From positions 124,001 through 188,000 of the forward strand of contig NZ_PGGM01000007.1 of NCBI RefSeq assembly GCF_003010965.1: a stretch of 64,000 nucleotides of DNA. The letters run 5' to 3'. The DNA comes from Phyllobacterium sophorae. Its GTDB lineage: Bacteria; Pseudomonadota; Alphaproteobacteria; Rhizobiales; Rhizobiaceae. This document shows positions 1 through 64,000 of this stretch, in pieces (positions within the stretch are counted from its first letter, which is position 1; every line of letters starts with the position of its first letter). Under the pieces are notes generated by a model that saw only the letters and a list, made by a program, of their open reading frames with translations, made no database searches and was not told where the DNA came from. Both the position numbers and the translations under genes were made by a program.

Positions 1-1236
1 AGCGGCAGGAGGACCAAAACCGAGAGCCCCGAAGCCGGTCGCCGCATTGAACCAGCCGCCGACGCGATCATGATCGTAATACATGTTGCCGGAATAGATT
101 GTCTGGGTCGAATCGCCAACGATCAGCGAACCCGGCAGCGTATCGCGCAATGTGTTGAGGAATCGCACCTGGCCCTGGGTACGAGACCCGACTTCTGACC
201 AGGCCGCATCGCGCGTTTGCTTGGCGCGTTCTTGCCCTGAACCCGCTTTGCGGCGATCGGGCAGTGCAGCCTCGAGTGTCTCGACTGTTTCCTTTGCCGA
301 GGCCTCGATCGGCATGAAGGCAGGCCAGCGATCGAGCTGTCCGGCGTCGATATCGATGCGAACAAACCGCTTCAGTTCGGGAAAACCGCCATCGCCATAC
401 ATGTCATAATCGGTGGGGCCCATCTCGGTACCGATCGCGATCACGAGATCGCTGGCGGCGAGCAAATCACGCACGGCATTAAGGCTGGGACTGGCGGGAA
501 CGAGAAGCGGATGGGCATGCAAGATGCCACGCCCGTTTGTTGTCGCGATGACAGGTGCATCGAGCTTTTCCGCAAGGGCCTGCAGGGCGCTGGCAGCAGC
601 CTTGGCACCGCCACCGATCAGGATCACCGGCCGTTCGGCGCCGAGGCATAGGCGCGTCAGTTCGGCCATGGTCTCGGCCGAAGCGTGCGGGATCGGCGCA
701 TCGGAGGACAGGCGTTCCGCGCCATCCAGCGGCAGCGCCATCACATCCAGCGGAATCTCGATATGGACGGGACCGGGACGGCGTGAGGCAAAAAGCGCAA
801 AGGCTCTGGCGAGCACGATGGGCAGCTCGTCGGGCTTCTCGATGCGATGGGAGAACATCGCAACAGTCTGCAGCATGGCGCGCTGGTTAGGCAGCTCATG
901 CAGGAATCCCATGCCCTTACCCAGCGATTCACGCTGGTTGACGCCGGATATGACGAGCATAGGTATGGAATCTGCGCGTGCCTGTCCCATCGCTGTGATG
1001 GTATTGGTTACGCCGGGACCGGTGATAACGATGGCCACACCAGGCTTGCCGGTGGCGCGTGCATAACCATCGGCCATGAAGCCCGCACCCTGTTCATGGC
1101 GCGGCGTGATGTGCCGGATCTTCGAGGCCGCAAGACCACGATAGAGTTCGATCGTATGAACGCCAGGAATGCCGAAAACCGTATCGACATCGTAGGATTC
1201 AAGCAAGTGGATGAGGGCTTCACCAACCGTGGTCAT
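1..1236 (-). CDS. aruI: 5-guanidino-2-oxopentanoate (2-ketoarginine) decarboxylase AruI, 3'-truncated by window edge
   Basis: This is a ThDP-dependent decarboxylase of the acetolactate-synthase/benzoylformate-decarboxylase fold. AruI converts 2-ketoarginine to 4-guanidinobutyraldehyde in the arginine transaminase pathway. The frame is open from an ATG at 1236 to base 1, giving 412 codons; the last part of the ThDP-binding domain lies outside the window. Visible features are the N-terminal VFGIPGVHTIELYRG segment, the catalytic-Glu region PRHEQGAGFMADGYAR (about residues 45-60), GPGVTN, and RPGPVHIEIPLDV. These resemble Pseudomonas AruI as I remember it. The ATG overlaps the stop of the upstream transaminase gene (ATGA at 1233-1236), which indicates translational coupling. 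The AruI call rests on this similarity plus the AruH-like neighbour; a generic acetolactate-synthase-like enzyme is the alternative. Confidence 0.85.
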   Translation of the reverse strand, partial: MTTVGEALIHLLESYDVDTVFGIPGVHTIELYRGLAASKIRHITPRHEQGAGFMADGYARATGKPGVAIVITGPGVTNTITAMGQARADSIPMLVISGVNQRESLGKGMGFLHELPNQRAMLQTVAMFSHRIEKPDELPIVLARAFALFASRRPGPVHIEIPLDVMALPLDGAERLSSDAPIPHASAETMAELTRLCLGAERPVILIGGGAKAAASALQALAEKLDAPVIATTNGRGILHAHPLLVPASPSLNAVRDLLAASDLVIAIGTEMGPTDYDMYGDGGFPELKRFVRIDIDAGQLDRWPAFMPIEASAKETVETLEAALPDRRKAGSGQERAKQTRDAAWSEVGSRTQGQVRFLNTLRDTLPGSLIVGDSTQTIYSGNMYYDHDRVGGWFNAATGFGALGFGPPAA

Positions 1237-2423
1237 GCGGATTTCCGTTGCTGCAGTCGCGATGCAAGCCGAACGATGCCGGCACATGCCGCATCGATCT
1301 TGTCATCAGCAACGCTAAGGCTCAAGCGAAGATAACCGGAAAGGTTCTTGCCGAAGGATTCGCCCGGCATCACCGCCACGAGTTCTTCTTCAAGCAGCCG
1401 CATGGCGAAGTCATTGCCGCTGAGACCGGTTGCGCGGATATCAGCGAGTATGAACATGCCGGCCTGCGGTACCTTGGAGATAATGCCGGCAATGCCGTCG
1501 AGCCGTTCCGATATCCGTTGCGCGCGGCTCAGGTAGCTCCCGCGCATCGTTGCGGCGGCGGCCGAGGGCTGGCCCAACGCATAGGCTGTCATGTCGGCGA
1601 TAAACGGCTGCACTCCAAACAGCATGGATTCCGACAGCGGCAGCAATCGCCCGGTGAATTCCTTCGGTCCGATGCACCAGCCGCTGCGGAATCCGGGCGC
1701 CGCGTGCGACTTCGAAATAGACGCGACGGCGATGGTACGATCTGCCAGTTCCGGGCGATCCAGCGGCGAGGCGAATTTGCCGTCGAAGATCAACAACTCG
1801 TAAACTTCGTCGGAAACGATCCAGAGATTGTGCTTGCGGCAAACTTCGCCGATGTCCGCGACTTCCTGTTCGCTGAGGACGGCGCCGGTTGGATTGTGCG
1901 GTGTGTTGAGCAGAAGCACCCTGGCTTTCGGCGTTATGACTTTCTCAAGGTCCGCCGCCTGCATGCGAAAGCCCTTTTCCGGACGAAGCGGCACGGACAC
2001 GCGTGTCGCACCAGTCGCCCTGACGACGCCGTCATATGTCGCATAGAGCGGATCGCCGGTGATGATCTCGTCGCCTTCTTCAGCGAGGCCTAACATGACG
2101 AGCGACAGCGCCGTCTGCGTGCCGGGAAAGCACATGATGTTGTCCGTATCGATCTGCCGGCCAGTGCGGGCCGTATATTTGGCGGAAAGGGCAGCCAGCA
2201 CGGCAGGCTCGCCGCGGCCGTTCGAATAACCCGTCCTACCGGAACGCATGGCGCGTTCGGCAACATCTATCATGTCCGCGGGAGTCGGGATGTCCGGCTC
2301 TCCAATCGTCAGCTCGATGATTTCGTGACCGGCACGTTTCATTTCGCGCGCCCGGATATGGACAGCCCATTTGTCGGAGCCCAGGCCGGCCAGACGATCG
2401 GTAACAGACGCAAAGCGCATCAT
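1233..2423 (-). CDS. aruH: PLP-dependent aminotransferase, AruH-like arginine:pyruvate transaminase
   Basis: This is a fold-type I class I/II aminotransferase of 396 residues, the usual family length. Visible motifs are the substrate-side LTIGEPDIPTP near the N terminus, NTPHNPTGAVLS, SDEVYELL, the PLP lysine in SISKSHAAPGFRSGW, and the C-terminal arginine in GYLRLSLS. AruH transfers the alpha-amino group of arginine to pyruvate, producing 2-ketoarginine for the decarboxylase encoded immediately downstream. The gene starts with two ATGs (2423 and 2420) that overlap the end of the TetR gene, and it ends in an ATGA overlap with aruI. The substrate is inferred from this pairing; on sequence alone it could be another aspartate-aminotransferase-like enzyme. 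Confidence 0.8.
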   Translation of the reverse strand: MMRFASVTDRLAGLGSDKWAVHIRAREMKRAGHEIIELTIGEPDIPTPADMIDVAERAMRSGRTGYSNGRGEPAVLAALSAKYTARTGRQIDTDNIMCFPGTQTALSLVMLGLAEEGDEIITGDPLYATYDGVVRATGATRVSVPLRPEKGFRMQAADLEKVITPKARVLLLNTPHNPTGAVLSEQEVADIGEVCRKHNLWIVSDEVYELLIFDGKFASPLDRPELADRTIAVASISKSHAAPGFRSGWCIGPKEFTGRLLPLSESMLFGVQPFIADMTAYALGQPSAAAATMRGSYLSRAQRISERLDGIAGIISKVPQAGMFILADIRATGLSGNDFAMRLLEEELVAVMPGESFGKNLSGYLRLSLSVADDKIDAACAGIVRLASRLQQRKSA

Positions 2424-3076
2424 GGGGCGCCTCCTTCAGCTTTAAGTGAAATTCCAAGCACGGCTTCGATAGCGGTAATGCCCGTATCCGCCAACTCCCC
2501 GTCGGCGAAAATATCTCCCGCCAGGCAGCCTTCCAGCCAAAGGCCGTCGATGATCGCATTGATGGCGATTGCGTGACGGCGGGTATGGATTGCTTCCGCC
2601 GGTTTGCCGACAGCCAGCAGGGCTTCCCGGATCAGGGCCTCGAGTTCATCGCGAAAACCAAGATATCCTTCGCGATGTGCCACTGCCATTGCCGGATCGG
2701 CGTGAACCAGTCCGATAAACCCCGCCCAGAGGGAAAGATTGTTGGGATCCATGATGGGTTGACCCAGATTGGCGGTCACGAATGCATAGAGACGGGCCCG
2801 CGGATCGTTGGGCGCATTTTGCAGTGCGTCGCTTGCTTGAACCGTCATGCGATTCATTACTGCACGATAGGCGGCACCGATCAGGTCGTCCTTGGTAGGA
2901 AAATAATAACGGATAAGCCCCGCGGTCACGTCCGCGCGCAATGCGATCTCACGCACGGTCGCTCCCGCAAGACCGCGCTCCGCCACACATTCCAGGGTCG
3001 CCGCGATCAAATCCTCACGGCGTTTGTCTTCACCTTCGCGGCGAAAGCTCTTGCGTGTAACGGTCTGGGTTTTCAT
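2420..3076 (-). CDS. TetR/BetI-type transcriptional regulator of the arginine operon
   Basis: This is a TetR-family regulator of 218 residues. The helix-turn-helix is at about residues 39-60 (TVREIALRADVTAGLIRYYF, preceded by AERGLAGA), followed by an all-helical ligand domain of the BetI-like TetR_C type. The ATG at 3076 is preferred because it forms an ATGA overlap with the stop of the upstream DDAH gene; a longer upstream frame exists but has no support. It is co-transcribed between the amidinohydrolase and the transaminase, so it probably autoregulates the operon through the divergent region near 3980-4008. The inducer is unknown; arginine, 2-ketoarginine or a methylarginine would fit the context. 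Confidence 0.85.
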   Translation of the reverse strand: MKTQTVTRKSFRREGEDKRREDLIAATLECVAERGLAGATVREIALRADVTAGLIRYYFPTKDDLIGAAYRAVMNRMTVQASDALQNAPNDPRARLYAFVTANLGQPIMDPNNLSLWAGFIGLVHADPAMAVAHREGYLGFRDELEALIREALLAVGKPAEAIHTRRHAIAINAIIDGLWLEGCLAGDIFADGELADTGITAIEAVLGISLKAEGGAP

Positions 3077-3945
3077 TGGCGCCAGACAGGTCGTGTCAGG
3101 CAGGTCGGGCCACCCTCGCAGGCGATGCACAGAGCATCGGCCTCGAAGGTCGTTACGGTGCAGCCGGCGGCTTCCATTGCTGCCTTGGTCTTTTCAAAAC
3201 CTGCTACCGCGATAACTTCGTAAGGCGCAGTTGGCAGCACATTGAGGTTGAGGCCGTTGCTCGCCGCGAACTCTTCTTCGGGCGCCACGACAAGGCGAAT
3301 GCCGCGCTCCTTCAAGAGCTGGTAAAAGGCAGCCGGCAAAAGGGGCAGGTGAACCAGGGCGAGATCTTCCGCAAGCGGCGAAATGATCGACATAAGGTGC
3401 AGGCAGGCTTCTTCGCCGTGCCATAGCGGCAAATCGAAACCGAGAACCGTGATCCCGAGCGGTTTGAGAATCTCTGACAGCTGTTCGATACCTGCCTGGT
3501 TGGTACGGACACCGCGGCCGACGGCCAGCGTTTTGCTGTCGACCCAGACACAGTCGCCGCCTTCAACGGTTCCAGGCGCTTCAATGCGCCCGAGCACAGG
3601 CACATCCATCTGGCGATAGGTTTCGTCATGCAGATCGGGTTCGTCCAGGCGCAGGTTTTTGCCCATGCGCAGCAGGACAGCACCTTGGTCGGTCACGAGC
3701 GACGGATCGTGAGTAAAGATCGAATCCGACAATCCGTCGTTACCATCCCTGATCCAGGTAATGTCGGCACCGGACTGCGCGACGAGATCGGCAAACACGC
3801 GGTGCTGGTCCGATGCTTTGCGCGGATCGAACTGCGGCCCGTAGTGCCAGACATCGCGTTCGGCACCTGCCATGACGCGGTCCGGCATGCGCATGATGAC
3901 GCGTTTCAGGGGAAGGGCCATGGACTGGGAACCGAATGCGCTCAT
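3073..3945 (-). CDS. Dimethylarginine dimethylaminohydrolase-like amidinohydrolase (guanidino-group modifying family)
   Basis: This is a protein of about 290 residues with the pentein fold. Known relatives (DDAH, arginine deiminase, amidinotransferases) attack guanidino carbons with a cysteine. The sequence shows TVEGGDCVWV (substrate-binding acidic loop), HGEEACLHLMSII (catalytic His region) and a C-terminal catalytic Cys in GGPTCLTRPV. DDAH converts N-methylated arginines to citrulline plus methylamines. It is the first gene of the operon containing aruH and aruI and faces an amino-acid importer, so a guanidino substrate is likely. The ATG at 3945 is chosen; a TTG at 3960 is an alternative. 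Arginine, methylarginine or another guanidino compound cannot be distinguished from sequence. Confidence 0.75.
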   Translation of the reverse strand: MSAFGSQSMALPLKRVIMRMPDRVMAGAERDVWHYGPQFDPRKASDQHRVFADLVAQSGADITWIRDGNDGLSDSIFTHDPSLVTDQGAVLLRMGKNLRLDEPDLHDETYRQMDVPVLGRIEAPGTVEGGDCVWVDSKTLAVGRGVRTNQAGIEQLSEILKPLGITVLGFDLPLWHGEEACLHLMSIISPLAEDLALVHLPLLPAAFYQLLKERGIRLVVAPEEEFAASNGLNLNVLPTAPYEVIAVAGFEKTKAAMEAAGCTVTTFEADALCIACEGGPTCLTRPVWRQ

Positions 3946-3979
3946 GTGGGGTGCTCTCAAAAAATTGCTTCTGCCAGTA

Positions 3980-4008
3980 TTTATACGCTTGCATAATTAG
4001 AGCGCAAG
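3980..4008 (-). promoter_or_regulatory. Putative promoter with overlapping inverted repeat upstream of the DDAH-aruHI operon
   Basis: On the minus strand there is a TTGCGC -35-like hexamer (4007-4002) and a TATAAA -10-like hexamer (3985-3980) with a 16-bp spacer. An inverted repeat CTTGC/GCAAG (3988-3992 and 4004-4008, 11-bp centre) covers the spacer and the -35 box. This is a geometry expected for a repressor such as the TetR protein encoded in the operon. The assignment is by eye. Confidence 0.4.
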
Positions 4009-4113
4009 TGGTGTGATGCGGCTAATTCAGGCAAATAGACCTGTAATGAAAAAGAGGCGGATCAAAGGTGTCATGACCGAACGTGCACGACAACCACGGA
4101 ATGGAATCCAGGA

Positions 4114-4938
4114 ATGATGGCGACGGAAGTGGCCGCCGTTTCGACGGATCCTCTCCAACCGGCAACGACCGAACAGGCTGAAGCCATACACGTCTGGAAC
4201 CTGCACAAACGCTTTGGAGCGCTCGAAGTCCTCAAGGGCGTATCCATGACCGCGAAGGACGGTGACGTCGTTGCGCTTATCGGCGGCAGTGGTTCCGGCA
4301 AGTCGACCTTCCTTCGATGCATCAACTTCTTAGAAAATCCCACCAGCGGTGCCATCCGCATCAATGGCGAAGATATCAAGATGATCAGTGATGGCGCAGG
4401 CGGCCAAATTCCCGCCAATCGTCGTCAGATCGAACGGATCCGCAGCCGGCTCGGCATGGTGTTCCAGAATTTCAATCTCTGGCAGCACATGACGCTTATC
4501 CAGAACGTCATCGAGGTTCCGGTCCATGTCCTTGGTATGAAGCGCGACGAGGCAATGACTATCGGCGAACAATTGCTGGAGCGCGTCGGGCTGTCAGCGA
4601 AACGCGACGTCTATCCCGCCTATCTTTCTGGCGGCCAGCAGCAGCGTGGCGCCATTGCACGCGCGCTCGCCATCCAACCCCGTGTCATGCTGTTCGACGA
4701 GCCGACATCAGCGCTCGATCCCGAGCTTGTCGGCGAGGTGCTGAAGGTCATCGCAGACCTCGCCAAAGAAGGCCGCACCATGCTCCTGGTGACTCATGAA
4801 ATGAAGTTTGCCCGCGAAGTGGCGAGCCACGTGATGTACCTGCACAATGGTATCGTCGAAGAAGAGGGGTCGCCGGAAGAATTGTTTGGATCGCCAAAAT
4901 CTGAACGTTTGAAACAGTTTATCCGGACTGTTTCATGA
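4114..4938 (+). CDS. Polar amino-acid ABC transporter ATP-binding protein (HisP/AotP type)
   Basis: This ABC ATPase of 274 residues energises uptake of a polar, probably basic, amino acid at the inner membrane. It has Walker A GGSGSGKST, the Q-loop in MVFQNFNLW, signature LSGGQQQRGAIARAL, Walker B VMLFDEPTSALD and switch histidine LLVTHEM, all typical of the HisP/GlnQ subfamily. About 25 residues precede the first beta strand. A second ATG at 4117 is an equally possible start. It is the first gene of a four-gene importer operon that is divergent from the arginine-catabolic operon, so arginine or a methylated or guanidino derivative is the likely substrate. Confidence 0.9.
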   Translation: MMATEVAAVSTDPLQPATTEQAEAIHVWNLHKRFGALEVLKGVSMTAKDGDVVALIGGSGSGKSTFLRCINFLENPTSGAIRINGEDIKMISDGAGGQIPANRRQIERIRSRLGMVFQNFNLWQHMTLIQNVIEVPVHVLGMKRDEAMTIGEQLLERVGLSAKRDVYPAYLSGGQQQRGAIARALAIQPRVMLFDEPTSALDPELVGEVLKVIADLAKEGRTMLLVTHEMKFAREVASHVMYLHNGIVEEEGSPEELFGSPKSERLKQFIRTVS

Positions 4939-4997
4939 TAGACATCAAGTAATACGGGGACCAACCCCGGGGAACAGTTGAAACAATGGAGATGAAC

Positions 4998-5780
4998 ATG
5001 AAGTCTTTTCTGAAAACGACGGTAGCAGCCGTTGTGCTTGTGGTTGCCGGTCTTGGCGCAGCCAATGCCGAACAGGTCAAGGTTGGCATTGCCGCCGAAC
5101 CCTATCCGCCTTTCGCGGCGCCAGATGCATCCGGCAAGTGGCAGGGCTGGGAAATCGACATCACCATGGCAATGTGTGAAGCGGCCAAGCTCGATTGCGT
5201 CATCACGCCGGTTTCGTGGGACGGCATCATTCCGGCGCTGACGACGAAGAAGATCGACATTATTGCTGCTTCGATGTCGATCACCGCGGAACGCGAGAAG
5301 ACGATCGATTTTTCGGACAAGTACTACAATACCCCGACCTTGATTCTCGGCTCCAAGGACGAGAAGATGGACGCGACACCCGAAGGTCTGAAGGGCAAGA
5401 TCCTTGGCGTGCAGGTTTCGACCGTGCACCAGGCCTACGCGAAGAAGCATTTCGCTGACACTGCGGCCGAGATCAAGGAATATCAGACGCAGGATGAGGC
5501 CAATCAGGATCTGGCAGCCGGACGTATCGACGCCACCCAGGCCGATGGACTGGCACTGGAAACCTTTGCTGCCACGCCTGAAGGCAAGGCTTGCTGCGAC
5601 ATCAAGGGCAAGGTCGCCGATGATCTGGATATCCTTGGACCTGGCGTTGGCGTTGGCCTACGCAAGGGCGACACTGCGATGAAGGAAAAGTTCAACGCGG
5701 CGATCAAAGAAATCAGGGCCAACGGGAAGTATGACGAAATCTCGAAGAAGTACTTCACCATCGACATGTATGGCGGCTGA
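4998..5780 (+). CDS. Periplasmic amino-acid-binding protein of the importer
   Basis: This is an extracellular solute-binding protein of family 3 (SBP_bac_3) with 260 residues. A classical signal peptide (MKSFLKTTVAAVVLVVAGLG then ANA) precedes mature EQVKVGIAAEPYPPF. The family motifs GWEIDITMAMCEAAKL, SWDGIIPALTTKKID, AASMSITAEREKTIDFS and a DATQADGLALE ligand region are present. The ATG at 4998 is preferred over in-frame ATGs at 4986 and 4992 because GGAG stands 6-7 nt upstream and the signal peptide then begins with MKS. It delivers the amino acid to the two permeases encoded downstream. The ligand is inferred from context as arginine-like. Confidence 0.88.
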   Translation: MKSFLKTTVAAVVLVVAGLGAANAEQVKVGIAAEPYPPFAAPDASGKWQGWEIDITMAMCEAAKLDCVITPVSWDGIIPALTTKKIDIIAASMSITAEREKTIDFSDKYYNTPTLILGSKDEKMDATPEGLKGKILGVQVSTVHQAYAKKHFADTAAEIKEYQTQDEANQDLAAGRIDATQADGLALETFAATPEGKACCDIKGKVADDLDILGPGVGVGLRKGDTAMKEKFNAAIKEIRANGKYDEISKKYFTIDMYGG

Positions 5781-5862
5781 TTGAGTTTGGGCCGGCGTTG
5801 GGTTTCCAACTCCGGCCTTTTCGTTGTTCGAAACCTGCATTTGACGCTGAATCGAGGACGGC

Positions 5863-6615
5863 TTGGCCGACGCATCGATTATCCCCGCCGCAATTACCGG
5901 CATGTTCGATCTTCTATCTCCTGTTGCGCCAGGATGGGGTGCCAATCTCTTGCGCGGGCTGATCCGGTCGCTGCAGATTGCCTTCGGCGCGTTCGGCATG
6001 GGCCTGATTATCGGAACATTTGGCTCATACGCGAAACTCTATGGCGGCCCGATCGCACGCGATCTGGCGGCAATCTATACTACGCTGGTGCGGGCAATTC
6101 CGGAATTGGTGATGATTATCCTGCTCTATTATGCGGGGACGGACCTGATCAACCGTATCCTAGAGGGGATGGGGTATCAGCGTGTCGATATCAGCGGCCT
6201 CGTCGCCGGTATCGTGGTGCTGGGATTTGTGCAGGGCGCCTATGCGACGGAAGTGCTGCGCGGCGCAATCAAAGCTATCCCGCAGGGCGAGATCGAAGCG
6301 GCGAGGGCCTACGGCATGTCGCCTGTGCTGATGATGCGCCGCATCACGCTGCCGGCGATGTTGCCCCACGCATTGCCCGGGCTTGCCAATCTCTGGCTCA
6401 TTTCGACGAAGGACACAGCGCTGCTGGCAGTCGTTGGCTTCAGCGAACTGACATTGGAAACGCGCCAGGCTGCCGGGACGACAAAAGCCTATATGACGTT
6501 CTACCTCGCAGCCGGCGCGCTCTATCTGTTCATTACGCTGTTCTCCAGTGTCATCCTGGAATGGGTTGAGAAACGGGCGCGACGCGGGATGCCTTCGGTG
6601 AAGGAGGCGCGCTGA
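5863..6615 (+). CDS. Polar amino-acid ABC transporter permease (HisQ type)
   Basis: This is an inner-membrane permease of about 250 residues with the BPD_transp_1 fold. Several hydrophobic segments are visible (LQIAFGAFGMGLIIGTF, LVMIILLYYAGT, ISGLVAGIVVLGFVQGAY, ALYLFITLFSSVIL), as is the EAA-loop region GEIEAARAYGMSPVLMMRRITLP, which contacts the ATPase. No ATG fits the N terminus. A TTG at 5863 is preceded by GAGGA with good spacing and is taken as the start; an internal ATG at 5902 is the alternative. It ends in a TGATG overlap with the second permease gene, so the two are coupled. Confidence 0.85.
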   Translation: MADASIIPAAITGMFDLLSPVAPGWGANLLRGLIRSLQIAFGAFGMGLIIGTFGSYAKLYGGPIARDLAAIYTTLVRAIPELVMIILLYYAGTDLINRILEGMGYQRVDISGLVAGIVVLGFVQGAYATEVLRGAIKAIPQGEIEAARAYGMSPVLMMRRITLPAMLPHALPGLANLWLISTKDTALLAVVGFSELTLETRQAAGTTKAYMTFYLAAGALYLFITLFSSVILEWVEKRARRGMPSVKEAR

Positions 6616-7454
6616 TGAGCGAAACCCAGATCGAAGTTCCGGTCGAGACCTTCCCTATTCACAAGGAAAAGGATCCGAGCGCACAGACGAGCAAGCTGCC
6701 GCCGCATCGTATCGTCCTCATTCTCATCGGTCTGGCGCTTGTGGCTTCCGCCATTTTCTTCATGCGCTGGGACTGGCTGCCGAACTATGGTGATCTTATC
6801 CTGCAAGGTCTTTGGCGGACGATCTGGATTCTGTGCGTGACAGTGTTCCTCGGCTTCCTGCTGGCGGTTCCCTTGGGGCTGGCACAGGCTGCCGGTCCCG
6901 CCATTTTGGCCATTCCCGCGCGGGCGTTCTGCACAGTCATTCGCGGTACGCCACTACTCGTCCAACTCTGGCTGCTCTACTACGGGCTCGGATCGCTCTT
7001 TCCGCAATATCCGTGGATTCGCGGCTCGGAGCTTTGGCCCTATCTACGACAGGCCTGGCCGTACGCCGTGCTGGCGCTGACATTGTCCTATGCCGGTTAT
7101 GAAGGCGAGGTCATGCGCGGCGCCTTCGCCAGTGTCCCCAAAGGGCAGCTGGAGGCCGCGCGCGCTTTCGGAATGCGACGGTTTACGATTTTCCGGCGTA
7201 TCTGGTTGCCGCAAGCCATACACCGCGCCTTGCCCACGCTGGCGGGTGAAGCCGTACTTCAGTTGAAATCGACGCCCTTGGTCGCGACGATAACCGTCGT
7301 GGATCTTTATTCGGTAGCATCACGTGTCCGGCAGGACACCTTCCTTACTTACGAGCCATTGCTGCTGCTTGCAGCGGGCTATGTGGTTATCACGGGCATC
7401 ATCGTGTACCTGTTCCGGCGCTTGGAAAGATTGATCCCGTCGAAACTCGGATAA
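6615..7454 (+). CDS. Polar amino-acid ABC transporter permease (HisM type)
   Basis: This second permease of 279 residues pairs with the preceding one to form the channel. A cytoplasmic N-terminal stretch of about 30 residues comes before the first membrane span (RIVLILIGLALVASAIFFM). The EAA loop reads KGQLEAARAFGMRRFTIFRRI. The start ATG overlaps the upstream TGA by one base and has a strong AAGGAGG Shine-Dalgarno sequence at 6601-6607 inside the preceding gene. The position-dependent features (VIRGTPLLVQLWLLYYG) are typical of the HisMQ/GlnP group. It is the last gene of the importer operon; about 190 bp separate it from the CocE-type hydrolase gene. Confidence 0.88.
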   Translation: MSETQIEVPVETFPIHKEKDPSAQTSKLPPHRIVLILIGLALVASAIFFMRWDWLPNYGDLILQGLWRTIWILCVTVFLGFLLAVPLGLAQAAGPAILAIPARAFCTVIRGTPLLVQLWLLYYGLGSLFPQYPWIRGSELWPYLRQAWPYAVLALTLSYAGYEGEVMRGAFASVPKGQLEAARAFGMRRFTIFRRIWLPQAIHRALPTLAGEAVLQLKSTPLVATITVVDLYSVASRVRQDTFLTYEPLLLLAAGYVVITGIIVYLFRRLERLIPSKLG

Positions 7455-7646
7455 AGGATTTGTGCAGTGGCGCAAATTGTTCGACTTATGTCGCAAGTGT
7501 TTGATGCGTGCCGTTGAGCAGATGCGCATAGTGTGGGCAAAAGGAACGCCTCGCAAAGACGAGAAAATGGGATTCATGTTTTCGCCTGGCGTGCCGCCGG
7601 CGAGCATTATCTGTTTTCAACTCCGTTGTGGGGACGAAAGGTGATA

Positions 7647-9650
7647 ATGCGGACAGTTGAAACTTTTCAGCATAAGGTCACAGAGCAAGCCGACATGGGC
7701 ATAGTCTTGTCCGATGGTTGCCGCCTTTCGGCGCGGGTCTGGATGCCCGAAGACGCCGAAGAAAACCCGGTTCCTGCCATTCTTGAATTCCTTCCCTATC
7801 GCAAACGCGATGGCACAACGGCCCGGGACAATCTCACTCATCCTTACTTTGCTGGTCACGGTTATGCCTGCCTGCGCGTCGACATGCGCGGCAACGGCGA
7901 TTCCGAGGGCCTGATGGAAGACGAGTATTCCGAGCAGGAGCTCGCCGATGCCTGCGAGGTAATCAAGTGGATAGCCGCACAACCATGGTCGACCGGCAAT
8001 GTCGGCATGATGGGCATATCCTGGGGCGGCTTCAATTCACTGCAGGTCGCAGCACTCCAGCCCGAAGCGTTGAAGGCAATCATCACCCTCTGCTCTACCG
8101 ACGACCGCTATGCCGACGACATTCACTATAAGGGCGGGCTGCTGCTCAATGAAAATCTCGGCTGGGGCGCGACCATGCTGGCCTATTCGTCGCGACCGCC
8201 GGATCCCGCCCACGTTGGCGAAAAGTGGCGAAAAATGTGGCTTGACCGCCTCGAGAATGAGCCATTCCTTCCGGCTGTGTGGCTAAAGCACCAGACGCGG
8301 GATGATTATTGGAAGCACGGCTCGGTATGCGAGGACTTTTCCGCAATCAAGGCAGCTACGCTCGCCATCGGCGGCTGGGGCGATGCCTACAAGAATGCCG
8401 TGCCACGGCTGATGCAGGGCATTACAGCACCAGTCAAGGGAATCATCGGCCCCTGGGTCCACAAATATCCGCACTTTGCAGTGCCGGAGCCGCGCATCGG
8501 CTTCCTGCAGGAGGCACTGCGCTGGTGGGATCGCTGGCTCAAGGATATCGATACGGGCGTCGAAAACGATCCGGCCTATCGTGGATACCTGATGGACTCA
8601 GTCCGCCCCAAGAGCTGGTACACGGAACGTCCTGGCTATTGGATCGCGGAAGAACAATGGCCGTCAACGAACATCGCTACCCAGGTGTGGCATCTGCAGC
8701 CTGACAAATCGCTCTCCCGCAAAACATCCGGCAGTTTTTCTCACTTGGTGGCCTCGCCGCAGGATTGCGGCATGATGGGCGGTGAATATTGCGCGATATG
8801 GCTTGGTCCGGAGATGCCGGGCGATCAGCGCCATGATGATGCACTGTCAGCCTGCTACGATACGGCCCTGGAACAGCCCATCGATATCGTTGGCGCACCT
8901 GAGATTACGCTGACGTTGACCAGCAACAGACCGGTCGCGATGGTCGCCGTGCGCCTGTGCGACGTGCATCCGGATGGGGCGTCAACACGCATCACCTACG
9001 GTGTACTCAATCTCTGCCATCGGCATGGTTCCGAGAATGCTCAACCCTTGGTTCCGGGCGAGGCCGTCACCATGAGTCTCAAGCTTGATGACATCGCGTA
9101 CAGAGTACCCGCAGGCCACATTTTGCGTGTCGCAGTGTCGTCATCCTATTGGCCAATGGTCTGGCCGTCGCCAGCGCAAGTGAGCCTTACCCTCCAGTCC
9201 GGCCAGATCAGCGTTCCCGTGCGGGAGGCCGCAACTGGCGACGAATGGACCTTTCCTGAGCCGGAAGCTGCGTCCCCCTGGCAGATCGAGACGCTGCGGG
9301 CCGGCAGTAACAGCCGGTCCATCGAACACGACCAGGTCAGTGGCAAGATCGCCCTGTTGATCGAAGATGATTTCGGCGAAGCCCGCGACAAGGATCACGG
9401 GCTGATCCATGGCGGCATCGCGCGTGAGCGTTGGGAAATTCATCCCGATGACCCGCTCTCCGCTTATGGTGAGACTCACTGGACCGAGGTATCGGGACGC
9501 GACAATTGGCGAACGCGTACCGAGACTTTTACGACAATGCGTTGCGACAGGCACAATTTCTATCTCACCGGCCGCATCGAAGCCTACGAGAACGACAATG
9601 TGGTGTTTGAGCGGGACTTCGCCGAAACGATCGCACGCCAGGGCATATGA
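7647..9650 (+). CDS. CocE/NonD family serine hydrolase (X-Pro dipeptidyl-peptidase/cocaine-esterase-like)
   Basis: This is an alpha/beta-hydrolase of about 667 residues with the X-Pro dipeptidyl-peptidase S15 N-terminal domain and a C-terminal jelly-roll (PepX_C). The catalytic triad is readable: nucleophile in GMMGISWGGF, Asp in GGWGDAYKN and His in GPWVHKYP. Known relatives hydrolyse esters or amides such as cocaine, glutaryl-acylates and peptides. No signal peptide is evident, so it is probably cytoplasmic. The ATG at 7647 has GAAAGG 5 nt upstream; a longer in-frame extension back to 7533 is not supported by any family feature. It stands directly before a Dpp-type importer, so the imported compound may be its substrate. 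The specific substrate is unknown. Confidence 0.85.
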   Translation: MRTVETFQHKVTEQADMGIVLSDGCRLSARVWMPEDAEENPVPAILEFLPYRKRDGTTARDNLTHPYFAGHGYACLRVDMRGNGDSEGLMEDEYSEQELADACEVIKWIAAQPWSTGNVGMMGISWGGFNSLQVAALQPEALKAIITLCSTDDRYADDIHYKGGLLLNENLGWGATMLAYSSRPPDPAHVGEKWRKMWLDRLENEPFLPAVWLKHQTRDDYWKHGSVCEDFSAIKAATLAIGGWGDAYKNAVPRLMQGITAPVKGIIGPWVHKYPHFAVPEPRIGFLQEALRWWDRWLKDIDTGVENDPAYRGYLMDSVRPKSWYTERPGYWIAEEQWPSTNIATQVWHLQPDKSLSRKTSGSFSHLVASPQDCGMMGGEYCAIWLGPEMPGDQRHDDALSACYDTALEQPIDIVGAPEITLTLTSNRPVAMVAVRLCDVHPDGASTRITYGVLNLCHRHGSENAQPLVPGEAVTMSLKLDDIAYRVPAGHILRVAVSSSYWPMVWPSPAQVSLTLQSGQISVPVREAATGDEWTFPEPEAASPWQIETLRAGSNSRSIEHDQVSGKIALLIEDDFGEARDKDHGLIHGGIARERWEIHPDDPLSAYGETHWTEVSGRDNWRTRTETFTTMRCDRHNFYLTGRIEAYENDNVVFERDFAETIARQGI

Positions 9651-9777
9651 ATGCAGCATCGGCTGCTGGAGGATCATTTACTAAATCAATGGGTTGAAAT
9701 TAACGGGTATCACGTCGCATTATCACAAAAACCGAATTGGACGCGAGGCGGTCCAAACCAACAATAGGGGAATGGGT

Positions 9778-11367
9778 ATGTCAAAAGAACTCGATTATCT
9801 AAGCCGCAAGGTCGCACGTGGACATCTGTCACGCCGTGATTTTCTGGGCCGTGCCGCTGCTCTCGGCGTCACCACGGTCTTCGCCAATTCCCTGTTGTCG
9901 AGCGCGGCGCTTGCGGAGGGCCCGGTCAAAGGCGGCACGCTCAAAGCAGGTATGACTGGCGGTGCTTCCACGGATAGCCTTGATCCGGCAAGCTGGCAAA
10001 GCCAGGTTCCTTACAAGTTCGGCCGGCAATGGGGTGAACAACTGGTTGAAATCCAGCCCGATGGCAAGCTTGAGCCGAAGCTCGCTGAGGAGTGGGGTTC
10101 TTCGGACGATGCCAAGGTCTGGACGTTCAAGATCCGCAAGGGTGTTCAGTTCCATGATGGCAAGGAGATGACACCGGACGACGTCGTCGCCACGATGGAA
10201 CGCCATTCCGATGCGAACTCGAAATCCGGTGCTCTCGGTATCATGGGCGGTATCGCCAATGTGAAGAAGGACGGCGATACCGTTGTTTTCACATTGAAAG
10301 AAGCCAACGCCGATCTGCCCTTCCTCATGGATGACTACCATTTGATGATCCAGCCGAATGGCGGCAAGGACAAGCCGGCGGCAGGTATCGGTACGGGACC
10401 GTACAAGGTTGTGACCGAAGAACCGGGCGTGCGGCATATCGGTGAAAAGTTCGCCAATTACTGGAATGGCGACAAGCGCGGGCATGCCGACCAGATCGAA
10501 ATCATCGTCATCAATGACTCCACCGCCCGTACAGCTGCGCTGCAGTCCGGTCAGGTACACATGATCAATCGCGTTGAGCCGAAGATTGTTGATCTCGTCA
10601 AACGCGTTCCGGGAGTTACCATTCAGAACGTTGCGGGCAAGGGCCACTATGTGTTCATTGCCCATTGCAACACCGCGCCGTTCGACAACAATGACCTGCG
10701 TCTTGCGTTGAAATACGCCATGAACCGAGAAGAAATGGTCAAGACGATCCTGCGTGGCTATGGCTCTATCGGCAATGATTTCCCGATCAACAAGGCCTAT
10801 CCGCTGTTCTCGGATGACATTGAACAGCGCACCTATGATCCGGACAAGGCTGCCTTCCACTTCAAGAAATCCGGTCACGACGGTCCGGTCCTGTTGCGCA
10901 CATCCGACGTTGCATTCCCGGGTGCTGTTGATGCCGCACAACTTTACCAGCAAAGCGCTGCAAAGGCCGGCATCCAGATCGAGGTCAAGCGCGAGCCGGG
11001 CGATGGCTATTTCACGGAGGTATGGAACAAGCAGCCGTTCTCCACATCATATTGGGGAGGACGACCGACCCAGGACCAAATGTACTCGACCGCATATCTC
11101 TCGACTGCAGACTGGAACGATACGAAATTCTTCAACGAAAAGTTCGACAAGTTGCTGATCACGGCACGTGCCGAACTCGATGAAGCCAAGCGCAAGCAGA
11201 TGTATCGCGACATGGCAGTGATCGTGCGCGATGAAGGCGGCGTCATCGTGCCGATGTTCAATGACTTCATCGATGCGACCAGCGCCAAGGTCGGTGGTTG
11301 GGTACCGGACGGCAATCAGGAGATGAGTGGCGGCTATGCGCTGTCACGCTGCTGGCTGAACGCTTAA
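9778..11367 (+). CDS. Dpp/Opp-type ABC transporter substrate-binding protein with Tat signal
   Basis: This is a family 5 extracellular solute-binding protein (SBP_bac_5) of 529 residues. The N terminus carries a twin-arginine signal (SRRDFLGRAAALG) followed by a hydrophobic stretch and an AxA-type cleavage site before EGPVKGG. The body has typical features: KVWTFKIRKGVQFHDGKEMTPDDVVATMERH and VEPKIVDLVKRVP. It starts at ATG 9778 because AGGGG lies 7 nt upstream; the ATG 6 nt earlier is too close to that site. Tat export is common for this subset in rhizobia. It is the first gene of a complete transporter operon (9778-14832). Peptides, opines or quaternary-amine conjugates are possible ligands. 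Confidence 0.88.
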   Translation: MSKELDYLSRKVARGHLSRRDFLGRAAALGVTTVFANSLLSSAALAEGPVKGGTLKAGMTGGASTDSLDPASWQSQVPYKFGRQWGEQLVEIQPDGKLEPKLAEEWGSSDDAKVWTFKIRKGVQFHDGKEMTPDDVVATMERHSDANSKSGALGIMGGIANVKKDGDTVVFTLKEANADLPFLMDDYHLMIQPNGGKDKPAAGIGTGPYKVVTEEPGVRHIGEKFANYWNGDKRGHADQIEIIVINDSTARTAALQSGQVHMINRVEPKIVDLVKRVPGVTIQNVAGKGHYVFIAHCNTAPFDNNDLRLALKYAMNREEMVKTILRGYGSIGNDFPINKAYPLFSDDIEQRTYDPDKAAFHFKKSGHDGPVLLRTSDVAFPGAVDAAQLYQQSAAKAGIQIEVKREPGDGYFTEVWNKQPFSTSYWGGRPTQDQMYSTAYLSTADWNDTKFFNEKFDKLLITARAELDEAKRKQMYRDMAVIVRDEGGVIVPMFNDFIDATSAKVGGWVPDGNQEMSGGYALSRCWLNA

Positions 11368-11380
11368 GCGGTCCGGGCGG

Positions 11381-12340
11381 ATGAGTTCACCTGTCCTGAA
11401 ACTGGTGGCCCAGCGCATTGCGATGGGCCTTCTTCTCCTCCTTGCGGTCTCTGTGCTGATATTTGTTGGCACGCAGATTTTGCCCGGAGACGTTGCGCAA
11501 TCCATTCTCGGACAGTCGGCCACGCCGCAGGCGCTTGAAAACCTGCGGCGCGACATGGGGCTGAACGATCCGGCCTATATCCGCTATCTGCGTTGGCTGG
11601 GCGGGATCTTGACCGGAGATCTGGGGACGGCTCTGTCCAGCGGTCAGGATATTGCCACGTCGCTGAAAGGACGGTTGTGGAACACATTGTTCCTCGCCTT
11701 TGCTGCAGCAGCCGTCTCCATTCCGCTGGCGATCGGACTGGGGCTGCTGGCAGTGCGCTATCGCAACGGTTTTGTGGACAGGTTGATTTCCGGCCTTGGA
11801 CTTGCCTCGACATCCTTGCCGGAGTTCTTCACGGGGTACTTGCTGATTTACTTCGTGGCAGTGCAGTTGCAATGGTTCCCCAGCGTTTCGACAGTCTATG
11901 ACGGCATGTCGTTCGGCGAACGTTTAAGCGCGATTGCCTTGCCGGTGACGGTGCTCACCCTGGTTGTGTTGGCGCATATGATGCGTATGACGCGCGCGGC
12001 AATTCTAAATGTGATGCAGTCGGCCTACATCGAGACGGCCGAGCTTAAAGGACTTTCTCCTTTGCAAATCATCACCCGGCATGCATTTCCCAATGCGATT
12101 GCACCGATCGTCAACGTCGTTATGCTCAATCTGGCCTTCCTGATTGTCGGCGTGGTGGTGGTCGAGGTGATTTTTGTCTATCCCGGAATGGGCCAGTATC
12201 TGGTCGATCACGTGGCCAAGCGCGATGTTCCTGTGGTGCAGGCATGCGGGCTGGTTTTCGCGGCTGTCTATATCAGCCTCAATATCATTGCTGACATCGT
12301 GGCGATTGTCTCCAATCCCCGCCTCAGACACCCGAAGTGA
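11381..12340 (+). CDS. DppB-type ABC transporter permease
   Basis: This is an inner-membrane permease of 319 residues of the DppB/OppB family. It has a first span near residues 11-30 (IAMGLLLLLAVSVLIFVGTQ), the family-typical periplasmic loop with LGQSATPQALENLRRDMGL, and then further spans with the EAA loop (AELKGLSPLQIITRHAFPN) near the C-terminal third. It starts 13 bp after the binding-protein gene and is followed 9 bp later by the DppC gene, so it is a core member of the operon. It forms the channel with the DppC-type partner. No unusual features are seen. Confidence 0.9.
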   Translation: MSSPVLKLVAQRIAMGLLLLLAVSVLIFVGTQILPGDVAQSILGQSATPQALENLRRDMGLNDPAYIRYLRWLGGILTGDLGTALSSGQDIATSLKGRLWNTLFLAFAAAAVSIPLAIGLGLLAVRYRNGFVDRLISGLGLASTSLPEFFTGYLLIYFVAVQLQWFPSVSTVYDGMSFGERLSAIALPVTVLTLVVLAHMMRMTRAAILNVMQSAYIETAELKGLSPLQIITRHAFPNAIAPIVNVVMLNLAFLIVGVVVVEVIFVYPGMGQYLVDHVAKRDVPVVQACGLVFAAVYISLNIIADIVAIVSNPRLRHPK

Positions 12341-12349
12341 GGCCGCCCA

Positions 12350-13174
12350 ATGCTGAATGCTAAGACTATTCCCATCAGCGCATGGATCGGCCTGATCATC
12401 ACTGCGGTGTTTCTGTTCGCAGCGATTTTCGCTCCATGGGTTGCGCCCTATTCGGTTGGCGAAACTGTCGGCGATGTCTGGGAGCCGATGTCCGCCAAAT
12501 ACTGGCTCGGTACTGACAATCTCGGCCGTGATCTGTTGTCCCGGATGATTTATGGGGCGCGGATCACGATTTTCATCGCGGCGATGGCCACGGCACTCTC
12601 CTTCATTCTGGGTTCCGTGCTTGGCTTTGCCGCAGCGGTCATCGGTGGCTGGTTCGATCAATTGATGTCGCGCTTCGTTGATTTGATCATGGCCATTCCG
12701 ACGCTGATCTTTGCGCTGGTGGTTCTTTCGGTGCTTCCGGCCAATGTCATCACACTGATATTGGTCATGGGCCTGCTGGATGCTACTCGCGTCTACCGTC
12801 TGGCACGGGCGGTCGCCGTCGATATCAACGTCATGGACTTTGTCGAGGCGGCAAAGCTCCGCGGCGAGGGCAAGATTTGGATCATTTTCCGCGAAATTCT
12901 TCCTAATGCATTGACACCGCTGATTGCCGAACTTGGCCTGCGGTTCATCTTCGCTGTTCTTTTCCTTTCAGCGCTTTCCTTCCTTGGCCTTGGCGTTCAA
13001 CCGCCTGACGCGGATTGGGGCGGCATGGTCAAGGAAAACAAGGAAGGTATCGTCTTTGGCATTCCGGCAGCGCTCATTCCTGCGGCGGCTATCGCCATCC
13101 TCGCGATTTCCGTCAACCTGGTGGCTGACTGGATCCTGAACCGTACTACGAGCCTCAAGGGAGGGCGCGGCTAA
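12350..13174 (+). CDS. DppC-type ABC transporter permease
   Basis: This is an inner-membrane permease of 274 residues of the DppC/OppC family. The N-terminal OppC_N segment (IGLIITAVFLFAAIFAPWVAP) is followed by the conserved YWLGTDNLGRDLLSRMIYGARI and later the EAA loop (AAKLRGEGKIWIIFREILPN). The C terminus is hydrophobic (LIPAAAIAILAISVNLVADW). The stop codon overlaps the following ATPase gene (TAATG at 13172-13176), so the two are translationally coupled. It pairs with the DppB-type permease encoded just upstream. Confidence 0.9.
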   Translation: MLNAKTIPISAWIGLIITAVFLFAAIFAPWVAPYSVGETVGDVWEPMSAKYWLGTDNLGRDLLSRMIYGARITIFIAAMATALSFILGSVLGFAAAVIGGWFDQLMSRFVDLIMAIPTLIFALVVLSVLPANVITLILVMGLLDATRVYRLARAVAVDINVMDFVEAAKLRGEGKIWIIFREILPNALTPLIAELGLRFIFAVLFLSALSFLGLGVQPPDADWGGMVKENKEGIVFGIPAALIPAAAIAILAISVNLVADWILNRTTSLKGGRG

Positions 13175-14832
13175 TGGCCAAACGTCCAGTAGACAGATCC
13201 GGCCTCCTGCTCGATATTCGCAATCTGCGAATAGAGGCGACCAGCTATCCGCCCGGCGAGCCCCCGCGCAATGTCGTTATTGTCGATAACGTTTCGGTCA
13301 AGGTAGAACGCGGCAAGGTCCTGGGGCTTATCGGCGAATCCGGGGCAGGTAAATCAACCATCGGCTTGTCCAGCATGTGTTACGGGCGTGGCGGCGTGAG
13401 GATTACCGGCGGCGAGGTGATGCTCAACGGGCGTGATCTTCTCAAGGGAGGTCCAAATCTTCTCCGCCAGATACGGGGAAGGGAAGTATGTTACGTCGCT
13501 CAGTCGGCGGCAGCAGCCTTCAATCCCGCACGCAAGTTAATGGATCAAGTCGTTGAGGCCGCCCTCCTGCACAAGATATGCACCAAGGCGGAAGCGGAAA
13601 AACGCGCTGTTGGCCTCTTCAAGAAGCTCGGGCTACCGAATCCGGAAACATTTGGTCAACGCTATCCGCATCAGGTCTCCGGTGGCCAGCTGCAACGCGC
13701 GATGACCGCGATGGCACTGTGTTCCGAACCTGACCTGATTGTGTTTGATGAGCCGACGACAGCGCTGGATGTGACCACGCAAATTGACGTGCTCGCCTCG
13801 ATCAAGGACGCCATTCGCGACACGAACGTTGCGGCGCTCTACATCACCCATGACCTTGCGGTCGTCGCACAGGTGGCCGACGACATCATCGTCCTGCGGC
13901 ACGGTAAGCAGGTTGAATATGGCAATACACACCAGATTATCAAGGAACCACGCGAGCCATATACCAAACAGCTGGTTTCCGTACACCACATCCCGCATGA
14001 GGAGAATAATCCGGAAGATGCGCCGATCCTTTCAGTGAAGAATGTCACGGCGGCCTATGGGGGCGGTTTGGTCAAGGTACTGAAGAATGTGTCGGTGGAC
14101 ATTCACCTCGGCCAGACGCTCGCCGTTGTTGGTGAATCCGGTTCGGGGAAATCCACGCTCGCTCGCGCCATCACCGGATTGCTGCCACCAATGGAGGGGA
14201 GCATTACCTTCGATAAGCGGACCTTGTCGCCACGTCTGGCAAATCGCACGCGCAACGATCTGCGCGAATTGCAGATGATTTACCAGATGGCTGATACGGC
14301 GATGAACCCGCGCCAGACGATCGGCACAATCATTGGCCGCCCGCTGGAATTCTATTTTGGCATGAGGGGAAAGCAGCGCGACGCCCGCATAGCCGAACTC
14401 CTTGAGAAGATCGAAATGGGTAAGGGCTTTGCCGACCGGTACCCAGCCGAACTTTCCGGTGGTCAGAAGCAGCGCGTCTGCATCGCTCGAGCGCTGGCCG
14501 CGAAGCCCAAACTCATCATCTGCGACGAAGTAACCAGTGCGCTCGATCCGCTCGTGGCGGACGGCATCTTGAAACTGCTTCTGGATTTGCAGAAAGACGA
14601 GAACGTGGCGTATCTCTTCATCACTCACGATCTCGCTACGGTGAAGTCGATCGCCGATTCCATCGCTGTCATGTATCGCGGCGAAGTGGTGCGCTACGGC
14701 CCGAAATCGCAAGTGCTCAAGCCGCCATTTGATGCCTATACGGACCTGCTGTTGTCTTCGGTTCCGGAAATGGAATTGGGATGGCTGGAAGGTGCCGTGA
14801 AGAACCGGCGTATGGCAAGCGCCGGCAACTAG
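13174..14832 (+). CDS. Fused dual ATPase (DppD-DppF-type) of the ABC importer
   Basis: This protein of 552 residues contains two complete ABC ATPase domains in tandem, replacing the separate DppD and DppF of enterobacteria. Domain 1 has Walker A GESGAGKST, signature SGGQLQRAMT and Walker B LIVFDEPTTALD. Domain 2 has GESGSGKST, LSGGQKQRVCIARAL and LIICDEVTSALD. The oligopeptide-transporter C-terminal extension (REPYTKQLVSVHHIPH) follows domain 1. Such fusions are common in rhizobial peptide and glycine-betaine-like importers. The gene overlaps the DppC stop by one base and ends one base before the convergent hydrolase gene, so it closes this operon. Confidence 0.9.
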   Translation: MAKRPVDRSGLLLDIRNLRIEATSYPPGEPPRNVVIVDNVSVKVERGKVLGLIGESGAGKSTIGLSSMCYGRGGVRITGGEVMLNGRDLLKGGPNLLRQIRGREVCYVAQSAAAAFNPARKLMDQVVEAALLHKICTKAEAEKRAVGLFKKLGLPNPETFGQRYPHQVSGGQLQRAMTAMALCSEPDLIVFDEPTTALDVTTQIDVLASIKDAIRDTNVAALYITHDLAVVAQVADDIIVLRHGKQVEYGNTHQIIKEPREPYTKQLVSVHHIPHEENNPEDAPILSVKNVTAAYGGGLVKVLKNVSVDIHLGQTLAVVGESGSGKSTLARAITGLLPPMEGSITFDKRTLSPRLANRTRNDLRELQMIYQMADTAMNPRQTIGTIIGRPLEFYFGMRGKQRDARIAELLEKIEMGKGFADRYPAELSGGQKQRVCIARALAAKPKLIICDEVTSALDPLVADGILKLLLDLQKDENVAYLFITHDLATVKSIADSIAVMYRGEVVRYGPKSQVLKPPFDAYTDLLLSSVPEMELGWLEGAVKNRRMASAGN

Positions 14833-14833
14833 G

Positions 14834-15784
14834 TTAGAGCTGGCCCGGCCAGCGGCCCTGACCGAGCAGGTGCACGGCGGTAACAATCCGCCGGAAGCTT
14901 GAGCGGGCGCGTTCCACGCTGTGGCGCGAGCGTAGATACGCGTGTACGAGACCGGGCTCGTTGTTCCAGATCGCCTTACCGCCTGCTGCAAGGATCTTGT
15001 CGCGATAGTGGCGTCCATCATCCGACAATGGGTCGCATTCGGCGGAGATGATGATCGTGTCCGGCAATCCGCTGAAATCAGTGTCATTGAGGGGTGCAAA
15101 ACGTGGGTCGGTTGACCAGTTGAAACCGCCGCCACGGACTTTGGCATAGTAAAGCGCATCGCGCGTCGTCAGCATAGGCGCGTCGGCATGGGTGAGATAG
15201 GAGCCTTGATCAGTTGCTCCACCGAGCCCCGGATAGATGAGAACCTGACCGATTGGCGCACGTTCGTGACGGCGCACGTGATGGGAGACTGCGGCCACCA
15301 GATTGCCGCCGGCGCTATCGCCACACAAGACGATGGGCAATCCAAAGGTCGAATCCACGTACTCAAAAGTAGCAAGGCAATCCCTGAAGGCGGAAGGGTG
15401 CAAATGTTCCGGCGCGAGCCTGTAGTCTACCGAGATGACGCGAAATCCGGTGGCTTCGCAGATTTCGGCACAGACATCATCATGGCTGTCGAGCCCGCCA
15501 ACAACAAAGCCTCCGCCGTGAAAATAAAGGCAGATAGCTTCAGGATCGCTGTCGCGCTTTTCGTAGATGCGTATCGGTATCTTGCGGTCCCTTGCATCGA
15601 TGAAACGATCCGCCGATGCCACCGATTCCGGGTAGCCGGCGAAGAATGCCCGGCACATGGTGTTGTAGACCTCGCGCTGCTGCTCCACCGAAAGATCGAC
15701 TGCATCGGACGGATAGAAGCTGTTCGTCCGTTCTATGAACGCCCAGGTCTCCGCGTCGATAAGGGTGGAATAGTCAGTCGTCAT
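14834..15784 (-). CDS. Alpha/beta hydrolase of the hormone-sensitive-lipase family
   Basis: This is a cytoplasmic esterase-type hydrolase of 316 residues. The HSL oxyanion motif reads YFHGGGFVVGG, the nucleophile motif CGDSAGGNL, the acid lies in SAECDPLSDDG and the catalytic His in GLVHAYL, so all key residues are intact. The ATG at 15784 overlaps the stop of the caiD-like gene (ATGA) and has GGAAGGGA just upstream, which decides the start against an ATG at 15796. It is the last gene of the gamma-butyrobetaine/carnitine-type operon. Hydrolysis of an O-acylcarnitine or a related ester would fit that context, but this is inference; family members are promiscuous. Confidence 0.85.
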   Translation of the reverse strand: MTTDYSTLIDAETWAFIERTNSFYPSDAVDLSVEQQREVYNTMCRAFFAGYPESVASADRFIDARDRKIPIRIYEKRDSDPEAICLYFHGGGFVVGGLDSHDDVCAEICEATGFRVISVDYRLAPEHLHPSAFRDCLATFEYVDSTFGLPIVLCGDSAGGNLVAAVSHHVRRHERAPIGQVLIYPGLGGATDQGSYLTHADAPMLTTRDALYYAKVRGGGFNWSTDPRFAPLNDTDFSGLPDTIIISAECDPLSDDGRHYRDKILAAGGKAIWNNEPGLVHAYLRSRHSVERARSSFRRIVTAVHLLGQGRWPGQL

Positions 15785-16563
15785 TTTCCCTTCCACACGG
15801 GTTCTCGCTTTTCGGCGAAGGCCTTGAAGCCTTCCTGCCCATCTTCGGATGCGTAGAGCGTGTCGACTGTACGGAATTTGCGTTTCGTAATCCAGTTCAT
15901 CGCTTCCTGGAAACCCATGCTTTCAGCCTCACGCGCGACTTCCTTGATGGCGGCGAAGACCAGCGGCGGGCCGCTTTCCAGCATGCGTGCGATCTCCCAG
16001 ACGCGCTCCATCAATTTATCCTTGGGCAGGACCTCATTGACCAGACCCCAGCGATGCGCCTCTGCAACGTCCATCCAGCGTCCAGTGAGAAGCAGGTCCA
16101 TCGCCACATGATAGGGGATGCGCTTTGGCAGCTTGACGGTTGCCGCGTCGGCGAGCGTTCCAGCGCGAATTTCCGGTAAGGCAAAACTGGAATGATCGGA
16201 GGCGTAGATCAGGTCGCAGGAGAGGGCGAGCTCGAATCCGCCGCCAACTGCCATGCCATTGACCGCCGCAATTACCGGCTTGTTGAGATCGAGCAGTTCC
16301 TGCAAGCCGCCGAAGCCGCCGACGCCATAGTCTCCATCAACCGCGTCGCCGCCGGCGGCGGCCTTCAGGTCCCAGCCTGCGCAGAAGAACTTGTCGCCCT
16401 CGGTCTGTACGATCGCGACACGCAACTCCGGATCGTCGCGGAATTTCTGGAATGTCTCTCCAAGGAGCCGGCTTGTCATGAGGTCGATGGCATTGGCCTT
16501 TGGCCGGTCTAGCGTGACTTCGAGAATGCCGCCTTCGCGGCGCGTCCGGACTACATCGTTCAC
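15781..16563 (-). CDS. caiD: Crotonobetainyl-CoA hydratase-like enoyl-CoA hydratase (CaiD type)
   Basis: This crotonase-fold enzyme of 260 residues probably interconverts crotonobetainyl-CoA and L-carnitinyl-CoA. The sequence tracks CaiD closely from memory: LEVTLDRPKANAID near the N terminus, KFFCAGWDLKAAA, PVIAAVNGMAVGGGFELAL and the C-terminal FAEKREPVWKGK. The start is a GTG at 16563 forming a GTGA overlap with the upstream ligase stop, preceded by GGGAG; a longer upstream frame has no support. Neighbouring acyl-CoA dehydrogenase, CoA ligase and carnitine dehydrogenase genes support a carnitine role. A generic enoyl-CoA hydratase is the alternative. Confidence 0.82.
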   Translation of the reverse strand: MNDVVRTRREGGILEVTLDRPKANAIDLMTSRLLGETFQKFRDDPELRVAIVQTEGDKFFCAGWDLKAAAGGDAVDGDYGVGGFGGLQELLDLNKPVIAAVNGMAVGGGFELALSCDLIYASDHSSFALPEIRAGTLADAATVKLPKRIPYHVAMDLLLTGRWMDVAEAHRWGLVNEVLPKDKLMERVWEIARMLESGPPLVFAAIKEVAREAESMGFQEAMNWITKRKFRTVDTLYASEDGQEGFKAFAEKREPVWKGK

Positions 16564-18638
16564 TTCAGCTCTCCCTTCGTCACCATCAGCGCATCGGCGA
16601 TCCAAACGCCGTGTCCCGTGCCGCACACCAGCAGGGGGTTGATATCAAGTTCGGTGATGCGGCCCGCATTGTTCATGGCGAAAGCAGCGATTCCCATGAT
16701 AGCGTCCAGCGCCGCTTCAAGATCTGCTTGTGGCTTGCCGCGATAGCCATTGAGCAGCGGAAACATGCGTAGCGCACGCAGCGCGGCCCCAGTGTCCTCG
16801 CGGCTCGAGGGCAGGAGCATCGTCACCGTATCCTGCAACAATTCCACCAAGACGCCGCCTGTACCAAGCGTCATGACCGGGCCGAACTGCGGATCGTCAG
16901 TAATGCCGACGATAAGCTCGGCAACCGCTCCCGTCACCATCCGCTCGACATACAGACCGGAACCAAGACCCGCGAGATCATTGGCTGCGGATCTGACCGC
17001 ATCGGCATCGCGCAAATTGAGACGGACGGCGTTGCGCTCCGATTTGTGGGCGATACCCAGTGCCTTGAGCGCCACCGGATAGCCAAGGTGGTCGGCAATC
17101 GCGACTGCTTCATCGGAGGATGTGCAGCAACGCCCATCGGCTACGGGCAGACCAGCCTTTTTGAGAATGGCCTTGGCCTCAGCTTCGTCTGGTGTGTTCA
17201 TATCGCCCGGGATTTCATTGGCGGACATAGCCATTGAAGCAGCAAGCGGCTTTTTCCACGCCTTGCCGATGAAGGCCGCCGCTTCTGCCGCGTCGAAGGC
17301 TTCGGTGATGCCGCAGAGCGGAGCGATGCCTTTTTCCATTAGGCCGGCCATATATTCTTCCGGGATATTCTCCGGTATCGACGCTACTATGGCCCCTTTG
17401 GCCTTGTTGGTTTTCAACGCGGTTTCAAAGCCACGGACGGTGGACCACCAGTCCACGTCCGAGCAACGGTCCTTGCGGGGAAAATCGAGGACGAGACAGC
17501 TGAGCGAGAATTCGCCCGACACCATGGCAGTAAAAGTCTCGGTCAGCGCCGGCTCGTTGTTCCAGATGAAGGTGTGGTAATCGAGCGGATTGGCGACGGC
17601 GACGAGCGGGCCAAGCGTGGACTTTACGCGGGCGCGATGCTCGGGAGTCAGAGGAGGGAAGACAACATCCCGGCCTTCGGCGCTATCCGCCATGACGGAA
17701 GCTTCGCCGCCTGAACAACTCATGGAACACAGTGTGTTGCCGTCAAGCGGGCCATGTACGTGCAGCAGTTTCAACGTTTCGAGAAAAGAGGCGATCGAGT
17801 TGACGCGCGCGATTCCGAGCCGCTTAAGAAATGCGCCGGATGCGGCATCCGATCCCGCCAGCGATGCCGTATGCGAAATGGTCGCCGCCCGCGCCTGTGC
17901 GGAACGGCCGACCTTCATCGCAACAATAGGCTTGCCGAGTTCGCGGGCGCGTTTGGCTAACGCCTCGAACTTAGCGGCCGATTGAAAAGCCTCGATGTGG
18001 AGACCCAATGCGGTCACACGCTCGTCCTCCAGCAGCGCGATGGCCATGTCCGGCAGGCCGGTCTGCGCCTGGTTGCCTGCGGTCATCACATGGGCGATGG
18101 GCAGACCGCGTGTCTGCATTGTCATGTTGATGGCGATGTTGGAAGATTGGGTGATGATGGCGACGCCGCGCTCATCCGGGCGAAGCCGGCGCCCTCCATG
18201 CTGGTCCGGCCAGAGCAGGGCGCCATCGCAATAGTTGATCAGCCCGTAGCAATTCGGGCCGATGATGGGCATATCGCCAGCTGCTTCAACCAGTTCTCCC
18301 TGGAGCCTTGCTCCATCCTCATCATCGGCACCCGCCTCCAAAAAGCCGGAAGCGTAACACACGGCAACGCCTGCACCGGCTTCGCGCAATTCCCGGACAA
18401 TACTGAGCGTCAGAAAGCGGTTGACGCCGACAAAGGCCGCATCGGGGCTGCCCGGCAGATCAGCAACGGAGCGATATACCTTGAGGCCGAGGATTTCATC
18501 ATGCTTGGGATGCACCGGCCAGATTTCGCCGGCAAAACCCATTTTCTGGGATTGCTTGATAACTTCGGTGGCTTGAAGGCCCCCGAAGACAGCTATGGTT
18601 TTCGGTCGTAACAGACGATCGAGCTTATGCGATGCCAT
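16560..18638 (-). CDS. NDP-forming acyl-CoA synthetase (acetate-CoA ligase/succinyl-CoA synthetase-like fusion), possible gamma-butyrobetaine-CoA ligase
   Basis: This protein of 692 residues has the ACD (acyl-CoA synthetase, ADP-forming) architecture. An N-terminal CoA-binding Rossmann domain (RLLRPKTIAVFGG to about residue 130) is followed by succinyl-CoA-ligase-like domains (GPNCYGLINY, ATISHTASLAGSD) and a C-terminal ATP-grasp domain (from about residue 460, with TLGTGGVLVELLQDTV and ITELDINPLLV). Known members form acyl-CoA with ADP and phosphate through a phospho-histidine. The ATG at 18638 has ACGGAG upstream. Placed between an acyl-CoA dehydrogenase and a CaiD-like hydratase, it may activate gamma-butyrobetaine or carnitine, the job done by AMP-forming CaiC/BcoA enzymes elsewhere. 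That substrate is inference. Confidence 0.8.
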   Translation of the reverse strand: MASHKLDRLLRPKTIAVFGGLQATEVIKQSQKMGFAGEIWPVHPKHDEILGLKVYRSVADLPGSPDAAFVGVNRFLTLSIVRELREAGAGVAVCYASGFLEAGADDEDGARLQGELVEAAGDMPIIGPNCYGLINYCDGALLWPDQHGGRRLRPDERGVAIITQSSNIAINMTMQTRGLPIAHVMTAGNQAQTGLPDMAIALLEDERVTALGLHIEAFQSAAKFEALAKRARELGKPIVAMKVGRSAQARAATISHTASLAGSDAASGAFLKRLGIARVNSIASFLETLKLLHVHGPLDGNTLCSMSCSGGEASVMADSAEGRDVVFPPLTPEHRARVKSTLGPLVAVANPLDYHTFIWNNEPALTETFTAMVSGEFSLSCLVLDFPRKDRCSDVDWWSTVRGFETALKTNKAKGAIVASIPENIPEEYMAGLMEKGIAPLCGITEAFDAAEAAAFIGKAWKKPLAASMAMSANEIPGDMNTPDEAEAKAILKKAGLPVADGRCCTSSDEAVAIADHLGYPVALKALGIAHKSERNAVRLNLRDADAVRSAANDLAGLGSGLYVERMVTGAVAELIVGITDDPQFGPVMTLGTGGVLVELLQDTVTMLLPSSREDTGAALRALRMFPLLNGYRGKPQADLEAALDAIMGIAAFAMNNAGRITELDINPLLVCGTGHGVWIADALMVTKGELK

Positions 18639-18649
18639 CGAATGCTCCG

Positions 18650-19813
18650 TTATGCGCCATGCGGGCGGAGCAGGGCACGGGAAATAATGTGCCGCTGGAT
18701 TTCGGATGTACCTTCCCAAATGCGCTCTACGCGCGCGTCGCGCCAGATACGCTCAAGCGGCAGATCGTCCATCAATCCCATGCCGCCGTGAATCTGGATC
18801 GCCTCGTCGGCCACGAAAGCCAGCATCTCGGTGGCCTTGAGCTTGGCCATCGCCATATCCTGGTCGGTCACTGTGCCCTGATCGAATTTCCAGCCCGCCT
18901 CGAAAGTAAGCAGGTCCGCAGCTTTCAATTCTGTCGCCATATCCGCCAGTTTGAACGATACGCCTTGGAATTTACCGATCTGCTGACCGAACTGCTGGCG
19001 TTGCGCCGCATATTCAATGGCATGGCCGAGCGCCCGTTCGGCACGGCCAAGGCAAGTCGCTGCCACCTGCAGGCGCGTTGCTCCGAGCCAGGTATTCGCG
19101 ACCTCGAAACCCTTGTGCACTTCGCCAAGTATCGCATCCTGCGGCAGACGGCAATCGTCGAACTCGATGATGGCATTGGTGTAACCGCGATGCGAGACGT
19201 TCCGATAGCCCTCGCGAATGGTCATGCCGGGATGACCTTTATCGACAAAGAAGGCAGTGATTTTCTTCTTTTTGCCGCGCGGCGTGTCTTCCTCGCCGGA
19301 GGCGACGAAGAGGATGACGAAATCCGCTTCAAGCGCGTGGCTGATAAAGTGTTTCGTCCCATTGACGACCCAGTCGCCACCCTTTTCGATGGCTGTCGCC
19401 TTCATGCCGCGCAGGTCGGAACCGGCACCCGGTTCCGTCATGGCCAGGCAGTCTGATTTTTCACCGCGGATGCAGGGATAAAGGTACTTTTCCTTCTGCG
19501 CATCAGTACCCGCAAGCAGGATGTTCGACGGACGACCGACACAGGTCCAGTGCAGCGCATAATTGGCGCGGCCCAGCTCTTTTTCATAGAGCAGCCAGGT
19601 CACCGTATCGAGGCCGGCCCCGCCTACGGATTCCGGCATGTTTGCCGCATAAAGCCCAGCCTCCATGGCCTTATGCTTCAGTTCCTCGGCAAGTTCCTTG
19701 CGCAAGATTCCCGTGCGCTCGACTTCCGCTTCGTGCGGGTAGAGTTCGTTCTCAACAAAGGCCCGGGTCGTCTCGACGATCAGCATTTGCTCCTCCGAAA
19801 GACCGAATTCCAT
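18650..19813 (-). CDS. Acyl-CoA dehydrogenase, probable gamma-butyrobetainyl-CoA dehydrogenase (CaiA/BcoB role)
   Basis: This FAD-dependent acyl-CoA dehydrogenase of 387 residues has the usual three-domain layout. Visible motifs are CLAMTEPGAGSDL (flavin/substrate), GTKHFISHALEADF, RAERALGHAIEYAAQRQQFG, and near the C terminus QIHGGMGLMDDLPLERIWRDARVERIWEGTSEIQ, which matches the family signature. The start ATG at 19813 lies 5 bp after the carnitine dehydrogenase stop and gives a standard N terminus (MEFGLSEEQ). In this operon it would oxidise gamma-butyrobetainyl-CoA to crotonobetainyl-CoA. Its electrons would go to ETF, whose genes are not in the window. The substrate is inferred from neighbours. 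Confidence 0.85.
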   Translation of the reverse strand: MEFGLSEEQMLIVETTRAFVENELYPHEAEVERTGILRKELAEELKHKAMEAGLYAANMPESVGGAGLDTVTWLLYEKELGRANYALHWTCVGRPSNILLAGTDAQKEKYLYPCIRGEKSDCLAMTEPGAGSDLRGMKATAIEKGGDWVVNGTKHFISHALEADFVILFVASGEEDTPRGKKKKITAFFVDKGHPGMTIREGYRNVSHRGYTNAIIEFDDCRLPQDAILGEVHKGFEVANTWLGATRLQVAATCLGRAERALGHAIEYAAQRQQFGQQIGKFQGVSFKLADMATELKAADLLTFEAGWKFDQGTVTDQDMAMAKLKATEMLAFVADEAIQIHGGMGLMDDLPLERIWRDARVERIWEGTSEIQRHIISRALLRPHGA

Positions 19814-19817
19814 AGCG

Positions 19818-20882
19818 TTACCCCTTCTTTTTCTTGGGCTTGCTGGTTTTTGCCTTCTCAGCTGCTTTGGATGTGGCTGGCTTTTGTGCCAGCTTCGACA
19901 GCCGTTTGGTGTAGTCCTTGTAGAGGGCGCCAGCGCCCCAGCCCTTACCCTTGTTCTGGCGGGAGAGGGCCTCCATGATGGCAACCAGATTGTCATCGCG
20001 GATGCGCTCGAGTTCACGAATGGACAGGCCATGTGCCTGTTCGTCTGACTGGTTTGCGATCTTGTCGACCAGTTCCTCGTCAAGTTCCGGAACGTCCATC
20101 AGCTTGGTCCAGGGCCATGACAGGCACGGGCCGAACTGGGCAATGAAGTGGCGCATGCCAGCTTCGCCGCCCGCCACGCGATAAACCTGGAACATGCCCA
20201 TCTGCGCCCAGCGAATGCCGAACGAATAACGCATGATATCGTCGAGCTCCTCGACCGTGGTGATGTCGTCCTTGATCAGCCACAGTGCTTCGCGCCAGAC
20301 GGCTTCCAGTAGCCGGTCGCCAACAAAGGCCTCGATTTCCTTGCGGATCACGACTGGTTTCATGCCGATGGAGGCGTAAAGTTCCCGGGCTTTTTCCACG
20401 GCTTCCGGCGATGTCAGTTTACCGCCGACGATTTCAACCAGCGGCAAGAGATAAACAGGGTTATAGGGGTGGCCGACGACCAGCCGCTCCGGATGCTTCA
20501 TCGAGGTCTGCATATCCGATGGGAGGATCCCGGATGTGGACGAGCCAACGATCGCGTCAACTGCGGCGTGCTTGTCGATTTCGGCCAGGACCTTGTGTTT
20601 CAGGTCGAGCCTTTCCGGCACGCTTTCCTGAATGAAGTCGGCGCCGGTAACTGCTTCTTGAATAGTCTTGGCGAAGGTCAGCTTGCCTTCTTTTGGCAAT
20701 CCATCCGGCAGCATGGTCTTGTAGGCGCGGCGAGAATTCTTCATCACCTCGCTAACCTTGCGCTCTGCTTCGGGGTCAGGATCGAAAATCGATACGTCGA
20801 TGCCGTTGAGAATGAGGCGGGCTACCCAGCCCGCACCGATAACACCGCCACCGACAGCGGCAGCCCTGCGAATACCTGTCAT
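19818..20882 (-). CDS. lcdH: L-carnitine 3-dehydrogenase
   Basis: This NAD-dependent enzyme of the 3-hydroxyacyl-CoA dehydrogenase superfamily oxidises L-carnitine to 3-dehydrocarnitine. It has 354 residues. The N-terminal Rossmann motif AAVGGGVIGAGW is followed by QESVPERLDLKHKVL, GSSTSGILPSDMQ, HPYNPVYLLPLVEIVGG, EIEAFVGDRLLEAVWREALWL and YSFGIRWAQMGMF, all diagnostic of carnitine dehydrogenases. The C terminus is an unusual lysine-rich tail (KTSKPKKKKG) where some family members carry a fused thioesterase domain; here a matching thioesterase is a separate gene at 22941. The ATG at 20882 follows GGTGA by 5 nt; a GTG at 20891 that overlaps the BKACE stop is an alternative. Confidence 0.9.
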   Translation of the reverse strand: MTGIRRAAAVGGGVIGAGWVARLILNGIDVSIFDPDPEAERKVSEVMKNSRRAYKTMLPDGLPKEGKLTFAKTIQEAVTGADFIQESVPERLDLKHKVLAEIDKHAAVDAIVGSSTSGILPSDMQTSMKHPERLVVGHPYNPVYLLPLVEIVGGKLTSPEAVEKARELYASIGMKPVVIRKEIEAFVGDRLLEAVWREALWLIKDDITTVEELDDIMRYSFGIRWAQMGMFQVYRVAGGEAGMRHFIAQFGPCLSWPWTKLMDVPELDEELVDKIANQSDEQAHGLSIRELERIRDDNLVAIMEALSRQNKGKGWGAGALYKDYTKRLSKLAQKPATSKAAEKAKTSKPKKKKG

Positions 20883-20887
20883 TTTTC

Positions 20888-21793
20888 TCACCAGCCCTTT
20901 GTCAATTTCATGCGCTCACGGACCTCCTGGGGTCCGAGAATGCGGGCGCCCATGCCTTCGGCGACTTTCACCGCCCGCTCAACCAACGGGCCGTTGGTGG
21001 CAAGCACGCCCTTGTCGAGCCAGATATTGTCTTCAAGACCAACACGGATATTACCGCCTGCCAGCATGGCCATTGCTGCATAGGGCATCTGGTTGCGGCC
21101 GATGGAGAAAGCCGAGAACGTCCAGTTGGATGGGAGATTATTGGTAAGCGCCAGCAGTGTGCCGATGTCGTCCGGTGCACCCCATGGAATGCCCATGCAG
21201 AGCTGAACCATGACCGGATCATCCAGCAGTTTCTGGTCGTGGAGCCACTTGGCAAGAAGCAGATGCCCCGTGTCGAAGATTTCGACTTCCGGACGCACGC
21301 CTAAAGCCTGGATCTGCGCCGCCATTGCTTTCAGCATGGCCGGCGTGTTGGTCATGACGTAATCGCCTTCACCGAAATTCATCGTGCCGCAGTCGAGCGT
21401 GCAGATTTCCGGGCGAAGTTTGGCCACGTGCTCCAGCCGTTCGGTTGCGCCCGCCATGTCAGTGCCATTGGGCGAGGGCGGCATCGGCTGCTCGACGCTG
21501 CCGAGAGTAAGGTCACCGCCCATGCCGGCGGTGAGGTTCAGGACCATGTCGACGCCGGATGCCTTGATGTGCTCGACGACTTCCGTATAGAGCGTGATGT
21601 CGCGCGAACCCTTGCCCGTTTTCGGATCACGAACGTGAATATGCGCGATGGCGGCGCCGGCATTGGCGGCAGCAATGCATTCATCGGCAATCTGGCGCGG
21701 GGTGACCGGTACTTTGTCGGAACGGCCTGTGGTATCGCCCGCACCGGTCACGGCGCAAGTGATGAATACTTCGCGGTTGGGGGTAAGTCCCAT
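20888..21793 (-). CDS. Beta-keto acid cleavage enzyme (BKACE, DUF849), probable dehydrocarnitine cleavage enzyme
   Basis: This TIM-barrel zinc enzyme of 301 residues belongs to the family that condenses a beta-keto acid with acetyl-CoA and releases acetoacetate plus a new acyl-CoA. Zn-ligand region [42 protein letters not shown] and [11 protein letters not shown] are visible. With dehydrocarnitine as substrate the products are acetoacetate and betainyl-CoA, as known for the BKACE member found beside carnitine dehydrogenase. The ATG at 21793 has GGAG 7 nt upstream and lies 71 bp from the divergent regulator gene, so this is the first gene of the six-gene operon. Confidence 0.85.
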
Positions 21794-21864
21794 GGCAGTG
21801 CTCCCATTATTTTGGTTATCCTGATCATGCCCCGATTGCCAAGCCATGCTTTGCAATATACGAA

Positions 21865-22854
21865 ATGAAATTGATGAATAACGAAACATCGCCACTCTTT
21901 TTGCCGAACACAAAGACGCTGGACGTGACTGTTCTCGTCTTTAGCGGCGCATCGCTCATGTGTGTGGCCTCGACAATCGACCCGATGCGCGCAGCGAATC
22001 GCGTCTCGGGTAGCAATCTCTTCAAATGGCGGATCGTCTCGCTCGATGGCGAACCGACAATGACGACCTGTGGCTTGCCAATTGCGGTTTCTGGCTCATT
22101 TGATACATCAGAAAAAGGTGATATGCTATTGGTTGTAGGCGGTTTTGGCACGTCCGATATCGCCCGCACTACTTTTACTGCCAATCTGCGCCGCGCCGTT
22201 CACAATTACCAGATGATTGGCGGTATCGAGGCAGGTTCCTGGCTGCTTGGCCGTGCGGGACTGCTATCGGGGCGCAAGGCGACCACCCATTGGGAAGACA
22301 TGGAGGAGTTCACGGCGGAGTTTCCGGACGCCGACATTCGTCCGGATCGATATGTCATCGATGGACCCGTCTTCACCAGCGGCGGCGCTTCGCCGACCTT
22401 CGATCTGATGCTCCATTTGATCCGGTCACGCTATGGCATGTCGGTGGCTCTCGATGTTGCGAGCGTGTTCATCTATGACGAAGCACATGCTTCGAACGAT
22501 GCGCAGCCACTTGTTTCGCTCGGACGGCTCGATGATGTGCACCCGAAACTGGCGGGGGCCATCCGCTTGATGGAAAGCCATATTGATACGCCGTTGACCA
22601 TTGGCGCGATTGCCAAGAGATGTGGCCTGAGCGCCCGAAGTCTGGAAAAGATATTCGCGAAAGCTGTCGGCGAGGGGCCGGGGCGCTACTATCTGCGCCT
22701 GCGGTTGAAGGTAGCGCGGCGGCTGATCACCGATACGAGATCCCCGCTTGCCGATATCGCGGCGCGCACGGGCTTTTCGTCGGCAGCGGCGTTCACCCGG
22801 ACCTTCCGAAGTTTCGAGGGTAAACCGCCCAGTGCTTTCCGGAGTGTTCACTGA
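21865..22854 (+). CDS. cdhR: GlxA/CdhR-type AraC-family regulator of carnitine catabolism
   Basis: This regulator of about 329 residues has an N-terminal DJ-1/PfpI-like (GATase1-like) ligand domain (about residues 18-190, with [16 protein letters not shown] and [11 protein letters not shown]) and a C-terminal AraC helix-turn-helix pair ([19 protein letters not shown] and [20 protein letters not shown]). This architecture is that of CdhR and GbdR, activators of carnitine and betaine catabolism in pseudomonads. It is divergent from the carnitine operon with a 71-bp gap and precedes the thioesterase gene, so it most likely controls both. A second in-frame ATG at 21874 is possible. The symbol reflects inferred orthology, not proof. 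Confidence 0.8.
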
Positions 22855-22940
22855 GAGTCGCTTTTGACAAAGCAGCACTATTCAACTTCATGTTTCAACC
22901 TGCGATCAAATAGCCGCGCCATTCCAGACAGGAGCCCAGA

Positions 22941-23432
22941 ATGTCAGCCGAAACTTCACAAGGTGAACTGCATCGTTCCGCGCCGATTGCCATGGAAAAG
23001 GAATGGATCGACTATAACGGCCATCTAAACATGGCCTATTACAACGTTGTGTTTGACCGGGGTGGCGACGAGTTCCTTGCAGAACTTGGCTTTGGGCCGA
23101 GATATGCTGCCGAGCGCAAACTGACGATCTATACCGCAGAAGTGCACATCTGCTACGTGCAGGAAATTCATCTCGACCATATCGTTACCGTCACCAGTCA
23201 GTTGATCGATTTCGATGCCAAACGCCTCCACACCTACAACGAAATCGTGCACAAGGATGGGTGGGTTGCGGCTACGGCCGAGGTTCTGTCACTTCACGTC
23301 GATATGAGCGGCCCCAGGGTCGTGCCGTTTCCCGATGATGTTCTGCCTATGCTCGAGTTGTACAAGCAAGCGCATTCAAGGCTTCCCATGCCTGCGCGTG
23401 TTGGCCGGTCGATAGGCATCAAGCGGAAGTAG
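22941..23432 (+). CDS. Hotdog-fold acyl-CoA thioesterase, probable betainyl-CoA thioesterase
   Basis: This 4HBT-type thioesterase of 163 residues has the hallmark EWIDYNGHLNMAYYNVVFDRGGDEFL near residue 15, then a central AEVHICYVQEIHLDHIVTVTSQL and LHTYNEIVHKDGWVAATAE. It resembles the C-terminal domain of fused carnitine dehydrogenases from memory, where the activity is betainyl-CoA hydrolysis to glycine betaine. The ATG at 22941 follows CAGGAG. It sits 86 bp after the regulator, with a TTGACA element at 22864, so it may have its own promoter. Its stop region overlaps the convergent LysR gene by 14 bp. Hydrolysis of carnitinyl-CoA is another possible role. Confidence 0.8.
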   Translation: MSAETSQGELHRSAPIAMEKEWIDYNGHLNMAYYNVVFDRGGDEFLAELGFGPRYAAERKLTIYTAEVHICYVQEIHLDHIVTVTSQLIDFDAKRLHTYNEIVHKDGWVAATAEVLSLHVDMSGPRVVPFPDDVLPMLELYKQAHSRLPMPARVGRSIGIKRK

Positions 23433-24327
23433 TTCCGCCGAACTGCTCAATGAGCCAGCGCTCGAATTGGCGGATGCGGGTTTCGCCGACGCGCTCCTTG
23501 CGGCAGATCATGTACCAGGCGCCGGGCTGCGGAACTTTCAGCGGGAACGGAGCGACGAGCCGCCCAGCCTTGATGTCATCAGCCACGAGAAAATCCGGTG
23601 CGACGGCGAGGCCTTGACCGTCCAGAGCCGATTGCAGGGCGGCAAGATAGGTGTCGAACTTCAACGTTACCGCCTGCGCCGTATCGGCGATGCCTGCCGC
23701 CTCAAGCCACGTGCCCCAATCTTCAGGGGAGGTATAAAGCGCGAGGCGTGGCACTTTGGCCAGAGCCTGAGCCCCCGCGTCGCCTTCGATCCGCCCGGCC
23801 ACTTGCGGACTGCACACGGGTCGCATTTCCGCCTTGACCAGCAGGCGGTAGTGCAGGTTCATCCGCTCCGGCCGAGTGGTATGGATGATGCCGATATCGG
23901 AACTGTCGATATTCAGTTCCCAATCGAGCTGGCTGGTGCCGATGCGGATGGCGAGATTGGGATTGACCTTGCGAAAGTCCGTCAGTCGCGGGATCAGCCA
24001 GCGGATGGCGAAGGTCGCATAGGTTTCGAGCGCTAAATCGTCGGTGGTGCCGATCCGATTGATCAGCGCCGTACCGCGCGCGATCTTTTCGAACGCATCT
24101 CGCATGTAAGGATAGTAAAGTGTGCCGGCGTCCGTCAGCGACACGCCACGTGGCAGGCGTTCGAACAGCTTGACGCCGAGGATGGCTTCAAGCTCGGCGA
24201 TGCGGTGGCTGATGGCGGACTGGGTCACGCCAAGTTCCTCTCCAGCAAGCCGGAAACTCAACAATCGGGCGGATGCTTCGAATGCCCGAAGGGAGCCAAG
24301 CGGCGGAATGCGGGGCTTCGACATCAT
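23419..24327 (-). CDS. LysR-family regulator (GcvA-like), divergent from the betaine oxygenase gene
   Basis: This LysR-type regulator of about 302 residues has the N-terminal helix-turn-helix FRLAGEELGVTQSAISHRIAEL and the GcvA/AmpR-type motif PPLGSLRAFEASARLLSF. The C-terminal co-inducer domain begins near residue 90 (ETYATFAIRWLIPRL is the typical subfamily segment). Two ATGs (24327, 24324) are equally possible. It is divergent from the Rieske oxygenase gene, 151 bp away, so it probably regulates that operon and itself. A GcvA-like regulator would fit control of the glycine and one-carbon end of the pathway. The ligand is unknown. Confidence 0.85.
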   Translation of the reverse strand: MMSKPRIPPLGSLRAFEASARLLSFRLAGEELGVTQSAISHRIAELEAILGVKLFERLPRGVSLTDAGTLYYPYMRDAFEKIARGTALINRIGTTDDLALETYATFAIRWLIPRLTDFRKVNPNLAIRIGTSQLDWELNIDSSDIGIIHTTRPERMNLHYRLLVKAEMRPVCSPQVAGRIEGDAGAQALAKVPRLALYTSPEDWGTWLEAAGIADTAQAVTLKFDTYLAALQSALDGQGLAVAPDFLVADDIKAGRLVAPFPLKVPQPGAWYMICRKERVGETRIRQFERWLIEQFGGTTSA

Positions 24328-24354
24328 GGCTTCGGAACCTCGAAAAAAGATGCG

Positions 24355-24367
24355 TGAATATAATTCA
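24355..24367. promoter_or_regulatory. LysR-type dyad in the LysR/Rieske divergent region
   Basis: The half-sites TGAAT and ATTCA are perfect inverted copies around a 3-bp centre (TGAATATAATTCA). The dyad lies 28 bp upstream of the LysR start and meets the T-N11-A rule of LysR binding sites. It is a candidate operator for the adjacent LysR protein. Confidence 0.45.
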
Positions 24368-24478
24368 TGCCTTTATGAGTAACGATCGCTTGAACGGCAC
24401 GCAATGCGGAATCATTCTAATCTGCGACGCGTCTCACAGAAAATAAGCGTCCTGAAACAATCTTCTTCGGAGAATGAC

Positions 24479-25723
24479 ATGGGTGCAGAACAGGTATTTG
24501 CAGAAATTGCACCGGCTCTGGACAAGATCGATAAATTGATCGCCGAACACCGGCCGGGCCACGGGCTGGTTCGTGCTTTCTACATGGATCCGGATGTCTA
24601 TGCCCGCGACATGGAGCGGGTGTTCCGGCGGCATTGGCACTGCATCGGTCATGCGAGCATCGTCCCCAATGCCGGAGATTTCGAGCTTTTCAAGATCGAC
24701 AGCGAGGCGGTGATTGTTTCACGCACCGAAGACGGGTCGATCCATGCCTTTTTGAATGTTTGCCGCCATCGCGGTGCCGAAGTCTGCACCAAGCAGAAGG
24801 GTAATGCACGCTTCTTCGTTTGTCCCTATCATGCCTGGACATACAGCAATGATGGCAGTCTGCGCGCGGCGCGACTGATGCCGAAGGATTTCGATCGCAG
24901 CGCCCACGGTTTGAAGAAGCTGCATGTACGCGTGGCGGAAGGACTGATCTTCATCTGCTTTGCCGACGAACCGCTGGATTTCTCCATCATTGAGCAGTCG
25001 CTTCGCACCACCTGCGGTCAATATGGCTGGGCGGACGCCAAAGTCGCACACCGGGAAACCTATCCCGTCGATTCCAATTGGAAGCTGGCTGTCGAAAACT
25101 ACGTGGAATGCTACCATTGCGGCCCGGCGCACCCGGAATATTCGCAGACGCACGCGCTGGAACAGCCAGCTGAAAAGATTGTCGAGCTCAATGCGCGCAT
25201 GGAGCAGCGCACCTGCGCTCTTGGTATTGATATTGCCACCGGCGATAACTGGCAGAATTCCGCACAGGGCCAGGAGGCAATCCACACATTCCGCTATGCA
25301 CTGTATGATGGCGTCTCCAGTGGCAGCGAGGATGGTTCGCCGGTCGGGCCCTTGATGGGGCGGTTTTCGGAGTTCGATGGCGGCGTCACCTCCATTCACC
25401 TGGGCGGCACGAGTTTCCTCGTCTGCTATCCGGACCACGGCATGATCTACCGCTTCATTCCAAAGACCGTCGATAGCTGCGAGATGGAATTGATCTGGCT
25501 GGTGCGCGGCGATGCGGAAGAGGGCAAGGATTACGACCTCGAAAAGCTGACCTGGCTGTGGAAGGTGACGACTGCGGAAGACAAGACGATCATCGAACAC
25601 ACGGCGCGCGGGGTTCGCTCGCACTACTTTGTGCCGGGGCCGATTGCGCCGATGGAGTATAACGAATTGCGGTACATCCAGTGGTACCTCGATGAAATCG
25701 GGCCGGTCCTCATTACAGCATGA
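24479..25723 (+). CDS. gbcA: Rieske non-haem iron oxygenase, probable glycine betaine demethylase (GbcA type)
   Basis: This aromatic-ring-hydroxylating-dioxygenase alpha-subunit-like protein has 414 residues. The Rieske [2Fe-2S] ligands read CRHRG and then CPYHAW (CxH...CxxH), and the mononuclear iron site region is ENYVECYHCGPAHPEY. GbcA-type enzymes oxidatively demethylate glycine betaine to dimethylglycine plus formaldehyde. The ATG at 24479 is chosen for GGAG 6 nt upstream; a 25-codon upstream extension is not conserved in my memory of the family. It leads an operon with two dimethylglycine/sarcosine-type dehydrogenases. The ferredoxin reductase partner (GbcB) is not in the window. Stachydrine or carnitine oxygenases are related alternatives. 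Confidence 0.82.
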   Translation: MGAEQVFAEIAPALDKIDKLIAEHRPGHGLVRAFYMDPDVYARDMERVFRRHWHCIGHASIVPNAGDFELFKIDSEAVIVSRTEDGSIHAFLNVCRHRGAEVCTKQKGNARFFVCPYHAWTYSNDGSLRAARLMPKDFDRSAHGLKKLHVRVAEGLIFICFADEPLDFSIIEQSLRTTCGQYGWADAKVAHRETYPVDSNWKLAVENYVECYHCGPAHPEYSQTHALEQPAEKIVELNARMEQRTCALGIDIATGDNWQNSAQGQEAIHTFRYALYDGVSSGSEDGSPVGPLMGRFSEFDGGVTSIHLGGTSFLVCYPDHGMIYRFIPKTVDSCEMELIWLVRGDAEEGKDYDLEKLTWLWKVTTAEDKTIIEHTARGVRSHYFVPGPIAPMEYNELRYIQWYLDEIGPVLITA

Positions 25724-25741
25724 GACCACGGGAGACTTTGT

Positions 25742-28189
25742 ATGTCTGATTTTCCAACTTCGGCGCGCGTCGTCATTATCGGTGGCGGAGCGGTCGGCGT
25801 CTCCTCGCTTTACCATCTTGCCAAGGCAGGCTGGACCGATTGCGTGCTGCTTGAAAAGAACGAGCTGACATCGGGTTCAACCTGGCATGCAGCGGGCAAT
25901 GTGCCGACATTTTCGGCCTCCTGGTCGGTGATGAACATGCAACGCTACTCGGCCGAGCTCTATCGTGGTCTGGCCGCCGAGGTCGACTACCCGATGAATT
26001 ATCACGTCACCGGATCGCTGCGCCTTGCGCATACCAAGGAGCGGATGCGCGAATTCCAGCGCGTGAAGAGCATGGGGCGATACCAGGGCATGGATATCGA
26101 CGTGCTGGGCGTTGACGAAATCAACGGCCGCTATCCGTTCATTGCAACGCATGAGCTTGAGGGCGCCCTCTACGATCCCAATGATGGCGATATCGACCCT
26201 GCACAGCTGACGCAGGCTCTGGCCAAGGGTGCCCGCGACATGGGAGCGAAGATCATCCGCTTCTGTCCGGTCACCGGGGCGCGCCGCGAGAACGATGAGT
26301 GGGTGATCTCCACACCTCAGGGTGACATCCGCTGCGAGTATGTGGTCAATGCGGCGGGTTATCGGGCGCAGGAGATCGGCAAGCTGTTTGGCCGCGACGT
26401 GCCGATGATGGTGATGAGCCATCAATATCTGCTGTTCGACGAAATCCCCGAAATCGCTGCCTGGTCTCGCGAAAACGGCCACAAGCTGCCGTTGCTGCGC
26501 GACGTCGATTCGTCCTATTACCTGCGGCAGGAAAAGAACGGCATGAATCTCGGGCCATATGAACGCAATTGCCGTGCGCATTGGGCGACTGCCGATGATC
26601 CAATGCCGGATGATTTCTCGTTTCAGCTGTTCCCCGATGATCTTGAGCGCCTCGACTGGTACCTCAATGATGCCATTGCCCGTGTACCAATTCTCGGTAC
26701 CGCGGGCCTGTCGAAGGTGATCAATGGTCCAATCCCCTACGCGCCGGATGGCAATCCGCTGATCGGTCCGATGCCCGGCGTACCCAATGCATTCGAAGCC
26801 TGTGTCTTCACCTTCGGCATCGCGCAGGCTGGCGGAGCAGGCAAGGTTCTGGCCGAATGGGTCACGGAAGGCGCGACGGAATGGGATATGTGGTCGTGCG
26901 ATCCGCGCCGTTTCACCGCCTTTACCGATACTGAATATTGCGTTGCCAAGGGTGTGGAGGTGTACGGGCACGAATATGCCATTCATTTTCCGCGCCATAC
27001 GTGGCCGGCGGGCCGCAACAAGAAGGTTTCACCTATCCATGATCGGATTGCCAGGCTGGGTGCGCAGTTCGGTGCCTATAATGGCTGGGAACGCGCAAAC
27101 TGGTATGCGCAGCCGGGCGACGATGTTTCGGAGGAATCAATGCAAACGTTCCTTCGTGATGGTCCGTGGCAGCAGCGTATCCGCGAAGAGTGCCATGCCG
27201 TGCGCGACGCTGTTGGCATTCTCGATCTGCCCGGTTTCTCGCGCTTCAAAGTCAGCGGCGAGGGCGCTCGCGAATGGCTGTCGACGCTGGTCACCGGTAT
27301 CGTGCCGAAGCCTGGACGGATCGGCCTTGGCTATTTCTCCGACGACAAGGGCCGGGTCGTCACCGAAATGTCCATTATGGCGATCGATGAGAATGTGTTC
27401 TTCCTGATCACCGCCGGTGTTGCCGAATGGCATGATCGCGACTGGCTGCTCAATCATTTGCCGAACGGCCGTTCAATCAGCATCGCCAACGTCACGGAAG
27501 CTTTCTCTTGCCAGATCGTTACCGGGCCGAAGGCCCGTGATCTGTTCCGGGATATCTGCGATGCGGATCTCGAGAAAACCTGGCTTTCGCACCAGACGAC
27601 TCAGATCGCCGGGCGGTATTGCCAGTTGGTGCGCGTTTCCTTTGCCGGTGAGCTTGGCTGGGAGGTGCATACGAAAGTTGCCGACACCGCCGCGATCTTC
27701 GATGCGATATGGGAAGCAGGACAGAAATACGGGATCAAGCCCTTCGGCATGTTCGCACTGGATTCCCTGCGCCTCGAAAAGGGCTATCGCGCCTGGAAAG
27801 GCGACCTTTCCACTGACTACACTCCGCTGCAAAGCGGACTTGAACGTTTCATCAAGTGGGAAAAGCCGGAATTCATCGGCAAGGCCGCTCTGGAACGTGA
27901 AAAGCAGCAGGGCGTGAAGAAACGCTTCGTCACGCTGACTGTGGATGCCGGAGACTGTGACGCGCCTTATATGTCCACGCTTTGGCACAATGGCGCTATT
28001 GTTGGTGAAACTACTTCCGGGGGCTGGGGGCACCGGATCGACAAATCGATCGCGCTTGGCATGCTGAAGACCGAACTCACCGAACCCGGGACGGAAGTCG
28101 AGGTGGAAATCTTCGGCGAGCGCTACAAAGCGACCGTCCATCCTGACCAGCCGCTTTGGGATCCCAAGAACGAAAGAATACGCGCATGA
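25742..28189 (+). CDS. FAD-dependent dehydrogenase with GcvT domain (dimethylglycine/sarcosine dehydrogenase family), copy 1
   Basis: This two-domain enzyme of 815 residues has an N-terminal DAO-type FAD domain (VVIIGGGAVGVSSLYHLAKAGW) and, from about residue 430, a GcvT/aminomethyltransferase-like tetrahydrofolate domain (SRFKVSGEGAREWLSTL, GELGWEVHT, LDSLRLEKGYRAWKGDL). The TWHAAG motif near residue 45 carries the histidine that binds FAD covalently in dimethylglycine dehydrogenase. The family oxidises N-methyl groups and passes the carbon to folate. The ATG at 25742 follows GGGAG and lies 18 bp after the Rieske gene. It ends in an ATGA overlap with the second copy. Whether this copy handles dimethylglycine or sarcosine is unclear. 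Confidence 0.85.
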   Translation: MSDFPTSARVVIIGGGAVGVSSLYHLAKAGWTDCVLLEKNELTSGSTWHAAGNVPTFSASWSVMNMQRYSAELYRGLAAEVDYPMNYHVTGSLRLAHTKERMREFQRVKSMGRYQGMDIDVLGVDEINGRYPFIATHELEGALYDPNDGDIDPAQLTQALAKGARDMGAKIIRFCPVTGARRENDEWVISTPQGDIRCEYVVNAAGYRAQEIGKLFGRDVPMMVMSHQYLLFDEIPEIAAWSRENGHKLPLLRDVDSSYYLRQEKNGMNLGPYERNCRAHWATADDPMPDDFSFQLFPDDLERLDWYLNDAIARVPILGTAGLSKVINGPIPYAPDGNPLIGPMPGVPNAFEACVFTFGIAQAGGAGKVLAEWVTEGATEWDMWSCDPRRFTAFTDTEYCVAKGVEVYGHEYAIHFPRHTWPAGRNKKVSPIHDRIARLGAQFGAYNGWERANWYAQPGDDVSEESMQTFLRDGPWQQRIREECHAVRDAVGILDLPGFSRFKVSGEGAREWLSTLVTGIVPKPGRIGLGYFSDDKGRVVTEMSIMAIDENVFFLITAGVAEWHDRDWLLNHLPNGRSISIANVTEAFSCQIVTGPKARDLFRDICDADLEKTWLSHQTTQIAGRYCQLVRVSFAGELGWEVHTKVADTAAIFDAIWEAGQKYGIKPFGMFALDSLRLEKGYRAWKGDLSTDYTPLQSGLERFIKWEKPEFIGKAALEREKQQGVKKRFVTLTVDAGDCDAPYMSTLWHNGAIVGETTSGGWGHRIDKSIALGMLKTELTEPGTEVEVEIFGERYKATVHPDQPLWDPKNERIRA

Positions 28190-30630
28190 GTTCGCTACCC
28201 ACCAAAGCGCGCGCCGTCATCATCGGCGGCGGCATTTCCGGCTGTTCTGTTGCCTATCATCTCGCCAAGCTCGGCTGGACCGATGTCGTTCTGCTGGAGC
28301 GCAAGCAGTTGACCTCCGGCACCACGTGGCACGCTGCAGGGCTCATCGGCCAGCTGCGCGCCTCGCAGAACATGACACGGCTGGCGAAATATTCCGCCGA
28401 CCTCTATGTCAAGCTGGAGGCGGAAACCGGGGTCTCCACCGGTATGCGCCAGGTGGGCTCGATCACCGTGGCTCTGACCGAGGAACGCAAGCACGAGATT
28501 TACCGGCAGGCTTCGCTGGCGCGTGCCTTCGATGTCGATGTTCGTGAAATATCTCCAAATGAAGTCAAGGAGATGTATCCGCATCTTAACATTGAAGATG
28601 TGGTGGGCGCGGTGCATCTGCCGCTCGACGGACAGTGCGACCCGGCCAATATCGCCATGGCTCTTGCCAAGGGCGCACGCCAGCGCGGCGCCAAAATTGT
28701 CGAAAACGTCAAAGTCACCGGCGTTCTCAAAAAGCACGGCCGCGTAACCGGCGTGACCTGGGTGCAAGGCGAAGAACAGGGCACGATCGAGACCGACGTG
28801 GTGATCAACTGCGCCGGCATGTGGGCACGCGATCTGGCGGGAACATCGGGTGTCACCGTGCCGCTGCATGCCTGCGAGCATTTCTATCTTGTTACCGAGG
28901 CCATCGAGGGGCTTGGGCGCTTGCCCGTGCTGCGCGTTCCGGATGAATGCGCCTATTACAAGGAGGATGCCGGCAAGATGATGCTGGGCGCCTTTGAGCC
29001 GGTCGCCAAGCCTTGGGGCATGAACGGCATTTCCGAAGATTTCTGTTTCGACCAGCTCCAGGAGGATTTCGAGCATTTCGAGCCGATCCTTGAAATGGGC
29101 GTCAACCGCATGCCTATGCTCGGTACAGCCGGGATCCACACATTCTTCAACGGTCCGGAAAGCTTCACCCCCGATGACCGCTATTATCTCGGAGAAGCGC
29201 CGGAACTTGGCGGCTATTGGGTCGCTGCGGGCTATAATTCGATCGGTATTGTCTCGTCCGGCGGTGCGGGGATGGCACTCGCTCAATGGATTCATGATGG
29301 CGAGGCGCCGTTCGACCTGTGGGAGGTGGATATCCGCCGCGCGCAGCCATTCCAGAAGAACAGGCGTTATCTGAAGGAACGTGTCTCTGAGACACTGGGC
29401 CTGCTCTATGCCGATCATTTCCCCTACCGGCAGATGGCGACATCCCGAAATATCCGCCGCTCACCCATTCATGAACATCTTAAGCAGCGTGGCGCGGTCT
29501 TCGGTGAAGTCGCCGGATGGGAGCGCGCAAACTGGTTTGCCAAGGACGGTCAGGAGCGCGAATACCGCTATTCCTGGAAACGGCAGAACTGGTTCGACAA
29601 TCAGCGCGAAGAGCATCTTGCCGTGCGCAATGGAGTCGGCCTGTTCGACATGACTTCGTTCGGCAAGATCCGCGTCGAGGGCCGTGATGCTTTGCTGTTC
29701 CTGCAGAAGCTTTGCGCTAACCAGCTCGACGTCGAGCCTGGCCGCATCGTTTACACCCAGATGCTCAATAATCGCGGGGGGATCGAAAGCGACCTGACGA
29801 TTACACGCCTGTCGGAAACAACTTTCTTTGTCGTTGTCCCCGGTGCGACCCTGCAGCGTGACCAGGCCTGGATGCGCAAGCACCTCAAGGACGAATTCGT
29901 GGTGATTACCGATGTAACCCCGGCGGAATCGGTGCTGTGTCTGATGGGACCCAAATCTCGCGAACTGATCCAGAAGATCAGTCCAAATGATTTCTCGAAC
30001 GAAGCCAATCCGTTCGGGACCGCGCGCGAGATCGAGATCGGTATGGGCCTCGCACGCGCGCACCGCGTGACCTATGTCGGCGAACTCGGTTGGGAGCTGT
30101 ATGTCTCCACGGATCAGACGGCGCATGTATTCGAGGCCATCGAGGAGGCGGGACAAGAGCTGAGCCTCAAGCTTTGCGGTCTGCACACGCTGGATTCGTG
30201 CCGCATTGAAAAGGCGTTCCGCCACTTCGGCCACGACATCACCGACGAGGATCATGTGCTGGAGGCAGGGCTTGGGTTTGCAGTGAAAGTCGATAAGGGT
30301 GATTTCATTGGCCGCGATGCCGTGCTGAGAAAGAAGGCAGCCGGGCTCGATCGCAGGCTCGTGCAGTTTCGTCTAAGTGATCCAGAGCCACTGCTTTTCC
30401 ACAATGAGGCCATTGTCCGTGATGGAGAGATTGTGGGAACAATCACCTCGGGCAATTATGGCCACCATCTCGGCGGCGCTATCGGCCTGGGTTACGTTCC
30501 GAGCAAGGAAGAAAATCCGGAACAGATTCTGGCTTCAAATTACGAGATCGAGATCGCCGGGGTGCGGGTGAAGGCCGAGGCTTCTTTAAAGCCGATGTAC
30601 GATCCAAAGGCTGAACGTGTACGGATGTGA
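28186..30630 (+). CDS. FAD-dependent dehydrogenase with GcvT domain (dimethylglycine/sarcosine dehydrogenase family), copy 2
   Basis: This protein of 814 residues has the same architecture as the preceding one: FAD motif AVIIGGGISGCSVAYHLAKLGW, flavinylation motif TWHAAGL, and a C-terminal GcvT domain (GKIRVEGRDALLFLQKL, VGELGWELYV, LDSCRIEKAFRHFGHD). The ATG at 28186 forms an ATGA overlap with the first copy, so a longer upstream frame is rejected. The two proteins are paralogous but clearly diverged, which suggests distinct substrates (dimethylglycine and sarcosine) rather than a recent duplication. The C-terminal DHVLEAGLGFAVKVDKGDF resembles mammalian dimethylglycine dehydrogenase more than copy 1 does. 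A GC-rich hairpin follows the stop. Confidence 0.85.
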   Translation: MSSLPTKARAVIIGGGISGCSVAYHLAKLGWTDVVLLERKQLTSGTTWHAAGLIGQLRASQNMTRLAKYSADLYVKLEAETGVSTGMRQVGSITVALTEERKHEIYRQASLARAFDVDVREISPNEVKEMYPHLNIEDVVGAVHLPLDGQCDPANIAMALAKGARQRGAKIVENVKVTGVLKKHGRVTGVTWVQGEEQGTIETDVVINCAGMWARDLAGTSGVTVPLHACEHFYLVTEAIEGLGRLPVLRVPDECAYYKEDAGKMMLGAFEPVAKPWGMNGISEDFCFDQLQEDFEHFEPILEMGVNRMPMLGTAGIHTFFNGPESFTPDDRYYLGEAPELGGYWVAAGYNSIGIVSSGGAGMALAQWIHDGEAPFDLWEVDIRRAQPFQKNRRYLKERVSETLGLLYADHFPYRQMATSRNIRRSPIHEHLKQRGAVFGEVAGWERANWFAKDGQEREYRYSWKRQNWFDNQREEHLAVRNGVGLFDMTSFGKIRVEGRDALLFLQKLCANQLDVEPGRIVYTQMLNNRGGIESDLTITRLSETTFFVVVPGATLQRDQAWMRKHLKDEFVVITDVTPAESVLCLMGPKSRELIQKISPNDFSNEANPFGTAREIEIGMGLARAHRVTYVGELGWELYVSTDQTAHVFEAIEEAGQELSLKLCGLHTLDSCRIEKAFRHFGHDITDEDHVLEAGLGFAVKVDKGDFIGRDAVLRKKAAGLDRRLVQFRLSDPEPLLFHNEAIVRDGEIVGTITSGNYGHHLGGAIGLGYVPSKEENPEQILASNYEIEIAGVRVKAEASLKPMYDPKAERVRM

Positions 30631-30632
30631 GA

Positions 30633-30655
30633 CTGGCCGGGATTGACCCGGCCAG
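30633..30655. terminator. GC-rich hairpin between convergent operons
   Basis: A 9-bp perfect stem (CTGGCCGGG/CCCGGCCAG) with a 5-nt loop sits directly after the demethylase stop and just before the end of the convergent rocD gene. It lacks a strong T tract on either side, so a bidirectional terminator is likely but not certain. Confidence 0.55.
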
Positions 30656-30664
30656 CCCTTCAAC

Positions 30665-31876
30665 TCAGTTCATGCTTGTCAGGACCGTCTCGAACTGCTC
30701 CAGAGCCCAGTCGATCTGGTCGCGCTTGATCACCAGCGGCGGAGCGATGCGGATCGTGTCGCCATGGGTGTCCTTGGCGAGAATGCCGCGTTCTTTCAAC
30801 TCGTTGCAGAACCGGTTGGCACCGCCGGCCTCCGGATGCAGCTCCACCGCCAGCATCAGCCCGCGTCCGCGTACGTCCCGCACGATATTGCTGCGTATAC
30901 CCTTCAGCTGCTGAAGGAAATATTCGCCTTCGATGCGGGAGTTTTCGATCATGTTTTCTTCGGTGAGCACACGTAGCGCCGCACGTGCAATAGCGCAGGC
31001 CAGTGGGTTGCCGCCGAAGGTGCTGCCATGCTGCCCCGGCTTGAGCACGCCAAGAACGTCGCTGTTGGAAAGCACTGCCGACACTGGATAGAAGCCGCCG
31101 GAAAGCGCCTTGCCGATGAGCGTCACATCAGCCTCGATGCCCTCATGCTCTTCCGCCAACAGCGCACCGGTACGGCCGAGGCCGGTCTGGATCTCGTCCA
31201 GAATGAGCGTAACGTTGTTTTCGGTGCACAGCTCGCGCACTTTGCTGAAATAGCCCTTGGGCGGAATGATCACGCCGGCTTCACCCTGAATCGGTTCTAC
31301 CAGAAAACCGACTGTGTTGGGCGTCAGTGCCTTGGCAAAGGCATCGATATCGCCGAACGGAACGATCTTGAAGCCTGGAGCAAACGGACCGAAATTTTCG
31401 CGTGCCGTAGGATCGGTGCTGAAACCGACGATGCCCATCGTACGGCCATGGAAATTGTTCGAACACACGATAATCTCGGCAGCGTTTTCCGGCACGCCCT
31501 TAACCTCGTAGCCCCATTTGCGCACAGCCTTGATCGCGGTCTCAACCGCTTCGGCGCCGCTGTTCATCGGCAGGATCTTGTGCGAGCCGGTAAGCGCCGC
31601 GAGTTCCTCATAGAATAAAGCCAGCTGGTCATTGCGGAAAGCGCGGGAGGTCAGCGTCAGCTTGCCAGCCTGCTCGGTCATTGCTTTCAGAATTTTCGGG
31701 TGACAGTGGCCCTGATTGACGGCCGAATAGGCGGACAGGCAATCCAGATAACGATTGCCGTCGATATCCCAGACATACACGCCTTCGCCGCGCTCCAGTA
31801 CCACGTCAAGCGGCTTGTAGTTGTGCGCCCCAAGGCGGGATTCTGTTGAGATCAGGTCAGCGGCTGTGTGCAGCAA
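30665..31876 (-). CDS. rocD: Ornithine aminotransferase (ornithine-oxo-acid transaminase)
   Basis: This class III PLP aminotransferase of 403 residues converts ornithine and 2-oxoglutarate to glutamate semialdehyde and glutamate. Visible features are [65 protein letters not shown] and the PLP lysine in [14 protein letters not shown]; they match RocD closely. No ATG fits the N terminus. A TTG at 31876 with a perfect AGGAGG 5 nt upstream is the start. It follows the arginase gene by about 20 bp, so the pair converts arginine to glutamate semialdehyde. Confidence 0.93.
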
Positions 31877-31897
31877 ATTATCCTCCTATTGCCGAAT

Positions 31898-32887
31898 TCA
31901 TGCGTTCAGAGCGGCTGCGCTCTGGTCTGAAAGATTGGGTTTGTCGAAAATCCGCCGACCGAAAATACTCGCGACAAGATCAACGAGCAGCAAGGCGCTC
32001 TTGCCGCGCTCATCCAGAAATGGGTTGAGTTCGACCACGTCGAGCGAACCGACCACGCCGGAATCGTGCAGCATTTCCATCACGAGATGTGCTTCGCGAT
32101 AGGTCGCGCCGCCTGGAACGGTGGTTCCGACGCCAGGTGCAAGCGAGGGATCGATAAAATCGACGTCGAAGCTCACATGCAGAATGCCATTGGCCCTTTG
32201 CACCCGCTCGATGATGCCACGCATCAATTTCGCGATGCCAAACTCATCGATCTTGCGCATGTCGATGACATCAATGCCCCGTTCGCGCAAAAGTACGCGC
32301 TCGGTCGAGTCGATGGAGCGAATACCAAAGAGGTGGAGGTTTTCCGGCTTGACGAATCCGTGGGGCTCATCGCCCATGACACCTTCCAGGCCGGGTTCAC
32401 GGCACAGGAGCGCCGCCGACATGCCATGCATGTTTCCGGATGGCGAGGTCGATGGTGTGTTGAAATCGGAATGAGCGTCCAGCCAGAGCACGAACAATTC
32501 ACGGTTGTGTTCCTCGCAATAGCGGGCAACGCCGCTGACCGAGCCCATGGACAGGCTATGGTCGCCGCCAAGAATGACCGGGAAGCTGCCGTGCTTCATC
32601 GCCTCATACGTCTCAGCGCTTAGCATGCGCGACCAGGCGGCAATTTTCTCGATATGATGCGCAAGGCCCGCGACCGGCGGAACAATTGGCAATACCTTCG
32701 GCAAGCGCAGATCGCCGCGATCCTCCACCGGGTGACCAAGCTCTTCGAGCGTGCGGACCAGGCCGGCCGTGCGCAGGGCTGCGGGCCCCATCAGTGCGCC
32801 GAGCCGGCCCGCACCTTCCTCGATCGGCGCACCGATGATGGTAAGCTTCTGCTTGTGAGCGTCTTCGAAATTGCCTTGCATGTTCAT
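31898..32887 (-). CDS. rocF: Arginase
   Basis: This ureohydrolase of about 329 residues hydrolyses arginine to ornithine and urea using a binuclear manganese centre. The metal motifs are complete: GGDHSLSMG, LDAHSDFNT, SGNMHGM and SFDVDFIDPSLAPGVGT, followed by VELNP. The ATG at 32887 has GGCGG 6 nt upstream; in-frame ATG 32881 and a TTG at 32893 are weaker alternatives. It is the first gene of the arginase-ornithine aminotransferase operon and is divergent from an Lrp/AsnC regulator across a 166-bp gap containing a perfect 18-bp palindrome. Confidence 0.93.
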   Translation of the reverse strand: MNMQGNFEDAHKQKLTIIGAPIEEGAGRLGALMGPAALRTAGLVRTLEELGHPVEDRGDLRLPKVLPIVPPVAGLAHHIEKIAAWSRMLSAETYEAMKHGSFPVILGGDHSLSMGSVSGVARYCEEHNRELFVLWLDAHSDFNTPSTSPSGNMHGMSAALLCREPGLEGVMGDEPHGFVKPENLHLFGIRSIDSTERVLLRERGIDVIDMRKIDEFGIAKLMRGIIERVQRANGILHVSFDVDFIDPSLAPGVGTTVPGGATYREAHLVMEMLHDSGVVGSLDVVELNPFLDERGKSALLLVDLVASIFGRRIFDKPNLSDQSAAALNA

Positions 32888-33001
32888 CAACAACCGCCAC
32901 TTTCGCGTTTGAATGGTCCAGGATATGGAAAAATAATATCATGTTTCACCGCGATACTGGCACTTCGAGGCGGTGACAAAAAGACAGCATCCTGATAGAA
33001 A

Positions 33002-33019
33002 TGCGCATATATATGCGCA
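33002..33019. promoter_or_regulatory. Perfect 18-bp palindrome, candidate Lrp/AsnC operator
   Basis: TGCGCATATATATGCGCA is a perfect palindrome with an AT-rich centre, lying 34 bp upstream of the Lrp-type gene in its divergent region with the arginase operon. Lrp/AsnC proteins bind dyads with flexible AT-rich centres, so autoregulation plus control of rocF-rocD is likely. Confidence 0.6.
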
Positions 33020-33053
33020 CTTTGCCCAATTGGATTTATCAGATTGAAAGACA

Positions 33054-33479
33054 ATGGATGATGTAGACCGTAAATTGCTGTCTTTGCTGCGGGATGATTG
33101 CCGTTTGCCGGTTTCTTCCATGGCGACAATTCTCGGCATTTCTCGCGCAACGGTAAGAACGCGTATCGACAAGCTGACCACGGATGGAACGATACAGGGC
33201 TTCACAGTCACGTTGAAAGCTGGAGCCGGCATATACGGTGTGCGGGCAATTGCCATGATCGAAGTTGCCGGACAGGGCGCAGAAAAAGTTATCCGGCGGC
33301 TGCAGGGCTTTCCGGAAATCCGCGCCATGCACACGACGAACGGGCGTTGGGACATCGTCGCTGAGATCGAGGTGGAGACATTGGAAGCTTTTGACCGCAC
33401 GCTGCGCGATATCCGTCATATTGACGGAATCACCTCGACCGAGACAAGTATCCTTCTATCAACCCGCAAGAGCGGATAA
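33054..33479 (+). CDS. Lrp/AsnC-family regulator of the arginase operon
   Basis: This regulator of 141 residues has an N-terminal helix-turn-helix (LPVSSMATILGISRATVRTRIDKL, starting near residue 18) and a C-terminal RAM ligand domain (VRAIAMIEVAG, MHTTNGRWDIVAEIEVETLEAF). Family members sense amino acids; in alphaproteobacteria a divergent Lrp-type gene commonly activates arginase or related operons in response to arginine or ornithine. The 166-bp intergenic region holds a perfect palindrome suitable as its site. The ATG at 33054 gives the canonical MDDVDRKLLSLL start. The ligand is inferred from the neighbouring rocF-rocD genes. Confidence 0.9.
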   Translation: MDDVDRKLLSLLRDDCRLPVSSMATILGISRATVRTRIDKLTTDGTIQGFTVTLKAGAGIYGVRAIAMIEVAGQGAEKVIRRLQGFPEIRAMHTTNGRWDIVAEIEVETLEAFDRTLRDIRHIDGITSTETSILLSTRKSG

Positions 33480-33507
33480 TCTCAGCGGCTGAAAGGGAGG
33501 TTGGCGC

Positions 33508-34914
33508 TTGCACGTTCGTGAGATTCCATGGCTGGAGCCCGTCGATGCGGCCGAGCGATTGCGGCCGCTCGGGGGGCTAAGCTTTCTTGACAGCGCCATG
33601 CGTCACGAGAATCTCGGCCGTTATTCCTATGTGGCGGCGGATCCTTTTGGCAAACTGATGGTGCAAAACGGCGTTGCAGGTTGGAACGGCGTCGCGATCG
33701 ACATGCGGCCCTTGGAGGCTCTCTCGTATTATCTGGATGTTTATCGTCTGGACGACCAGCCGGAACTGCCGCCATTCCAAGGCGGGGCTATCGGCTATTT
33801 TTCCTACGAGTTCGGCCGCCTGCTGGAGCGTCTGCCGCAGCCGGATGCTCCTATCCAAGGTTCAATGCCGGATGCGACCTGGTATTTCTACGATGTTGTG
33901 CTGGCCTTTGATCATCAATCCAGACGGGTCTGGCTGATATCTTCCGGGTTGCCGGAAGAGAGCGAGGCGGCGCGGGTAGCGCGACGCATCGAGCGGTCCG
34001 AATTATTCCTGGGAGCGATCCAGCGGGATTCGGGGCAGATGGCCCCTGAACCGCAACATGATTTGAGGATTCCAAGAGCTTCGTGGCGGTCCAACTTTGA
34101 GCGCGATGATTATATGCAGGCCGTTGCCAAAGTCGTGGAATACATCCTCGACGGCGACATCTTTCAGGCCAATATCGCCCAGCGTTTCATAGCTGACTTG
34201 CCGAAAAACTTCGCGCCGTGGCGCTTCTACAAGGCGTTGCGAAAGCAAAACGCCGCGACTTTTGCAGCTTATCTTGATCATGGAGACATCATCGTTGCTT
34301 CGAGCTCGCCGGAACGGTTTATTTCGGTGAAGGGCGATCAAGTCGAGACACGTCCGATCAAAGGCACGATGCCCAGATCGCAAGACCCGAACGAAGACAA
34401 GCGTTTAGCCGATATCCTTCTCAAATCAGAGAAGGATCGCGCGGAAAATCTGATGATCGTCGATTTGATGCGCAACGATCTTTCCCGCGTCTGTCGTCCG
34501 CACTCTGTATTGACACCCGTGCTTTGCGGGCTCGAAACCTATGCGAGCGTCCATCATCTGGTTTCTGTCGTTACCGGGCGGCTGGCGGAAGGCAATTGCC
34601 TGGCGGATTTGATTAGGGCGGCCTTTCCGGGCGGATCGATCACCGGCGCACCAAAACTTCGGGCGATGGAAATCATCACCGAAATCGAGCGTGAAGCACG
34701 CGGCGTCTACTGCGGTTCCATCGGCTTCATTGGGTTCAACGGCAATTTCGATGGCAATATAGGTATCCGCACGGTGCTTTTTCAAGGCGGAAAAGCGGCA
34801 TTTCAGGCGGGCGGCGGCATCACCGCCTTGTCAGATCCCGCGGCGGAATATCAGGAAACGCTCGACAAGGCGGCTCGCATCTTTGCCGTCTTCGATCAGG
34901 GGAACGGGCCATGA
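33508..34914 (+). CDS. pabB: Aminodeoxychorismate synthase component I
   Basis: This chorismate-binding enzyme of 468 residues makes 4-amino-4-deoxychorismate for p-aminobenzoate and folate synthesis. The C-terminal domain holds PIKGTMPRS, whose lysine distinguishes PabB from the PIAGT of anthranilate synthase, and also GSITGAPKLRAMEIITEIE and YCGSIGFIG. The N terminus has the usual RYSYVAADPF segment. The start is a TTG at 33508 with GAAAGGGAGG ending 7 nt upstream. The stop overlaps the glutaminase gene (ATGA at 34911-34914). The aminodeoxychorismate lyase gene (pabC) is not adjacent here. Confidence 0.88.
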   Translation: MHVREIPWLEPVDAAERLRPLGGLSFLDSAMRHENLGRYSYVAADPFGKLMVQNGVAGWNGVAIDMRPLEALSYYLDVYRLDDQPELPPFQGGAIGYFSYEFGRLLERLPQPDAPIQGSMPDATWYFYDVVLAFDHQSRRVWLISSGLPEESEAARVARRIERSELFLGAIQRDSGQMAPEPQHDLRIPRASWRSNFERDDYMQAVAKVVEYILDGDIFQANIAQRFIADLPKNFAPWRFYKALRKQNAATFAAYLDHGDIIVASSSPERFISVKGDQVETRPIKGTMPRSQDPNEDKRLADILLKSEKDRAENLMIVDLMRNDLSRVCRPHSVLTPVLCGLETYASVHHLVSVVTGRLAEGNCLADLIRAAFPGGSITGAPKLRAMEIITEIEREARGVYCGSIGFIGFNGNFDGNIGIRTVLFQGGKAAFQAGGGITALSDPAAEYQETLDKAARIFAVFDQGNGP

Positions 34915-35507
34915 TCCTGATCATCGACAATTACGACTCCTTCGTTTTCACCGTCGCCCGCTACTTTGCTGAACTCGGCGTCGAAACCCAGGTCGTCCGC
35001 AATGACGCGATTTCTGCCGCCGAGGTCCAACGGTTGGCGCCGGAAGCGATAGTGCTCTCGCCAGGCCCTTGCGGGCCGCATGAGGCCGGCCAGTCAATGA
35101 ACATCATCGAAGGGTTGAGCGGGAAGATCCCCATGCTTGGCATCTGCCTTGGACATCAGTGCATCGGAGAGGTCTTTGGCGGCGAGGTTGTTCGCGCGCA
35201 GGAGCCGATGCACGGCCGTTCTTCGGCGATCAATCACGATGGAAGCGGAGTCTTCAAGGGTCTGCCCAGTCCATTCCGGGCAGGGCGATATCACTCGCTG
35301 ATTGTCGAATCCATCAAGGATGACGGCGATTTGAAAGTAACTGCACAATCCGACATTGGGGAGGTTATGGGCCTGACCCATGTGAGGCATCCAACCTATG
35401 GGGTGCAGTTTCATCCAGAATCGGTGCTGACGGAGTATGGTCATGCGATGCTCGGCAATTTTCTGTGTCTCTCCCGCCAATTCAATCGCAAGCAAAAATT
35501 GTCGTGA
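34911..35507 (+). CDS. pabA: Aminodeoxychorismate synthase component II (glutamine amidotransferase)
   Basis: This class I glutamine amidotransferase of 198 residues supplies ammonia to PabB. It starts with MILIIDNYDSFVFTVARYF, has the nucleophile elbow GICLGHQCIGE and the catalytic His-Glu in QFHPESVLTEYG, so it is intact. The ATGA overlap with pabB indicates coupled translation in a stoichiometric pair. It could also serve anthranilate synthase as TrpG, as amphibolic versions do. About 150 bp without a gene separate it from the aldehyde dehydrogenase gene. Confidence 0.88.
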   Translation: MILIIDNYDSFVFTVARYFAELGVETQVVRNDAISAAEVQRLAPEAIVLSPGPCGPHEAGQSMNIIEGLSGKIPMLGICLGHQCIGEVFGGEVVRAQEPMHGRSSAINHDGSGVFKGLPSPFRAGRYHSLIVESIKDDGDLKVTAQSDIGEVMGLTHVRHPTYGVQFHPESVLTEYGHAMLGNFLCLSRQFNRKQKLS

Positions 35508-35654
35508 CCAGCTGCCGCTATTTTCGCCTCTTTGTTCGGTAATCCTATTGGCCGGACCTTAAGACATCCGCTACACACACTGCTGACACCTGCCGGATAT
35601 CATCCGGCGCTCAATCAACGGACATTCCATAAAGTAACAAGCAGGAGACTGACC

Positions 35655-37103
35655 ATGCTTCGCAAGACCGATTTCTATATTAACGGTAAGTGGATAGCTC
35701 CAGCGGTGGCCAAAGAGCTCGACGTCATCAATCCGGCTGACGAGCAGGCTTTTGCGGTAATTTCGCTTGGTTCTGCTGCCGATGTCGACAAGGCTGTCTC
35801 TGCTGCGCGCAAGGGTTTTGCCACATGGAGCATTACGAGCCGCGAAGAGCGGCTGGCATGGCTCGAGCGGCTGCTCGTCGTCTATGAATCGCGTCTCGCC
35901 GACATGGCCACGGCCATATCATCCGAGATGGGGGCACCGATCACGATGGCTCTGGACGAACAGGCAGCCTCGGGAACTGGCCATATAAAGGCATTCATCC
36001 GGGCACTGAAGAATTTCGAATTCGAACGTCCGCTTGATACGCACAACAAGACAGTCCGCATCGCCTACGAGCCGATCGGTGTCTGCGGCTTGATCACGCC
36101 ATGGAACTGGCCGATGAACCAGGTCGTTCTGAAAGTTGTTCCCGCGATCGCCGCGGGTTGCACCGTTATCCTCAAACCTTCGGAAATTGCTCCAATTTCT
36201 TCCGTCATCTTTGCCGAAATGATCGATGCCTCGGGCCTTCCTGCGGGCGTCTTCAATCTGATCAATGGCGATGGTCCAACGGTCGGCGAGGCAATGTCGC
36301 GACACCCCGGCATTGACATGATGTCGTTCACGGGCTCGACGCGCGCAGGCGTTGCCGTCACCAAAGCCGCAGCCGAAACAGTCAAGCGCGTTTCGCTCGA
36401 ACTTGGTGGCAAGTCGCCGAACATTGTGTTCGCGGATGCGGATCTGGAAGCTGCAATCAAGCGCGGCGTCTCGCATGTATTCAACAACACCGGCCAGTCG
36501 TGCAACGCCCCGACGCGAATGCTTGTAGAGCGTTCTGTCTATGATAAGGCCACTGAAATCGCCGCCGCAACCGCGAAGGCGACCAAAGTGGGCGATCCAT
36601 CGCAGGATGGCGATCACATGGGGCCGCTGGTCTCGGAAATGCAGTTCAACAAGGTGCAAGGCTTGATCGAACAGGGCATCAAGGAAGGTGCCCGGCTTGT
36701 CGCCGGCGGCACCGGACGTCCTGAGGGCTTTAATCGCGGCTATTATGTCCGTCCGACAGTGTTCGCGGATGTCAACAATGAGATGACTATCGCCCGAGAA
36801 GAAATATTCGGTCCTGTCCTTGCCATGATTCCGTTTGATACGGAGGAAGAAGCCGTCGAGATCGCCAACGATACACCTTACGGGCTCGCCGCCTATATCC
36901 AGTCAGGCGACCGGGAGCGAATCAAGCGCGTATCGAAACAACTTCGCGCAGGCATGGTGCGCATCAACGGTGCTTCTCACGCTGCCGATGCTCCGTTTGG
37001 CGGCTATAAACAGTCCGGAATCGGGCGCGAGGGCGGACATTGGGGCCTCGAAGACTTCCTTGAAGTAAAGGCTATCAGCGGTTGGGAAGATAGCGCCGCC
37101 TGA
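35655..37103 (+). CDS. NAD(P)-dependent aldehyde dehydrogenase
   Basis: This ALDH-superfamily enzyme of 482 residues oxidises an aldehyde to its acid. The catalytic Glu is in SLELGGKSPNIV and the nucleophilic Cys in NNTGQSCNAPTRM; the cofactor region TPWNWPMNQVVLKVVPAIAAG is also complete. The ATG at 35655 follows CAGGAG by 8 nt; a longer frame from 35532 is not supported. It stands alone, with a hairpin after the stop. The substrate is not evident: it could serve 4-guanidinobutyraldehyde from the arginine transaminase pathway or a general detoxification role, but there is no operon link. Confidence 0.85.
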   Translation: MLRKTDFYINGKWIAPAVAKELDVINPADEQAFAVISLGSAADVDKAVSAARKGFATWSITSREERLAWLERLLVVYESRLADMATAISSEMGAPITMALDEQAASGTGHIKAFIRALKNFEFERPLDTHNKTVRIAYEPIGVCGLITPWNWPMNQVVLKVVPAIAAGCTVILKPSEIAPISSVIFAEMIDASGLPAGVFNLINGDGPTVGEAMSRHPGIDMMSFTGSTRAGVAVTKAAAETVKRVSLELGGKSPNIVFADADLEAAIKRGVSHVFNNTGQSCNAPTRMLVERSVYDKATEIAAATAKATKVGDPSQDGDHMGPLVSEMQFNKVQGLIEQGIKEGARLVAGGTGRPEGFNRGYYVRPTVFADVNNEMTIAREEIFGPVLAMIPFDTEEEAVEIANDTPYGLAAYIQSGDRERIKRVSKQLRAGMVRINGASHAADAPFGGYKQSGIGREGGHWGLEDFLEVKAISGWEDSAA

Positions 37104-37119
37104 ACTGCCAAAAAATGAA

Positions 37120-37159
37120 AGCAAGGGATGTCGCCGGTTCCATTTCGACATCCTTTGCT
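37120..37159 (+). terminator. Hairpin after the aldehyde dehydrogenase gene
   Basis: A 14-bp stem with one G-U pair (AGCAAGGGATGTCG with CGACATCCTTTGCT) encloses a 12-nt loop 17 bp after the stop. There is no clear T tract downstream, so it may be a weak or Rho-assisted terminator. Confidence 0.5.
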
Positions 37160-37206
37160 CTAACTGACAATGCACAACATTTGTCGGGAAGGCGGGTGCG
37201 GACACA

Positions 37207-38619
37207 ATGGATGATACAGAGACCCTACCAGAATCCGCCCCGGACGAGGAGGATGCCGACATCTATGGTGAGGATGGTGCGGTCAAGACGTCCTTTCTAG
37301 CGCGGGTCGGTGCCGCTATTGCGGATCGGGACGTTCTGTTTCTTCGATCACATGTCGGCAAGCTGCACCAGTCGGAACTTGGCCACGTGCTGGAAGCGCT
37401 GCATTCCGATCAGCGTTCGGCGCTTGTCGAACTTCTCGGTGATGAGTTTGATTTTGCATCACTCACCGAAGTGGACGAAGCCGTTCGTCTTGAAATCGTC
37501 GATGCGATGCCAAATCAGCAGATCGCCGAGGCCGTTCAGGACCTCGACTCTGACGATGCGGTCTATATTCTCGAGGATCTCGATCAGGAAGATCGTGACG
37601 AAATTCTGGCACAACTGCCCTTCACGGAGCGCGTGCGACTGCGGCGCTCTCTTGGCTACCCGGAAGAAACCGCCGGCCGCCGCATGCAGACGGAGTTCGT
37701 CGCTGTTCCGCCGTTCTGGACTGTCGGGCAAACCATCGACTATATGCGCGACAATGATGATCTGCCGGAGTCGTTCTCGCAGATTTTTGTTATCGACCCG
37801 ATGTTCCGGCTGTTGGGCGCTATCGACCTCGACCGCATCCTGCGCACACGTCGCGATACCAAGATCGAGGAGATCATGCATGAGACACGTCATGCGATCC
37901 CCGCTACGATGGACCAGGAAGAAGCTGCACAAATCTTCGAACAGTATGACCTTTTGTCAGCCGCGGTGGTCGATGAGAACGAACGGCTTGTTGGTGTCCT
38001 GACCATTGAAAACATCGTTGACGTCATTCAGGAAGAAGCCGAAGAGGACATCATGCGCCTTGGTGGCGTCGGTGACGAAGAACTCTCCGACTCCGTGTTA
38101 TCGACTTCCCGGTCACGCACGCCCTGGCTGGTGATAAATCTCTTTACGGCCTTCTTGTCCGCATCAGTGATTGGACTGTTCGATGCCACAATCCAGCAGA
38201 TGGTTGCCTTGGCCGTTTTGATGCCGATCGTGGCGTCCATGGGCGGCAATGCCGGTACCCAGACGATGACTGTGACCGTGCGAGCCTTGGCGACGCGGGA
38301 CATGGATATTTACAACGCTGGTCGTATTATCCGCCGTGAAGCCTTCGTGGGCCTTATCAACGGCGTTATCTTTGCGATCATGATCGGTCTGGTCGCCGGC
38401 ATGTGGTTTGCAAATGTCAATCTCGGGGGAATCATCGCGGCGGCGATGATTATCAATATGCTTGCAGCGGCGCTAGGCGGAATATTGATTCCGCTATTGC
38501 TGCATCGTTTTGGTGCAGATCCCGCCATCGCATCTGCCGTATTTGTAACTACAGTCACCGATGTGGTTGGTTTTTCCTCGTTTCTTGGCCTCGCCACATG
38601 GTGGTTTGGCTTTAAGTAA
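37207..38619 (+). CDS. mgtE: Magnesium transporter MgtE
   Basis: This protein of 470 residues has the MgtE architecture. An acidic cytoplasmic N domain (about residues 50-150, SDDAVYILEDLDQEDRDEILAQLPF) is followed by a CBS-domain pair (about 155-280, with VIDPMFRLLGAIDLDRILRT and AAVVDENERLVGVLTIENIV) that gates the channel by Mg2+, and then five membrane segments from about residue 300 (VALAVLMPIVASMGGNAGTQTMT contains the pore-lining GNAGTQ). It mediates Mg2+ uptake at the inner membrane. The gene stands alone with no recognisable Mg riboswitch in the 100 bp upstream. Confidence 0.92.
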   Translation: MDDTETLPESAPDEEDADIYGEDGAVKTSFLARVGAAIADRDVLFLRSHVGKLHQSELGHVLEALHSDQRSALVELLGDEFDFASLTEVDEAVRLEIVDAMPNQQIAEAVQDLDSDDAVYILEDLDQEDRDEILAQLPFTERVRLRRSLGYPEETAGRRMQTEFVAVPPFWTVGQTIDYMRDNDDLPESFSQIFVIDPMFRLLGAIDLDRILRTRRDTKIEEIMHETRHAIPATMDQEEAAQIFEQYDLLSAAVVDENERLVGVLTIENIVDVIQEEAEEDIMRLGGVGDEELSDSVLSTSRSRTPWLVINLFTAFLSASVIGLFDATIQQMVALAVLMPIVASMGGNAGTQTMTVTVRALATRDMDIYNAGRIIRREAFVGLINGVIFAIMIGLVAGMWFANVNLGGIIAAAMIINMLAAALGGILIPLLLHRFGADPAIASAVFVTTVTDVVGFSSFLGLATWWFGFK

Positions 38620-38681
38620 CAACAGCTTATTGCTGGCTATGGACTAAAGTTCGCAACCAGACACAATCGTGCAATTGACTT

Positions 38682-38697
38682 TTACGTAATTGCGTGA
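38682..38697 (+). promoter_or_regulatory. Dyad upstream of the MerR-type gene
   Basis: TTACGTAA is followed by TGCGTGA, giving an imperfect dyad (TTACG...CGTGA) between a TTGACT (38675) and a TACAAT (38715) element. MerR proteins commonly bind such dyads in their own promoters. The promoter boxes are not well spaced, so this is tentative. Confidence 0.35.
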
Positions 38698-38745
38698 CCA
38701 AAACATCCAATCGATACAATGTGGGAATGTAGAGCAGTGTCTGTC

Positions 38746-39132
38746 ATGCGCGAATATTATTCCATTACCGAACTGACGCGAGAGTTTGGAGTATCGACGC
38801 GCACGTTGAGATTCTATGAAGACGAGGGCCTGATCCATCCGGTTCGTCGCGGCCGGACCCGTCTGTTCCGGCCTTCAGATCGTCATCTGCTCAAGCAGAT
38901 CCTGCGCGGCAAGCGTCTCGGTTTCTCCATTGCGGAAATACACGAGATCGTCCAGATGTATAACGAACCGCCGGGTGAAATGGGCCAACTGCATCTCTTG
39001 ATGAAACGCGTCGAAGAGAAGCGCGCGGATTTGCGTCAGAAGCGGCGTGATATCGAAGAAACCTTGACGGAGCTCGACCAAGTCGAAGAAGCCTGTATCG
39101 AACGTCTGGCAGAGCTTGGCGTCAATACCTGA
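38746..39132 (+). CDS. MerR-family transcriptional regulator
   Basis: This MerR-type regulator of 128 residues has the N-terminal winged helix (YYSITELTREFGVSTRTLRFYEDEGLIHPVRRGRTRLFRPSD) followed by a long dimerisation helix with heptad-like spacing (LLMKRVEEKRADLRQKRRDIEETLTELDQVEEACIERL is helical throughout). No metal-binding cysteine pair is seen. The N-terminal region resembles the group that controls branched-chain amino-acid and fatty-acid degradation (LiuR-like), but no such genes are adjacent. The ATG at 38746 gives the conserved MREYYS start. It stands alone, with three bases between its stop and the convergent DUF1624 gene. Confidence 0.88.
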   Translation: MREYYSITELTREFGVSTRTLRFYEDEGLIHPVRRGRTRLFRPSDRHLLKQILRGKRLGFSIAEIHEIVQMYNEPPGEMGQLHLLMKRVEEKRADLRQKRRDIEETLTELDQVEEACIERLAELGVNT

Positions 39133-39135
39133 GCC

Positions 39136-40107
39136 CTATTGCGGCAAGTTTTGCTGCGTACAAATGCCAGCGATTTCCTGCATTTGCGGATCGCTCTGAT
39201 CGCGCCGACCAGCGAAAACATCGTCGAAAATGCCCTGAGTCTCGGTCTGGCCAATCACGCACTCGCAGAACTTCTGACAAAACGCCTTGTCGTTGTCATT
39301 TTGGCAGCTCTGAATACAGGCCTGTCCAAAAACCTCCTGCGGTGTTGCAACTGCAGGCGGAAACAGCTGCGAAATCAGAAATACGCAGCTGATGAGAATT
39401 GGTTGATGGATAAGGTAAAACGCGAGGCTGTGCTGACCGATGAAGCGCAGCAATCGGTCGAGCCAAGCCGGTGCTATATTACCGGCAAGCAGCTTCAAAG
39501 CGTTGAAGTGCTGCATGATTTTGGCGACCGTCATGCCGGCCAAAACGGCGCCGAACCATGGGAAGATCGGCACATAATCATTTGATCGGATGAGTATTTC
39601 CGACAATCCAAGCCACCAGAAGATTGGCGGATCGAAGAAGGAGGAGATCAGATAGTGCGGAGCGGCAATGACCGCTGCAGCAGCGATAGCAACGATCAAT
39701 GCCGGTAATCTTAGGAACAGCAGCCCGAGGACACTCGCCGCAGCGATCTGATGCAGAATGCCAAAAAACACGAAATTGTCAGGCGTGATGTACGCGGTGA
39801 CGAGTGTGATCGCCAGCGCCGCAACGATGATTTGAGCAAGGCGGATGCCAAAAGCCCGCCAGCGTATCTGCCGGCCATGCGCCAGGACAAGGCTGAAGCC
39901 AACCAACGCAAGAAACGTAGAGGCAATGATGCGAGCGTAGAGTTTCCAGACGCCTTGCCCGGTGGTTCCGGGCTCCAAATATCCGAAAAACTCGAAATCC
40001 CAAGCCGTGTGGTATGTCGCCATTGCGATGAGGGCGATACCGCGCAACGCATCGAGCTTGCCGAGGCGCGCTTTCGCGGGTGGATTTAAGGTCTCGGCTT
40101 GGCGCAT
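39136..40107 (-). CDS. DUF1624 (heparan-alpha-glucosaminide N-acetyltransferase-like) membrane protein
   Basis: This inner-membrane protein of 323 residues has the DUF1624 pattern: RLGKLDALRGIALIAMATYHTAWD at the start, FFGILHQIAAASVLGLLFLRL, and IFPWFGAVLAGMTVAKIMQHF, with about 6-8 hydrophobic segments. Relatives are acyltransferase-3-like or YeiB-like proteins of uncertain function. An unusual C-terminal soluble tail of about 70 residues contains six cysteines (ACIQSCQNDNDKAFCQKFCECVIGQ and a final GICTQQNL), suggesting disulphides or metal binding. It stands alone and is convergent with the MerR gene. The function is unknown. Confidence 0.75.
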   Translation of the reverse strand: MRQAETLNPPAKARLGKLDALRGIALIAMATYHTAWDFEFFGYLEPGTTGQGVWKLYARIIASTFLALVGFSLVLAHGRQIRWRAFGIRLAQIIVAALAITLVTAYITPDNFVFFGILHQIAAASVLGLLFLRLPALIVAIAAAAVIAAPHYLISSFFDPPIFWWLGLSEILIRSNDYVPIFPWFGAVLAGMTVAKIMQHFNALKLLAGNIAPAWLDRLLRFIGQHSLAFYLIHQPILISCVFLISQLFPPAVATPQEVFGQACIQSCQNDNDKAFCQKFCECVIGQTETQGIFDDVFAGRRDQSDPQMQEIAGICTQQNLPQ

Positions 40108-40252
40108 GTGGCAGAATCCCGGTCGCTACGGCTTTTGCGGCAAGCTAGGCGACATGGCAGGCAAAATCCATGATCTTTCCCCTAAAAGCAACGGAACGCT
40201 TTCCGCACATATTTCAACGGTTTCTATGAAACGGACATATTATGTCGCTTGA

Positions 40253-41524
40253 TTGACTGCTATCCACAAGCTCGCGTCCGAAACTCGTGGCGCCGTTCGA
40301 ATCAGTGCCCCCAAAGTCATCTCAGTGATCAATCAGGTCCGCCACCCCATTTGGATTACCACAGCCAAGCGTCCCACGGCGCGGGTGTTCGCAATCCTTT
40401 TCGGCATTGAATCGATGGCCCGGGCGATCATTACCAGTGTCGTTCCGATCCAGACATACGATTTGATGCAGAGCGAGCGCGGGGTCAGCATTCTCTATAC
40501 GTGTATGTCTCTTCTCGGATTGATTTCAACGTTGTCGATTCCGCTGTTGATCGTGCGCATCCCGCGTAGATGGGTCTATACTGCCGGTGCGACATCGCTG
40601 ATGCTGGGTTGCTGCGCATTTGCGCTCGACACGTTGCCTGGGCAGGCGGCAGGGCTGTTTCTGCGTACGTTTGGCGCCGGAACTCTATCGATTACACTCA
40701 GCCTCTACATCATGGATCACATCAAGAAGGGCGAGCTGGTCCGCGCTGAGTCCGTGCGGATGGCAACGGCTACCCTCGCGTGGACCGGCGGGCCGTTTCT
40801 CGGCGTTCTCCTCTACACACGGGTTGGAATGGTTGCGCCGTTCCTTCTGTCGATCGGATTTTCGCTGCTGTTGCTGACGCTGTTCTGGTATTTCCGACTC
40901 AGCGACAATCCGGCGTTGCAGAAGGGGCCAAGCCGTCCAGCCAATCCGATAGCCAATGTGCGCCGCTTCGTTGTGCAGCCGCGGCTCCGGCTGGCTTGGC
41001 TGATTGCGTTTTCGCGTTCCTGCTATTGGAGTACTTTCTTCGTCTACGGTCCCATTTTGATGGTGGCGACGGGGCAGGGAACCCTCGCTGGCGGGCTTCT
41101 GGTTTCACTTGGCAATCTTTTCCTGCTCGGCTCCATTCTTTGGGGGAAGGTTGGCATGGCCAAAGGTCTGACCCGCACGATATCCGGCGTGTTCGTATTG
41201 CTCGCTGTGGCTTTGATTGGAGCAGGGCTCGCTGGCGAAAGCTTCCCGATGTTGGCGGCGATAATGCTTCTTGCCGGGGCGTTTTTCTGTGTCGCGCTCG
41301 ATACACTCGGATCTACGACGTTCATACGCGCGGTCCACCCGCACGAACGGGCGCAGATGACAGCCGTCTATCGAACATATCTCGATTTTTCCGAAATATT
41401 GCCCGCTTTCTTCTATTCATTCATTCTGACGTTTTTCCAGCTTGGTGCGATCTTCATTGCGCTCGCCGGCCTGATGGTCTTCACGGCGATCTTTGTGTGG
41501 CGCTATTTGCCACGAGGACTGTAA
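40253..41524 (+). CDS. Major facilitator superfamily transporter
   Basis: This membrane protein of about 423 residues or slightly shorter shows roughly 12 hydrophobic segments and an MFS-like layout (ARVFAILFGIESMARAIITSVVPIQTYDLM at the first span; a central cytoplasmic loop around RLSDNPALQKGPSRPANPIANVRRF). The start is uncertain: a TTG at 40253 opens the frame, while a GTG at 40325 is an alternative; no good Shine-Dalgarno sequence is visible at either. Its 3' end overlaps the convergent DUF599 gene by 22 bp. No operon partner gives a substrate clue. Drug or metabolite export is typical of the group. Confidence 0.75.
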   Translation: MTAIHKLASETRGAVRISAPKVISVINQVRHPIWITTAKRPTARVFAILFGIESMARAIITSVVPIQTYDLMQSERGVSILYTCMSLLGLISTLSIPLLIVRIPRRWVYTAGATSLMLGCCAFALDTLPGQAAGLFLRTFGAGTLSITLSLYIMDHIKKGELVRAESVRMATATLAWTGGPFLGVLLYTRVGMVAPFLLSIGFSLLLLTLFWYFRLSDNPALQKGPSRPANPIANVRRFVVQPRLRLAWLIAFSRSCYWSTFFVYGPILMVATGQGTLAGGLLVSLGNLFLLGSILWGKVGMAKGLTRTISGVFVLLAVALIGAGLAGESFPMLAAIMLLAGAFFCVALDTLGSTTFIRAVHPHERAQMTAVYRTYLDFSEILPAFFYSFILTFFQLGAIFIALAGLMVFTAIFVWRYLPRGL

Positions 41525-42237
41525 TCGGAAGTTACACCGTTTCGCATTAGCACATCGCGTGCAGTTGAAAAGAACTGCCGGCGTAAGAGAACGATAGCAA
41601 CCAGTGTCGTCGTGATCATGAAGACCAAAGGGTGCAGAAACCAGCCGAGATAGCCGATGGAAAAGAAAATACCGCGCAGGCCGCTGTTGAAATGCTGGCC
41701 AGCCTGAATATTGATTCCCGCAGCGCGATTGATGCTGGCAATGACGATTGGGTCGTCCGGCCCTTTGTCACGCGCCATAGGCACGCCGCCGATCAGTATC
41801 GAGCAATAATTGAAGAGCCGGTAGGACCAGGCGAATTTGAAGAAGGCATAGGCAAAAAGCACGAGTAGTCCGAGAATCTTCGTTTCAAACAATTGTTGGG
41901 TCGTCTCGCCCAACAACGGCAGATCATGAAACAAGGTGAGAACACGGCCCGACGAGTTGAGCAGTCCGAAGCAGCCGCCAATGGCCAGAATCGATGTCGA
42001 TGCAAAAAAGCCGGTGCCTTGCTGCAAACCGATCATGATGCTGGTGTCGATCATGCGTAGTTCGCGCGTCGACATCGTCGCCATCCACTGGTGCCTTGCC
42101 TGGTTCATTTCGTAAGTCAGCGATTTTCTGCCGGCGAAGCCGTTGGCTGTGGTATGAGAGTAGAGTGCCCAGACGATGAAGAAATAGACCAGAGCCAGGA
42201 CATCGAGCCAATAGGATGTAGTTGGGGCAGCTTCCAT
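41503..42237 (-). CDS. DUF599 family membrane protein
   Basis: This inner-membrane protein of 244 residues has four to five hydrophobic segments (YWLDVLALVYFFIVWALYSH, TGFFASTSILAIGGCFGLL, KILGLLVLFAYAFFKFAWSYRLFNY, LVFMITTTLVAIVLL). The family-typical stretches RHQWMATMSTRELRMIDTSIM and HFNSGLRGIFFSIGYLGWF are present. DUF599 proteins are widespread in proteobacteria and have no known function. The ATG at 42237 is preferred over a TTG at 42249. It overlaps the convergent MFS gene at its 3' end by 22 bp. Confidence 0.8.
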   Translation of the reverse strand: MEAAPTTSYWLDVLALVYFFIVWALYSHTTANGFAGRKSLTYEMNQARHQWMATMSTRELRMIDTSIMIGLQQGTGFFASTSILAIGGCFGLLNSSGRVLTLFHDLPLLGETTQQLFETKILGLLVLFAYAFFKFAWSYRLFNYCSILIGGVPMARDKGPDDPIVIASINRAAGINIQAGQHFNSGLRGIFFSIGYLGWFLHPLVFMITTTLVAIVLLRRQFFSTARDVLMRNGVTSDYSPRGK

Positions 42238-42477
42238 TTCTTCTCTCAATGATGCGCAACTGTTGATGGCGAATGTACGTCAATTCGCCCGGTTCGCAAA
42301 TGTCGTAAGCGGTCAATCCGTTTGGAAGTGAGCAGGGTTTTTATGCGCAATTCTTTTGGCTTTTGCTTTACCGGCCTATGTCGTAGAAACGCAAGCCAAG
42401 GTCGGTGGCGGGCTGCGGCAATTGCCGGCAACCAGCCATTATGATTGCGATCGATTTCACTCGAGTAAGGTAGCCGG

Positions 42478-43878
42478 ATGTTTCTGTCGGTTTTTGATCT
42501 GTATAAAATCGGCATTGGTCCTTCAAGTTCCCACACCATGGGGCCAATGACTGCTGGCGGCCAGTTCCTCGAAGAACTCAAGAACGGCCAATGGCCGAGG
42601 CCGACCGGCGTCAAGGTCGATAGGTTACGCGTTCATTTGCATGGCTCACTCGCCTTCACTGGCATCGGTCATGCGACGGACCGTGCCGTCATTCTCGGCC
42701 TCTGCGGACTGTTGCCCGCGACCGTCGATCCAAACGAGATGGATGCATTACTCGAGACGGTCAAGCAGAATAAGCGCATCTCGCCTGCAGGCCACCCCTC
42801 CTATCGGTTCGACCCCGCAACAGACCTTATCATGGATCGGCGTACGCCTTTGCCGGGGCATGCGAACGGTATGGCATTTGAAGCCTATGATGTCGACGAC
42901 CGGCTGCTGCTGCGCCGTATCTTCTATTCGATTGGCGGCGGGTTTGTCGTGACGGAGGAAGAGCTCGAGTCGGCAAAAACGCGCACGGCGCCCAAAGCGG
43001 AAGTTCCAGTTCCATTTCCCTTTATCAATGCCGCTCAGATGATGCGCATGGCCAAGGATAGCGGCTTGTCGATCGCCGAGATGAAGCGGCAAAATGAAGA
43101 AGTCTTCATGAGTCGTGACGAACTGAATGCGGGTTTGGACCGCATATGGTCGGCCATGCGTTCGTGTATCGATCGCGGTTTGGAACAGGAAGGCATTATG
43201 CCCGGCGGACTCAAGGTCAAGCGACGCGCCCGTTACCTGCACGACCGCCTGCAGGAGGAATGGCGCCAGAATCGCATCAACCCGCTGCTCGCCAATGACT
43301 GGCTGTCGGTCTACGCGATGGCGGTCAATGAAGAGAATGCGGCGGGTGGACGGGTTGTGACTGCACCGACCAACGGCGCCGCCGGCGTTGTCCCCGCGGT
43401 TCTACGCTATTACTTGCATTTCCACGACGATGCCGACGAGAATGGCATTCGCGACTTCCTGCTGACGTCCGCCGCAATCGGCGGCGTGATCAAGCATAAC
43501 GCGTCGATATCCGGGGCAGAGGTCGGCTGTCAGGGCGAAGTAGGCTCCGCCTCGGCCATGGCTGCCGCGGGCCTTGCGGCGGTGCTTGGTGGAACCCCAG
43601 AGCAGATCGAGAATGCCGCCGAAATCGCGCTCGAACATCACCTCGGCATGACCTGCGACCCGGTCGCTGGACTGGTCCAGGTGCCGTGTATCGAACGCAA
43701 TGCGCTCGGGGCAGTGAAGGCCGTTACGGCAGCATCGCTGGCGGTCAAAGGCGACGGCACGCATTTCGTTCCGCTGGATGCCTGTATTGAAACGATGCGC
43801 CAGACCGGTGTGGATATGAACGAACGCTACAAAGAGACCAGTCTTGGGGGTTTGGCTGTGAACGTGGTGGAATGCTGA
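42478..43878 (+). CDS. sdaA: L-serine ammonia-lyase (iron-sulfur type, single chain)
   Basis: This L-serine dehydratase of 466 residues deaminates serine to pyruvate. The beta-domain motif SSHTMGPM lies near the N terminus, and the alpha domain carries the cysteines expected for the [4Fe-4S] cluster ([37 protein letters not shown]). It is of the one-chain type seen in E. coli. The ATG at 42478 gives the canonical [16 protein letters not shown] start. The 240-bp region separating it from the divergent DUF599 gene holds no recognisable glycine riboswitch. It stands alone. Confidence 0.92.
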
Positions 43879-44032
43879 AAAATATTCCCGTATGCTGGCC
43901 AATACCTGCGTCCTGCCGGAAACAGTTTCAATAAATCAAATACAGTCAGCGCCCAAAAAGCTGCCATAGTTTCCTCCCGCCTGATCAGCAAAATCTGGTT
44001 GGGCTGCATAAAGGTATTGGGAGGACACTACC

Positions 44033-45559
44033 TTGGCATCAAACTCAATTGCGAAATCGTTACGACAGCGACCGGAAGACGAAAATCTAGGCATCGGAGC
44101 CAACCTGGCTTATGGACTGCAACACGTGTTGACGATGTATGGGGGGATCATAGCAGTTCCGCTCATCCTCGGTCAGGCTGCGGGCTTGTCATCGAGCGAA
44201 ATCGGCTTGTTGATCACCGCGTCTCTTTTTGCTGGCGGCTTGGCCACAATCCTGCAAACGATCGGTTTGCCCTTCTTTGGCTGCCAGTTGCCGCTGGTTC
44301 AAGGCGTTTCATTCTCCGGAGTGGCGACGATGGTGGCTATTTCCGGGAACGGAGGGATGGAGTCGGTGCTGGGAGCCGTTATGGCTGCCTCGCTCATAGG
44401 GCTGCTGATTACTCCGGTATTTTCCCGGATCACGAGATTTTTTCCACCACTGGTCACAGGAATCGTGATCACCACGATCGGCTTGACCTTGATGCCGGTT
44501 GCTGCCCGCTGGGCCATGGGTGGAAACAGCAATGCACCCGGCTTTGGCAGCATGGCTAATATCGGCCTGGCTGCTACGACTCTTGTCATCGTGCTCTTGC
44601 TGAGCAAGGTCGGGAGCGCGACTGTTTCGAGGCTCTCAATTCTCTTGGCGATGATAATCGGAACAGTCCTTGCCCTTTGCCTTGGGATGACAGATTTCTC
44701 GAAGGTGGGTGAAGGGGCATTTCTGGCGCTGCCGTCATTATTTCATTTTGGCTATCCCTCGTTTCAAATCGCAGCAATTGTCTCAATGTTCATCGTGATC
44801 ATGGTGACCTTGGTGGAAACGTCAGCGGATATTTTAGCGGTGGGTGAAATCATCGAAACCAAGGTGGACTCGCGCCGGCTCGGCGATGGTTTGCGCGCGG
44901 ATATGCTTTCAAGTCTGATTGCACCAATCTTCGGCTCCTTCACCCAAAGTGCATTTGCCCAGAATGTCGGCCTGGTTGCTGTAACGGGGATAAAGAGCCG
45001 GTATGTGGTGGCAACTGGCGGTCTAGTTCTGGTGACGCTGGGTCTGTTGCCAGTCATGGGCAGGATCGTTGCCGCGGTCCCGAGCGCTGTTTTGGGTGGT
45101 GCTGGTATTGTTCTGTTTGGCACGGTCGCTGCGAGCGGCATACGGACGTTGTCCAAGGTGGACTACCGAAACAACATGAACCTGATTATCGTAGCAACCT
45201 CTATCGGGTTCGGCATGATACCGATCGCATCACCGAGCTTCTACGATCAGTTCCCCACGTGGTTTGCGACGATCTTCCATTCCGGCATCAGCTCGGCGGC
45301 CATTATGGCAATTGCGCTCAACCTGGTGTTCAACCACCTGACCGCAGGCAACTCCGATCAACAGTCGGTTTTTGTTGCCGGCACGGAGCGTACCCTCCGG
45401 TATCAAGACGTTGCCTTGCTACATGACGGAGACTATTTCCTCAACGGGAAGCTTTATGACAAAAATGGCGTTGAAGTGCCGATTGTCGCGCCGGAATTCC
45501 ATTCGGTGGTGACCAAACGCCACTTGGGGGAAACAGCACTCCCGGCCACGACAAGTTAA
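44033..45559 (+). CDS. NCS2 nucleobase:cation symporter (uracil/xanthine/urate permease family)
   Basis: This membrane protein of 508 residues has about 12-14 spans. It contains the NAT/NCS2 signature around QNVGLVAVTGIKSRYV and the QH motif near the start (GLQHVLTMYGGIIAVPLILG). The transmembrane pore-1 motif ETSADILAVGEI is typical of the xanthine/urate branch. It imports a purine or pyrimidine with protons. No purine riboswitch is visible in the 150 bp upstream. The start is a TTG at 44033 with GGGAGG 9 nt upstream. A C-terminal cytoplasmic tail of about 60 residues follows the last span. The precise substrate is not determined. Confidence 0.87.
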   Translation: MASNSIAKSLRQRPEDENLGIGANLAYGLQHVLTMYGGIIAVPLILGQAAGLSSSEIGLLITASLFAGGLATILQTIGLPFFGCQLPLVQGVSFSGVATMVAISGNGGMESVLGAVMAASLIGLLITPVFSRITRFFPPLVTGIVITTIGLTLMPVAARWAMGGNSNAPGFGSMANIGLAATTLVIVLLLSKVGSATVSRLSILLAMIIGTVLALCLGMTDFSKVGEGAFLALPSLFHFGYPSFQIAAIVSMFIVIMVTLVETSADILAVGEIIETKVDSRRLGDGLRADMLSSLIAPIFGSFTQSAFAQNVGLVAVTGIKSRYVVATGGLVLVTLGLLPVMGRIVAAVPSAVLGGAGIVLFGTVAASGIRTLSKVDYRNNMNLIIVATSIGFGMIPIASPSFYDQFPTWFATIFHSGISSAAIMAIALNLVFNHLTAGNSDQQSVFVAGTERTLRYQDVALLHDGDYFLNGKLYDKNGVEVPIVAPEFHSVVTKRHLGETALPATTS

Positions 45560-45672
45560 CTGGCTGAAAGGCTTGTCGTCAGGAGCGGCGGCGGAGTGCC
45601 GCTCCCAATGGCTTTGTGGAGAAGTCGCGGGTTATGGTTGACGTCTCAACCCGAAAGCGTAAATGCTTTGGA

Positions 45673-46110
45673 ATGGCTCTCAATCTGGTAAAACTCTGTG
45701 TCGGCTGCACCGCAATTGAAGATTTGGCGGCATGGATCGATTTTCGCCTTGAAGAGCGTAGAAGGGCCGGCCTGTCGGCCGAACAGTTTCATACGACGCG
45801 CATGGTACCGAAGCGCGTTGAGGAACTACTTGATGGCGGATCGTTGTATTGGGTCATCAAGGGCAACATCCAATGCCGGCAGCGATTGACCGATATCAGG
45901 ACCTTTACTGACGATGAAGGGATTTCGCGGTGCCATCTGGTGCTCGAGCCGCGGATCATTCCAACAGAGTGGCAGCCGCGCCGGGCATTTCAGGGATGGC
46001 GCTACCTGACAAGCGACGATGCTCCGATCGATGAAGGGCAGGGCAAGGCGGGGCGAGCAAAACTACCGCCGGAACTGCGCAACGAACTCGCATCCTTGGG
46101 CCTGCTTTAG
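45673..46110 (+). CDS. DUF1489 family protein
   Basis: This is a protein of about 145 residues of a family found mostly in alphaproteobacteria. It begins MALNLVKLCVGCTAIEDLAAW and has conserved TRMVPKRVEELLDGGSLYWVIKGNIQCRQRL and the motif WQPRRAFQGWRYL. Its function is unknown; no membrane segment or signal peptide is seen. The ATG at 45673 matches the family's usual start; a GTG frame from 45616 adds 19 residues of no known homology. It follows the NCS2 gene by about 110 bp and is probably transcribed separately. Confidence 0.82.
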   Translation: MALNLVKLCVGCTAIEDLAAWIDFRLEERRRAGLSAEQFHTTRMVPKRVEELLDGGSLYWVIKGNIQCRQRLTDIRTFTDDEGISRCHLVLEPRIIPTEWQPRRAFQGWRYLTSDDAPIDEGQGKAGRAKLPPELRNELASLGLL

Positions 46111-46435
46111 GGCAGCAATCAGGAAATTCGCAGTCTCACCGCCGAAACGCCGTTGCGGCTTTCGGAGCGTATGCGCAGCCGGGCCGGCGGCATGGCAGCA
46201 CGCCGTGTCCTTGCGGCCTGGCAAAGCAGTACATTCACAATATCCATAGTCTTGAAAGCTGCATTGCCGTGGCGCAAATCAGCCAGGCGCAAAGCAGCCT
46301 GCTGCAATACCTGCATGCCACCAAACAGCGGCTTTGTTTCTCTGTTCATGTGGCCCGTTGGGCCATGCATATCGGTTATACTGGACATTCGCAAAACCCT
46401 TTACACTATACAATCGGGGTCTTTCTGATCGTGCC
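46111..46435. other. 325-bp stretch without a convincing gene
   Basis: Open frames on both strands exist (for example a minus-strand frame at 46119-46394 and a plus-strand frame at 46153-46428), but none has a Shine-Dalgarno site, a recognisable domain or plausible composition. No tRNA or clear terminator is seen. Confidence 0.5.
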
Positions 46436-47860
46436 TTACGATTGCGGCGCAATCGCAAAGCAGTTGAATTTCTGGCGCTTCAGTGCAGTGCATGCGTCGT
46501 TGGCGGCTTTGGCAGACGAGATTCCGGCAAACCGCGCGCGGTGGTAGGTAGTCGATCCCTTTTGAAATTTTTCCGTATAAGGCGACAGCGCGGCGATTGG
46601 ATCACCGGTCTGCGCAGCGGCCTTGGCGAGCATCGCCTTGGCTTCCTCAGAGCTGCCGACAGAGGCAATTTGCACCATCCAGCCACCGGCTGAAGCAGAT
46701 GCGGTTGTTACGGGATCGACGTCCGTTGTGTCCCCTTCAGCTACCTCAGCCTTGGGCGACGGTGCAGGAACGGCGAGAACTTGCGCAACCGGCGAGGGTG
46801 CCGGAGCGGGTTCTGCATAAGCCGTAATTACATCTGCAGGTTGAGCCACAACCCGCTCGCGTTGAACTGGAACAGGAACGTCTGCACTCTCTGGTAGTTC
46901 GAGCGCTGCTACGTTGACCTTGCTATTCTTACGCGAGGCAATGAGATTGCCGCCATCGCGACGTGACGCCGCCGGGAGATACTGTTCGATCAGCCTCGCC
47001 ATTTGCGCGTCGCGCGAGCCACCGCTTGTTCCGCCCATCACGACTGCAACAAGTTTCTTGCCGTCCACATTCACTGAACTCACCAGGTTGAAGCCCGAGG
47101 CGCGAGTATAACCTGTCTTGATGCCGTCGACGCCGCGCACCTTGCCGAGGAGGCGATTATGACCAACAATACGGCGACCGCGATAGCTGAAACTGCGGGT
47201 CGAGAAATAGTCATAATACTGCGGAAAATGCTCGCGAAGTGCGATGCCGAGCATCGCCAGGTCACGCGCTGAGGACCGCTGCTGCGGGTCTGGCAACCCA
47301 TTGGCATTGCGGAACTGGGTGTTGCGCATTCCAAGCTGCCGGGCCTTGTTGGTCATCATGACCGCGAACCGCTGTTCCGATCCGCCAAGATATTCGGCAA
47401 TCGCGGTTGCTGAGTCGTTCGCCGATTTGGTAATCAGCGAGAGGATTGCAGCCTCCGCGCTGATGGATTGCCCCGGGCGAAATCCGATCTTCGTCGGCGG
47501 CTGGCTTGCTGCGTATGCGGAAACTGGAATGGGTGTGGACTTGGAAACCTTACCCGCCGCCATTGCATCAAACAGCATATACAGCGTCATCATTTTCGTC
47601 AGCGATGCAGGAAAGCGCTGTGCGTCTGCATTAGACGAATAGAGCGTCTTGCCGGTATTGGCATCGACCACAATGGCGGCAGCCCTTGTCTCGGCCACTG
47701 CCTCGGCAGTAGCGGAGAGGCTTATTCCCGAGACCATCGCCAAAGCAACGAATGCGTGAGCCATTTTCTTGATTAACGTGTAACTTTGGCGGGCCGGGTA
47801 AAGCACAATCAACACCTGCTCGATATGCGTGTAGGGAACTGAATTGACGATCTGAAGCAC
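46436..47860 (-). CDS. D-alanyl-D-alanine carboxypeptidase (PBP5/DacF type) with C-terminal SPOR domain
   Basis: This is a periplasmic peptidoglycan DD-carboxypeptidase of class S11. The three active-site motifs are present: SLTK (in PASLTKMMTLYML), SAN (ITKSANDSATAIAEYL) and KTG (DGIKTGYTRASGFNLV). A signal peptide (MAHAFVALAMVSGISLSAT, cleaved near AEA) precedes it. A Pro/Ala-rich linker then leads to a C-terminal SPOR domain (GGWMVQIASVGSSEEAKAML), which binds denuded glycan at the septum. The start is uncertain: ATG 47860, ATG 47764 or a GTG/TTG between them. A start upstream of 47764 is preferred because it supplies the basic n-region (RQSYTLIKK). Confidence 0.85.
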   Translation of the reverse strand: MLQIVNSVPYTHIEQVLIVLYPARQSYTLIKKMAHAFVALAMVSGISLSATAEAVAETRAAAIVVDANTGKTLYSSNADAQRFPASLTKMMTLYMLFDAMAAGKVSKSTPIPVSAYAASQPPTKIGFRPGQSISAEAAILSLITKSANDSATAIAEYLGGSEQRFAVMMTNKARQLGMRNTQFRNANGLPDPQQRSSARDLAMLGIALREHFPQYYDYFSTRSFSYRGRRIVGHNRLLGKVRGVDGIKTGYTRASGFNLVSSVNVDGKKLVAVVMGGTSGGSRDAQMARLIEQYLPAASRRDGGNLIASRKNSKVNVAALELPESADVPVPVQRERVVAQPADVITAYAEPAPAPSPVAQVLAVPAPSPKAEVAEGDTTDVDPVTTASASAGGWMVQIASVGSSEEAKAMLAKAAAQTGDPIAALSPYTEKFQKGSTTYHRARFAGISSAKAANDACTALKRQKFNCFAIAPQS

Positions 47861-47893
47861 CAGAGCGAATTTCTGGACTTTATCCGTATCAGC

Positions 47894-47916
47894 GTTACCA
47901 AACTGTTTATGGTAAC
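47894..47916. promoter_or_regulatory. Inverted repeat upstream of the carboxypeptidase gene
   Basis: GTTACC and GGTAAC form perfect half-sites with an 11-bp spacer (half-site centres 17 bp apart). It lies about 35 bp upstream of the longest carboxypeptidase start and between it and the phasin promoter. A dimeric regulator site is possible. Confidence 0.4.
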
Positions 47917-47966
47917 CGGGCCGTTCACGTTTTCCGTGGCTATTGGATTAATTTTTATGAAAATAT

Positions 47967-48012
47967 TGCAGTGCACAATAAATTTGACATTTTGTGCAGT
48001 GCACACTACATC
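47967..48012 (+). promoter_or_regulatory. Phasin promoter with two TGC-rich repeats (candidate PhaR sites)
   Basis: A TTGACA -35 box (47984-47989) and TACATC -10 box (48007-48012) have a 17-bp spacer. The 11-bp repeat TGCAGTGCACA occurs twice, at 47967-47977 just upstream of the -35 and at 47995-48005 within the spacer, so a bound repressor would block RNA polymerase. TGC-rich sites of this kind are known for PhaR, the polyhydroxyalkanoate-responsive repressor of phasin genes in alphaproteobacteria. Confidence 0.6.
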
Positions 48013-48050
48013 AGCCCCACCAGAAAATTAAACACGTGGAAGGATCCACC

Positions 48051-48383
48051 ATGGCAACTCCATTCGAAACCCTGAATGATTCCAGCAAGGAATTCGTCAA
48101 CAGCGCGATGAAGAGCGTTTCAGCTCTTTCGCAAGGGCTGCAGACCATCGCAAACGAAGCGGCAGACTACTCCAAGAAGTCTTTTGAGGAGGGTACCGCG
48201 TTGATCGAGAAGCTTGCTTCCACGAAGTCACCCGAACAGGCATTCGAAACCCACAGCGTGTTTTCCAAGAAGGCTTATGAAAACTTTATCGCTCAGGCAA
48301 CCAAGTTTGGCGAGCTCTATGCCGACTTGGCAAAAGAGGCATACAAGCCCTATGAAGCCGTCGTAGCGAAGGTTGCGAAGTAA
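48051..48383 (+). CDS. Phasin (polyhydroxyalkanoate granule-associated protein)
   Basis: This small phasin_2-type protein of 110 residues coats polyhydroxyalkanoate granules. The whole chain is amphipathic helical, with no signal or membrane span (FVNSAMKSVSALSQGLQTIA, FEEGTALIEKLA, HSVFSKKAYENFIAQATKFGELYADLAKEAYKPYEA), as expected for the family. The ATG at 48051 follows GGAAGGA 6 nt upstream. A TGC-rich promoter precedes it and a strong intrinsic terminator follows, so it is a single-gene unit. The phaZ/phaC genes are not in the window. Confidence 0.87.
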   Translation: MATPFETLNDSSKEFVNSAMKSVSALSQGLQTIANEAADYSKKSFEEGTALIEKLASTKSPEQAFETHSVFSKKAYENFIAQATKFGELYADLAKEAYKPYEAVVAKVAK

Positions 48384-48410
48384 GCGCAACGTTTCTATGA
48401 GCGCATTTAA

Positions 48411-48443
48411 AAGTCCGGTTGCCCGCGCAACCGGACTTTTTTT
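48411..48443 (+). terminator. Intrinsic terminator after the phasin gene
   Basis: A perfect 12-bp stem (AAGTCCGGTTGC/GCAACCGGACTT) with a 4-nt loop is followed by a run of seven T residues, a textbook Rho-independent terminator 27 bp after the phasin stop. Confidence 0.92.
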
Positions 48444-48580
48444 GTTCCGGGACGTCAATTCTGACTGTGCAACTGCAACTTGATATTGCAAGCTTTATGA
48501 GAGGGCTTAAAATTAGCCCGTAGCGACCTACATAGAATGCAGTGAGCGACATAACGATCAGGATGCGGGTATCGGATGAG

Positions 48581-48934
48581 ATGAAGCGGTTGTCACCCAT
48601 CATGCAAGACGAGGACAAGGGGAGCGGCAACGGGCCCGGCCGGGGTACGGCCGTGATAACCCGGACCAAACCCAAACTCAAAAAGCCGAGCCTTTATCGC
48701 GTGTTGCTTCTCAATGACGATTACACACCTATGGAATTCGTCATTCACGTTCTGGAGCGGTTTTTCCAGAAGAACAGAGAAGATGCTACACGCATCATGC
48801 TTCATGTGCATAATCATGGGGTCGGAGAATGTGGTGTCTTTACCTATGAGGTCGCGGAGTCCAAGATGACACAAGTCATGGACTATGCGCGGCAAAACCA
48901 ACATCCGCTGCAATGCGTGATGGAGAAAAAGTGA
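48581..48934 (+). CDS. clpS: ATP-dependent Clp protease adaptor ClpS
   Basis: This is the N-end-rule adaptor that delivers substrates with destabilising N-terminal residues to ClpA. The conserved core is [25 protein letters not shown], then [21 protein letters not shown] and the C-terminal [11 protein letters not shown], containing the binding-pocket residues and the ClpA contact. The start is uncertain: ATG 48581 (GGATGAG upstream), ATG 48602, or a GTG at 48542; the N-terminal extension is variable in the family. It is followed 6 bp later by clpA, forming the usual operon. Confidence 0.92.
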
Positions 48935-48940
48935 GGTTTC

Positions 48941-51409
48941 ATGCCATCTTTCTCACCTAGTCTGGAGCGGGCCCTCCATCAGGCGCTGACAATTGCGAAC
49001 GAGCATCATCACGAGTATGCAACGCTTGAGCATTTGCTTCTTGCATTGATCGATGATCAGGACGCAAGCAGTGTCATGCGCGCCTGCAATGTGGATCTCG
49101 CGCAATTGACCCGCACCGTGACCGATTATGTCGATCATGAACTGGATAACCTCGTTACAGGCTATGATGAGGATTCGAAACCTACCGCGGCATTCCAGCG
49201 GGTCATTCAGCGTGCGGTAATTCATGTTCAGTCATCCAACCGCGAAGAGGTAACCGGGGCTAACGTCCTCGTGGCTATTTTTGCCGAGCGGGAGAGCCAT
49301 GCGGCTTTCTTTCTCCAGGAACAGCAGATGACCCGTTACGATGCGGTCAATTATATTTCGCATGGCATCTCGAAACGCCCCGGTGCATCCGAGCCGCGCA
49401 CACCGCTTGGTACCGAGAGCAATAATGAGGAGGGCCACGCTCCGGAGGCTGAAGAGGGCACCAAGAAGAAACAGGACGCGCTCACAGCCTATTGCAATAA
49501 TCTGAATGATCGGGCCAAGGCAGGAAAAATCGATCCATTGATCGGTCGCGATCAGGAAATTAACCGCACGATCCAGATCCTTTGTCGCCGTTCCAAGAAC
49601 AATCCGCTTTATGTTGGCGATCCGGGCGTCGGCAAAACTGCCATCGCTGAAGGTCTTGCAAAGCGCATTGTCGAGGGCAAGGTTCCGAATGTTCTCAGCG
49701 ACGCCACGGTATTCTCGCTGGACATGGGTACGTTACTTGCCGGAACCCGCTATCGCGGTGACTTCGAGGAAAGACTGAAGCAGGTCATCAAGGAGCTCGA
49801 GGAGTTTCCCGGTGCAATCCTGTTCATTGACGAGATTCACACGATCATCGGCGCAGGCGCCACGTCCGGCGGCGCGATGGATGCATCGAACCTCCTGAAG
49901 CCTGCTCTTTCTTCAGGGGCAATTCGGTGCATTGGATCAACAACTTACAAAGAGTTCCGGCAGTTCTTTGAAAAGGACAGGGCGCTTGTACGCCGCTTCC
50001 AGAAGATCGATGTCAATGAACCGTCGATCCCGGATGCAATTGAGATCATGAAAGGACTGCGGCCGTATTTCGAAGACTTCCACAAGGTCAAATACACGGT
50101 GGAAGCGATTAAATCGGCGGTGGAGCTATCGGCCCGTTACATCAATGATCGCAAATTGCCCGATAAGGCAATCGATGTGATCGACGAGACCGGTGCCAGC
50201 CAGATGTTGCTGCCGGAGTCGAAACGCAAGAAGTCAATCGGGGTGAAGGAAATCGAGGCGACGATCGCGACGATGGCCCGCATTCCGCCCAAGAGTGTGT
50301 CGAAAGATGATGAAGCGGTGCTGTCCAATCTCGAGGCAGAACTGAAGCGCGTCGTCTACGGTCAGGATCTTGCCATCGAAGCACTGTCTTCATCGATAAA
50401 GCTGGCGCGGGCTGGCTTGCGGGAACCGGAAAAGCCGATCGGTTCCTATCTGTTCTCCGGTCCGACTGGTGTCGGCAAGACAGAAGTCGCCAAGCAACTG
50501 GCTTTGTCGCTCGGCGTGGAACTCCTGCGTTTCGACATGTCGGAATATATGGAACGCCATACGGTTTCGCGTTTGCTTGGTGCGCCTCCCGGCTACGTCG
50601 GATTCGATCAGGGCGGTTTGTTGACCGATGGCGTCGATCAGCATCCGCATTGCGTATTGCTGCTGGATGAAATCGAGAAGGCACATCCGGACCTGTTCAA
50701 CATCCTTCTGCAGGTCATGGATCATGGCAAGCTGACGGATCACAACGGCAAGCAGATCGACTTCCGCAATGTCATACTGATCATGACAACCAATGCCGGT
50801 GCTTCGGACATGGCAAGGGCTGCAATCGGTTTCGGCTCGTCCAGGCGTGAAGGCGATGACATGGAGGCGATCAACCGGTTGTTCACACCCGAATTCCGCA
50901 ACCGGCTTGACGCGATCATTCCCTTCGGCGCACTGCCGGTTCCGGTTATCCATCAGGTGGTGCAGAAATTCGTTATCCAGCTGGAGGCACAGCTTGCCGA
51001 TCGCGGCGTGACGTTCGACCTGCAGCAGGATGCGATCGCATGGTTGGCTGAAAAGGGTTATGACGACCGGATGGGCGCTCGTCCGCTGGCTCGCGTTATT
51101 CAGGAGCATATCAAGAAGCCGTTGGCCGATGAGGTGCTGTTCGGCAAGCTGAAGAAGGGCGGGACCGTGCGTGTATCGGTTGCGCCTAAGCCGGATGGAT
51201 CGCAGGGCCTCGTTCTGGACTACATTGCCGACGAAGTGGTGGTGAAGCCGAAAAAGGAAATTCCGGTCGACAAAAAGCCGGTCGTGAGAAAAAAGCCAGC
51301 GTCAAAGAAGCCGGCCCTTGAAAAGGCGGGAGCCGGATTTGCGATAAGCGGAACGGTAGCGCAGCCATCGCGCAAGGCTTCCGTGCCCAAAGTGCCGCGC
51401 AAGAAATAG
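48941..51409 (+). CDS. clpA: ATP-dependent Clp protease ATP-binding subunit ClpA
   Basis: This AAA+ unfoldase of 822 residues partners with ClpP. An N domain (about residues 1-145, with [14 protein letters not shown]) binds ClpS. Two AAA+ modules follow with Walker [13 protein letters not shown] (about 228) and [12 protein letters not shown] (about 508), and Walker [13 protein letters not shown] and [12 protein letters not shown]. An IGF-type loop for ClpP docking reads AAIGFGSSR. An unusual lysine- and proline-rich C-terminal tail of about 55 residues ([20 protein letters not shown] and beyond) extends past the E. coli length. GAGG lies 5 nt before the ATG, and a strong terminator follows. 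Confidence 0.95.
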
Positions 51410-51415
51410 TCACAA

Positions 51416-51441
51416 AAGGCCGCCATTTGGGCGGCCTTTTT
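51416..51441 (+). terminator. Intrinsic terminator after clpA
   Basis: A 9-bp perfect GC-rich stem (AAGGCCGCC/GGCGGCCTT) with a 5-nt loop and a following T tract lies 6 bp after the clpA stop. Confidence 0.9.
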
Positions 51442-51478
51442 CTTGCTGGCATCAATTCTTATGTTTATCGCTGGATGC

Positions 51479-52240
51479 ATGACCGATTCTGAATTGCCCT
51501 CTCACCAGGCGGAAGTCGCAGACCCGAGGACAGGTTTCTCGTGGTTCTTGTCGGGTGCATCACTGGTCTTCAGCGTTCCGGCCTTGATCCTCATGACGGC
51601 ACATGTAGGGTTTGCCGGGTTTGCCAGTGAAAACGGCGTGTCGCTCTTTCAGGCAACCTTCATGGTCGCCGCGATCTGGGCTCTGCCTGCCAATATCGTG
51701 TTGATTGGCGCGATTTCGGGCGGCTATTCCTTGCTTGGTGCGGCAATTGCCGTGGCTCTGTCTTCGATACGCCTAATGCCGATGGTTGCGGCCTTTGTGC
51801 CAGAAATGCGCGGATCAAGAACACGAAAATTCACACTGCTGTTTCTTTCGCATTTTATTGCCGTGACGGCATGGGTGATCGGCATGGAACGCCTGCAACA
51901 TGTTCCGCGCAACATGCGTACGAGCTATTTTGCCGGTTTAGGCATGACGTTGACGATCACAAATACGCTCGTTGTGGCAATTGTGTATTTTCTTTCCGCC
52001 GATTTCCCGCCCATCGTCTTTGCTGCACTGTTTTTTCTCACGCCAATGTACTTTCTGGCTTCGCTCTGGGGTTCGGCGCGTGATCACTCGATCCATATTG
52101 CCATGATCTCAGGGTTGCTTCTCTTTCCACTGATCCACCTTTTTGCACCTGCCTATGATTTGCTGTTGACCGGCCTTGCCGGAGGGGCAGTCACCATGGG
52201 GTATGTGCGGTGGCTCCCGAAAAAGAGCGAGGGACGATGA
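51479..52240 (+). CDS. azlC: Branched-chain amino-acid exporter large subunit, AzlC family
   Basis: This inner-membrane protein of 253 residues belongs to the LIV-E AzlC family. It has several hydrophobic segments and family features such as GASLVFSVPALILMTAHVGFAG, ATFMVAAIWALPANIVLIG and LSSIRLMPMVAAFVPEMRG. With AzlD it exports branched-chain or related amino acids. The ATG at 51479 is chosen; an ATG at 51461 and a TTG at 51443, which would overlap the clpA terminator, are less likely. It ends in an ATGA overlap with azlD, so the two are coupled. Confidence 0.85.
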   Translation: MTDSELPSHQAEVADPRTGFSWFLSGASLVFSVPALILMTAHVGFAGFASENGVSLFQATFMVAAIWALPANIVLIGAISGGYSLLGAAIAVALSSIRLMPMVAAFVPEMRGSRTRKFTLLFLSHFIAVTAWVIGMERLQHVPRNMRTSYFAGLGMTLTITNTLVVAIVYFLSADFPPIVFAALFFLTPMYFLASLWGSARDHSIHIAMISGLLLFPLIHLFAPAYDLLLTGLAGGAVTMGYVRWLPKKSEGR

Positions 52241-52584
52241 CCTGGGCCAGCCTGACCGATTGGTGGTGGCCCTACCTGTTTATTCTGCTGGCGGGCTGGC
52301 TGCCAACAGACATCTGGCGATTCATAGGTGTATTGATTGGCGGCCGCGTACGCGAAGATTCCGAGGCGCTCGTTATTGTGCGGGCTGTCGCTACCGCGCT
52401 TGTCGCCGGTGTCATCGCCCAATTGATCCTCTACCCAAGCGGCTCCCTGGCGGAATCATCAGTTTTCCTGCGAGTTGGCGCCGCAGCGGCGGGCTTCGCG
52501 GCCTATCTCTATCTCGGCAGGCGCATTATTGTCAGTGTCATCGTCGCCGAGTTCATTCTAATTATGGGACTGTTGCTGTCGTGA
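52237..52584 (+). CDS. azlD: Branched-chain amino-acid exporter small subunit, AzlD family
   Basis: This inner-membrane protein of 115 residues is the small partner of AzlC, with four predicted spans (WWWPYLFILLAGWLPTDIWR, IVRAVATALVAGVIAQLIL, FLRVGAAAAGFAAYLYLG, IIVSVIVAEFILIMGLLLS). It starts at an ATGA overlap with azlC. The family-typical GWLPTDIWRFIGV segment supports the call. An upstream frame from 52210 is rejected in favour of the overlap start. Confidence 0.87.
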   Translation: MTWASLTDWWWPYLFILLAGWLPTDIWRFIGVLIGGRVREDSEALVIVRAVATALVAGVIAQLILYPSGSLAESSVFLRVGAAAAGFAAYLYLGRRIIVSVIVAEFILIMGLLLS

Positions 52585-52648
52585 ATTCCCGATTCAGGCA
52601 TCTTTAAGCGGACGCAGGGTATGTTCGAGCCAAACTAGGGTTTGAACG

Positions 52649-53569
52649 ATGATCCTTTACCCTGCAGAAAAAATCTGTGCCACTGTCATTGTGGTGCTCT
52701 TCTTGCTCGATGCGATCCTGATCCAGATCAAGGGGGTGGGCGTCGATTGGACAGGCTATGGGGTAACGTGCGCAATCGGGATTGGCGCCATTGCGATTGG
52801 CCAGCTCTACCGCACAAAGCGTCTGGAAGAAAAAATTGCGCTGGCGACAACAGCGTCCGGGCTGTTCATTCTCTTCACAATCTGCTGCTCGATCTTCAAC
52901 TATCTGCTTTTGCCCGTTGGCGATCGCCGGATTGATCCGCTTTTGATCAAATTAGACGCCATGCTTCACTATTCGTGGCCGGAGGCGGTTGTCTACGTGG
53001 CGTCCCTGCCGTGGCTCGCAAGCCTCCTACGCTTCATCTATATGAGTTCATTGCCGCAACTCATTGTCATTCTTATCATTCTCGGGTTTTTGGGCCAACG
53101 GGAGCGTCTGCACCAGTTTCTGTTAACCGGCGTTTTCGGAGCTTTAATGGCCATTGCGTTCTGGGCTGTCTTCCCAAGCTCGGGTCCCTCGGCCTTCGAA
53201 ATTCTCCCTGCAGAGGTTGCTCGTTCATTTGTCGTCGGCGCGGCCTATGGGACCGAACTCAATCGTCTTGCCCTGGATGGCCCGTCGTTTCTTTCGCCGA
53301 AGGATGCACTCGGGTTGATCGCGTTTCCGTCGTTTCACACAGTAATGGCATGTATGGCGGTTTGGTTCATGGCTCAAACAAAGCGCGTTTTTCCACTGTT
53401 TCTCATCGTCAACATCCTGATGCTGCCCGCCATTCTTGTGCATGGCGGGCACCATCTAGTTGATGTTTTTGCCGGATTTATTGTTTTTGGCTTAGCTCTC
53501 ATGGTGTCCAGAATGTTACCTGTTTCCACTTCACGCCTGGAACAGGAAGCCACGGTTCGGGTGCCGTAG
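52649..53569 (+). CDS. PAP2-family membrane phosphatase
   Basis: This integral membrane protein of 306 residues has a PAP2 phosphatase signature in the C-terminal half: PSSGPSAFEILP, AFPSFHTVMACMAVWFMA (SxxH motif) and HGGHHLVDVFAGF (catalytic His). Five or six hydrophobic segments precede and surround it. Members dephosphorylate phosphatidate, undecaprenyl-diphosphate or inositol phospholipids at the periplasmic face. The layout is close to the PAP2_3 group. The gene stands alone and is convergent with the HIT gene one base away. The substrate is not predictable from sequence. Confidence 0.83.
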   Translation: MILYPAEKICATVIVVLFLLDAILIQIKGVGVDWTGYGVTCAIGIGAIAIGQLYRTKRLEEKIALATTASGLFILFTICCSIFNYLLLPVGDRRIDPLLIKLDAMLHYSWPEAVVYVASLPWLASLLRFIYMSSLPQLIVILIILGFLGQRERLHQFLLTGVFGALMAIAFWAVFPSSGPSAFEILPAEVARSFVVGAAYGTELNRLALDGPSFLSPKDALGLIAFPSFHTVMACMAVWFMAQTKRVFPLFLIVNILMLPAILVHGGHHLVDVFAGFIVFGLALMVSRMLPVSTSRLEQEATVRVP

Positions 53570-53570
53570 T

Positions 53571-54002
53571 TCAGGTTTTGAGCAGGACCTGCCTGATTTT
53601 TTCGGCATTGGCGGCAAGCACGCCTTGATCTTCCATCTGTCCGGTATGGGGCTTGAGTGCGACACCGTCAAAACGCGGAATAATGTGAAAATGCAGGTGG
53701 AAAACCGTCTGTCCGGCAGCAGGCTCGTTATATTGCATAACTGTAACCCCATCGGCGTCGAAAGCCGTCTTGACTGCGCGCGCGAGCTTCTGGGTCGTGG
53801 CAATCACGGCCGCGAGGCTGTCTGGCGCGACATCGAGGATGTTGCGGAATGGAGTTTTGGTTATTGCGAGGCAATGACCTTTTCCCTGTGGCATGACATC
53901 CATGAATGCAAAAGTATCCGCGTCCTCATAGAGCTTGTGCGAGGGGATCTCTCCGCGCAGAATCTTCGCGAATACATTGTTGTCGTCGTAGGGCTGGCTC
54001 AT
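53571..54002 (-). CDS. HIT-family nucleotide-binding hydrolase
   Basis: This HIT-fold protein of 143 residues has the HxHxHxx active site (HLHFHIIP) and an upstream DDNNVFAKILRGEIPSHKLYED start typical of the HinT group, which hydrolyse adenosine phosphoramidates. The ATG at 54002 is chosen; a longer frame from 54035 lacks support. It is the last gene of the minus-strand series RidA, GDPD, DUF482, HIT. The four are often neighbours in Brucella-like genomes as I recall, though no metabolic link is known. Confidence 0.9.
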   Translation of the reverse strand: MSQPYDDNNVFAKILRGEIPSHKLYEDADTFAFMDVMPQGKGHCLAITKTPFRNILDVAPDSLAAVIATTQKLARAVKTAFDADGVTVMQYNEPAAGQTVFHLHFHIIPRFDGVALKPHTGQMEDQGVLAANAEKIRQVLLKT

Positions 54003-54085
54003 ATGGCACCTGTGGCTTTCCGGAAATGAATGCAATGTTCGTCACGGCGGGCTTGGCAGTCAAGATCGCCATCTTAAATGACCGG

Positions 54086-55270
54086 CTAATGGTCCGACTT
54101 CCTGAATGGAGTGTGTTCGCCCAGTACATCACTCATCAGCGCCACGTCGCGGCGCTCGTGGATCAGAAAGTCATTGATCGCGCGCCGCAGGCCCTCATGG
54201 GCGATATAGTGGACCGAATGGGTTGTAACCGGGAGATAGCCTCGGGCCAACTTGTGTTCGCCCTGAGCCCCGGCCTCGACAATATGCAGTTTTCGCTCGA
54301 TGGCGAAATCGATCGCCTGATGATAGCAGACCTCGAAATGCAGAAAGCGGTGATCCTCGATACACCCCCAGTGTCTGCCGAAGAGCCGGTCGGAACCAAT
54401 AAAGTTGATTGCTCCTGCAATGTAGCGCCCGCCACGCCGTGCCATCACCAGCATGATGTCATCAGGCATGCGTTCACCGATCAAAGAGTAAAACTTGCGG
54501 TTAAGATAGGGTCGGCCCCATTTCCGGCTACCGGTATCCATATAGAAGGTGAAAAAGTCGTCCCAGATCCTTTGAGTGATTTGACTGCCCGTCAGCCGGT
54601 CGATGCTGATGTCATCAGCAAGCGCTTCCCGCCGCTCACGTCGAAGTGCCTTGCGTTTGCGTGAAGCGAGCGTCTCAAGAAAATCGTCGTAGCTTCCATA
54701 TCCCTCATTGAAGAAATGAAACTGCTGATCAATGCGGTGGAGAAATCCTGACCCGGTGAAGGCCGGTAGGTCGTCTTCATTTACAAAGGTTGAGTGTGCC
54801 GACGAGACTCCGGTTTGATCGGTCAATTGCCGCAATCCATTGGCAAGTGCAACACGGACGGCGCCGGAGTTCCAGTTCCGGTCCACCAGCAGGCGGGGCC
54901 CGGTAGCGGGAGTGAAGGGAATGCTGGCCTGCAATTTCGGGTAGTAGCGCCCGCCAGCGCGCTCGTATGCATCAGCCCAGCCATGGTCGAAGACATATTC
55001 GCCCTGACTGTGACTTTTCAGATAGCACGGTATAGCGCCAATCAAAGTGCCACTGTCAATTTCAAGCCGCAGAAATTGCGGGAGCCAGCCGGCATTGCGA
55101 GCGACACAGCCAGAGTCTTCAAGCGACGACAAAAAGGCGTGCGACAGGAAGGGGTTGTAATCGGCGGCGTCGCGAGACGCCCCGGAGAGGCCCGCCCATT
55201 CCTCTTGAGTGAATGCACCAATGCCGTCGCAAACACGCAAGATGAAATCGCCGCGATGAAGATTTTCCAT
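54086..55270 (-). CDS. DUF482/FemAB-like GNAT-family acyltransferase
   Basis: This protein of 394 residues has two tandem GNAT-like folds of the kind seen in peptidoglycan-bridge and DUF482 enzymes. Recognisable pieces are YNPFLSHAFLSSLEDSG near the N terminus, PFTPATGPRLL, RKRKALRRERREALADD and DDIMLVMARRGGRYIAGAIN, followed by GCIEDHRFLHFEVCYHQAIDFAI and EAGAQGEHKLARGY. Such proteins may transfer aminoacyl or acyl groups in the envelope, but the function is unknown for this family. It lies between the GDPD and HIT genes on the same strand, with gaps of about 116 and 83 bp. Confidence 0.78.
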   Translation of the reverse strand: MENLHRGDFILRVCDGIGAFTQEEWAGLSGASRDAADYNPFLSHAFLSSLEDSGCVARNAGWLPQFLRLEIDSGTLIGAIPCYLKSHSQGEYVFDHGWADAYERAGGRYYPKLQASIPFTPATGPRLLVDRNWNSGAVRVALANGLRQLTDQTGVSSAHSTFVNEDDLPAFTGSGFLHRIDQQFHFFNEGYGSYDDFLETLASRKRKALRRERREALADDISIDRLTGSQITQRIWDDFFTFYMDTGSRKWGRPYLNRKFYSLIGERMPDDIMLVMARRGGRYIAGAINFIGSDRLFGRHWGCIEDHRFLHFEVCYHQAIDFAIERKLHIVEAGAQGEHKLARGYLPVTTHSVHYIAHEGLRRAINDFLIHERRDVALMSDVLGEHTPFRKSDH

Positions 55271-55386
55271 GTTTGAAATTGACTTCCTGGCTGTGTCGGC
55301 AGGATGAAGATCAGCCTCGCTGCCTTGTGTTTAAGCTAGGCATTCCGACCGGCGATACAAGAGGCAGCTTGGCAGGGTCTCAGGCA

Positions 55387-56106
55387 TTAGGCGTTCCGCG
55401 GATCAAAGCCCTCAAAGGTAATCTGATCGACAAGAGCATCGCTTGCCGCCTTGTCGGCCAGATTTCTCACGGTCCACGAGATGACAGGCAGTCCGAGCCT
55501 CGCACGCACAAATTCGACAAAACGGTTTTCGAGATGATGCACATTGTAGGAGACAAAATCGATATTGTGGGCGAGCATCGAGAAATGCGCCTCAAGCTCC
55601 CGATCGAGCAGGCCCTCGGCCGTCAAGCCTGCTGGTATGCCGGGCGCGTCCTTGCCAAAAAGCCGGATCAAATGATGGTCAAAGGACATGATGGCAGCTA
55701 AACCGGCGTACTCTTTGAGATCATTGGCAACAGCGCTGACTAGCCCGTCGTCCCGGCCGGGAATGCCTTTCAGCTCGACAACAATCGGGACGCGGCCGGC
55801 GATGAGTTCAAGGGATTCGGCCAGCGTCGGGACATGATCATTCGTTCCACCGACGCGCAACCTGCCAGCCTGTTCCGCCGTCAACGCATCAATATTCCCC
55901 TGGGTGCCAGTGACGCGGTCCAAAGTGCCGTCGTGAAATACAACCGCTTTGCCGTCGGCTGAGAGATGCACGTCGCATTCAATTGCAAAGCCAGCACTGG
56001 CGGCGGCTTCGAAAGCCGAGAGCGTGTTTTCCCAGCGTGCCCTGTTGAGATCATGCAAACCGCGATGCGCGATCGGAACTTTCTTTAACCAGTCAATCTT
56101 GGCCAT
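55387..56106 (-). CDS. Glycerophosphodiester phosphodiesterase
   Basis: This TIM-barrel GDPD of about 239 residues hydrolyses glycerophosphodiesters to glycerol-3-phosphate and an alcohol. Visible motifs are AHRGLHDLNRARWENTLSAFEAA (catalytic His and conserved Arg/Glu), ECDVHLSADGKAVVFHDGTLDRVT (second His) and VELKGI. No signal peptide is present, so a cytoplasmic enzyme is likely. The ATG at 56106 is preferred; a TTG at 56112 that overlaps the RidA stop (TTGA) is possible. It follows the RidA gene directly. Confidence 0.87.
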   Translation of the reverse strand: MAKIDWLKKVPIAHRGLHDLNRARWENTLSAFEAAASAGFAIECDVHLSADGKAVVFHDGTLDRVTGTQGNIDALTAEQAGRLRVGGTNDHVPTLAESLELIAGRVPIVVELKGIPGRDDGLVSAVANDLKEYAGLAAIMSFDHHLIRLFGKDAPGIPAGLTAEGLLDRELEAHFSMLAHNIDFVSYNVHHLENRFVEFVRARLGLPVISWTVRNLADKAASDALVDQITFEGFDPRNA

Positions 56107-56108
56107 AT

Positions 56109-56573
56109 TCAACGAACCTCGATGATCGCTTCGATTTCAACCGGCGCATTGAGGGGCAGGGCGGCGGAGCCGACTGCAGAGCGCGCGTGACGGCCCGCAT
56201 CCCCCAAGACGGCAACAAGTAGATCCGAAGCGCCGTTGGCAACCAGATGCTGTTCGGTAAAATCCGGTGTCGATGCGACAAACACGGTAATTTTTACGAT
56301 ACGCGTGATTTTCTCGAGGTCCCCCAGTGCTGCCTTTGCCTGCGCCAGTATATTGATCGCACAGGCTTTTGCCGCTTCCTTACCCTGTGCAACGTTGAGT
56401 TCAGCGCCCAGGAGCCCGTTGTGGACGAGTTTTCCGTCGGCCAGCGGCAATTGTCCGGATGTCAGGAGCAGTGACCCGGTCCGGGTAAATGGGACGTAGT
56501 TCGCGGCCGGCGCAGCTGCAACGGGAAGCGTAATGCCGAGTTCCTGGAGACGGGTTTCTATGGAGCTGCTCAT
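56109..56573 (-). CDS. RidA-family protein (YjgF/YER057c)
   Basis: This is a trimeric RidA-type protein of 154 residues. The conserved SGQLPLADGKLVHNGLLGAE is followed by AAKACAINILAQAKAALGDLEKI, TVFVASTPDF and the terminal EIEAIIEVR. The family hydrolyses reactive enamine/imine intermediates; the subfamily here has the PLNAPVEIEA ending common in the Rid7/TdcF-like groups. The ATG at 56573 is preferred over a longer frame from 56669, which would overlap the divergent eipB promoter. It is the first gene of the RidA-GDPD-DUF482-HIT series and is divergent from eipB. Confidence 0.87.
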   Translation of the reverse strand: MSSSIETRLQELGITLPVAAAPAANYVPFTRTGSLLLTSGQLPLADGKLVHNGLLGAELNVAQGKEAAKACAINILAQAKAALGDLEKITRIVKITVFVASTPDFTEQHLVANGASDLLVAVLGDAGRHARSAVGSAALPLNAPVEIEAIIEVR

Positions 56574-56597
56574 GGGATCATTTTCCTTATGTTTCGG

Positions 56598-56611
56598 AAT
56601 CGCAAGCGATT
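56598..56611. promoter_or_regulatory. 14-bp palindrome in the RidA/eipB divergent promoter region
   Basis: AATCGCAAGCGATT is a perfect palindrome (half-sites AATCGC and GCGATT around AA), with a further TGCGATT half-site at 56623. It lies 25 bp upstream of the RidA start and 82 bp before the eipB start. It is a candidate site for an unidentified regulator. Confidence 0.4.
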
Positions 56612-56692
56612 GTGAAAGAAGTTGCGATTTTTGCCTCGCTTCCGCCAAGAGTTTTTTTAATATGCGCATTCGAATATTGGAGAATCCTGTCT

Positions 56693-57517
56693 ATGCGCGT
56701 TTTACCTGCCCTCGTTTTCAGTCTCGGTGCCTTGGGTCTGACTGGTTCAAATATGGCACACGCCGCTGGAACGGCGACGCTTGTTCCGCACCGCGCAATC
56801 TATGATCTAAAGCTGGACAACGCACAGGATAGCAGCGGTATCACGGGCCTGACGGGCCGGATGGTCTATGAATTTAACGGATCTGATTGCGAAGGATATA
56901 CGACGAATTTCCGCTTCGTGACCCGCGTTGACATGGAAGAGCAACCCCAGCGAGTAACAGATCAGCAAACGACGACATTCGAATCGGGCGACGGCGGGAA
57001 GTTCCGCTTCGTCAACAAGACATTCGTTGATCAGAGCCTGACCAAGGAAGTTCGTGGCGATGCCGCATTGTTAAATGACAAGACGGAAATTTCATTGACG
57101 AAACCCGAAGCAACCAAGGAAAACCTTGAGTTGTCTCAATTCCCGACGCGGCACATGCAGCAATTGATCGAGAAAGCTCTCGCCGGCGAAGTCTTCTATC
57201 AGACGAAATTGTTCGATGGTTCGGAAGATGCCGATAAAATAATGGCGACGACGGTTGTTATCGGCAAATCTGCGGTTTCCGATTCAGACGAAGAAATTAG
57301 GAATATGGGCCCACTGGCAAAGGAGAGCACCTGGCCGGTCTCGATTGCCTATTTCGATGAAAGCGAGAAGTCCGAAGGGCTTCCGAGTTACCGGATCAAT
57401 TTCAAGATGTATCGTAACGGTGTTACCCGCGATTTGAAAATGGACTATGGCGATTTCTCGATGACCGGAAAGCTCGTCAACTTGCAGCTGTTCGACATGC
57501 CCAAATGTAAGAAATAG
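56693..57517 (+). CDS. eipB: EipB-like (DUF1849) cell-envelope integrity protein
   Basis: This secreted periplasmic protein of 274 residues belongs to the DUF1849 family. In Brucella, EipB is a beta-spiral protein needed for envelope integrity. A signal peptide (MRVLPALVFSLGALGLTGSN then MAHA) is followed by the conserved HRAIYDLKLDNAQ, SDCEGYTTNFRFVTRV, SQFPTRHMQQLIEKAL and the C-terminal MPKCKK. The two cysteines (GSDCEG and PKCKK) are those expected for the conserved disulphide. The ATG at 56693 follows TTGGAG. It is divergent from the RidA gene and ends about 200 bp before rpsB. Confidence 0.87.
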   Translation: MRVLPALVFSLGALGLTGSNMAHAAGTATLVPHRAIYDLKLDNAQDSSGITGLTGRMVYEFNGSDCEGYTTNFRFVTRVDMEEQPQRVTDQQTTTFESGDGGKFRFVNKTFVDQSLTKEVRGDAALLNDKTEISLTKPEATKENLELSQFPTRHMQQLIEKALAGEVFYQTKLFDGSEDADKIMATTVVIGKSAVSDSDEEIRNMGPLAKESTWPVSIAYFDESEKSEGLPSYRINFKMYRNGVTRDLKMDYGDFSMTGKLVNLQLFDMPKCKK

Positions 57518-57629
57518 GTGTGTACCCAAGGGCCAGGCGCGCGAAGACTGCCTTTTATCGCCTGTGCACTTGCGTTTGTCATGATTATCCGTTAACAGCC
57601 GCAGCATTCCACACACGGGGTTTGGGTTG

Positions 57630-57690
57630 ATATCGGGAGAAATCCGATATGGCCTCCGGTGGCGGGTTTCCCGCCTCTTCTCCGTGGAGG
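57630..57690 (+). promoter_or_regulatory. Structured rpsB leader (candidate S2 autoregulatory element)
   Basis: Three nested inverted repeats lie just upstream of rpsB: ATATCGG/CCGATAT (57630-57636, 57644-57650), an outer CCTCC/GGAGG pair (57653-57657, 57686-57690) and an inner GGCGGG-TTT-CCCGCC stem (57661-57675). Such a leader could bind ribosomal protein S2 for feedback control. The Shine-Dalgarno sequence (AAAGGA, near 57700) lies downstream of the stems and is not obviously sequestered. Confidence 0.45.
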
Positions 57691-57715
57691 TTAAACCGGA
57701 AAAGGAAAATAAGAG

Positions 57716-58510
57716 ATGGCATTGCCTGATTTCAGCATGCGTCAGCTCCTTGAAGCTGGCGTTCACTTCGGCCACCAGACACATCGCTGGAACCCGAAAA
57801 TGGCACCGTACATTTATGGTGACCGCAACAACATTCACATTCTCGATCTTGCCCAGACCGTTCCCCTGCTTCACACTGCGTTGAAGAAGGTTTCGGACAC
57901 CGTTGCCCGGGGCGGCCGCGTTCTGTTCGTTGGAACCAAGCGTCAGGCTTCTGACATCATTGCCGATGCTGCAACCCGCTCGGCCCAGTACTACGTCAAT
58001 GCGCGCTGGCTCGGCGGCATGATGACCAACTGGAAGACGATTTCGAATTCCATTCAGCGTCTGCGCAAGCTGGACGAGCTTCTTTCCGGCGAAGCACAGG
58101 GCTTCACGAAGAAGGAACGTTTGAACCTCGATCGCGAACGCGAGAAGCTCAACCGTGCCCTTGGCGGCATCAAGAACATGGGTTCGATTCCGGATCTCAT
58201 CTTCATCATCGACACCAATAAGGAAGCGATCGCAATTCAGGAAGCCAAGCGTCTTGGTATTCCGGTTGTGGCCGTTATCGACAGCAATTGCGATCCTGAC
58301 CAGATCGATTTCCCGATCCCGGGCAATGACGACGCGTCCCGTGCCATTTCGCTTTATTGCGATCTCGTTGCCAAGGCAGCGCTGGATGGCATTCTGCGTC
58401 AGCAGGGTTCGCTCGGCGTCGATGTCGGTGCCCAGGAAGAAGCTCCTGCTGAGCCGGCACTGGAAGCCCCGGCAGAGGCTCCTGCACAGGAAGGTGAAGC
58501 CTCTGCTTGA
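57716..58510 (+). CDS. rpsB: 30S ribosomal protein S2
   Basis: This small-subunit ribosomal protein of 264 residues has diagnostic segments: [25 protein letters not shown] at the N terminus, [40 protein letters not shown] and [22 protein letters not shown]. The C terminus carries an Ala/Pro/Glu-rich extension ([20 protein letters not shown]) typical of alphaproteobacterial S2. It is the first gene of the rpsB-tsf block, with a structured leader upstream and a tsf gene about 115 bp downstream. Confidence 0.97.
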
Positions 58511-58626
58511 GGCTTCATACACCCGTCTTATCGGGTGATTAAAAACACCAAATTGGCGCATGACGCGCCGCAAAGTTGGCATGCTGGTTTCCCCAGTATG
58601 CCTTCGCTTTGAGAAGAGGCGACACA

Positions 58627-59550
58627 ATGAGCATTTCTGCATCACAGGTAAAAGAACTTCGCGAAATTAGCGGCGCTGGCATGATGGACTGCAAGGCAGC
58701 CCTCACAGAAACCAATGGCGACATGGAAGCTGCTGTCGATTGGCTGCGCAAGAAGGGTATCTCCAAGGCTGACAAGAAGGCTGGCCGTACGGCTGCTGAA
58801 GGACTTGTCGGTGTTGCTTCCAATGGCACAAAATCCGTTGTGGTTGAAGTCAATTCGGAAACCGACTTCGTTGCCCGCAACGACGCGTTCCAGGATATCG
58901 TTCGCAATGTCGCCAACGTAGCATTGACCACGGATGGTTCCACTTCGGCTGTTGCCGCTGCGATCTATCCTTCTTCAGGCAAGTCCGTTGTTGACACTAT
59001 CAAGGACGCCGTTGGTACGATTGGTGAGAACCTATCTTTCCGCCGCTCGGCTGCTTTGACTGTGGGCCAGGGAGTTGTTGCGACTTACATCCACAACGGC
59101 GTTTCCGATGGTCTGGGGAAGCTCGGCGTGCTGGTTGCAATCGAAACGACGGGTAACGCGGACGCCGCACAGGCGTTCGGCCGTCAGGTGGCGATGCATG
59201 TTGCTGCGACGAACCCACTCGCATTGACTTCGGCCGAAGTTGACCCGGTCGCGGTTGAGCGTGAAAAGTCGATCTTTGCCGATCAGGCACGTCAGTCCGG
59301 TAAGCCAGAGAACATCATCGAGAAGATGGTCGATGGCCGCATGCGCAAGTTCTATGAAGAGGTGGTGCTTCTCTCACAGGCATTCGTCATCAATCCTGAC
59401 CTGACAGTGGAAGCTGCGCTCAAGGAAGCAGAAAAGACGATCGGTGCACCGGCCAAGATCACTGCTTTTGTTCGTTTTGCTCTGGGCGAGGGGATCGAGC
59501 GGGAAGAAAGTGACTTTGCCGCCGAAGTTGCTGCGGCTGTGAAGAAGTAA
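58627..59550 (+). CDS. tsf: Translation elongation factor Ts
   Basis: This EF-Tu nucleotide-exchange factor of 307 residues has the N-terminal UBA-like domain ([36 protein letters not shown]) and the EF-Ts core with [13 protein letters not shown] and the C-terminal [20 protein letters not shown]. The ATG at 58627 is the standard [11 protein letters not shown] start; an upstream frame from 58576 is not supported. A hairpin lacking a T tract follows the gene before pyrH. Confidence 0.97.
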
Positions 59551-59569
59551 TCTTATACGACTGAAATCA

Positions 59570-59599
59570 AAGGGCATCGCGTGACAACGCGATGCCCTT
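59570..59599 (+). terminator. Hairpin between tsf and pyrH
   Basis: A 12-bp perfect stem (AAGGGCATCGCG/CGCGATGCCCTT) with a 6-nt loop follows the tsf stop by 19 bp. Only a short TT follows, so it may be a weak terminator or an mRNA-processing or stability element. Confidence 0.55.
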
Positions 59600-59638
59600 C
59601 GTGTATCCGGAATTTGAAACGACTCTGAGGAAGGTCCC

Positions 59639-60361
59639 ATGGCTGGTACGGCTGTCTATAAACGCGTTCTGCTTAAGGCCTCCGGCGAAGCTCTCATGGG
59701 CGATCAGGGTTTCGGCATTGACGTAGCGGTTGCCGATCGTATCGCCAGTGATATTGCCGAAGCACGTGCGCTCGGCGTCCAGGTGGGCGTCGTCATCGGC
59801 GGTGGTAATATCTTCCGTGGAGTTGCCGTGGCGTCCAAGGGTGGTGACCGGGTGACGGGCGATCACATGGGCATGCTTGCGACGGTGATCAATTCTCTTG
59901 CTCTGCGCACGTCGCTGGTGAAAATTGGCATCGACACCGTGGTTCTGTCGGCCGTTGCCATGCCTGAACTATGTGAAACTTTCTCGCAACGTCAGGCAAC
60001 CGCTTACATGGACATGGGTAAGGTCGTGATTTTTGCTGGTGGTACCGGGAACCCATTCTTCACCACGGACTCGGCAGCGGCGCTACGCGCAGCGGAAATC
60101 GGTGCTGACGCGCTTTTCAAAGGCACCCAGGTAGACGGAATTTATTCCGCCGATCCGAAGAAAGACCCCAATGCGGTGCGGTTTGATCACCTGACCCATA
60201 AAGATGTGCTTGATCGCGGGCTCGCCGTGATGGATACAACAGCAGTTGCTCTTGCACGTGAGAACAATATCCCAATAATCGTCTATTCGATCCACGAAAA
60301 AGGTGGGTTTGCGGAAGTTTTGCAGGGTAAAGGACGCGCGACAGTCGTTTCTGACAGCTGA
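59639..60361 (+). CDS. pyrH: UMP kinase
   Basis: This amino-acid-kinase-fold enzyme of 240 residues phosphorylates UMP to UDP in pyrimidine synthesis. Key segments are RVLLKASGEALMGDQGFGID, VGVVIGGGNIFRG, GDHMGMLATVINSLAL, FAGGTGNPFFTTDSAAALRAAEIGAD and VDGIYSADPKKDP. It follows tsf after about 90 bp and precedes frr by 45 bp, the common order. No unusual residues were noticed. Confidence 0.96.
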   Translation: MAGTAVYKRVLLKASGEALMGDQGFGIDVAVADRIASDIAEARALGVQVGVVIGGGNIFRGVAVASKGGDRVTGDHMGMLATVINSLALRTSLVKIGIDTVVLSAVAMPELCETFSQRQATAYMDMGKVVIFAGGTGNPFFTTDSAAALRAAEIGADALFKGTQVDGIYSADPKKDPNAVRFDHLTHKDVLDRGLAVMDTTAVALARENNIPIIVYSIHEKGGFAEVLQGKGRATVVSDS

Positions 60362-60406
60362 TCTATCCTTGCCAGTCAACCCGCCTTGAATATAGGAGCA
60401 TTGAGT

Positions 60407-60967
60407 ATGAGTGACGCACTCGACCTGAACGATCTGAAGCGCCGCATGGACGGCGCCATACAGGCTCTGAGGCACGAACTTAATGGATTGCGGACCGGCC
60501 GCGCGTCCGCAAGCCTGCTGGAGCCGATTACGGTTGAAGCCTATGGTTCGCAAATGCCGCTCAATCAGGTCGCTAATATCACCGTGCCGGAATCGCGCAT
60601 GCTTGCAGTCTCGGTCTGGGACAAGTCCATGGTTGGCAAAGTAGAGCGCGCAATTCGGGAATCCGGTCTGGGTCTCAATCCGATTACGGATGGCAATAAT
60701 TTGCGCATCCCATTGCCGGAGCTAAACGAGCAACGCCGCAAGGAACTGGTAAAGATCGCGCATCAGTACGTTGAACATGCAAAAGTGGCAGCACGCCATG
60801 TTCGCCGCGACGGCATGGATGAGTTGAAGAAGCTCGAGAAGGATGGCGACATAAGCCAGGACGATAACCGCATCCTGTCTGACAAAGTCCAGAAACTGAC
60901 CGACGACACCATCGCTGAAATGGACAAAGTTGTAGCCGTCAAAGAAGCGGAAATCATGCAGGTCTAA
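60407..60967 (+). CDS. frr: Ribosome recycling factor
   Basis: This protein of 186 residues splits post-termination ribosomes together with EF-G. Family features are [84 protein letters not shown] and a C-terminal [15 protein letters not shown] helix. The ATG at 60407 follows AGGAG by 8 nt. It sits between pyrH and uppS. Confidence 0.96.
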
Positions 60968-61010
60968 AGCCAGATACTGGCCCGTCCCATATCACTGGAG
61001 GTTGAATTCC

Positions 61011-61730
61011 ATGTCCATTCCGCGCCACATTGCCATCATCATGGATGGAAATGGCCGTTGGGCAAAGGCGCGGGGACTGCCGCGTACCGCCGGTCACAAG
61101 GCCGGCGTTGAATCCCTGCGCGAGACAATTCGGGCGGCGGGCAAAATGGGTATCCCGTTTCTAACCCTCTTCGCATTTTCATCCGAGAACTGGTCGCGGC
61201 CGCGCTCAGAGGTTTCGGATCTGATGGGGCTGCTAAAGCTGTTTATCCGGCGCGACCTGGCGGACCTGCATCGGGAAAATGTCCGCGTTCGGATTATCGG
61301 TGAGCGTGAAGGGCTGGCAAAAGACATTCGCGGTCTTCTGAACGAAGCCGAGACGCTGACGAGGACGAATACTGGTCTCACCCTGGTCATTGCCTTCAAC
61401 TACGGCTCGCGCAACGAGATCACCCGGGCGGTACAGCGTTTGATGGCCGACGTAACGTCAGGCACTATCGCACCCGAGAATATCACCCCTGAGGCAATCA
61501 CCTCGCGACTTGATACGGCCGATATTCCGGATCCGGACATGATAATCCGCACAAGCGGCGAAATGCGCCTTTCCAATTTTCTTCTTTGGCAGGCCGCATA
61601 TTCGGAATTCATGTTCCTGCCATGCTATTGGCCCGATTTCCGGCCATCGCATTTGGCCGAGGCGATCGAGACATTCCAGTTGCGTGAGCGTCGGTTCGGC
61701 GGAGTGACAGCGCAGGATATTGCTCTGTGA
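61011..61730 (+). CDS. uppS: Undecaprenyl diphosphate synthase (isoprenyl transferase)
   Basis: This cis-prenyltransferase of 239 residues makes the C55 lipid carrier for the envelope. The catalytic region [27 protein letters not shown] contains the key Asp, followed by [11 protein letters not shown] and the C-terminal [25 protein letters not shown]. The ATG at 61011 has GGAGG 9 nt upstream; a TTG at 61002 is rejected. Its stop overlaps the cdsA GTG start (GTGA at 61727-61730). Confidence 0.96.
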
Positions 61731-62554
61731 TCCAACCTGGAAGCGGTCTTTCCAATCTGCAGACACGCATTCTCAGCGCGATTGTTCTCATTGCCGTAGC
61801 TGTCGCCCTCACGTGGATTGGGGGCTTCGCCTTTGGGCTGCTGGCGTCGGCCATAGGCATCAGTGTGTTCTATGAGTGGCAGCTGATCACCACCGCCCGT
61901 TCAACGCCCTTGACCCGCGGGTTGTCCTGGTCGTGCCTCATCGTTGTTTTCGCCGTGCTCCTCTTCACGCAACACATACTTCTGATGATCGGCATTCTGT
62001 TCGCCGGCGCCGCTCTGGTGGCAGGGCTGGGCGGACGTGAATCCGGCTACTGGCCAGCGTTCGGTCTGATTTATTCCGGCTTCCCATCCATCGCGCTAAC
62101 GCTGTTGCGCGGAGATACGGGGGATGGCTTCGCCGCGATTCTCTTTCTCTTCGCGGTCGTATGGGCCACCGACATATTTGCCTACTTCAATGGGCGCGCA
62201 CTTGGCGGGCCGAAACTCGCGCCGCGCTTTTCGCCCAACAAGACTTGGTCTGGAGCAATCGGCGGCGCGGCCGCAGGTGTAGCAGCCGGGGTGGCTTGTG
62301 CGGCATTCATTACCCCGGCCGGTGGCGTACCCATTCCGCTTGTCGCACTTTTGCTGTCAGTCATCGCGCAGGTTGGTGATCTCGGCGAATCCTGGGTTAA
62401 ACGGAAATTTCACGTAAAAGACTCAAGCCAACTTATTCCTGGTCACGGTGGCGTGATGGACCGGGTCGACGGGCTTGTAGCTGCTGCGGCATTGCTATAC
62501 GTCATCGGAGCCATTCTGATGACACCAGAAGCGCCCTACGACATTCTTTTCTAG
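61727..62554 (+). CDS. cdsA: Phosphatidate cytidylyltransferase
   Basis: This inner-membrane enzyme of 275 residues makes CDP-diacylglycerol from phosphatidate and CTP. The C-terminal CdsA signature is visible ([20 protein letters not shown] then MDRVDG), preceded by about 6-8 hydrophobic segments. The start is a GTG at 61727 overlapping the uppS stop (GTGA), which indicates coupling. It is followed by rseP after a short gap. Confidence 0.93.
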
Positions 62555-62613
62555 ACGGCTGAGCTTCCGGGGCCCCTATGGGTCGTTCGATGGTGTTAGG
62601 CCCGGAGGATAAT

Positions 62614-63750
62614 TTGACGGATATGCTGCACACCCTGTTCGGTTCGCAAAGCGTGTTGATCGGCACGGTTTTGCCATTTCTTATTGTTCTGACCGTCGTG
62701 GTTTTTGTCCATGAGATGGGACACTACCTGGTGGGTCGCTGGTGCGGAATCGGGGTTAAAGCGTTTTCGGTCGGATTTGGTCCGGAGCTCATCGGGTTTA
62801 ACGACCGGAGGGGCACGCGCTGGAAGCTTTCGGCGATCCCGCTCGGGGGGTACGTGAAATTCGCCGGCGACGAGGGTGTGACAAGTTCCACATCTTCGCC
62901 AACCGAGGCTATGAGTGCGGAAGAGCGTGCGGTTGCCTTCCATACGCAACCTGTCTGGAAACGCGCAGCAACGGTCTTTGCAGGACCAGCGTTCAACATA
63001 CTTCTGACGATAGCTATTTTCTCAGTGTTTTTTGCTCTCTACGGCAAAATGGTCGCTGATCCGATGGTGGCTGAAGTTCGACCCGGCGGGCCAGCGGCGG
63101 TCGCTGGATTCCAGCCAGGTGATCGCTTTGTCAGTGTCGATGGCGACAAGGTTGAAACGTTCTCTGATGTCCAGCGCATCGTTTCTTCGAGAGCCGGCGA
63201 TTCGCTGAATTTCGTCGTGCAGCGCAACGGACAGGAAATCAAGCTGTCCGCAACCCCCGAGCTCATCGAACAAAAAGATCCGCTGGGCAACACGGTAAAG
63301 ATCGCCGTCATCGGTGTTGTGAACAATCAAGAACTCGGAAATTTTCGCCGCATTGAATACGGCCCTGTCGAATCAGTTGTTCAAGCCGTACGTGAAAGCG
63401 GATTTATTATCGCTCGCACGGGGCAGTTTTTCGGCCGGTTTTTCGCGGGTCGCGAAGACAAATGCCAATTGGGTGGTCCGGTCAAGATTGCGACGATGGC
63501 AGGCCAGGCGGCAAGTCAGGGGATCGATTGGTTGATTCAACTGACTGCAATGCTGTCCATCGGCATTGGTTTGCTCAATCTTTTCCCGTTACCGCCGCTT
63601 GATGGTGGCCATCTCATTTTCTATGCGGCGGAAGCTGTCATCGGCAGACCTGTTAGGCCTGCGGTGCAGGAGATCTTCTTCCGTTTCGGGTTCCTGCTGG
63701 TATTGGGCTTCATGGGATTTGTCGTATTCAACGACCTCTTCGCCTGCTAG
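62614..63750 (+). CDS. rseP: RseP-type site-2 intramembrane metalloprotease
   Basis: This zinc metalloprotease of about 378 residues is embedded in the inner membrane. The active site HEMGHYLVGRW lies in the first membrane segment, and the third ligand in PLPPLDGGHLIFY near the C-terminal part. A PDZ domain (AEVRPGGPAAVAGFQPGDRFVSVDG) lies between them. It cleaves anti-sigma factors or other membrane proteins in the envelope stress response. A TTG at 62614 with GGAGG 5 nt upstream is preferred; the ATGs at 62578 and 62623 are alternatives. It is the last complete gene here; bamA commonly follows in this order. Confidence 0.92.
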   Translation: MTDMLHTLFGSQSVLIGTVLPFLIVLTVVVFVHEMGHYLVGRWCGIGVKAFSVGFGPELIGFNDRRGTRWKLSAIPLGGYVKFAGDEGVTSSTSSPTEAMSAEERAVAFHTQPVWKRAATVFAGPAFNILLTIAIFSVFFALYGKMVADPMVAEVRPGGPAAVAGFQPGDRFVSVDGDKVETFSDVQRIVSSRAGDSLNFVVQRNGQEIKLSATPELIEQKDPLGNTVKIAVIGVVNNQELGNFRRIEYGPVESVVQAVRESGFIIARTGQFFGRFFAGREDKCQLGGPVKIATMAGQAASQGIDWLIQLTAMLSIGIGLLNLFPLPPLDGGHLIFYAAEAVIGRPVRPAVQEIFFRFGFLLVLGFMGFVVFNDLFAC

Positions 63751-64000
63751 CGCTCAGTTCCAAGCCGGAATCGGTTCTTCGGGCAGAAATCTGCACTGAT
63801 TCAAAATGTTACCGCGTTCGATGCGTGCTCAATCGGGTGGACGTACGCGGTAGCGAGAATATTAAACATTAGTGAAAATTAGAGGCGTGGGCTGGCAAAG
63901 CGATATGATCTGTTTACTATAAGCTTTGAATGGCGTGGCAGGGATGCCACGCTTTCGTGTGAAGTAAACAGTTTTTAACCGTAAGCCTTGCGTGTATGTA
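63751..64000 (+). other. Intergenic end of window with a hairpin (63933-63952)
   Basis: No coding frame with support is seen in these 250 bases. An 8-bp stem (GCGTGGCA/TGCCACGC) with a 4-nt loop at 63933-63952 is followed by TTTCG. It may be a weak terminator after rseP or a leader structure of the next gene. Confidence 0.4.

Follow-up and report, generated by a model that had tools for sequence, protein, structure and literature searches.

Closest described systems

The pathway considered here is itself already known, and its type is common in rhizobia. For the rhizobium-like strain HK4/HK1349, the excerpt of the report used here (PMC2131755) places on record a route from gamma-butyrobetaine to carnitine and a carnitine-dehydrogenase mutant. 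That system, from a relative of Rhizobium/Agrobacterium, resembles our locus in being an aerobic, fatty-acid-degradation-like route followed by an L-carnitine dehydrogenase. The likeness is at the pathway level, and the excerpt mentions neither a Rieske nor an FAD/GcvT arm. In Sinorhizobium meliloti, L-carnitine catabolism employs BKACE and a dual carnitine dehydrogenase (CDH)/thioesterase (Bazire 2019 as cited in an excerpt of PMC12482172). The stretch of Phyllobacterium sophorae DNA analyzed here (64,000 nucleotides, hereafter the window) shares the carnitine dehydrogenase, BKACE-type, and betainyl-CoA-to-betaine steps with S. meliloti. Whereas a single dual-function dehydrogenase also yields betaine from betainyl-CoA in that species, the window has CDH and thioesterase as two genes on opposite strands, and its operon also includes an alpha/beta hydrolase gene as an addition. 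The R. phaseoli pRphaR630a island (L006) similarly contains a GlxA-type regulator, the gene order BKACE-CDH-acyl-CoA dehydrogenase-ligase-CaiD, an Opp-type ABC transporter, and a CocE-like gene (66%); unlike the window, its CDH and thioesterase are fused, and the 20 kb covered include neither Abhydrolase_3 nor a Rieske/FAD-GcvT arm. The window also has CaiD-like hydratase and acyl-CoA dehydrogenase steps in common with the Escherichia coli cai operon, which uses CaiB/CaiC in place of the NDP-forming ligase found here; in the window, CDH and BKACE follow. Lastly, the GbcAB glycine betaine monooxygenase and the stachydrine demethylase Stc2, which we take to be 3vca/4qup, share the Rieske/Ring_hydroxyl_A architecture of the window Rieske protein (about 240-284 bits), but the latter falls under the GbcA cut-off, carries a different active-site segment, and had no reductase gene found adjacent.

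This soil-bacterium cluster very probably functions in gamma-butyrobetaine and carnitine catabolism to glycine betaine. It is probably best explained as two separately controlled catabolic modules and an uptake module lying side by side, which we would delimit as module 1 (14834-23432), module 2 (23419-30630), and module 3 (7647-14832). The sequence-only reading had described a set of catabolic families lying together, and every one of these was recovered in place with Pfam and NCBIfam profiles (gene starts were adjusted afterwards). In base composition, the region does not stand out.

A conserved operon predicted to convert gamma-butyrobetaine to betaine

Six minus-strand genes occupy positions 14834-21793 and are either separated by 4, 5, or 11 bases or overlap by 4 bases at GTGA/ATGA junctions. 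Given such short gaps and overlaps, the segment looks like a single transcription unit. From the BKACE end, it encodes a proposed 3-dehydrocarnitine:acetyl-CoA cleavage enzyme (BKACE; 20888-21793; PF05853, 320.6 bits; PDB 3c6c, 275.8 bits), an L-carnitine 3-dehydrogenase (CDH; 19818-20882), a proposed gamma-butyrobetainyl-CoA dehydrogenase (18650-19813; Acyl-CoA_dh_N/M/1), an NDP-forming acyl-CoA ligase proposed to be a gamma-butyrobetaine--CoA ligase (16560-18638; CoA_binding/Succ_CoA_lig/ATP-grasp_5), a CaiD-like crotonobetainyl-CoA hydratase (ECH; 15781-16563), and, as the last gene, an Abhydrolase_3 hydrolase of the hormone-sensitive-lipase type (14834-15784; PF07859, 180.7 bits). CDH exceeds the carnitine 3-dehydrogenase cut-off of NF005716 (605.9 vs. 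592 bits), which was passed in none of 14 control genomes; it spans profile positions 1-340 of 495 and has no C-terminal thioesterase domain. PRK03580 is the best NCBIfam model for the CaiD-like protein, although the score of 314.7 bits misses its cut-off of 500, and two glutamates lie at what we take to be the crotonase positions. For the acyl-CoA dehydrogenase, the best PDB match is the short-chain acyl-CoA dehydrogenase 2vig.

Divergent from the operon is a gene for a GbdR/CdhR-like AraC-family regulator with a DJ-1/PfpI domain (21865-22854, plus strand; Pfam), in agreement with the CdhR-type regulator proposed from the sequence alone. It falls below the cut-off of the GbdR model NF052371 (213.6 vs. 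480 bits), and no CdhR model was among the matches listed for it (25 of 27 families). A conserved operator-like element (21825-21864, minus strand) lies between the AraC and BKACE genes. With a matrix built from 23 relatives outside the window's genus, this element was the single strong site in the window at 37.3 bits, while the runner-up reached 14.0 bits and five single-base shuffles yielded a maximum of 9.5 bits. The same scan gave no strong sites before the Rieske gene or the transporter, where weaker or different sites are possible. As far as strong matches to this matrix go, a regulon shared by both arms was therefore rejected.

Gene-order comparison, which the sequence-only reading had suggested as a check, was in agreement with the proposal. 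Of the 40 Rhizobiaceae ligase loci fetched, 38 have the order BKACE-CDH-acyl-CoA dehydrogenase-ligase-CaiD with a divergent AraC gene, as do 62 of 64 named loci of at least 19 kb; the latter partly repeat other genomes counted (e.g., L203 and L064), with repeats kept in the counts. In both named Bradyrhizobium loci (L184 and L198), the genes are ordered differently and AraC is absent. Since the gene order repeats in many genomes, the arrangement is not due to chance. Gene content, operon structure, conservation, and the operator-like element are all demonstrated here. Well supported, by the protein families, gene-order conservation, and operator-like element, is the prediction that 14834-21793 with its divergent AraC gene encodes gamma-butyrobetaine activation, desaturation, and hydration to carnitine and then conversion to betaine, as had been claimed for one operon. 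This would explain at the level of genes how gamma-butyrobetaine is used across Rhizobiaceae, with the NDP-forming ligase as the likely entry enzyme.

Candidates for release of the CoA thioesters

A free-standing 4HBT thioesterase, proposed to act upon betainyl-CoA, is encoded at 22941-23432 (plus strand; PF13279, 103.2 bits). It aligns to NF005716 positions 351-495, which is the C-terminal half of the CDH-thioesterase fused elsewhere, and it is 59% identical to a thioesterase in a second cluster (L085) in the same genome. The Abhydrolase_3 protein carries HGGGF and GDSAGG motifs, presumably with their customary meaning, and from its family could be a carnitinyl/betainyl-CoA thioesterase or an acylcarnitine esterase. 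Among loci with a thioesterase-less CDH, 21 of 26 have its gene after CaiD, compared with 1 of 12 among those with CDH-thioesterase. Neither a thioesterase nor Abhydrolase_3 occurs within the operon in 5 of the 26 loci with a free-standing CDH. At the Abhydrolase_3 position in four of these five (two adjacent ORFs each, one in L078), the search for a replacement gene returned only MFS, cation efflux, FecCD, or no family, while in the fifth (L065) a transporter ATPase gene adjoins CaiD. In the 64 named loci, thioesterase was counted 10 times, OppDF 24 times, and SBP5 21 times; weak matches (L200, L173, L184) and a fused thioesterase (L203) are among these. Overall, these patterns suggest that the thioester-releasing step is solved in various ways: by a fused thioesterase, a free one, or possibly an alpha/beta hydrolase.

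The Rieske and transporter arms

Module 2 begins with a minus-strand gene for a LysR protein of the GcvA type, the presumed regulator of the Rieske arm (23419-24327; PRK11139, 255.9 bits, cut-off 288). The intergenic region that follows (24328-24478) contains a TGAAT-ATA-ATTCA dyad, which by eye is similar, though not identical, in two relatives. The sequence-only reading's view of the regulators as standing at the hinge of one pathway is not fully supported: the Rieske arm has its own LysR and showed no copy of the operon's operator. Downstream on the plus strand are genes for a Rieske non-haem iron oxygenase proposed to be a quaternary-ammonium N-demethylase (24479-25723; Pfam) and two FAD/GcvT demethylases (25742-28189 and 28186-30630), the second overlapping the preceding gene at ATGA. 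Both demethylases have DAO, FAO_M, GcvT, and GcvT_C domains as well as a WHAAG motif, presumably the flavin site. The first is dimethylglycine-dehydrogenase-like, scoring 602.3 bits with mitochondrial DMGDH (5l46) vs. 330.6 bits with dimethylglycine oxidase (1pj5), while the second, a proposed sarcosine (or dimethylglycine) dehydrogenase, scores 456.6 vs. 427.6 bits.

The Rieske protein contains the [2Fe-2S] Cys-His motifs plus two His and an Asp that we take to be iron ligands, and the iron-ligand segments are found in relatives too. It scores 284.4 bits with the GbcA model NF058607 (cut-off 670), and three other Rieske proteins of this genome are more GbcA-like (523.4, 514.1, and 415.2 bits, likewise under 670). 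Identity to these paralogues is 31-34% vs. 40-70% among themselves. The window protein carries ECYHCGPAHP, as in CntA, vs. the ENNRECYHCxxNHP of the GbcA/Stc2 type; similarity to CntA does not extend over the full length, with 6y8j aligned only at residues 56-249 (126.1 bits). A tblastn search with four reductases of this genome (three for the GbcB-type test) found no reductase gene in the window or in the ten loci searched of eleven of the same genus type. Each GbcA-like paralogue elsewhere in the genome adjoins a reductase gene, and in another genome (L101) a GbcA-GbcB-like pair, including a GbcB-type reductase, lies right beside the window-type Rieske gene. The genome also has five further GcvT-domain open frames of >800 codons. 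With these frames and three reductase-accompanied GbcA-like paralogues available, betaine may be processed mainly by a route other than module 2. The demethylase families expected of a route running all the way to glycine are present, but that description was overstated, as the arm has its own LysR, no copy of the operon's operator or adjacent reductase was found there, and better GbcA-like paralogues reside elsewhere.

Window-type Rieske proteins constitute a separate group (73-93% identity) in 20 of 199 genomes (19 besides this one), and the arm's oxygenase thereby marks out an uncharacterised, little-known Rieske group. The ligase is present in 19 of these 20 genomes vs. 81 of the 179 others (Fisher p 9e-6, uncorrected for kinship). 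Rieske and ligase genes share a contig within about 35 kb in 11 of the 20 and within 7 kb in 5; in 8 they are on different contigs, which in these drafts says nothing of distance, and one genome has no ligase match. Close linkage of both arms is not general: it occurs in the window's genus type, G047, G140, and Rhizobium sp. CC-CFT758, and a Rieske gene is near the operon in just 8 of 64 named loci. Searches of open-licence PMC papers turned up no description of a Rieske arm next to this operon.

The transporter/hydrolase arm on the left (7647-14832, plus strand) had been missed by the sequence-only reading. Its first gene encodes a CocE/NonD (S15/PepX-type) hydrolase (7647-9650; TIGR00976, 259.9 bits, cut-off 66.3; Peptidase_S15 and PepX_C) with no signal peptide seen by eye. 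Next are an SBP_bac_5 solute-binding protein (9772-11367; PF00496), whose twin-arginine signal (SRRDFLGRAA) was recognized by eye from the translation and relatives, and OppB, OppC, and a fused OppD-OppF ATPase (11381-14832; two BPD_transp_1 and two ABC_tran domains). This operon recurs beside the same catabolic operon in other genomes.

Proposed route and alternative substrates

From protein families, we infer the reactions, the regulatory links, and the borrowed reductase of the following route; its least certain parts are what the Rieske oxygenase acts upon, what ligand the transporter carries, and how hydrolases and thioesters pair up. The Opp-type transporter and cytoplasmic CocE would bring in the substrate or its conjugate, and the AraC protein would induce module 1 from the sole operator between its gene and BKACE. 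The ligase would join the imported quaternary amine to CoA, the acyl-CoA dehydrogenase would convert gamma-butyrobetainyl-CoA to crotonobetainyl-CoA, and the CaiD-like enzyme would hydrate this to L-carnitinyl-CoA, from which a hydrolase would release L-carnitine. CDH would then form 3-dehydrocarnitine, which BKACE and acetyl-CoA would convert to acetoacetate and betainyl-CoA. The free thioesterase, possibly aided or replaced by the alpha/beta hydrolase, would yield glycine betaine. Under presumed LysR control, the Rieske protein with a reductase borrowed from elsewhere would take one methyl group off a quaternary amine, for which glycine betaine is the most likely candidate, and the two FAD/tetrahydrofolate enzymes would process dimethylglycine to sarcosine and glycine.

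No solved relative of the ligase acts upon gamma-butyrobetaine, the nearest being a DMSP lyase. If the ligase were itself such an enzyme, the operon would handle DMSP or acrylate, which we regard as highly improbable. The best solved match is indeed DddX (7cm9; 225.7 bits, nearly full length), which has the same single-chain NDP-forming architecture and phospho-histidine, and acryloyl-CoA reductase is the dehydrogenase's best NCBIfam model. However, according to an excerpt of the DddX report, changing Glu432 to alanine abolished activity (PMC8163506). Along the alignment, His292 is conserved, but this cleavage glutamate is Asp in the window and not conserved in six relatives, and the cation-pi tryptophan (Trp391) is His here and His, Gln, or Asn in the relatives; a DMSP/acrylate function was rejected on these residues. 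The acryloyl-CoA reductase match also remains under its cut-off (291.8 vs. 640 bits), and we know of no role of CDH or BKACE with DMSP. The transporter arm raises another issue, as the operon's true substrate might be a conjugate (an acylcarnitine, an ester or amide of carnitine, or a trimethylammonium compound resembling a peptide) that is imported by the Opp-type transporter and opened by CocE and/or Abhydrolase_3, both members of ester/amide hydrolase families, with free gamma-butyrobetaine being secondary. Peptides or opines are the usual ligands of SBP_bac_5 proteins. Besides R. phaseoli, similar Opp-type genes were found next to the operon in 24 of the 40 fetched loci (23 with OppDF itself), and OppB accompanies it in 23 of the 64 named loci; CocE is nearby in 8 and 15 loci of these two sets, respectively. 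Yet OppB is absent from the flanks in the other 41, P. salinisoli (L136) has the operon without transporter and CocE at that position, the operon's operator does not precede the transporter, and the binding protein may simply bind gamma-butyrobetaine or carnitine. Thus, a conjugate is possible, but we consider it doubtful.

Glycine betaine as the Rieske substrate must likewise be weighed against another methylated amine, such as a plant betaine or gamma-butyrobetaine itself, the latter giving dimethyl-GABA, methyl-GABA, and free GABA, with module 2 running parallel to module 1. The low identity to the GbcA-like paralogues, the CntA-type segment, the GbcA-GbcB-like pairs in this genome and in L101, and the separate LysR and upstream region all favor this arrangement. 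It nevertheless seems unlikely, as the strong DMGDH-likeness of the first FAD/GcvT protein fits dimethylglycine and hence betaine, and the arm lies beside the operon making betaine in each of the 11 loci fetched for the window's genus type, though rarely elsewhere. Also unlikely is a combination in which the Rieske protein represents a third, unnamed group of quaternary-ammonium oxygenases with a GbcA/Stc2-like body and a CntA-like active-site segment, working together with a pair of FAD/folate demethylases and a reductase from elsewhere, and in which the island as a whole does not take up free gamma-butyrobetaine but uses CocE and the Opp-type transporter to import and open a trimethylammonium conjugate. 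Within the arm, the two FAD/GcvT genes adjoin the Rieske gene in 8 of 13 other genomes with fetched surroundings, whereas 5 show none; they also adjoin it in Rhizobium sp. CC-CFT758 (L009). Elsewhere, the window-type Rieske gene adjoins MTTB, GbcA-GbcB, MetE, or MesX.

A probable carnitine operon and its conservation

Profile searches of the window found each gene family that a sequence-only reading had named at its assigned place in the 14834..30630 island, which it had interpreted as a gamma-butyrobetaine/carnitine-to-glycine pathway. The six minus-strand genes at 14834-21793 encode an Abhydrolase_3 protein (Abh3), CaiD, an NDP-forming ligase, an acyl-CoA dehydrogenase (ACAD), carnitine 3-dehydrogenase (CDH), and BKACE, and lie divergent to an AraC gene. 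Because their junctions are short (gaps of 4, 5, and 11 bases, otherwise 4-base overlaps), this segment looks like a single operon. The CDH passes its curated cut-off (605.9 vs. 592 bits), which was reached in none of 14 control genomes, yet it covers only positions 1-340 of the 495-position profile; the missing C-terminal thioesterase half (positions 351-495) corresponds to a separate gene at 22941-23432 (TE). The chemistry proposed for this operon is already known, as both the BKACE-type and dual CDH steps are cited in a portion of PMC12482172, while the gene-level distribution, the split thioesterase, the neighboring modules, and the Rieske group are what this analysis adds.

The best solved relative of the ligase is DddX (225.7 bits, residues 38-701). 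By position count along the alignment, DddX His292 is conserved, whereas Trp391, Glu432, and Phe435 are replaced by His, Asp, and Trp, respectively. Changing Glu432 to alanine abolishes DddX activity, according to a section of PMC8163506, and the window residues at the Trp391 and Glu432 sites are variable among six relatives. We read the window protein as a putative ligase acting on a trimethylammonium acid rather than as a lyase.

Ligase matches (protein search, E <= 1e-150) were present in 100 of 199 Rhizobiaceae genomes, including that of the window. Forty of these loci, hand-picked as the top matches and then for spread, were fetched as 14 to 20 kb stretches, onto which 26 window proteins were mapped. 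AraC, BKACE, CDH, ACAD, ligase, and CaiD occurred together and in that order in 38/40, while BKACE and CDH had no match in L052 and L058. The latter two carry a reduced AraC-ACAD-ligase-CaiD operon, and the adjoining stretch matches another Rieske protein at 34-36%. A scan of named genomes gave 576 confirmed loci, and among the best 80 of these, 64 spanned at least 19 kb. All 64 had matches to BKACE, CDH, ACAD, ligase, and CaiD, and 62 had both AraC and the window gene order; the exceptions, L184 and L198, are both from Bradyrhizobium, where the genes are ordered differently, ACAD and BKACE match weakly, and AraC is missing. Abh3 was found in 56 of the 64, the permease OppB in 23, the hydrolase CocE in 15, the Rieske oxygenase in 8, and TE in 10, namely the eight nearest full loci, L184 (at 35%), and L203 (fused). 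The gene-order comparison bears out the operon order, but not a Rieske gene beside it as a general rule.

The eight nearest full loci among the same best 80 (ligase 79-89%; seven named Phyllobacterium, one 'Rhizobiales bacterium') share the window arrangement to the extent of their flanks, except for P. salinisoli (L136), in which the transporter and CocE are absent at the operon. A shorter 'Rhizobiales bacterium' locus (L193, 94% across part of the ligase) is a ninth with this arrangement, and two further fetched loci (L041 and L042) were assigned to the same genus by kinship. The Rieske gene adjoins the operon in all 11, and this kinship makes Phyllobacterium the very probable source of the window.

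Proposed routes of thioester release

Among the 40 fetched loci, CDH carries a fused thioesterase domain in 12, lacks it in 26, and is itself absent in 2. A free TE was found only in L041 and L042. Abh3 follows CaiD in 21/26 loci without the fused domain vs. 1/12 with it (L064); in L066 and L071, Abh3-like genes are weaker and 6-7 kb away. This pattern suggests, but does not prove, that Abh3 can stand in for the thioesterase, since the fused/unfused split also tracks two ligase sequence groups (~62-87% and ~47-58% to the window), with L064 as the exception. Five of the 26 loci with unfused CDH have neither TE nor Abh3; in four of these, the ORFs checked at the Abh3 position belonged to unrelated families or had no family match. 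Many thioesterase-less operons also encode an HD-domain protein of ~209 aa between BKACE and CDH (e.g., L141:6075-6704 of Mesorhizobium, plus 50 other loci). It occurs in 51/124 sequences scanned (repeats included), just one of which has a TE match, and is absent from the window. Its profile matches to PhnZ/MIOX are weak, and the first six fold matches of a low-confidence model (pLDDT 59) are PhnZ and TmpB (trimethylammonium oxygenase), none reaching E <= 0.001. One guess is that this protein carries out an oxidative cleavage of carnitine or dehydrocarnitine.

The Rieske arm

A 40-column operator matrix built from 23 relatives outside the genus scored 37.3 bits at 21825-21864; the runner-up in the window scored 14.0, and the highest score in five single-base shuffles was 9.5. 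None of its ten best places in the window lies upstream of the Rieske, TE, or CocE genes, and the gap between LysR (23419-24327, minus strand) and Rieske (24479-25723) contains a short dyad, similar by eye in two relatives. Therefore, the operon and the Rieske arm appear to be under different regulators, whose binding we infer.

Window-type Rieske proteins (at least 73% identity) occur in 20/199 family genomes, the window's own included. The ligase (E <= 1e-150) is found in 19 of these vs. 81/179 others (p = 9e-6, ignoring kinship). The two genes lie <7 kb apart in 5 genomes, 24 to 35 kb apart on one contig in 6, and on separate contigs in 8, with the ligase match missing in 1. The FAD/GcvT demethylase genes DMG1-DMG2, which extend to 30630 in the window, adjoin Rieske in 8/13 other genomes with fetched surroundings, and also in Rhizobium sp. 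CC-CFT758, <2 kb from CaiD. Elsewhere, the neighbors are MTTB (L098), MTTB plus DMG1-DMG2 (L102), or methionine-synthase genes. The latter are MetE in L103 and Shinella L008, and in L101 MesX plus a MetE-type catalytic-domain gene, there joined by a GbcA-GbcB-like pair. Nothing telling was seen in L099, L100, and Shinella L007. As most neighbors are methyl-transfer or demethylation genes, a quaternary-amine demethylase fits.

Three other Rieske proteins of the genome are more GbcA-like (523.4, 514.1, and 415.2 vs. 284.4 bits) and have reductase genes beside them, which speaks against betaine as the only reading for the window protein. The window group is 73-85% identical internally and 27-34% to GbcA-like proteins, and has the segment ECYHCGPAHP in place of ECYHCxxNHP; CntA has the same letters as the window protein. 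Overall, the observed gene content is borne out, and the original interpretation holds in part: the gamma-butyrobetaine-to-betaine operon is supported, whereas a route continuing to glycine and regulators at the hinge are not fully supported.

The window's own genome also carries a second trimethylammonium-type cluster (L085; contig C6, 1-20000), with a thioesterase 59% identical to TE, SDRs, BKACE, an aldehyde dehydrogenase, a CDH-like dehydrogenase and two GbdR-like AraC regulators (all three below cut-off), a GbcA-GbcB-like pair, and a Rieske protein distant from the GbcA-like ones. This fifth Rieske protein had no family match at E <= 1e-60.

Transporter and flanking genes

Convergent with the carnitine operon is a plus-strand operon (7647-14832) that encodes CocE, a Tat-signaled SBP_bac_5 protein, a pair of permeases, and a double ATPase. 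Similar transporter blocks lie beside the operon in R. phaseoli and in 24/40 fetched loci. Gamma-butyrobetaine transport in an Agrobacterium is attributed to Nobile and Deshusses 1986 in a part of PMC6683767. To the right of the island, ornithine aminotransferase and arginase genes (30665-32893) are convergent with it and are kept by the Rieske arm in L088, while to the left of CocE, an amino-acid-type ABC transporter (4114-7454) and an arginine-deiminase-family protein (3073-3960) are kept in L087 and L089.
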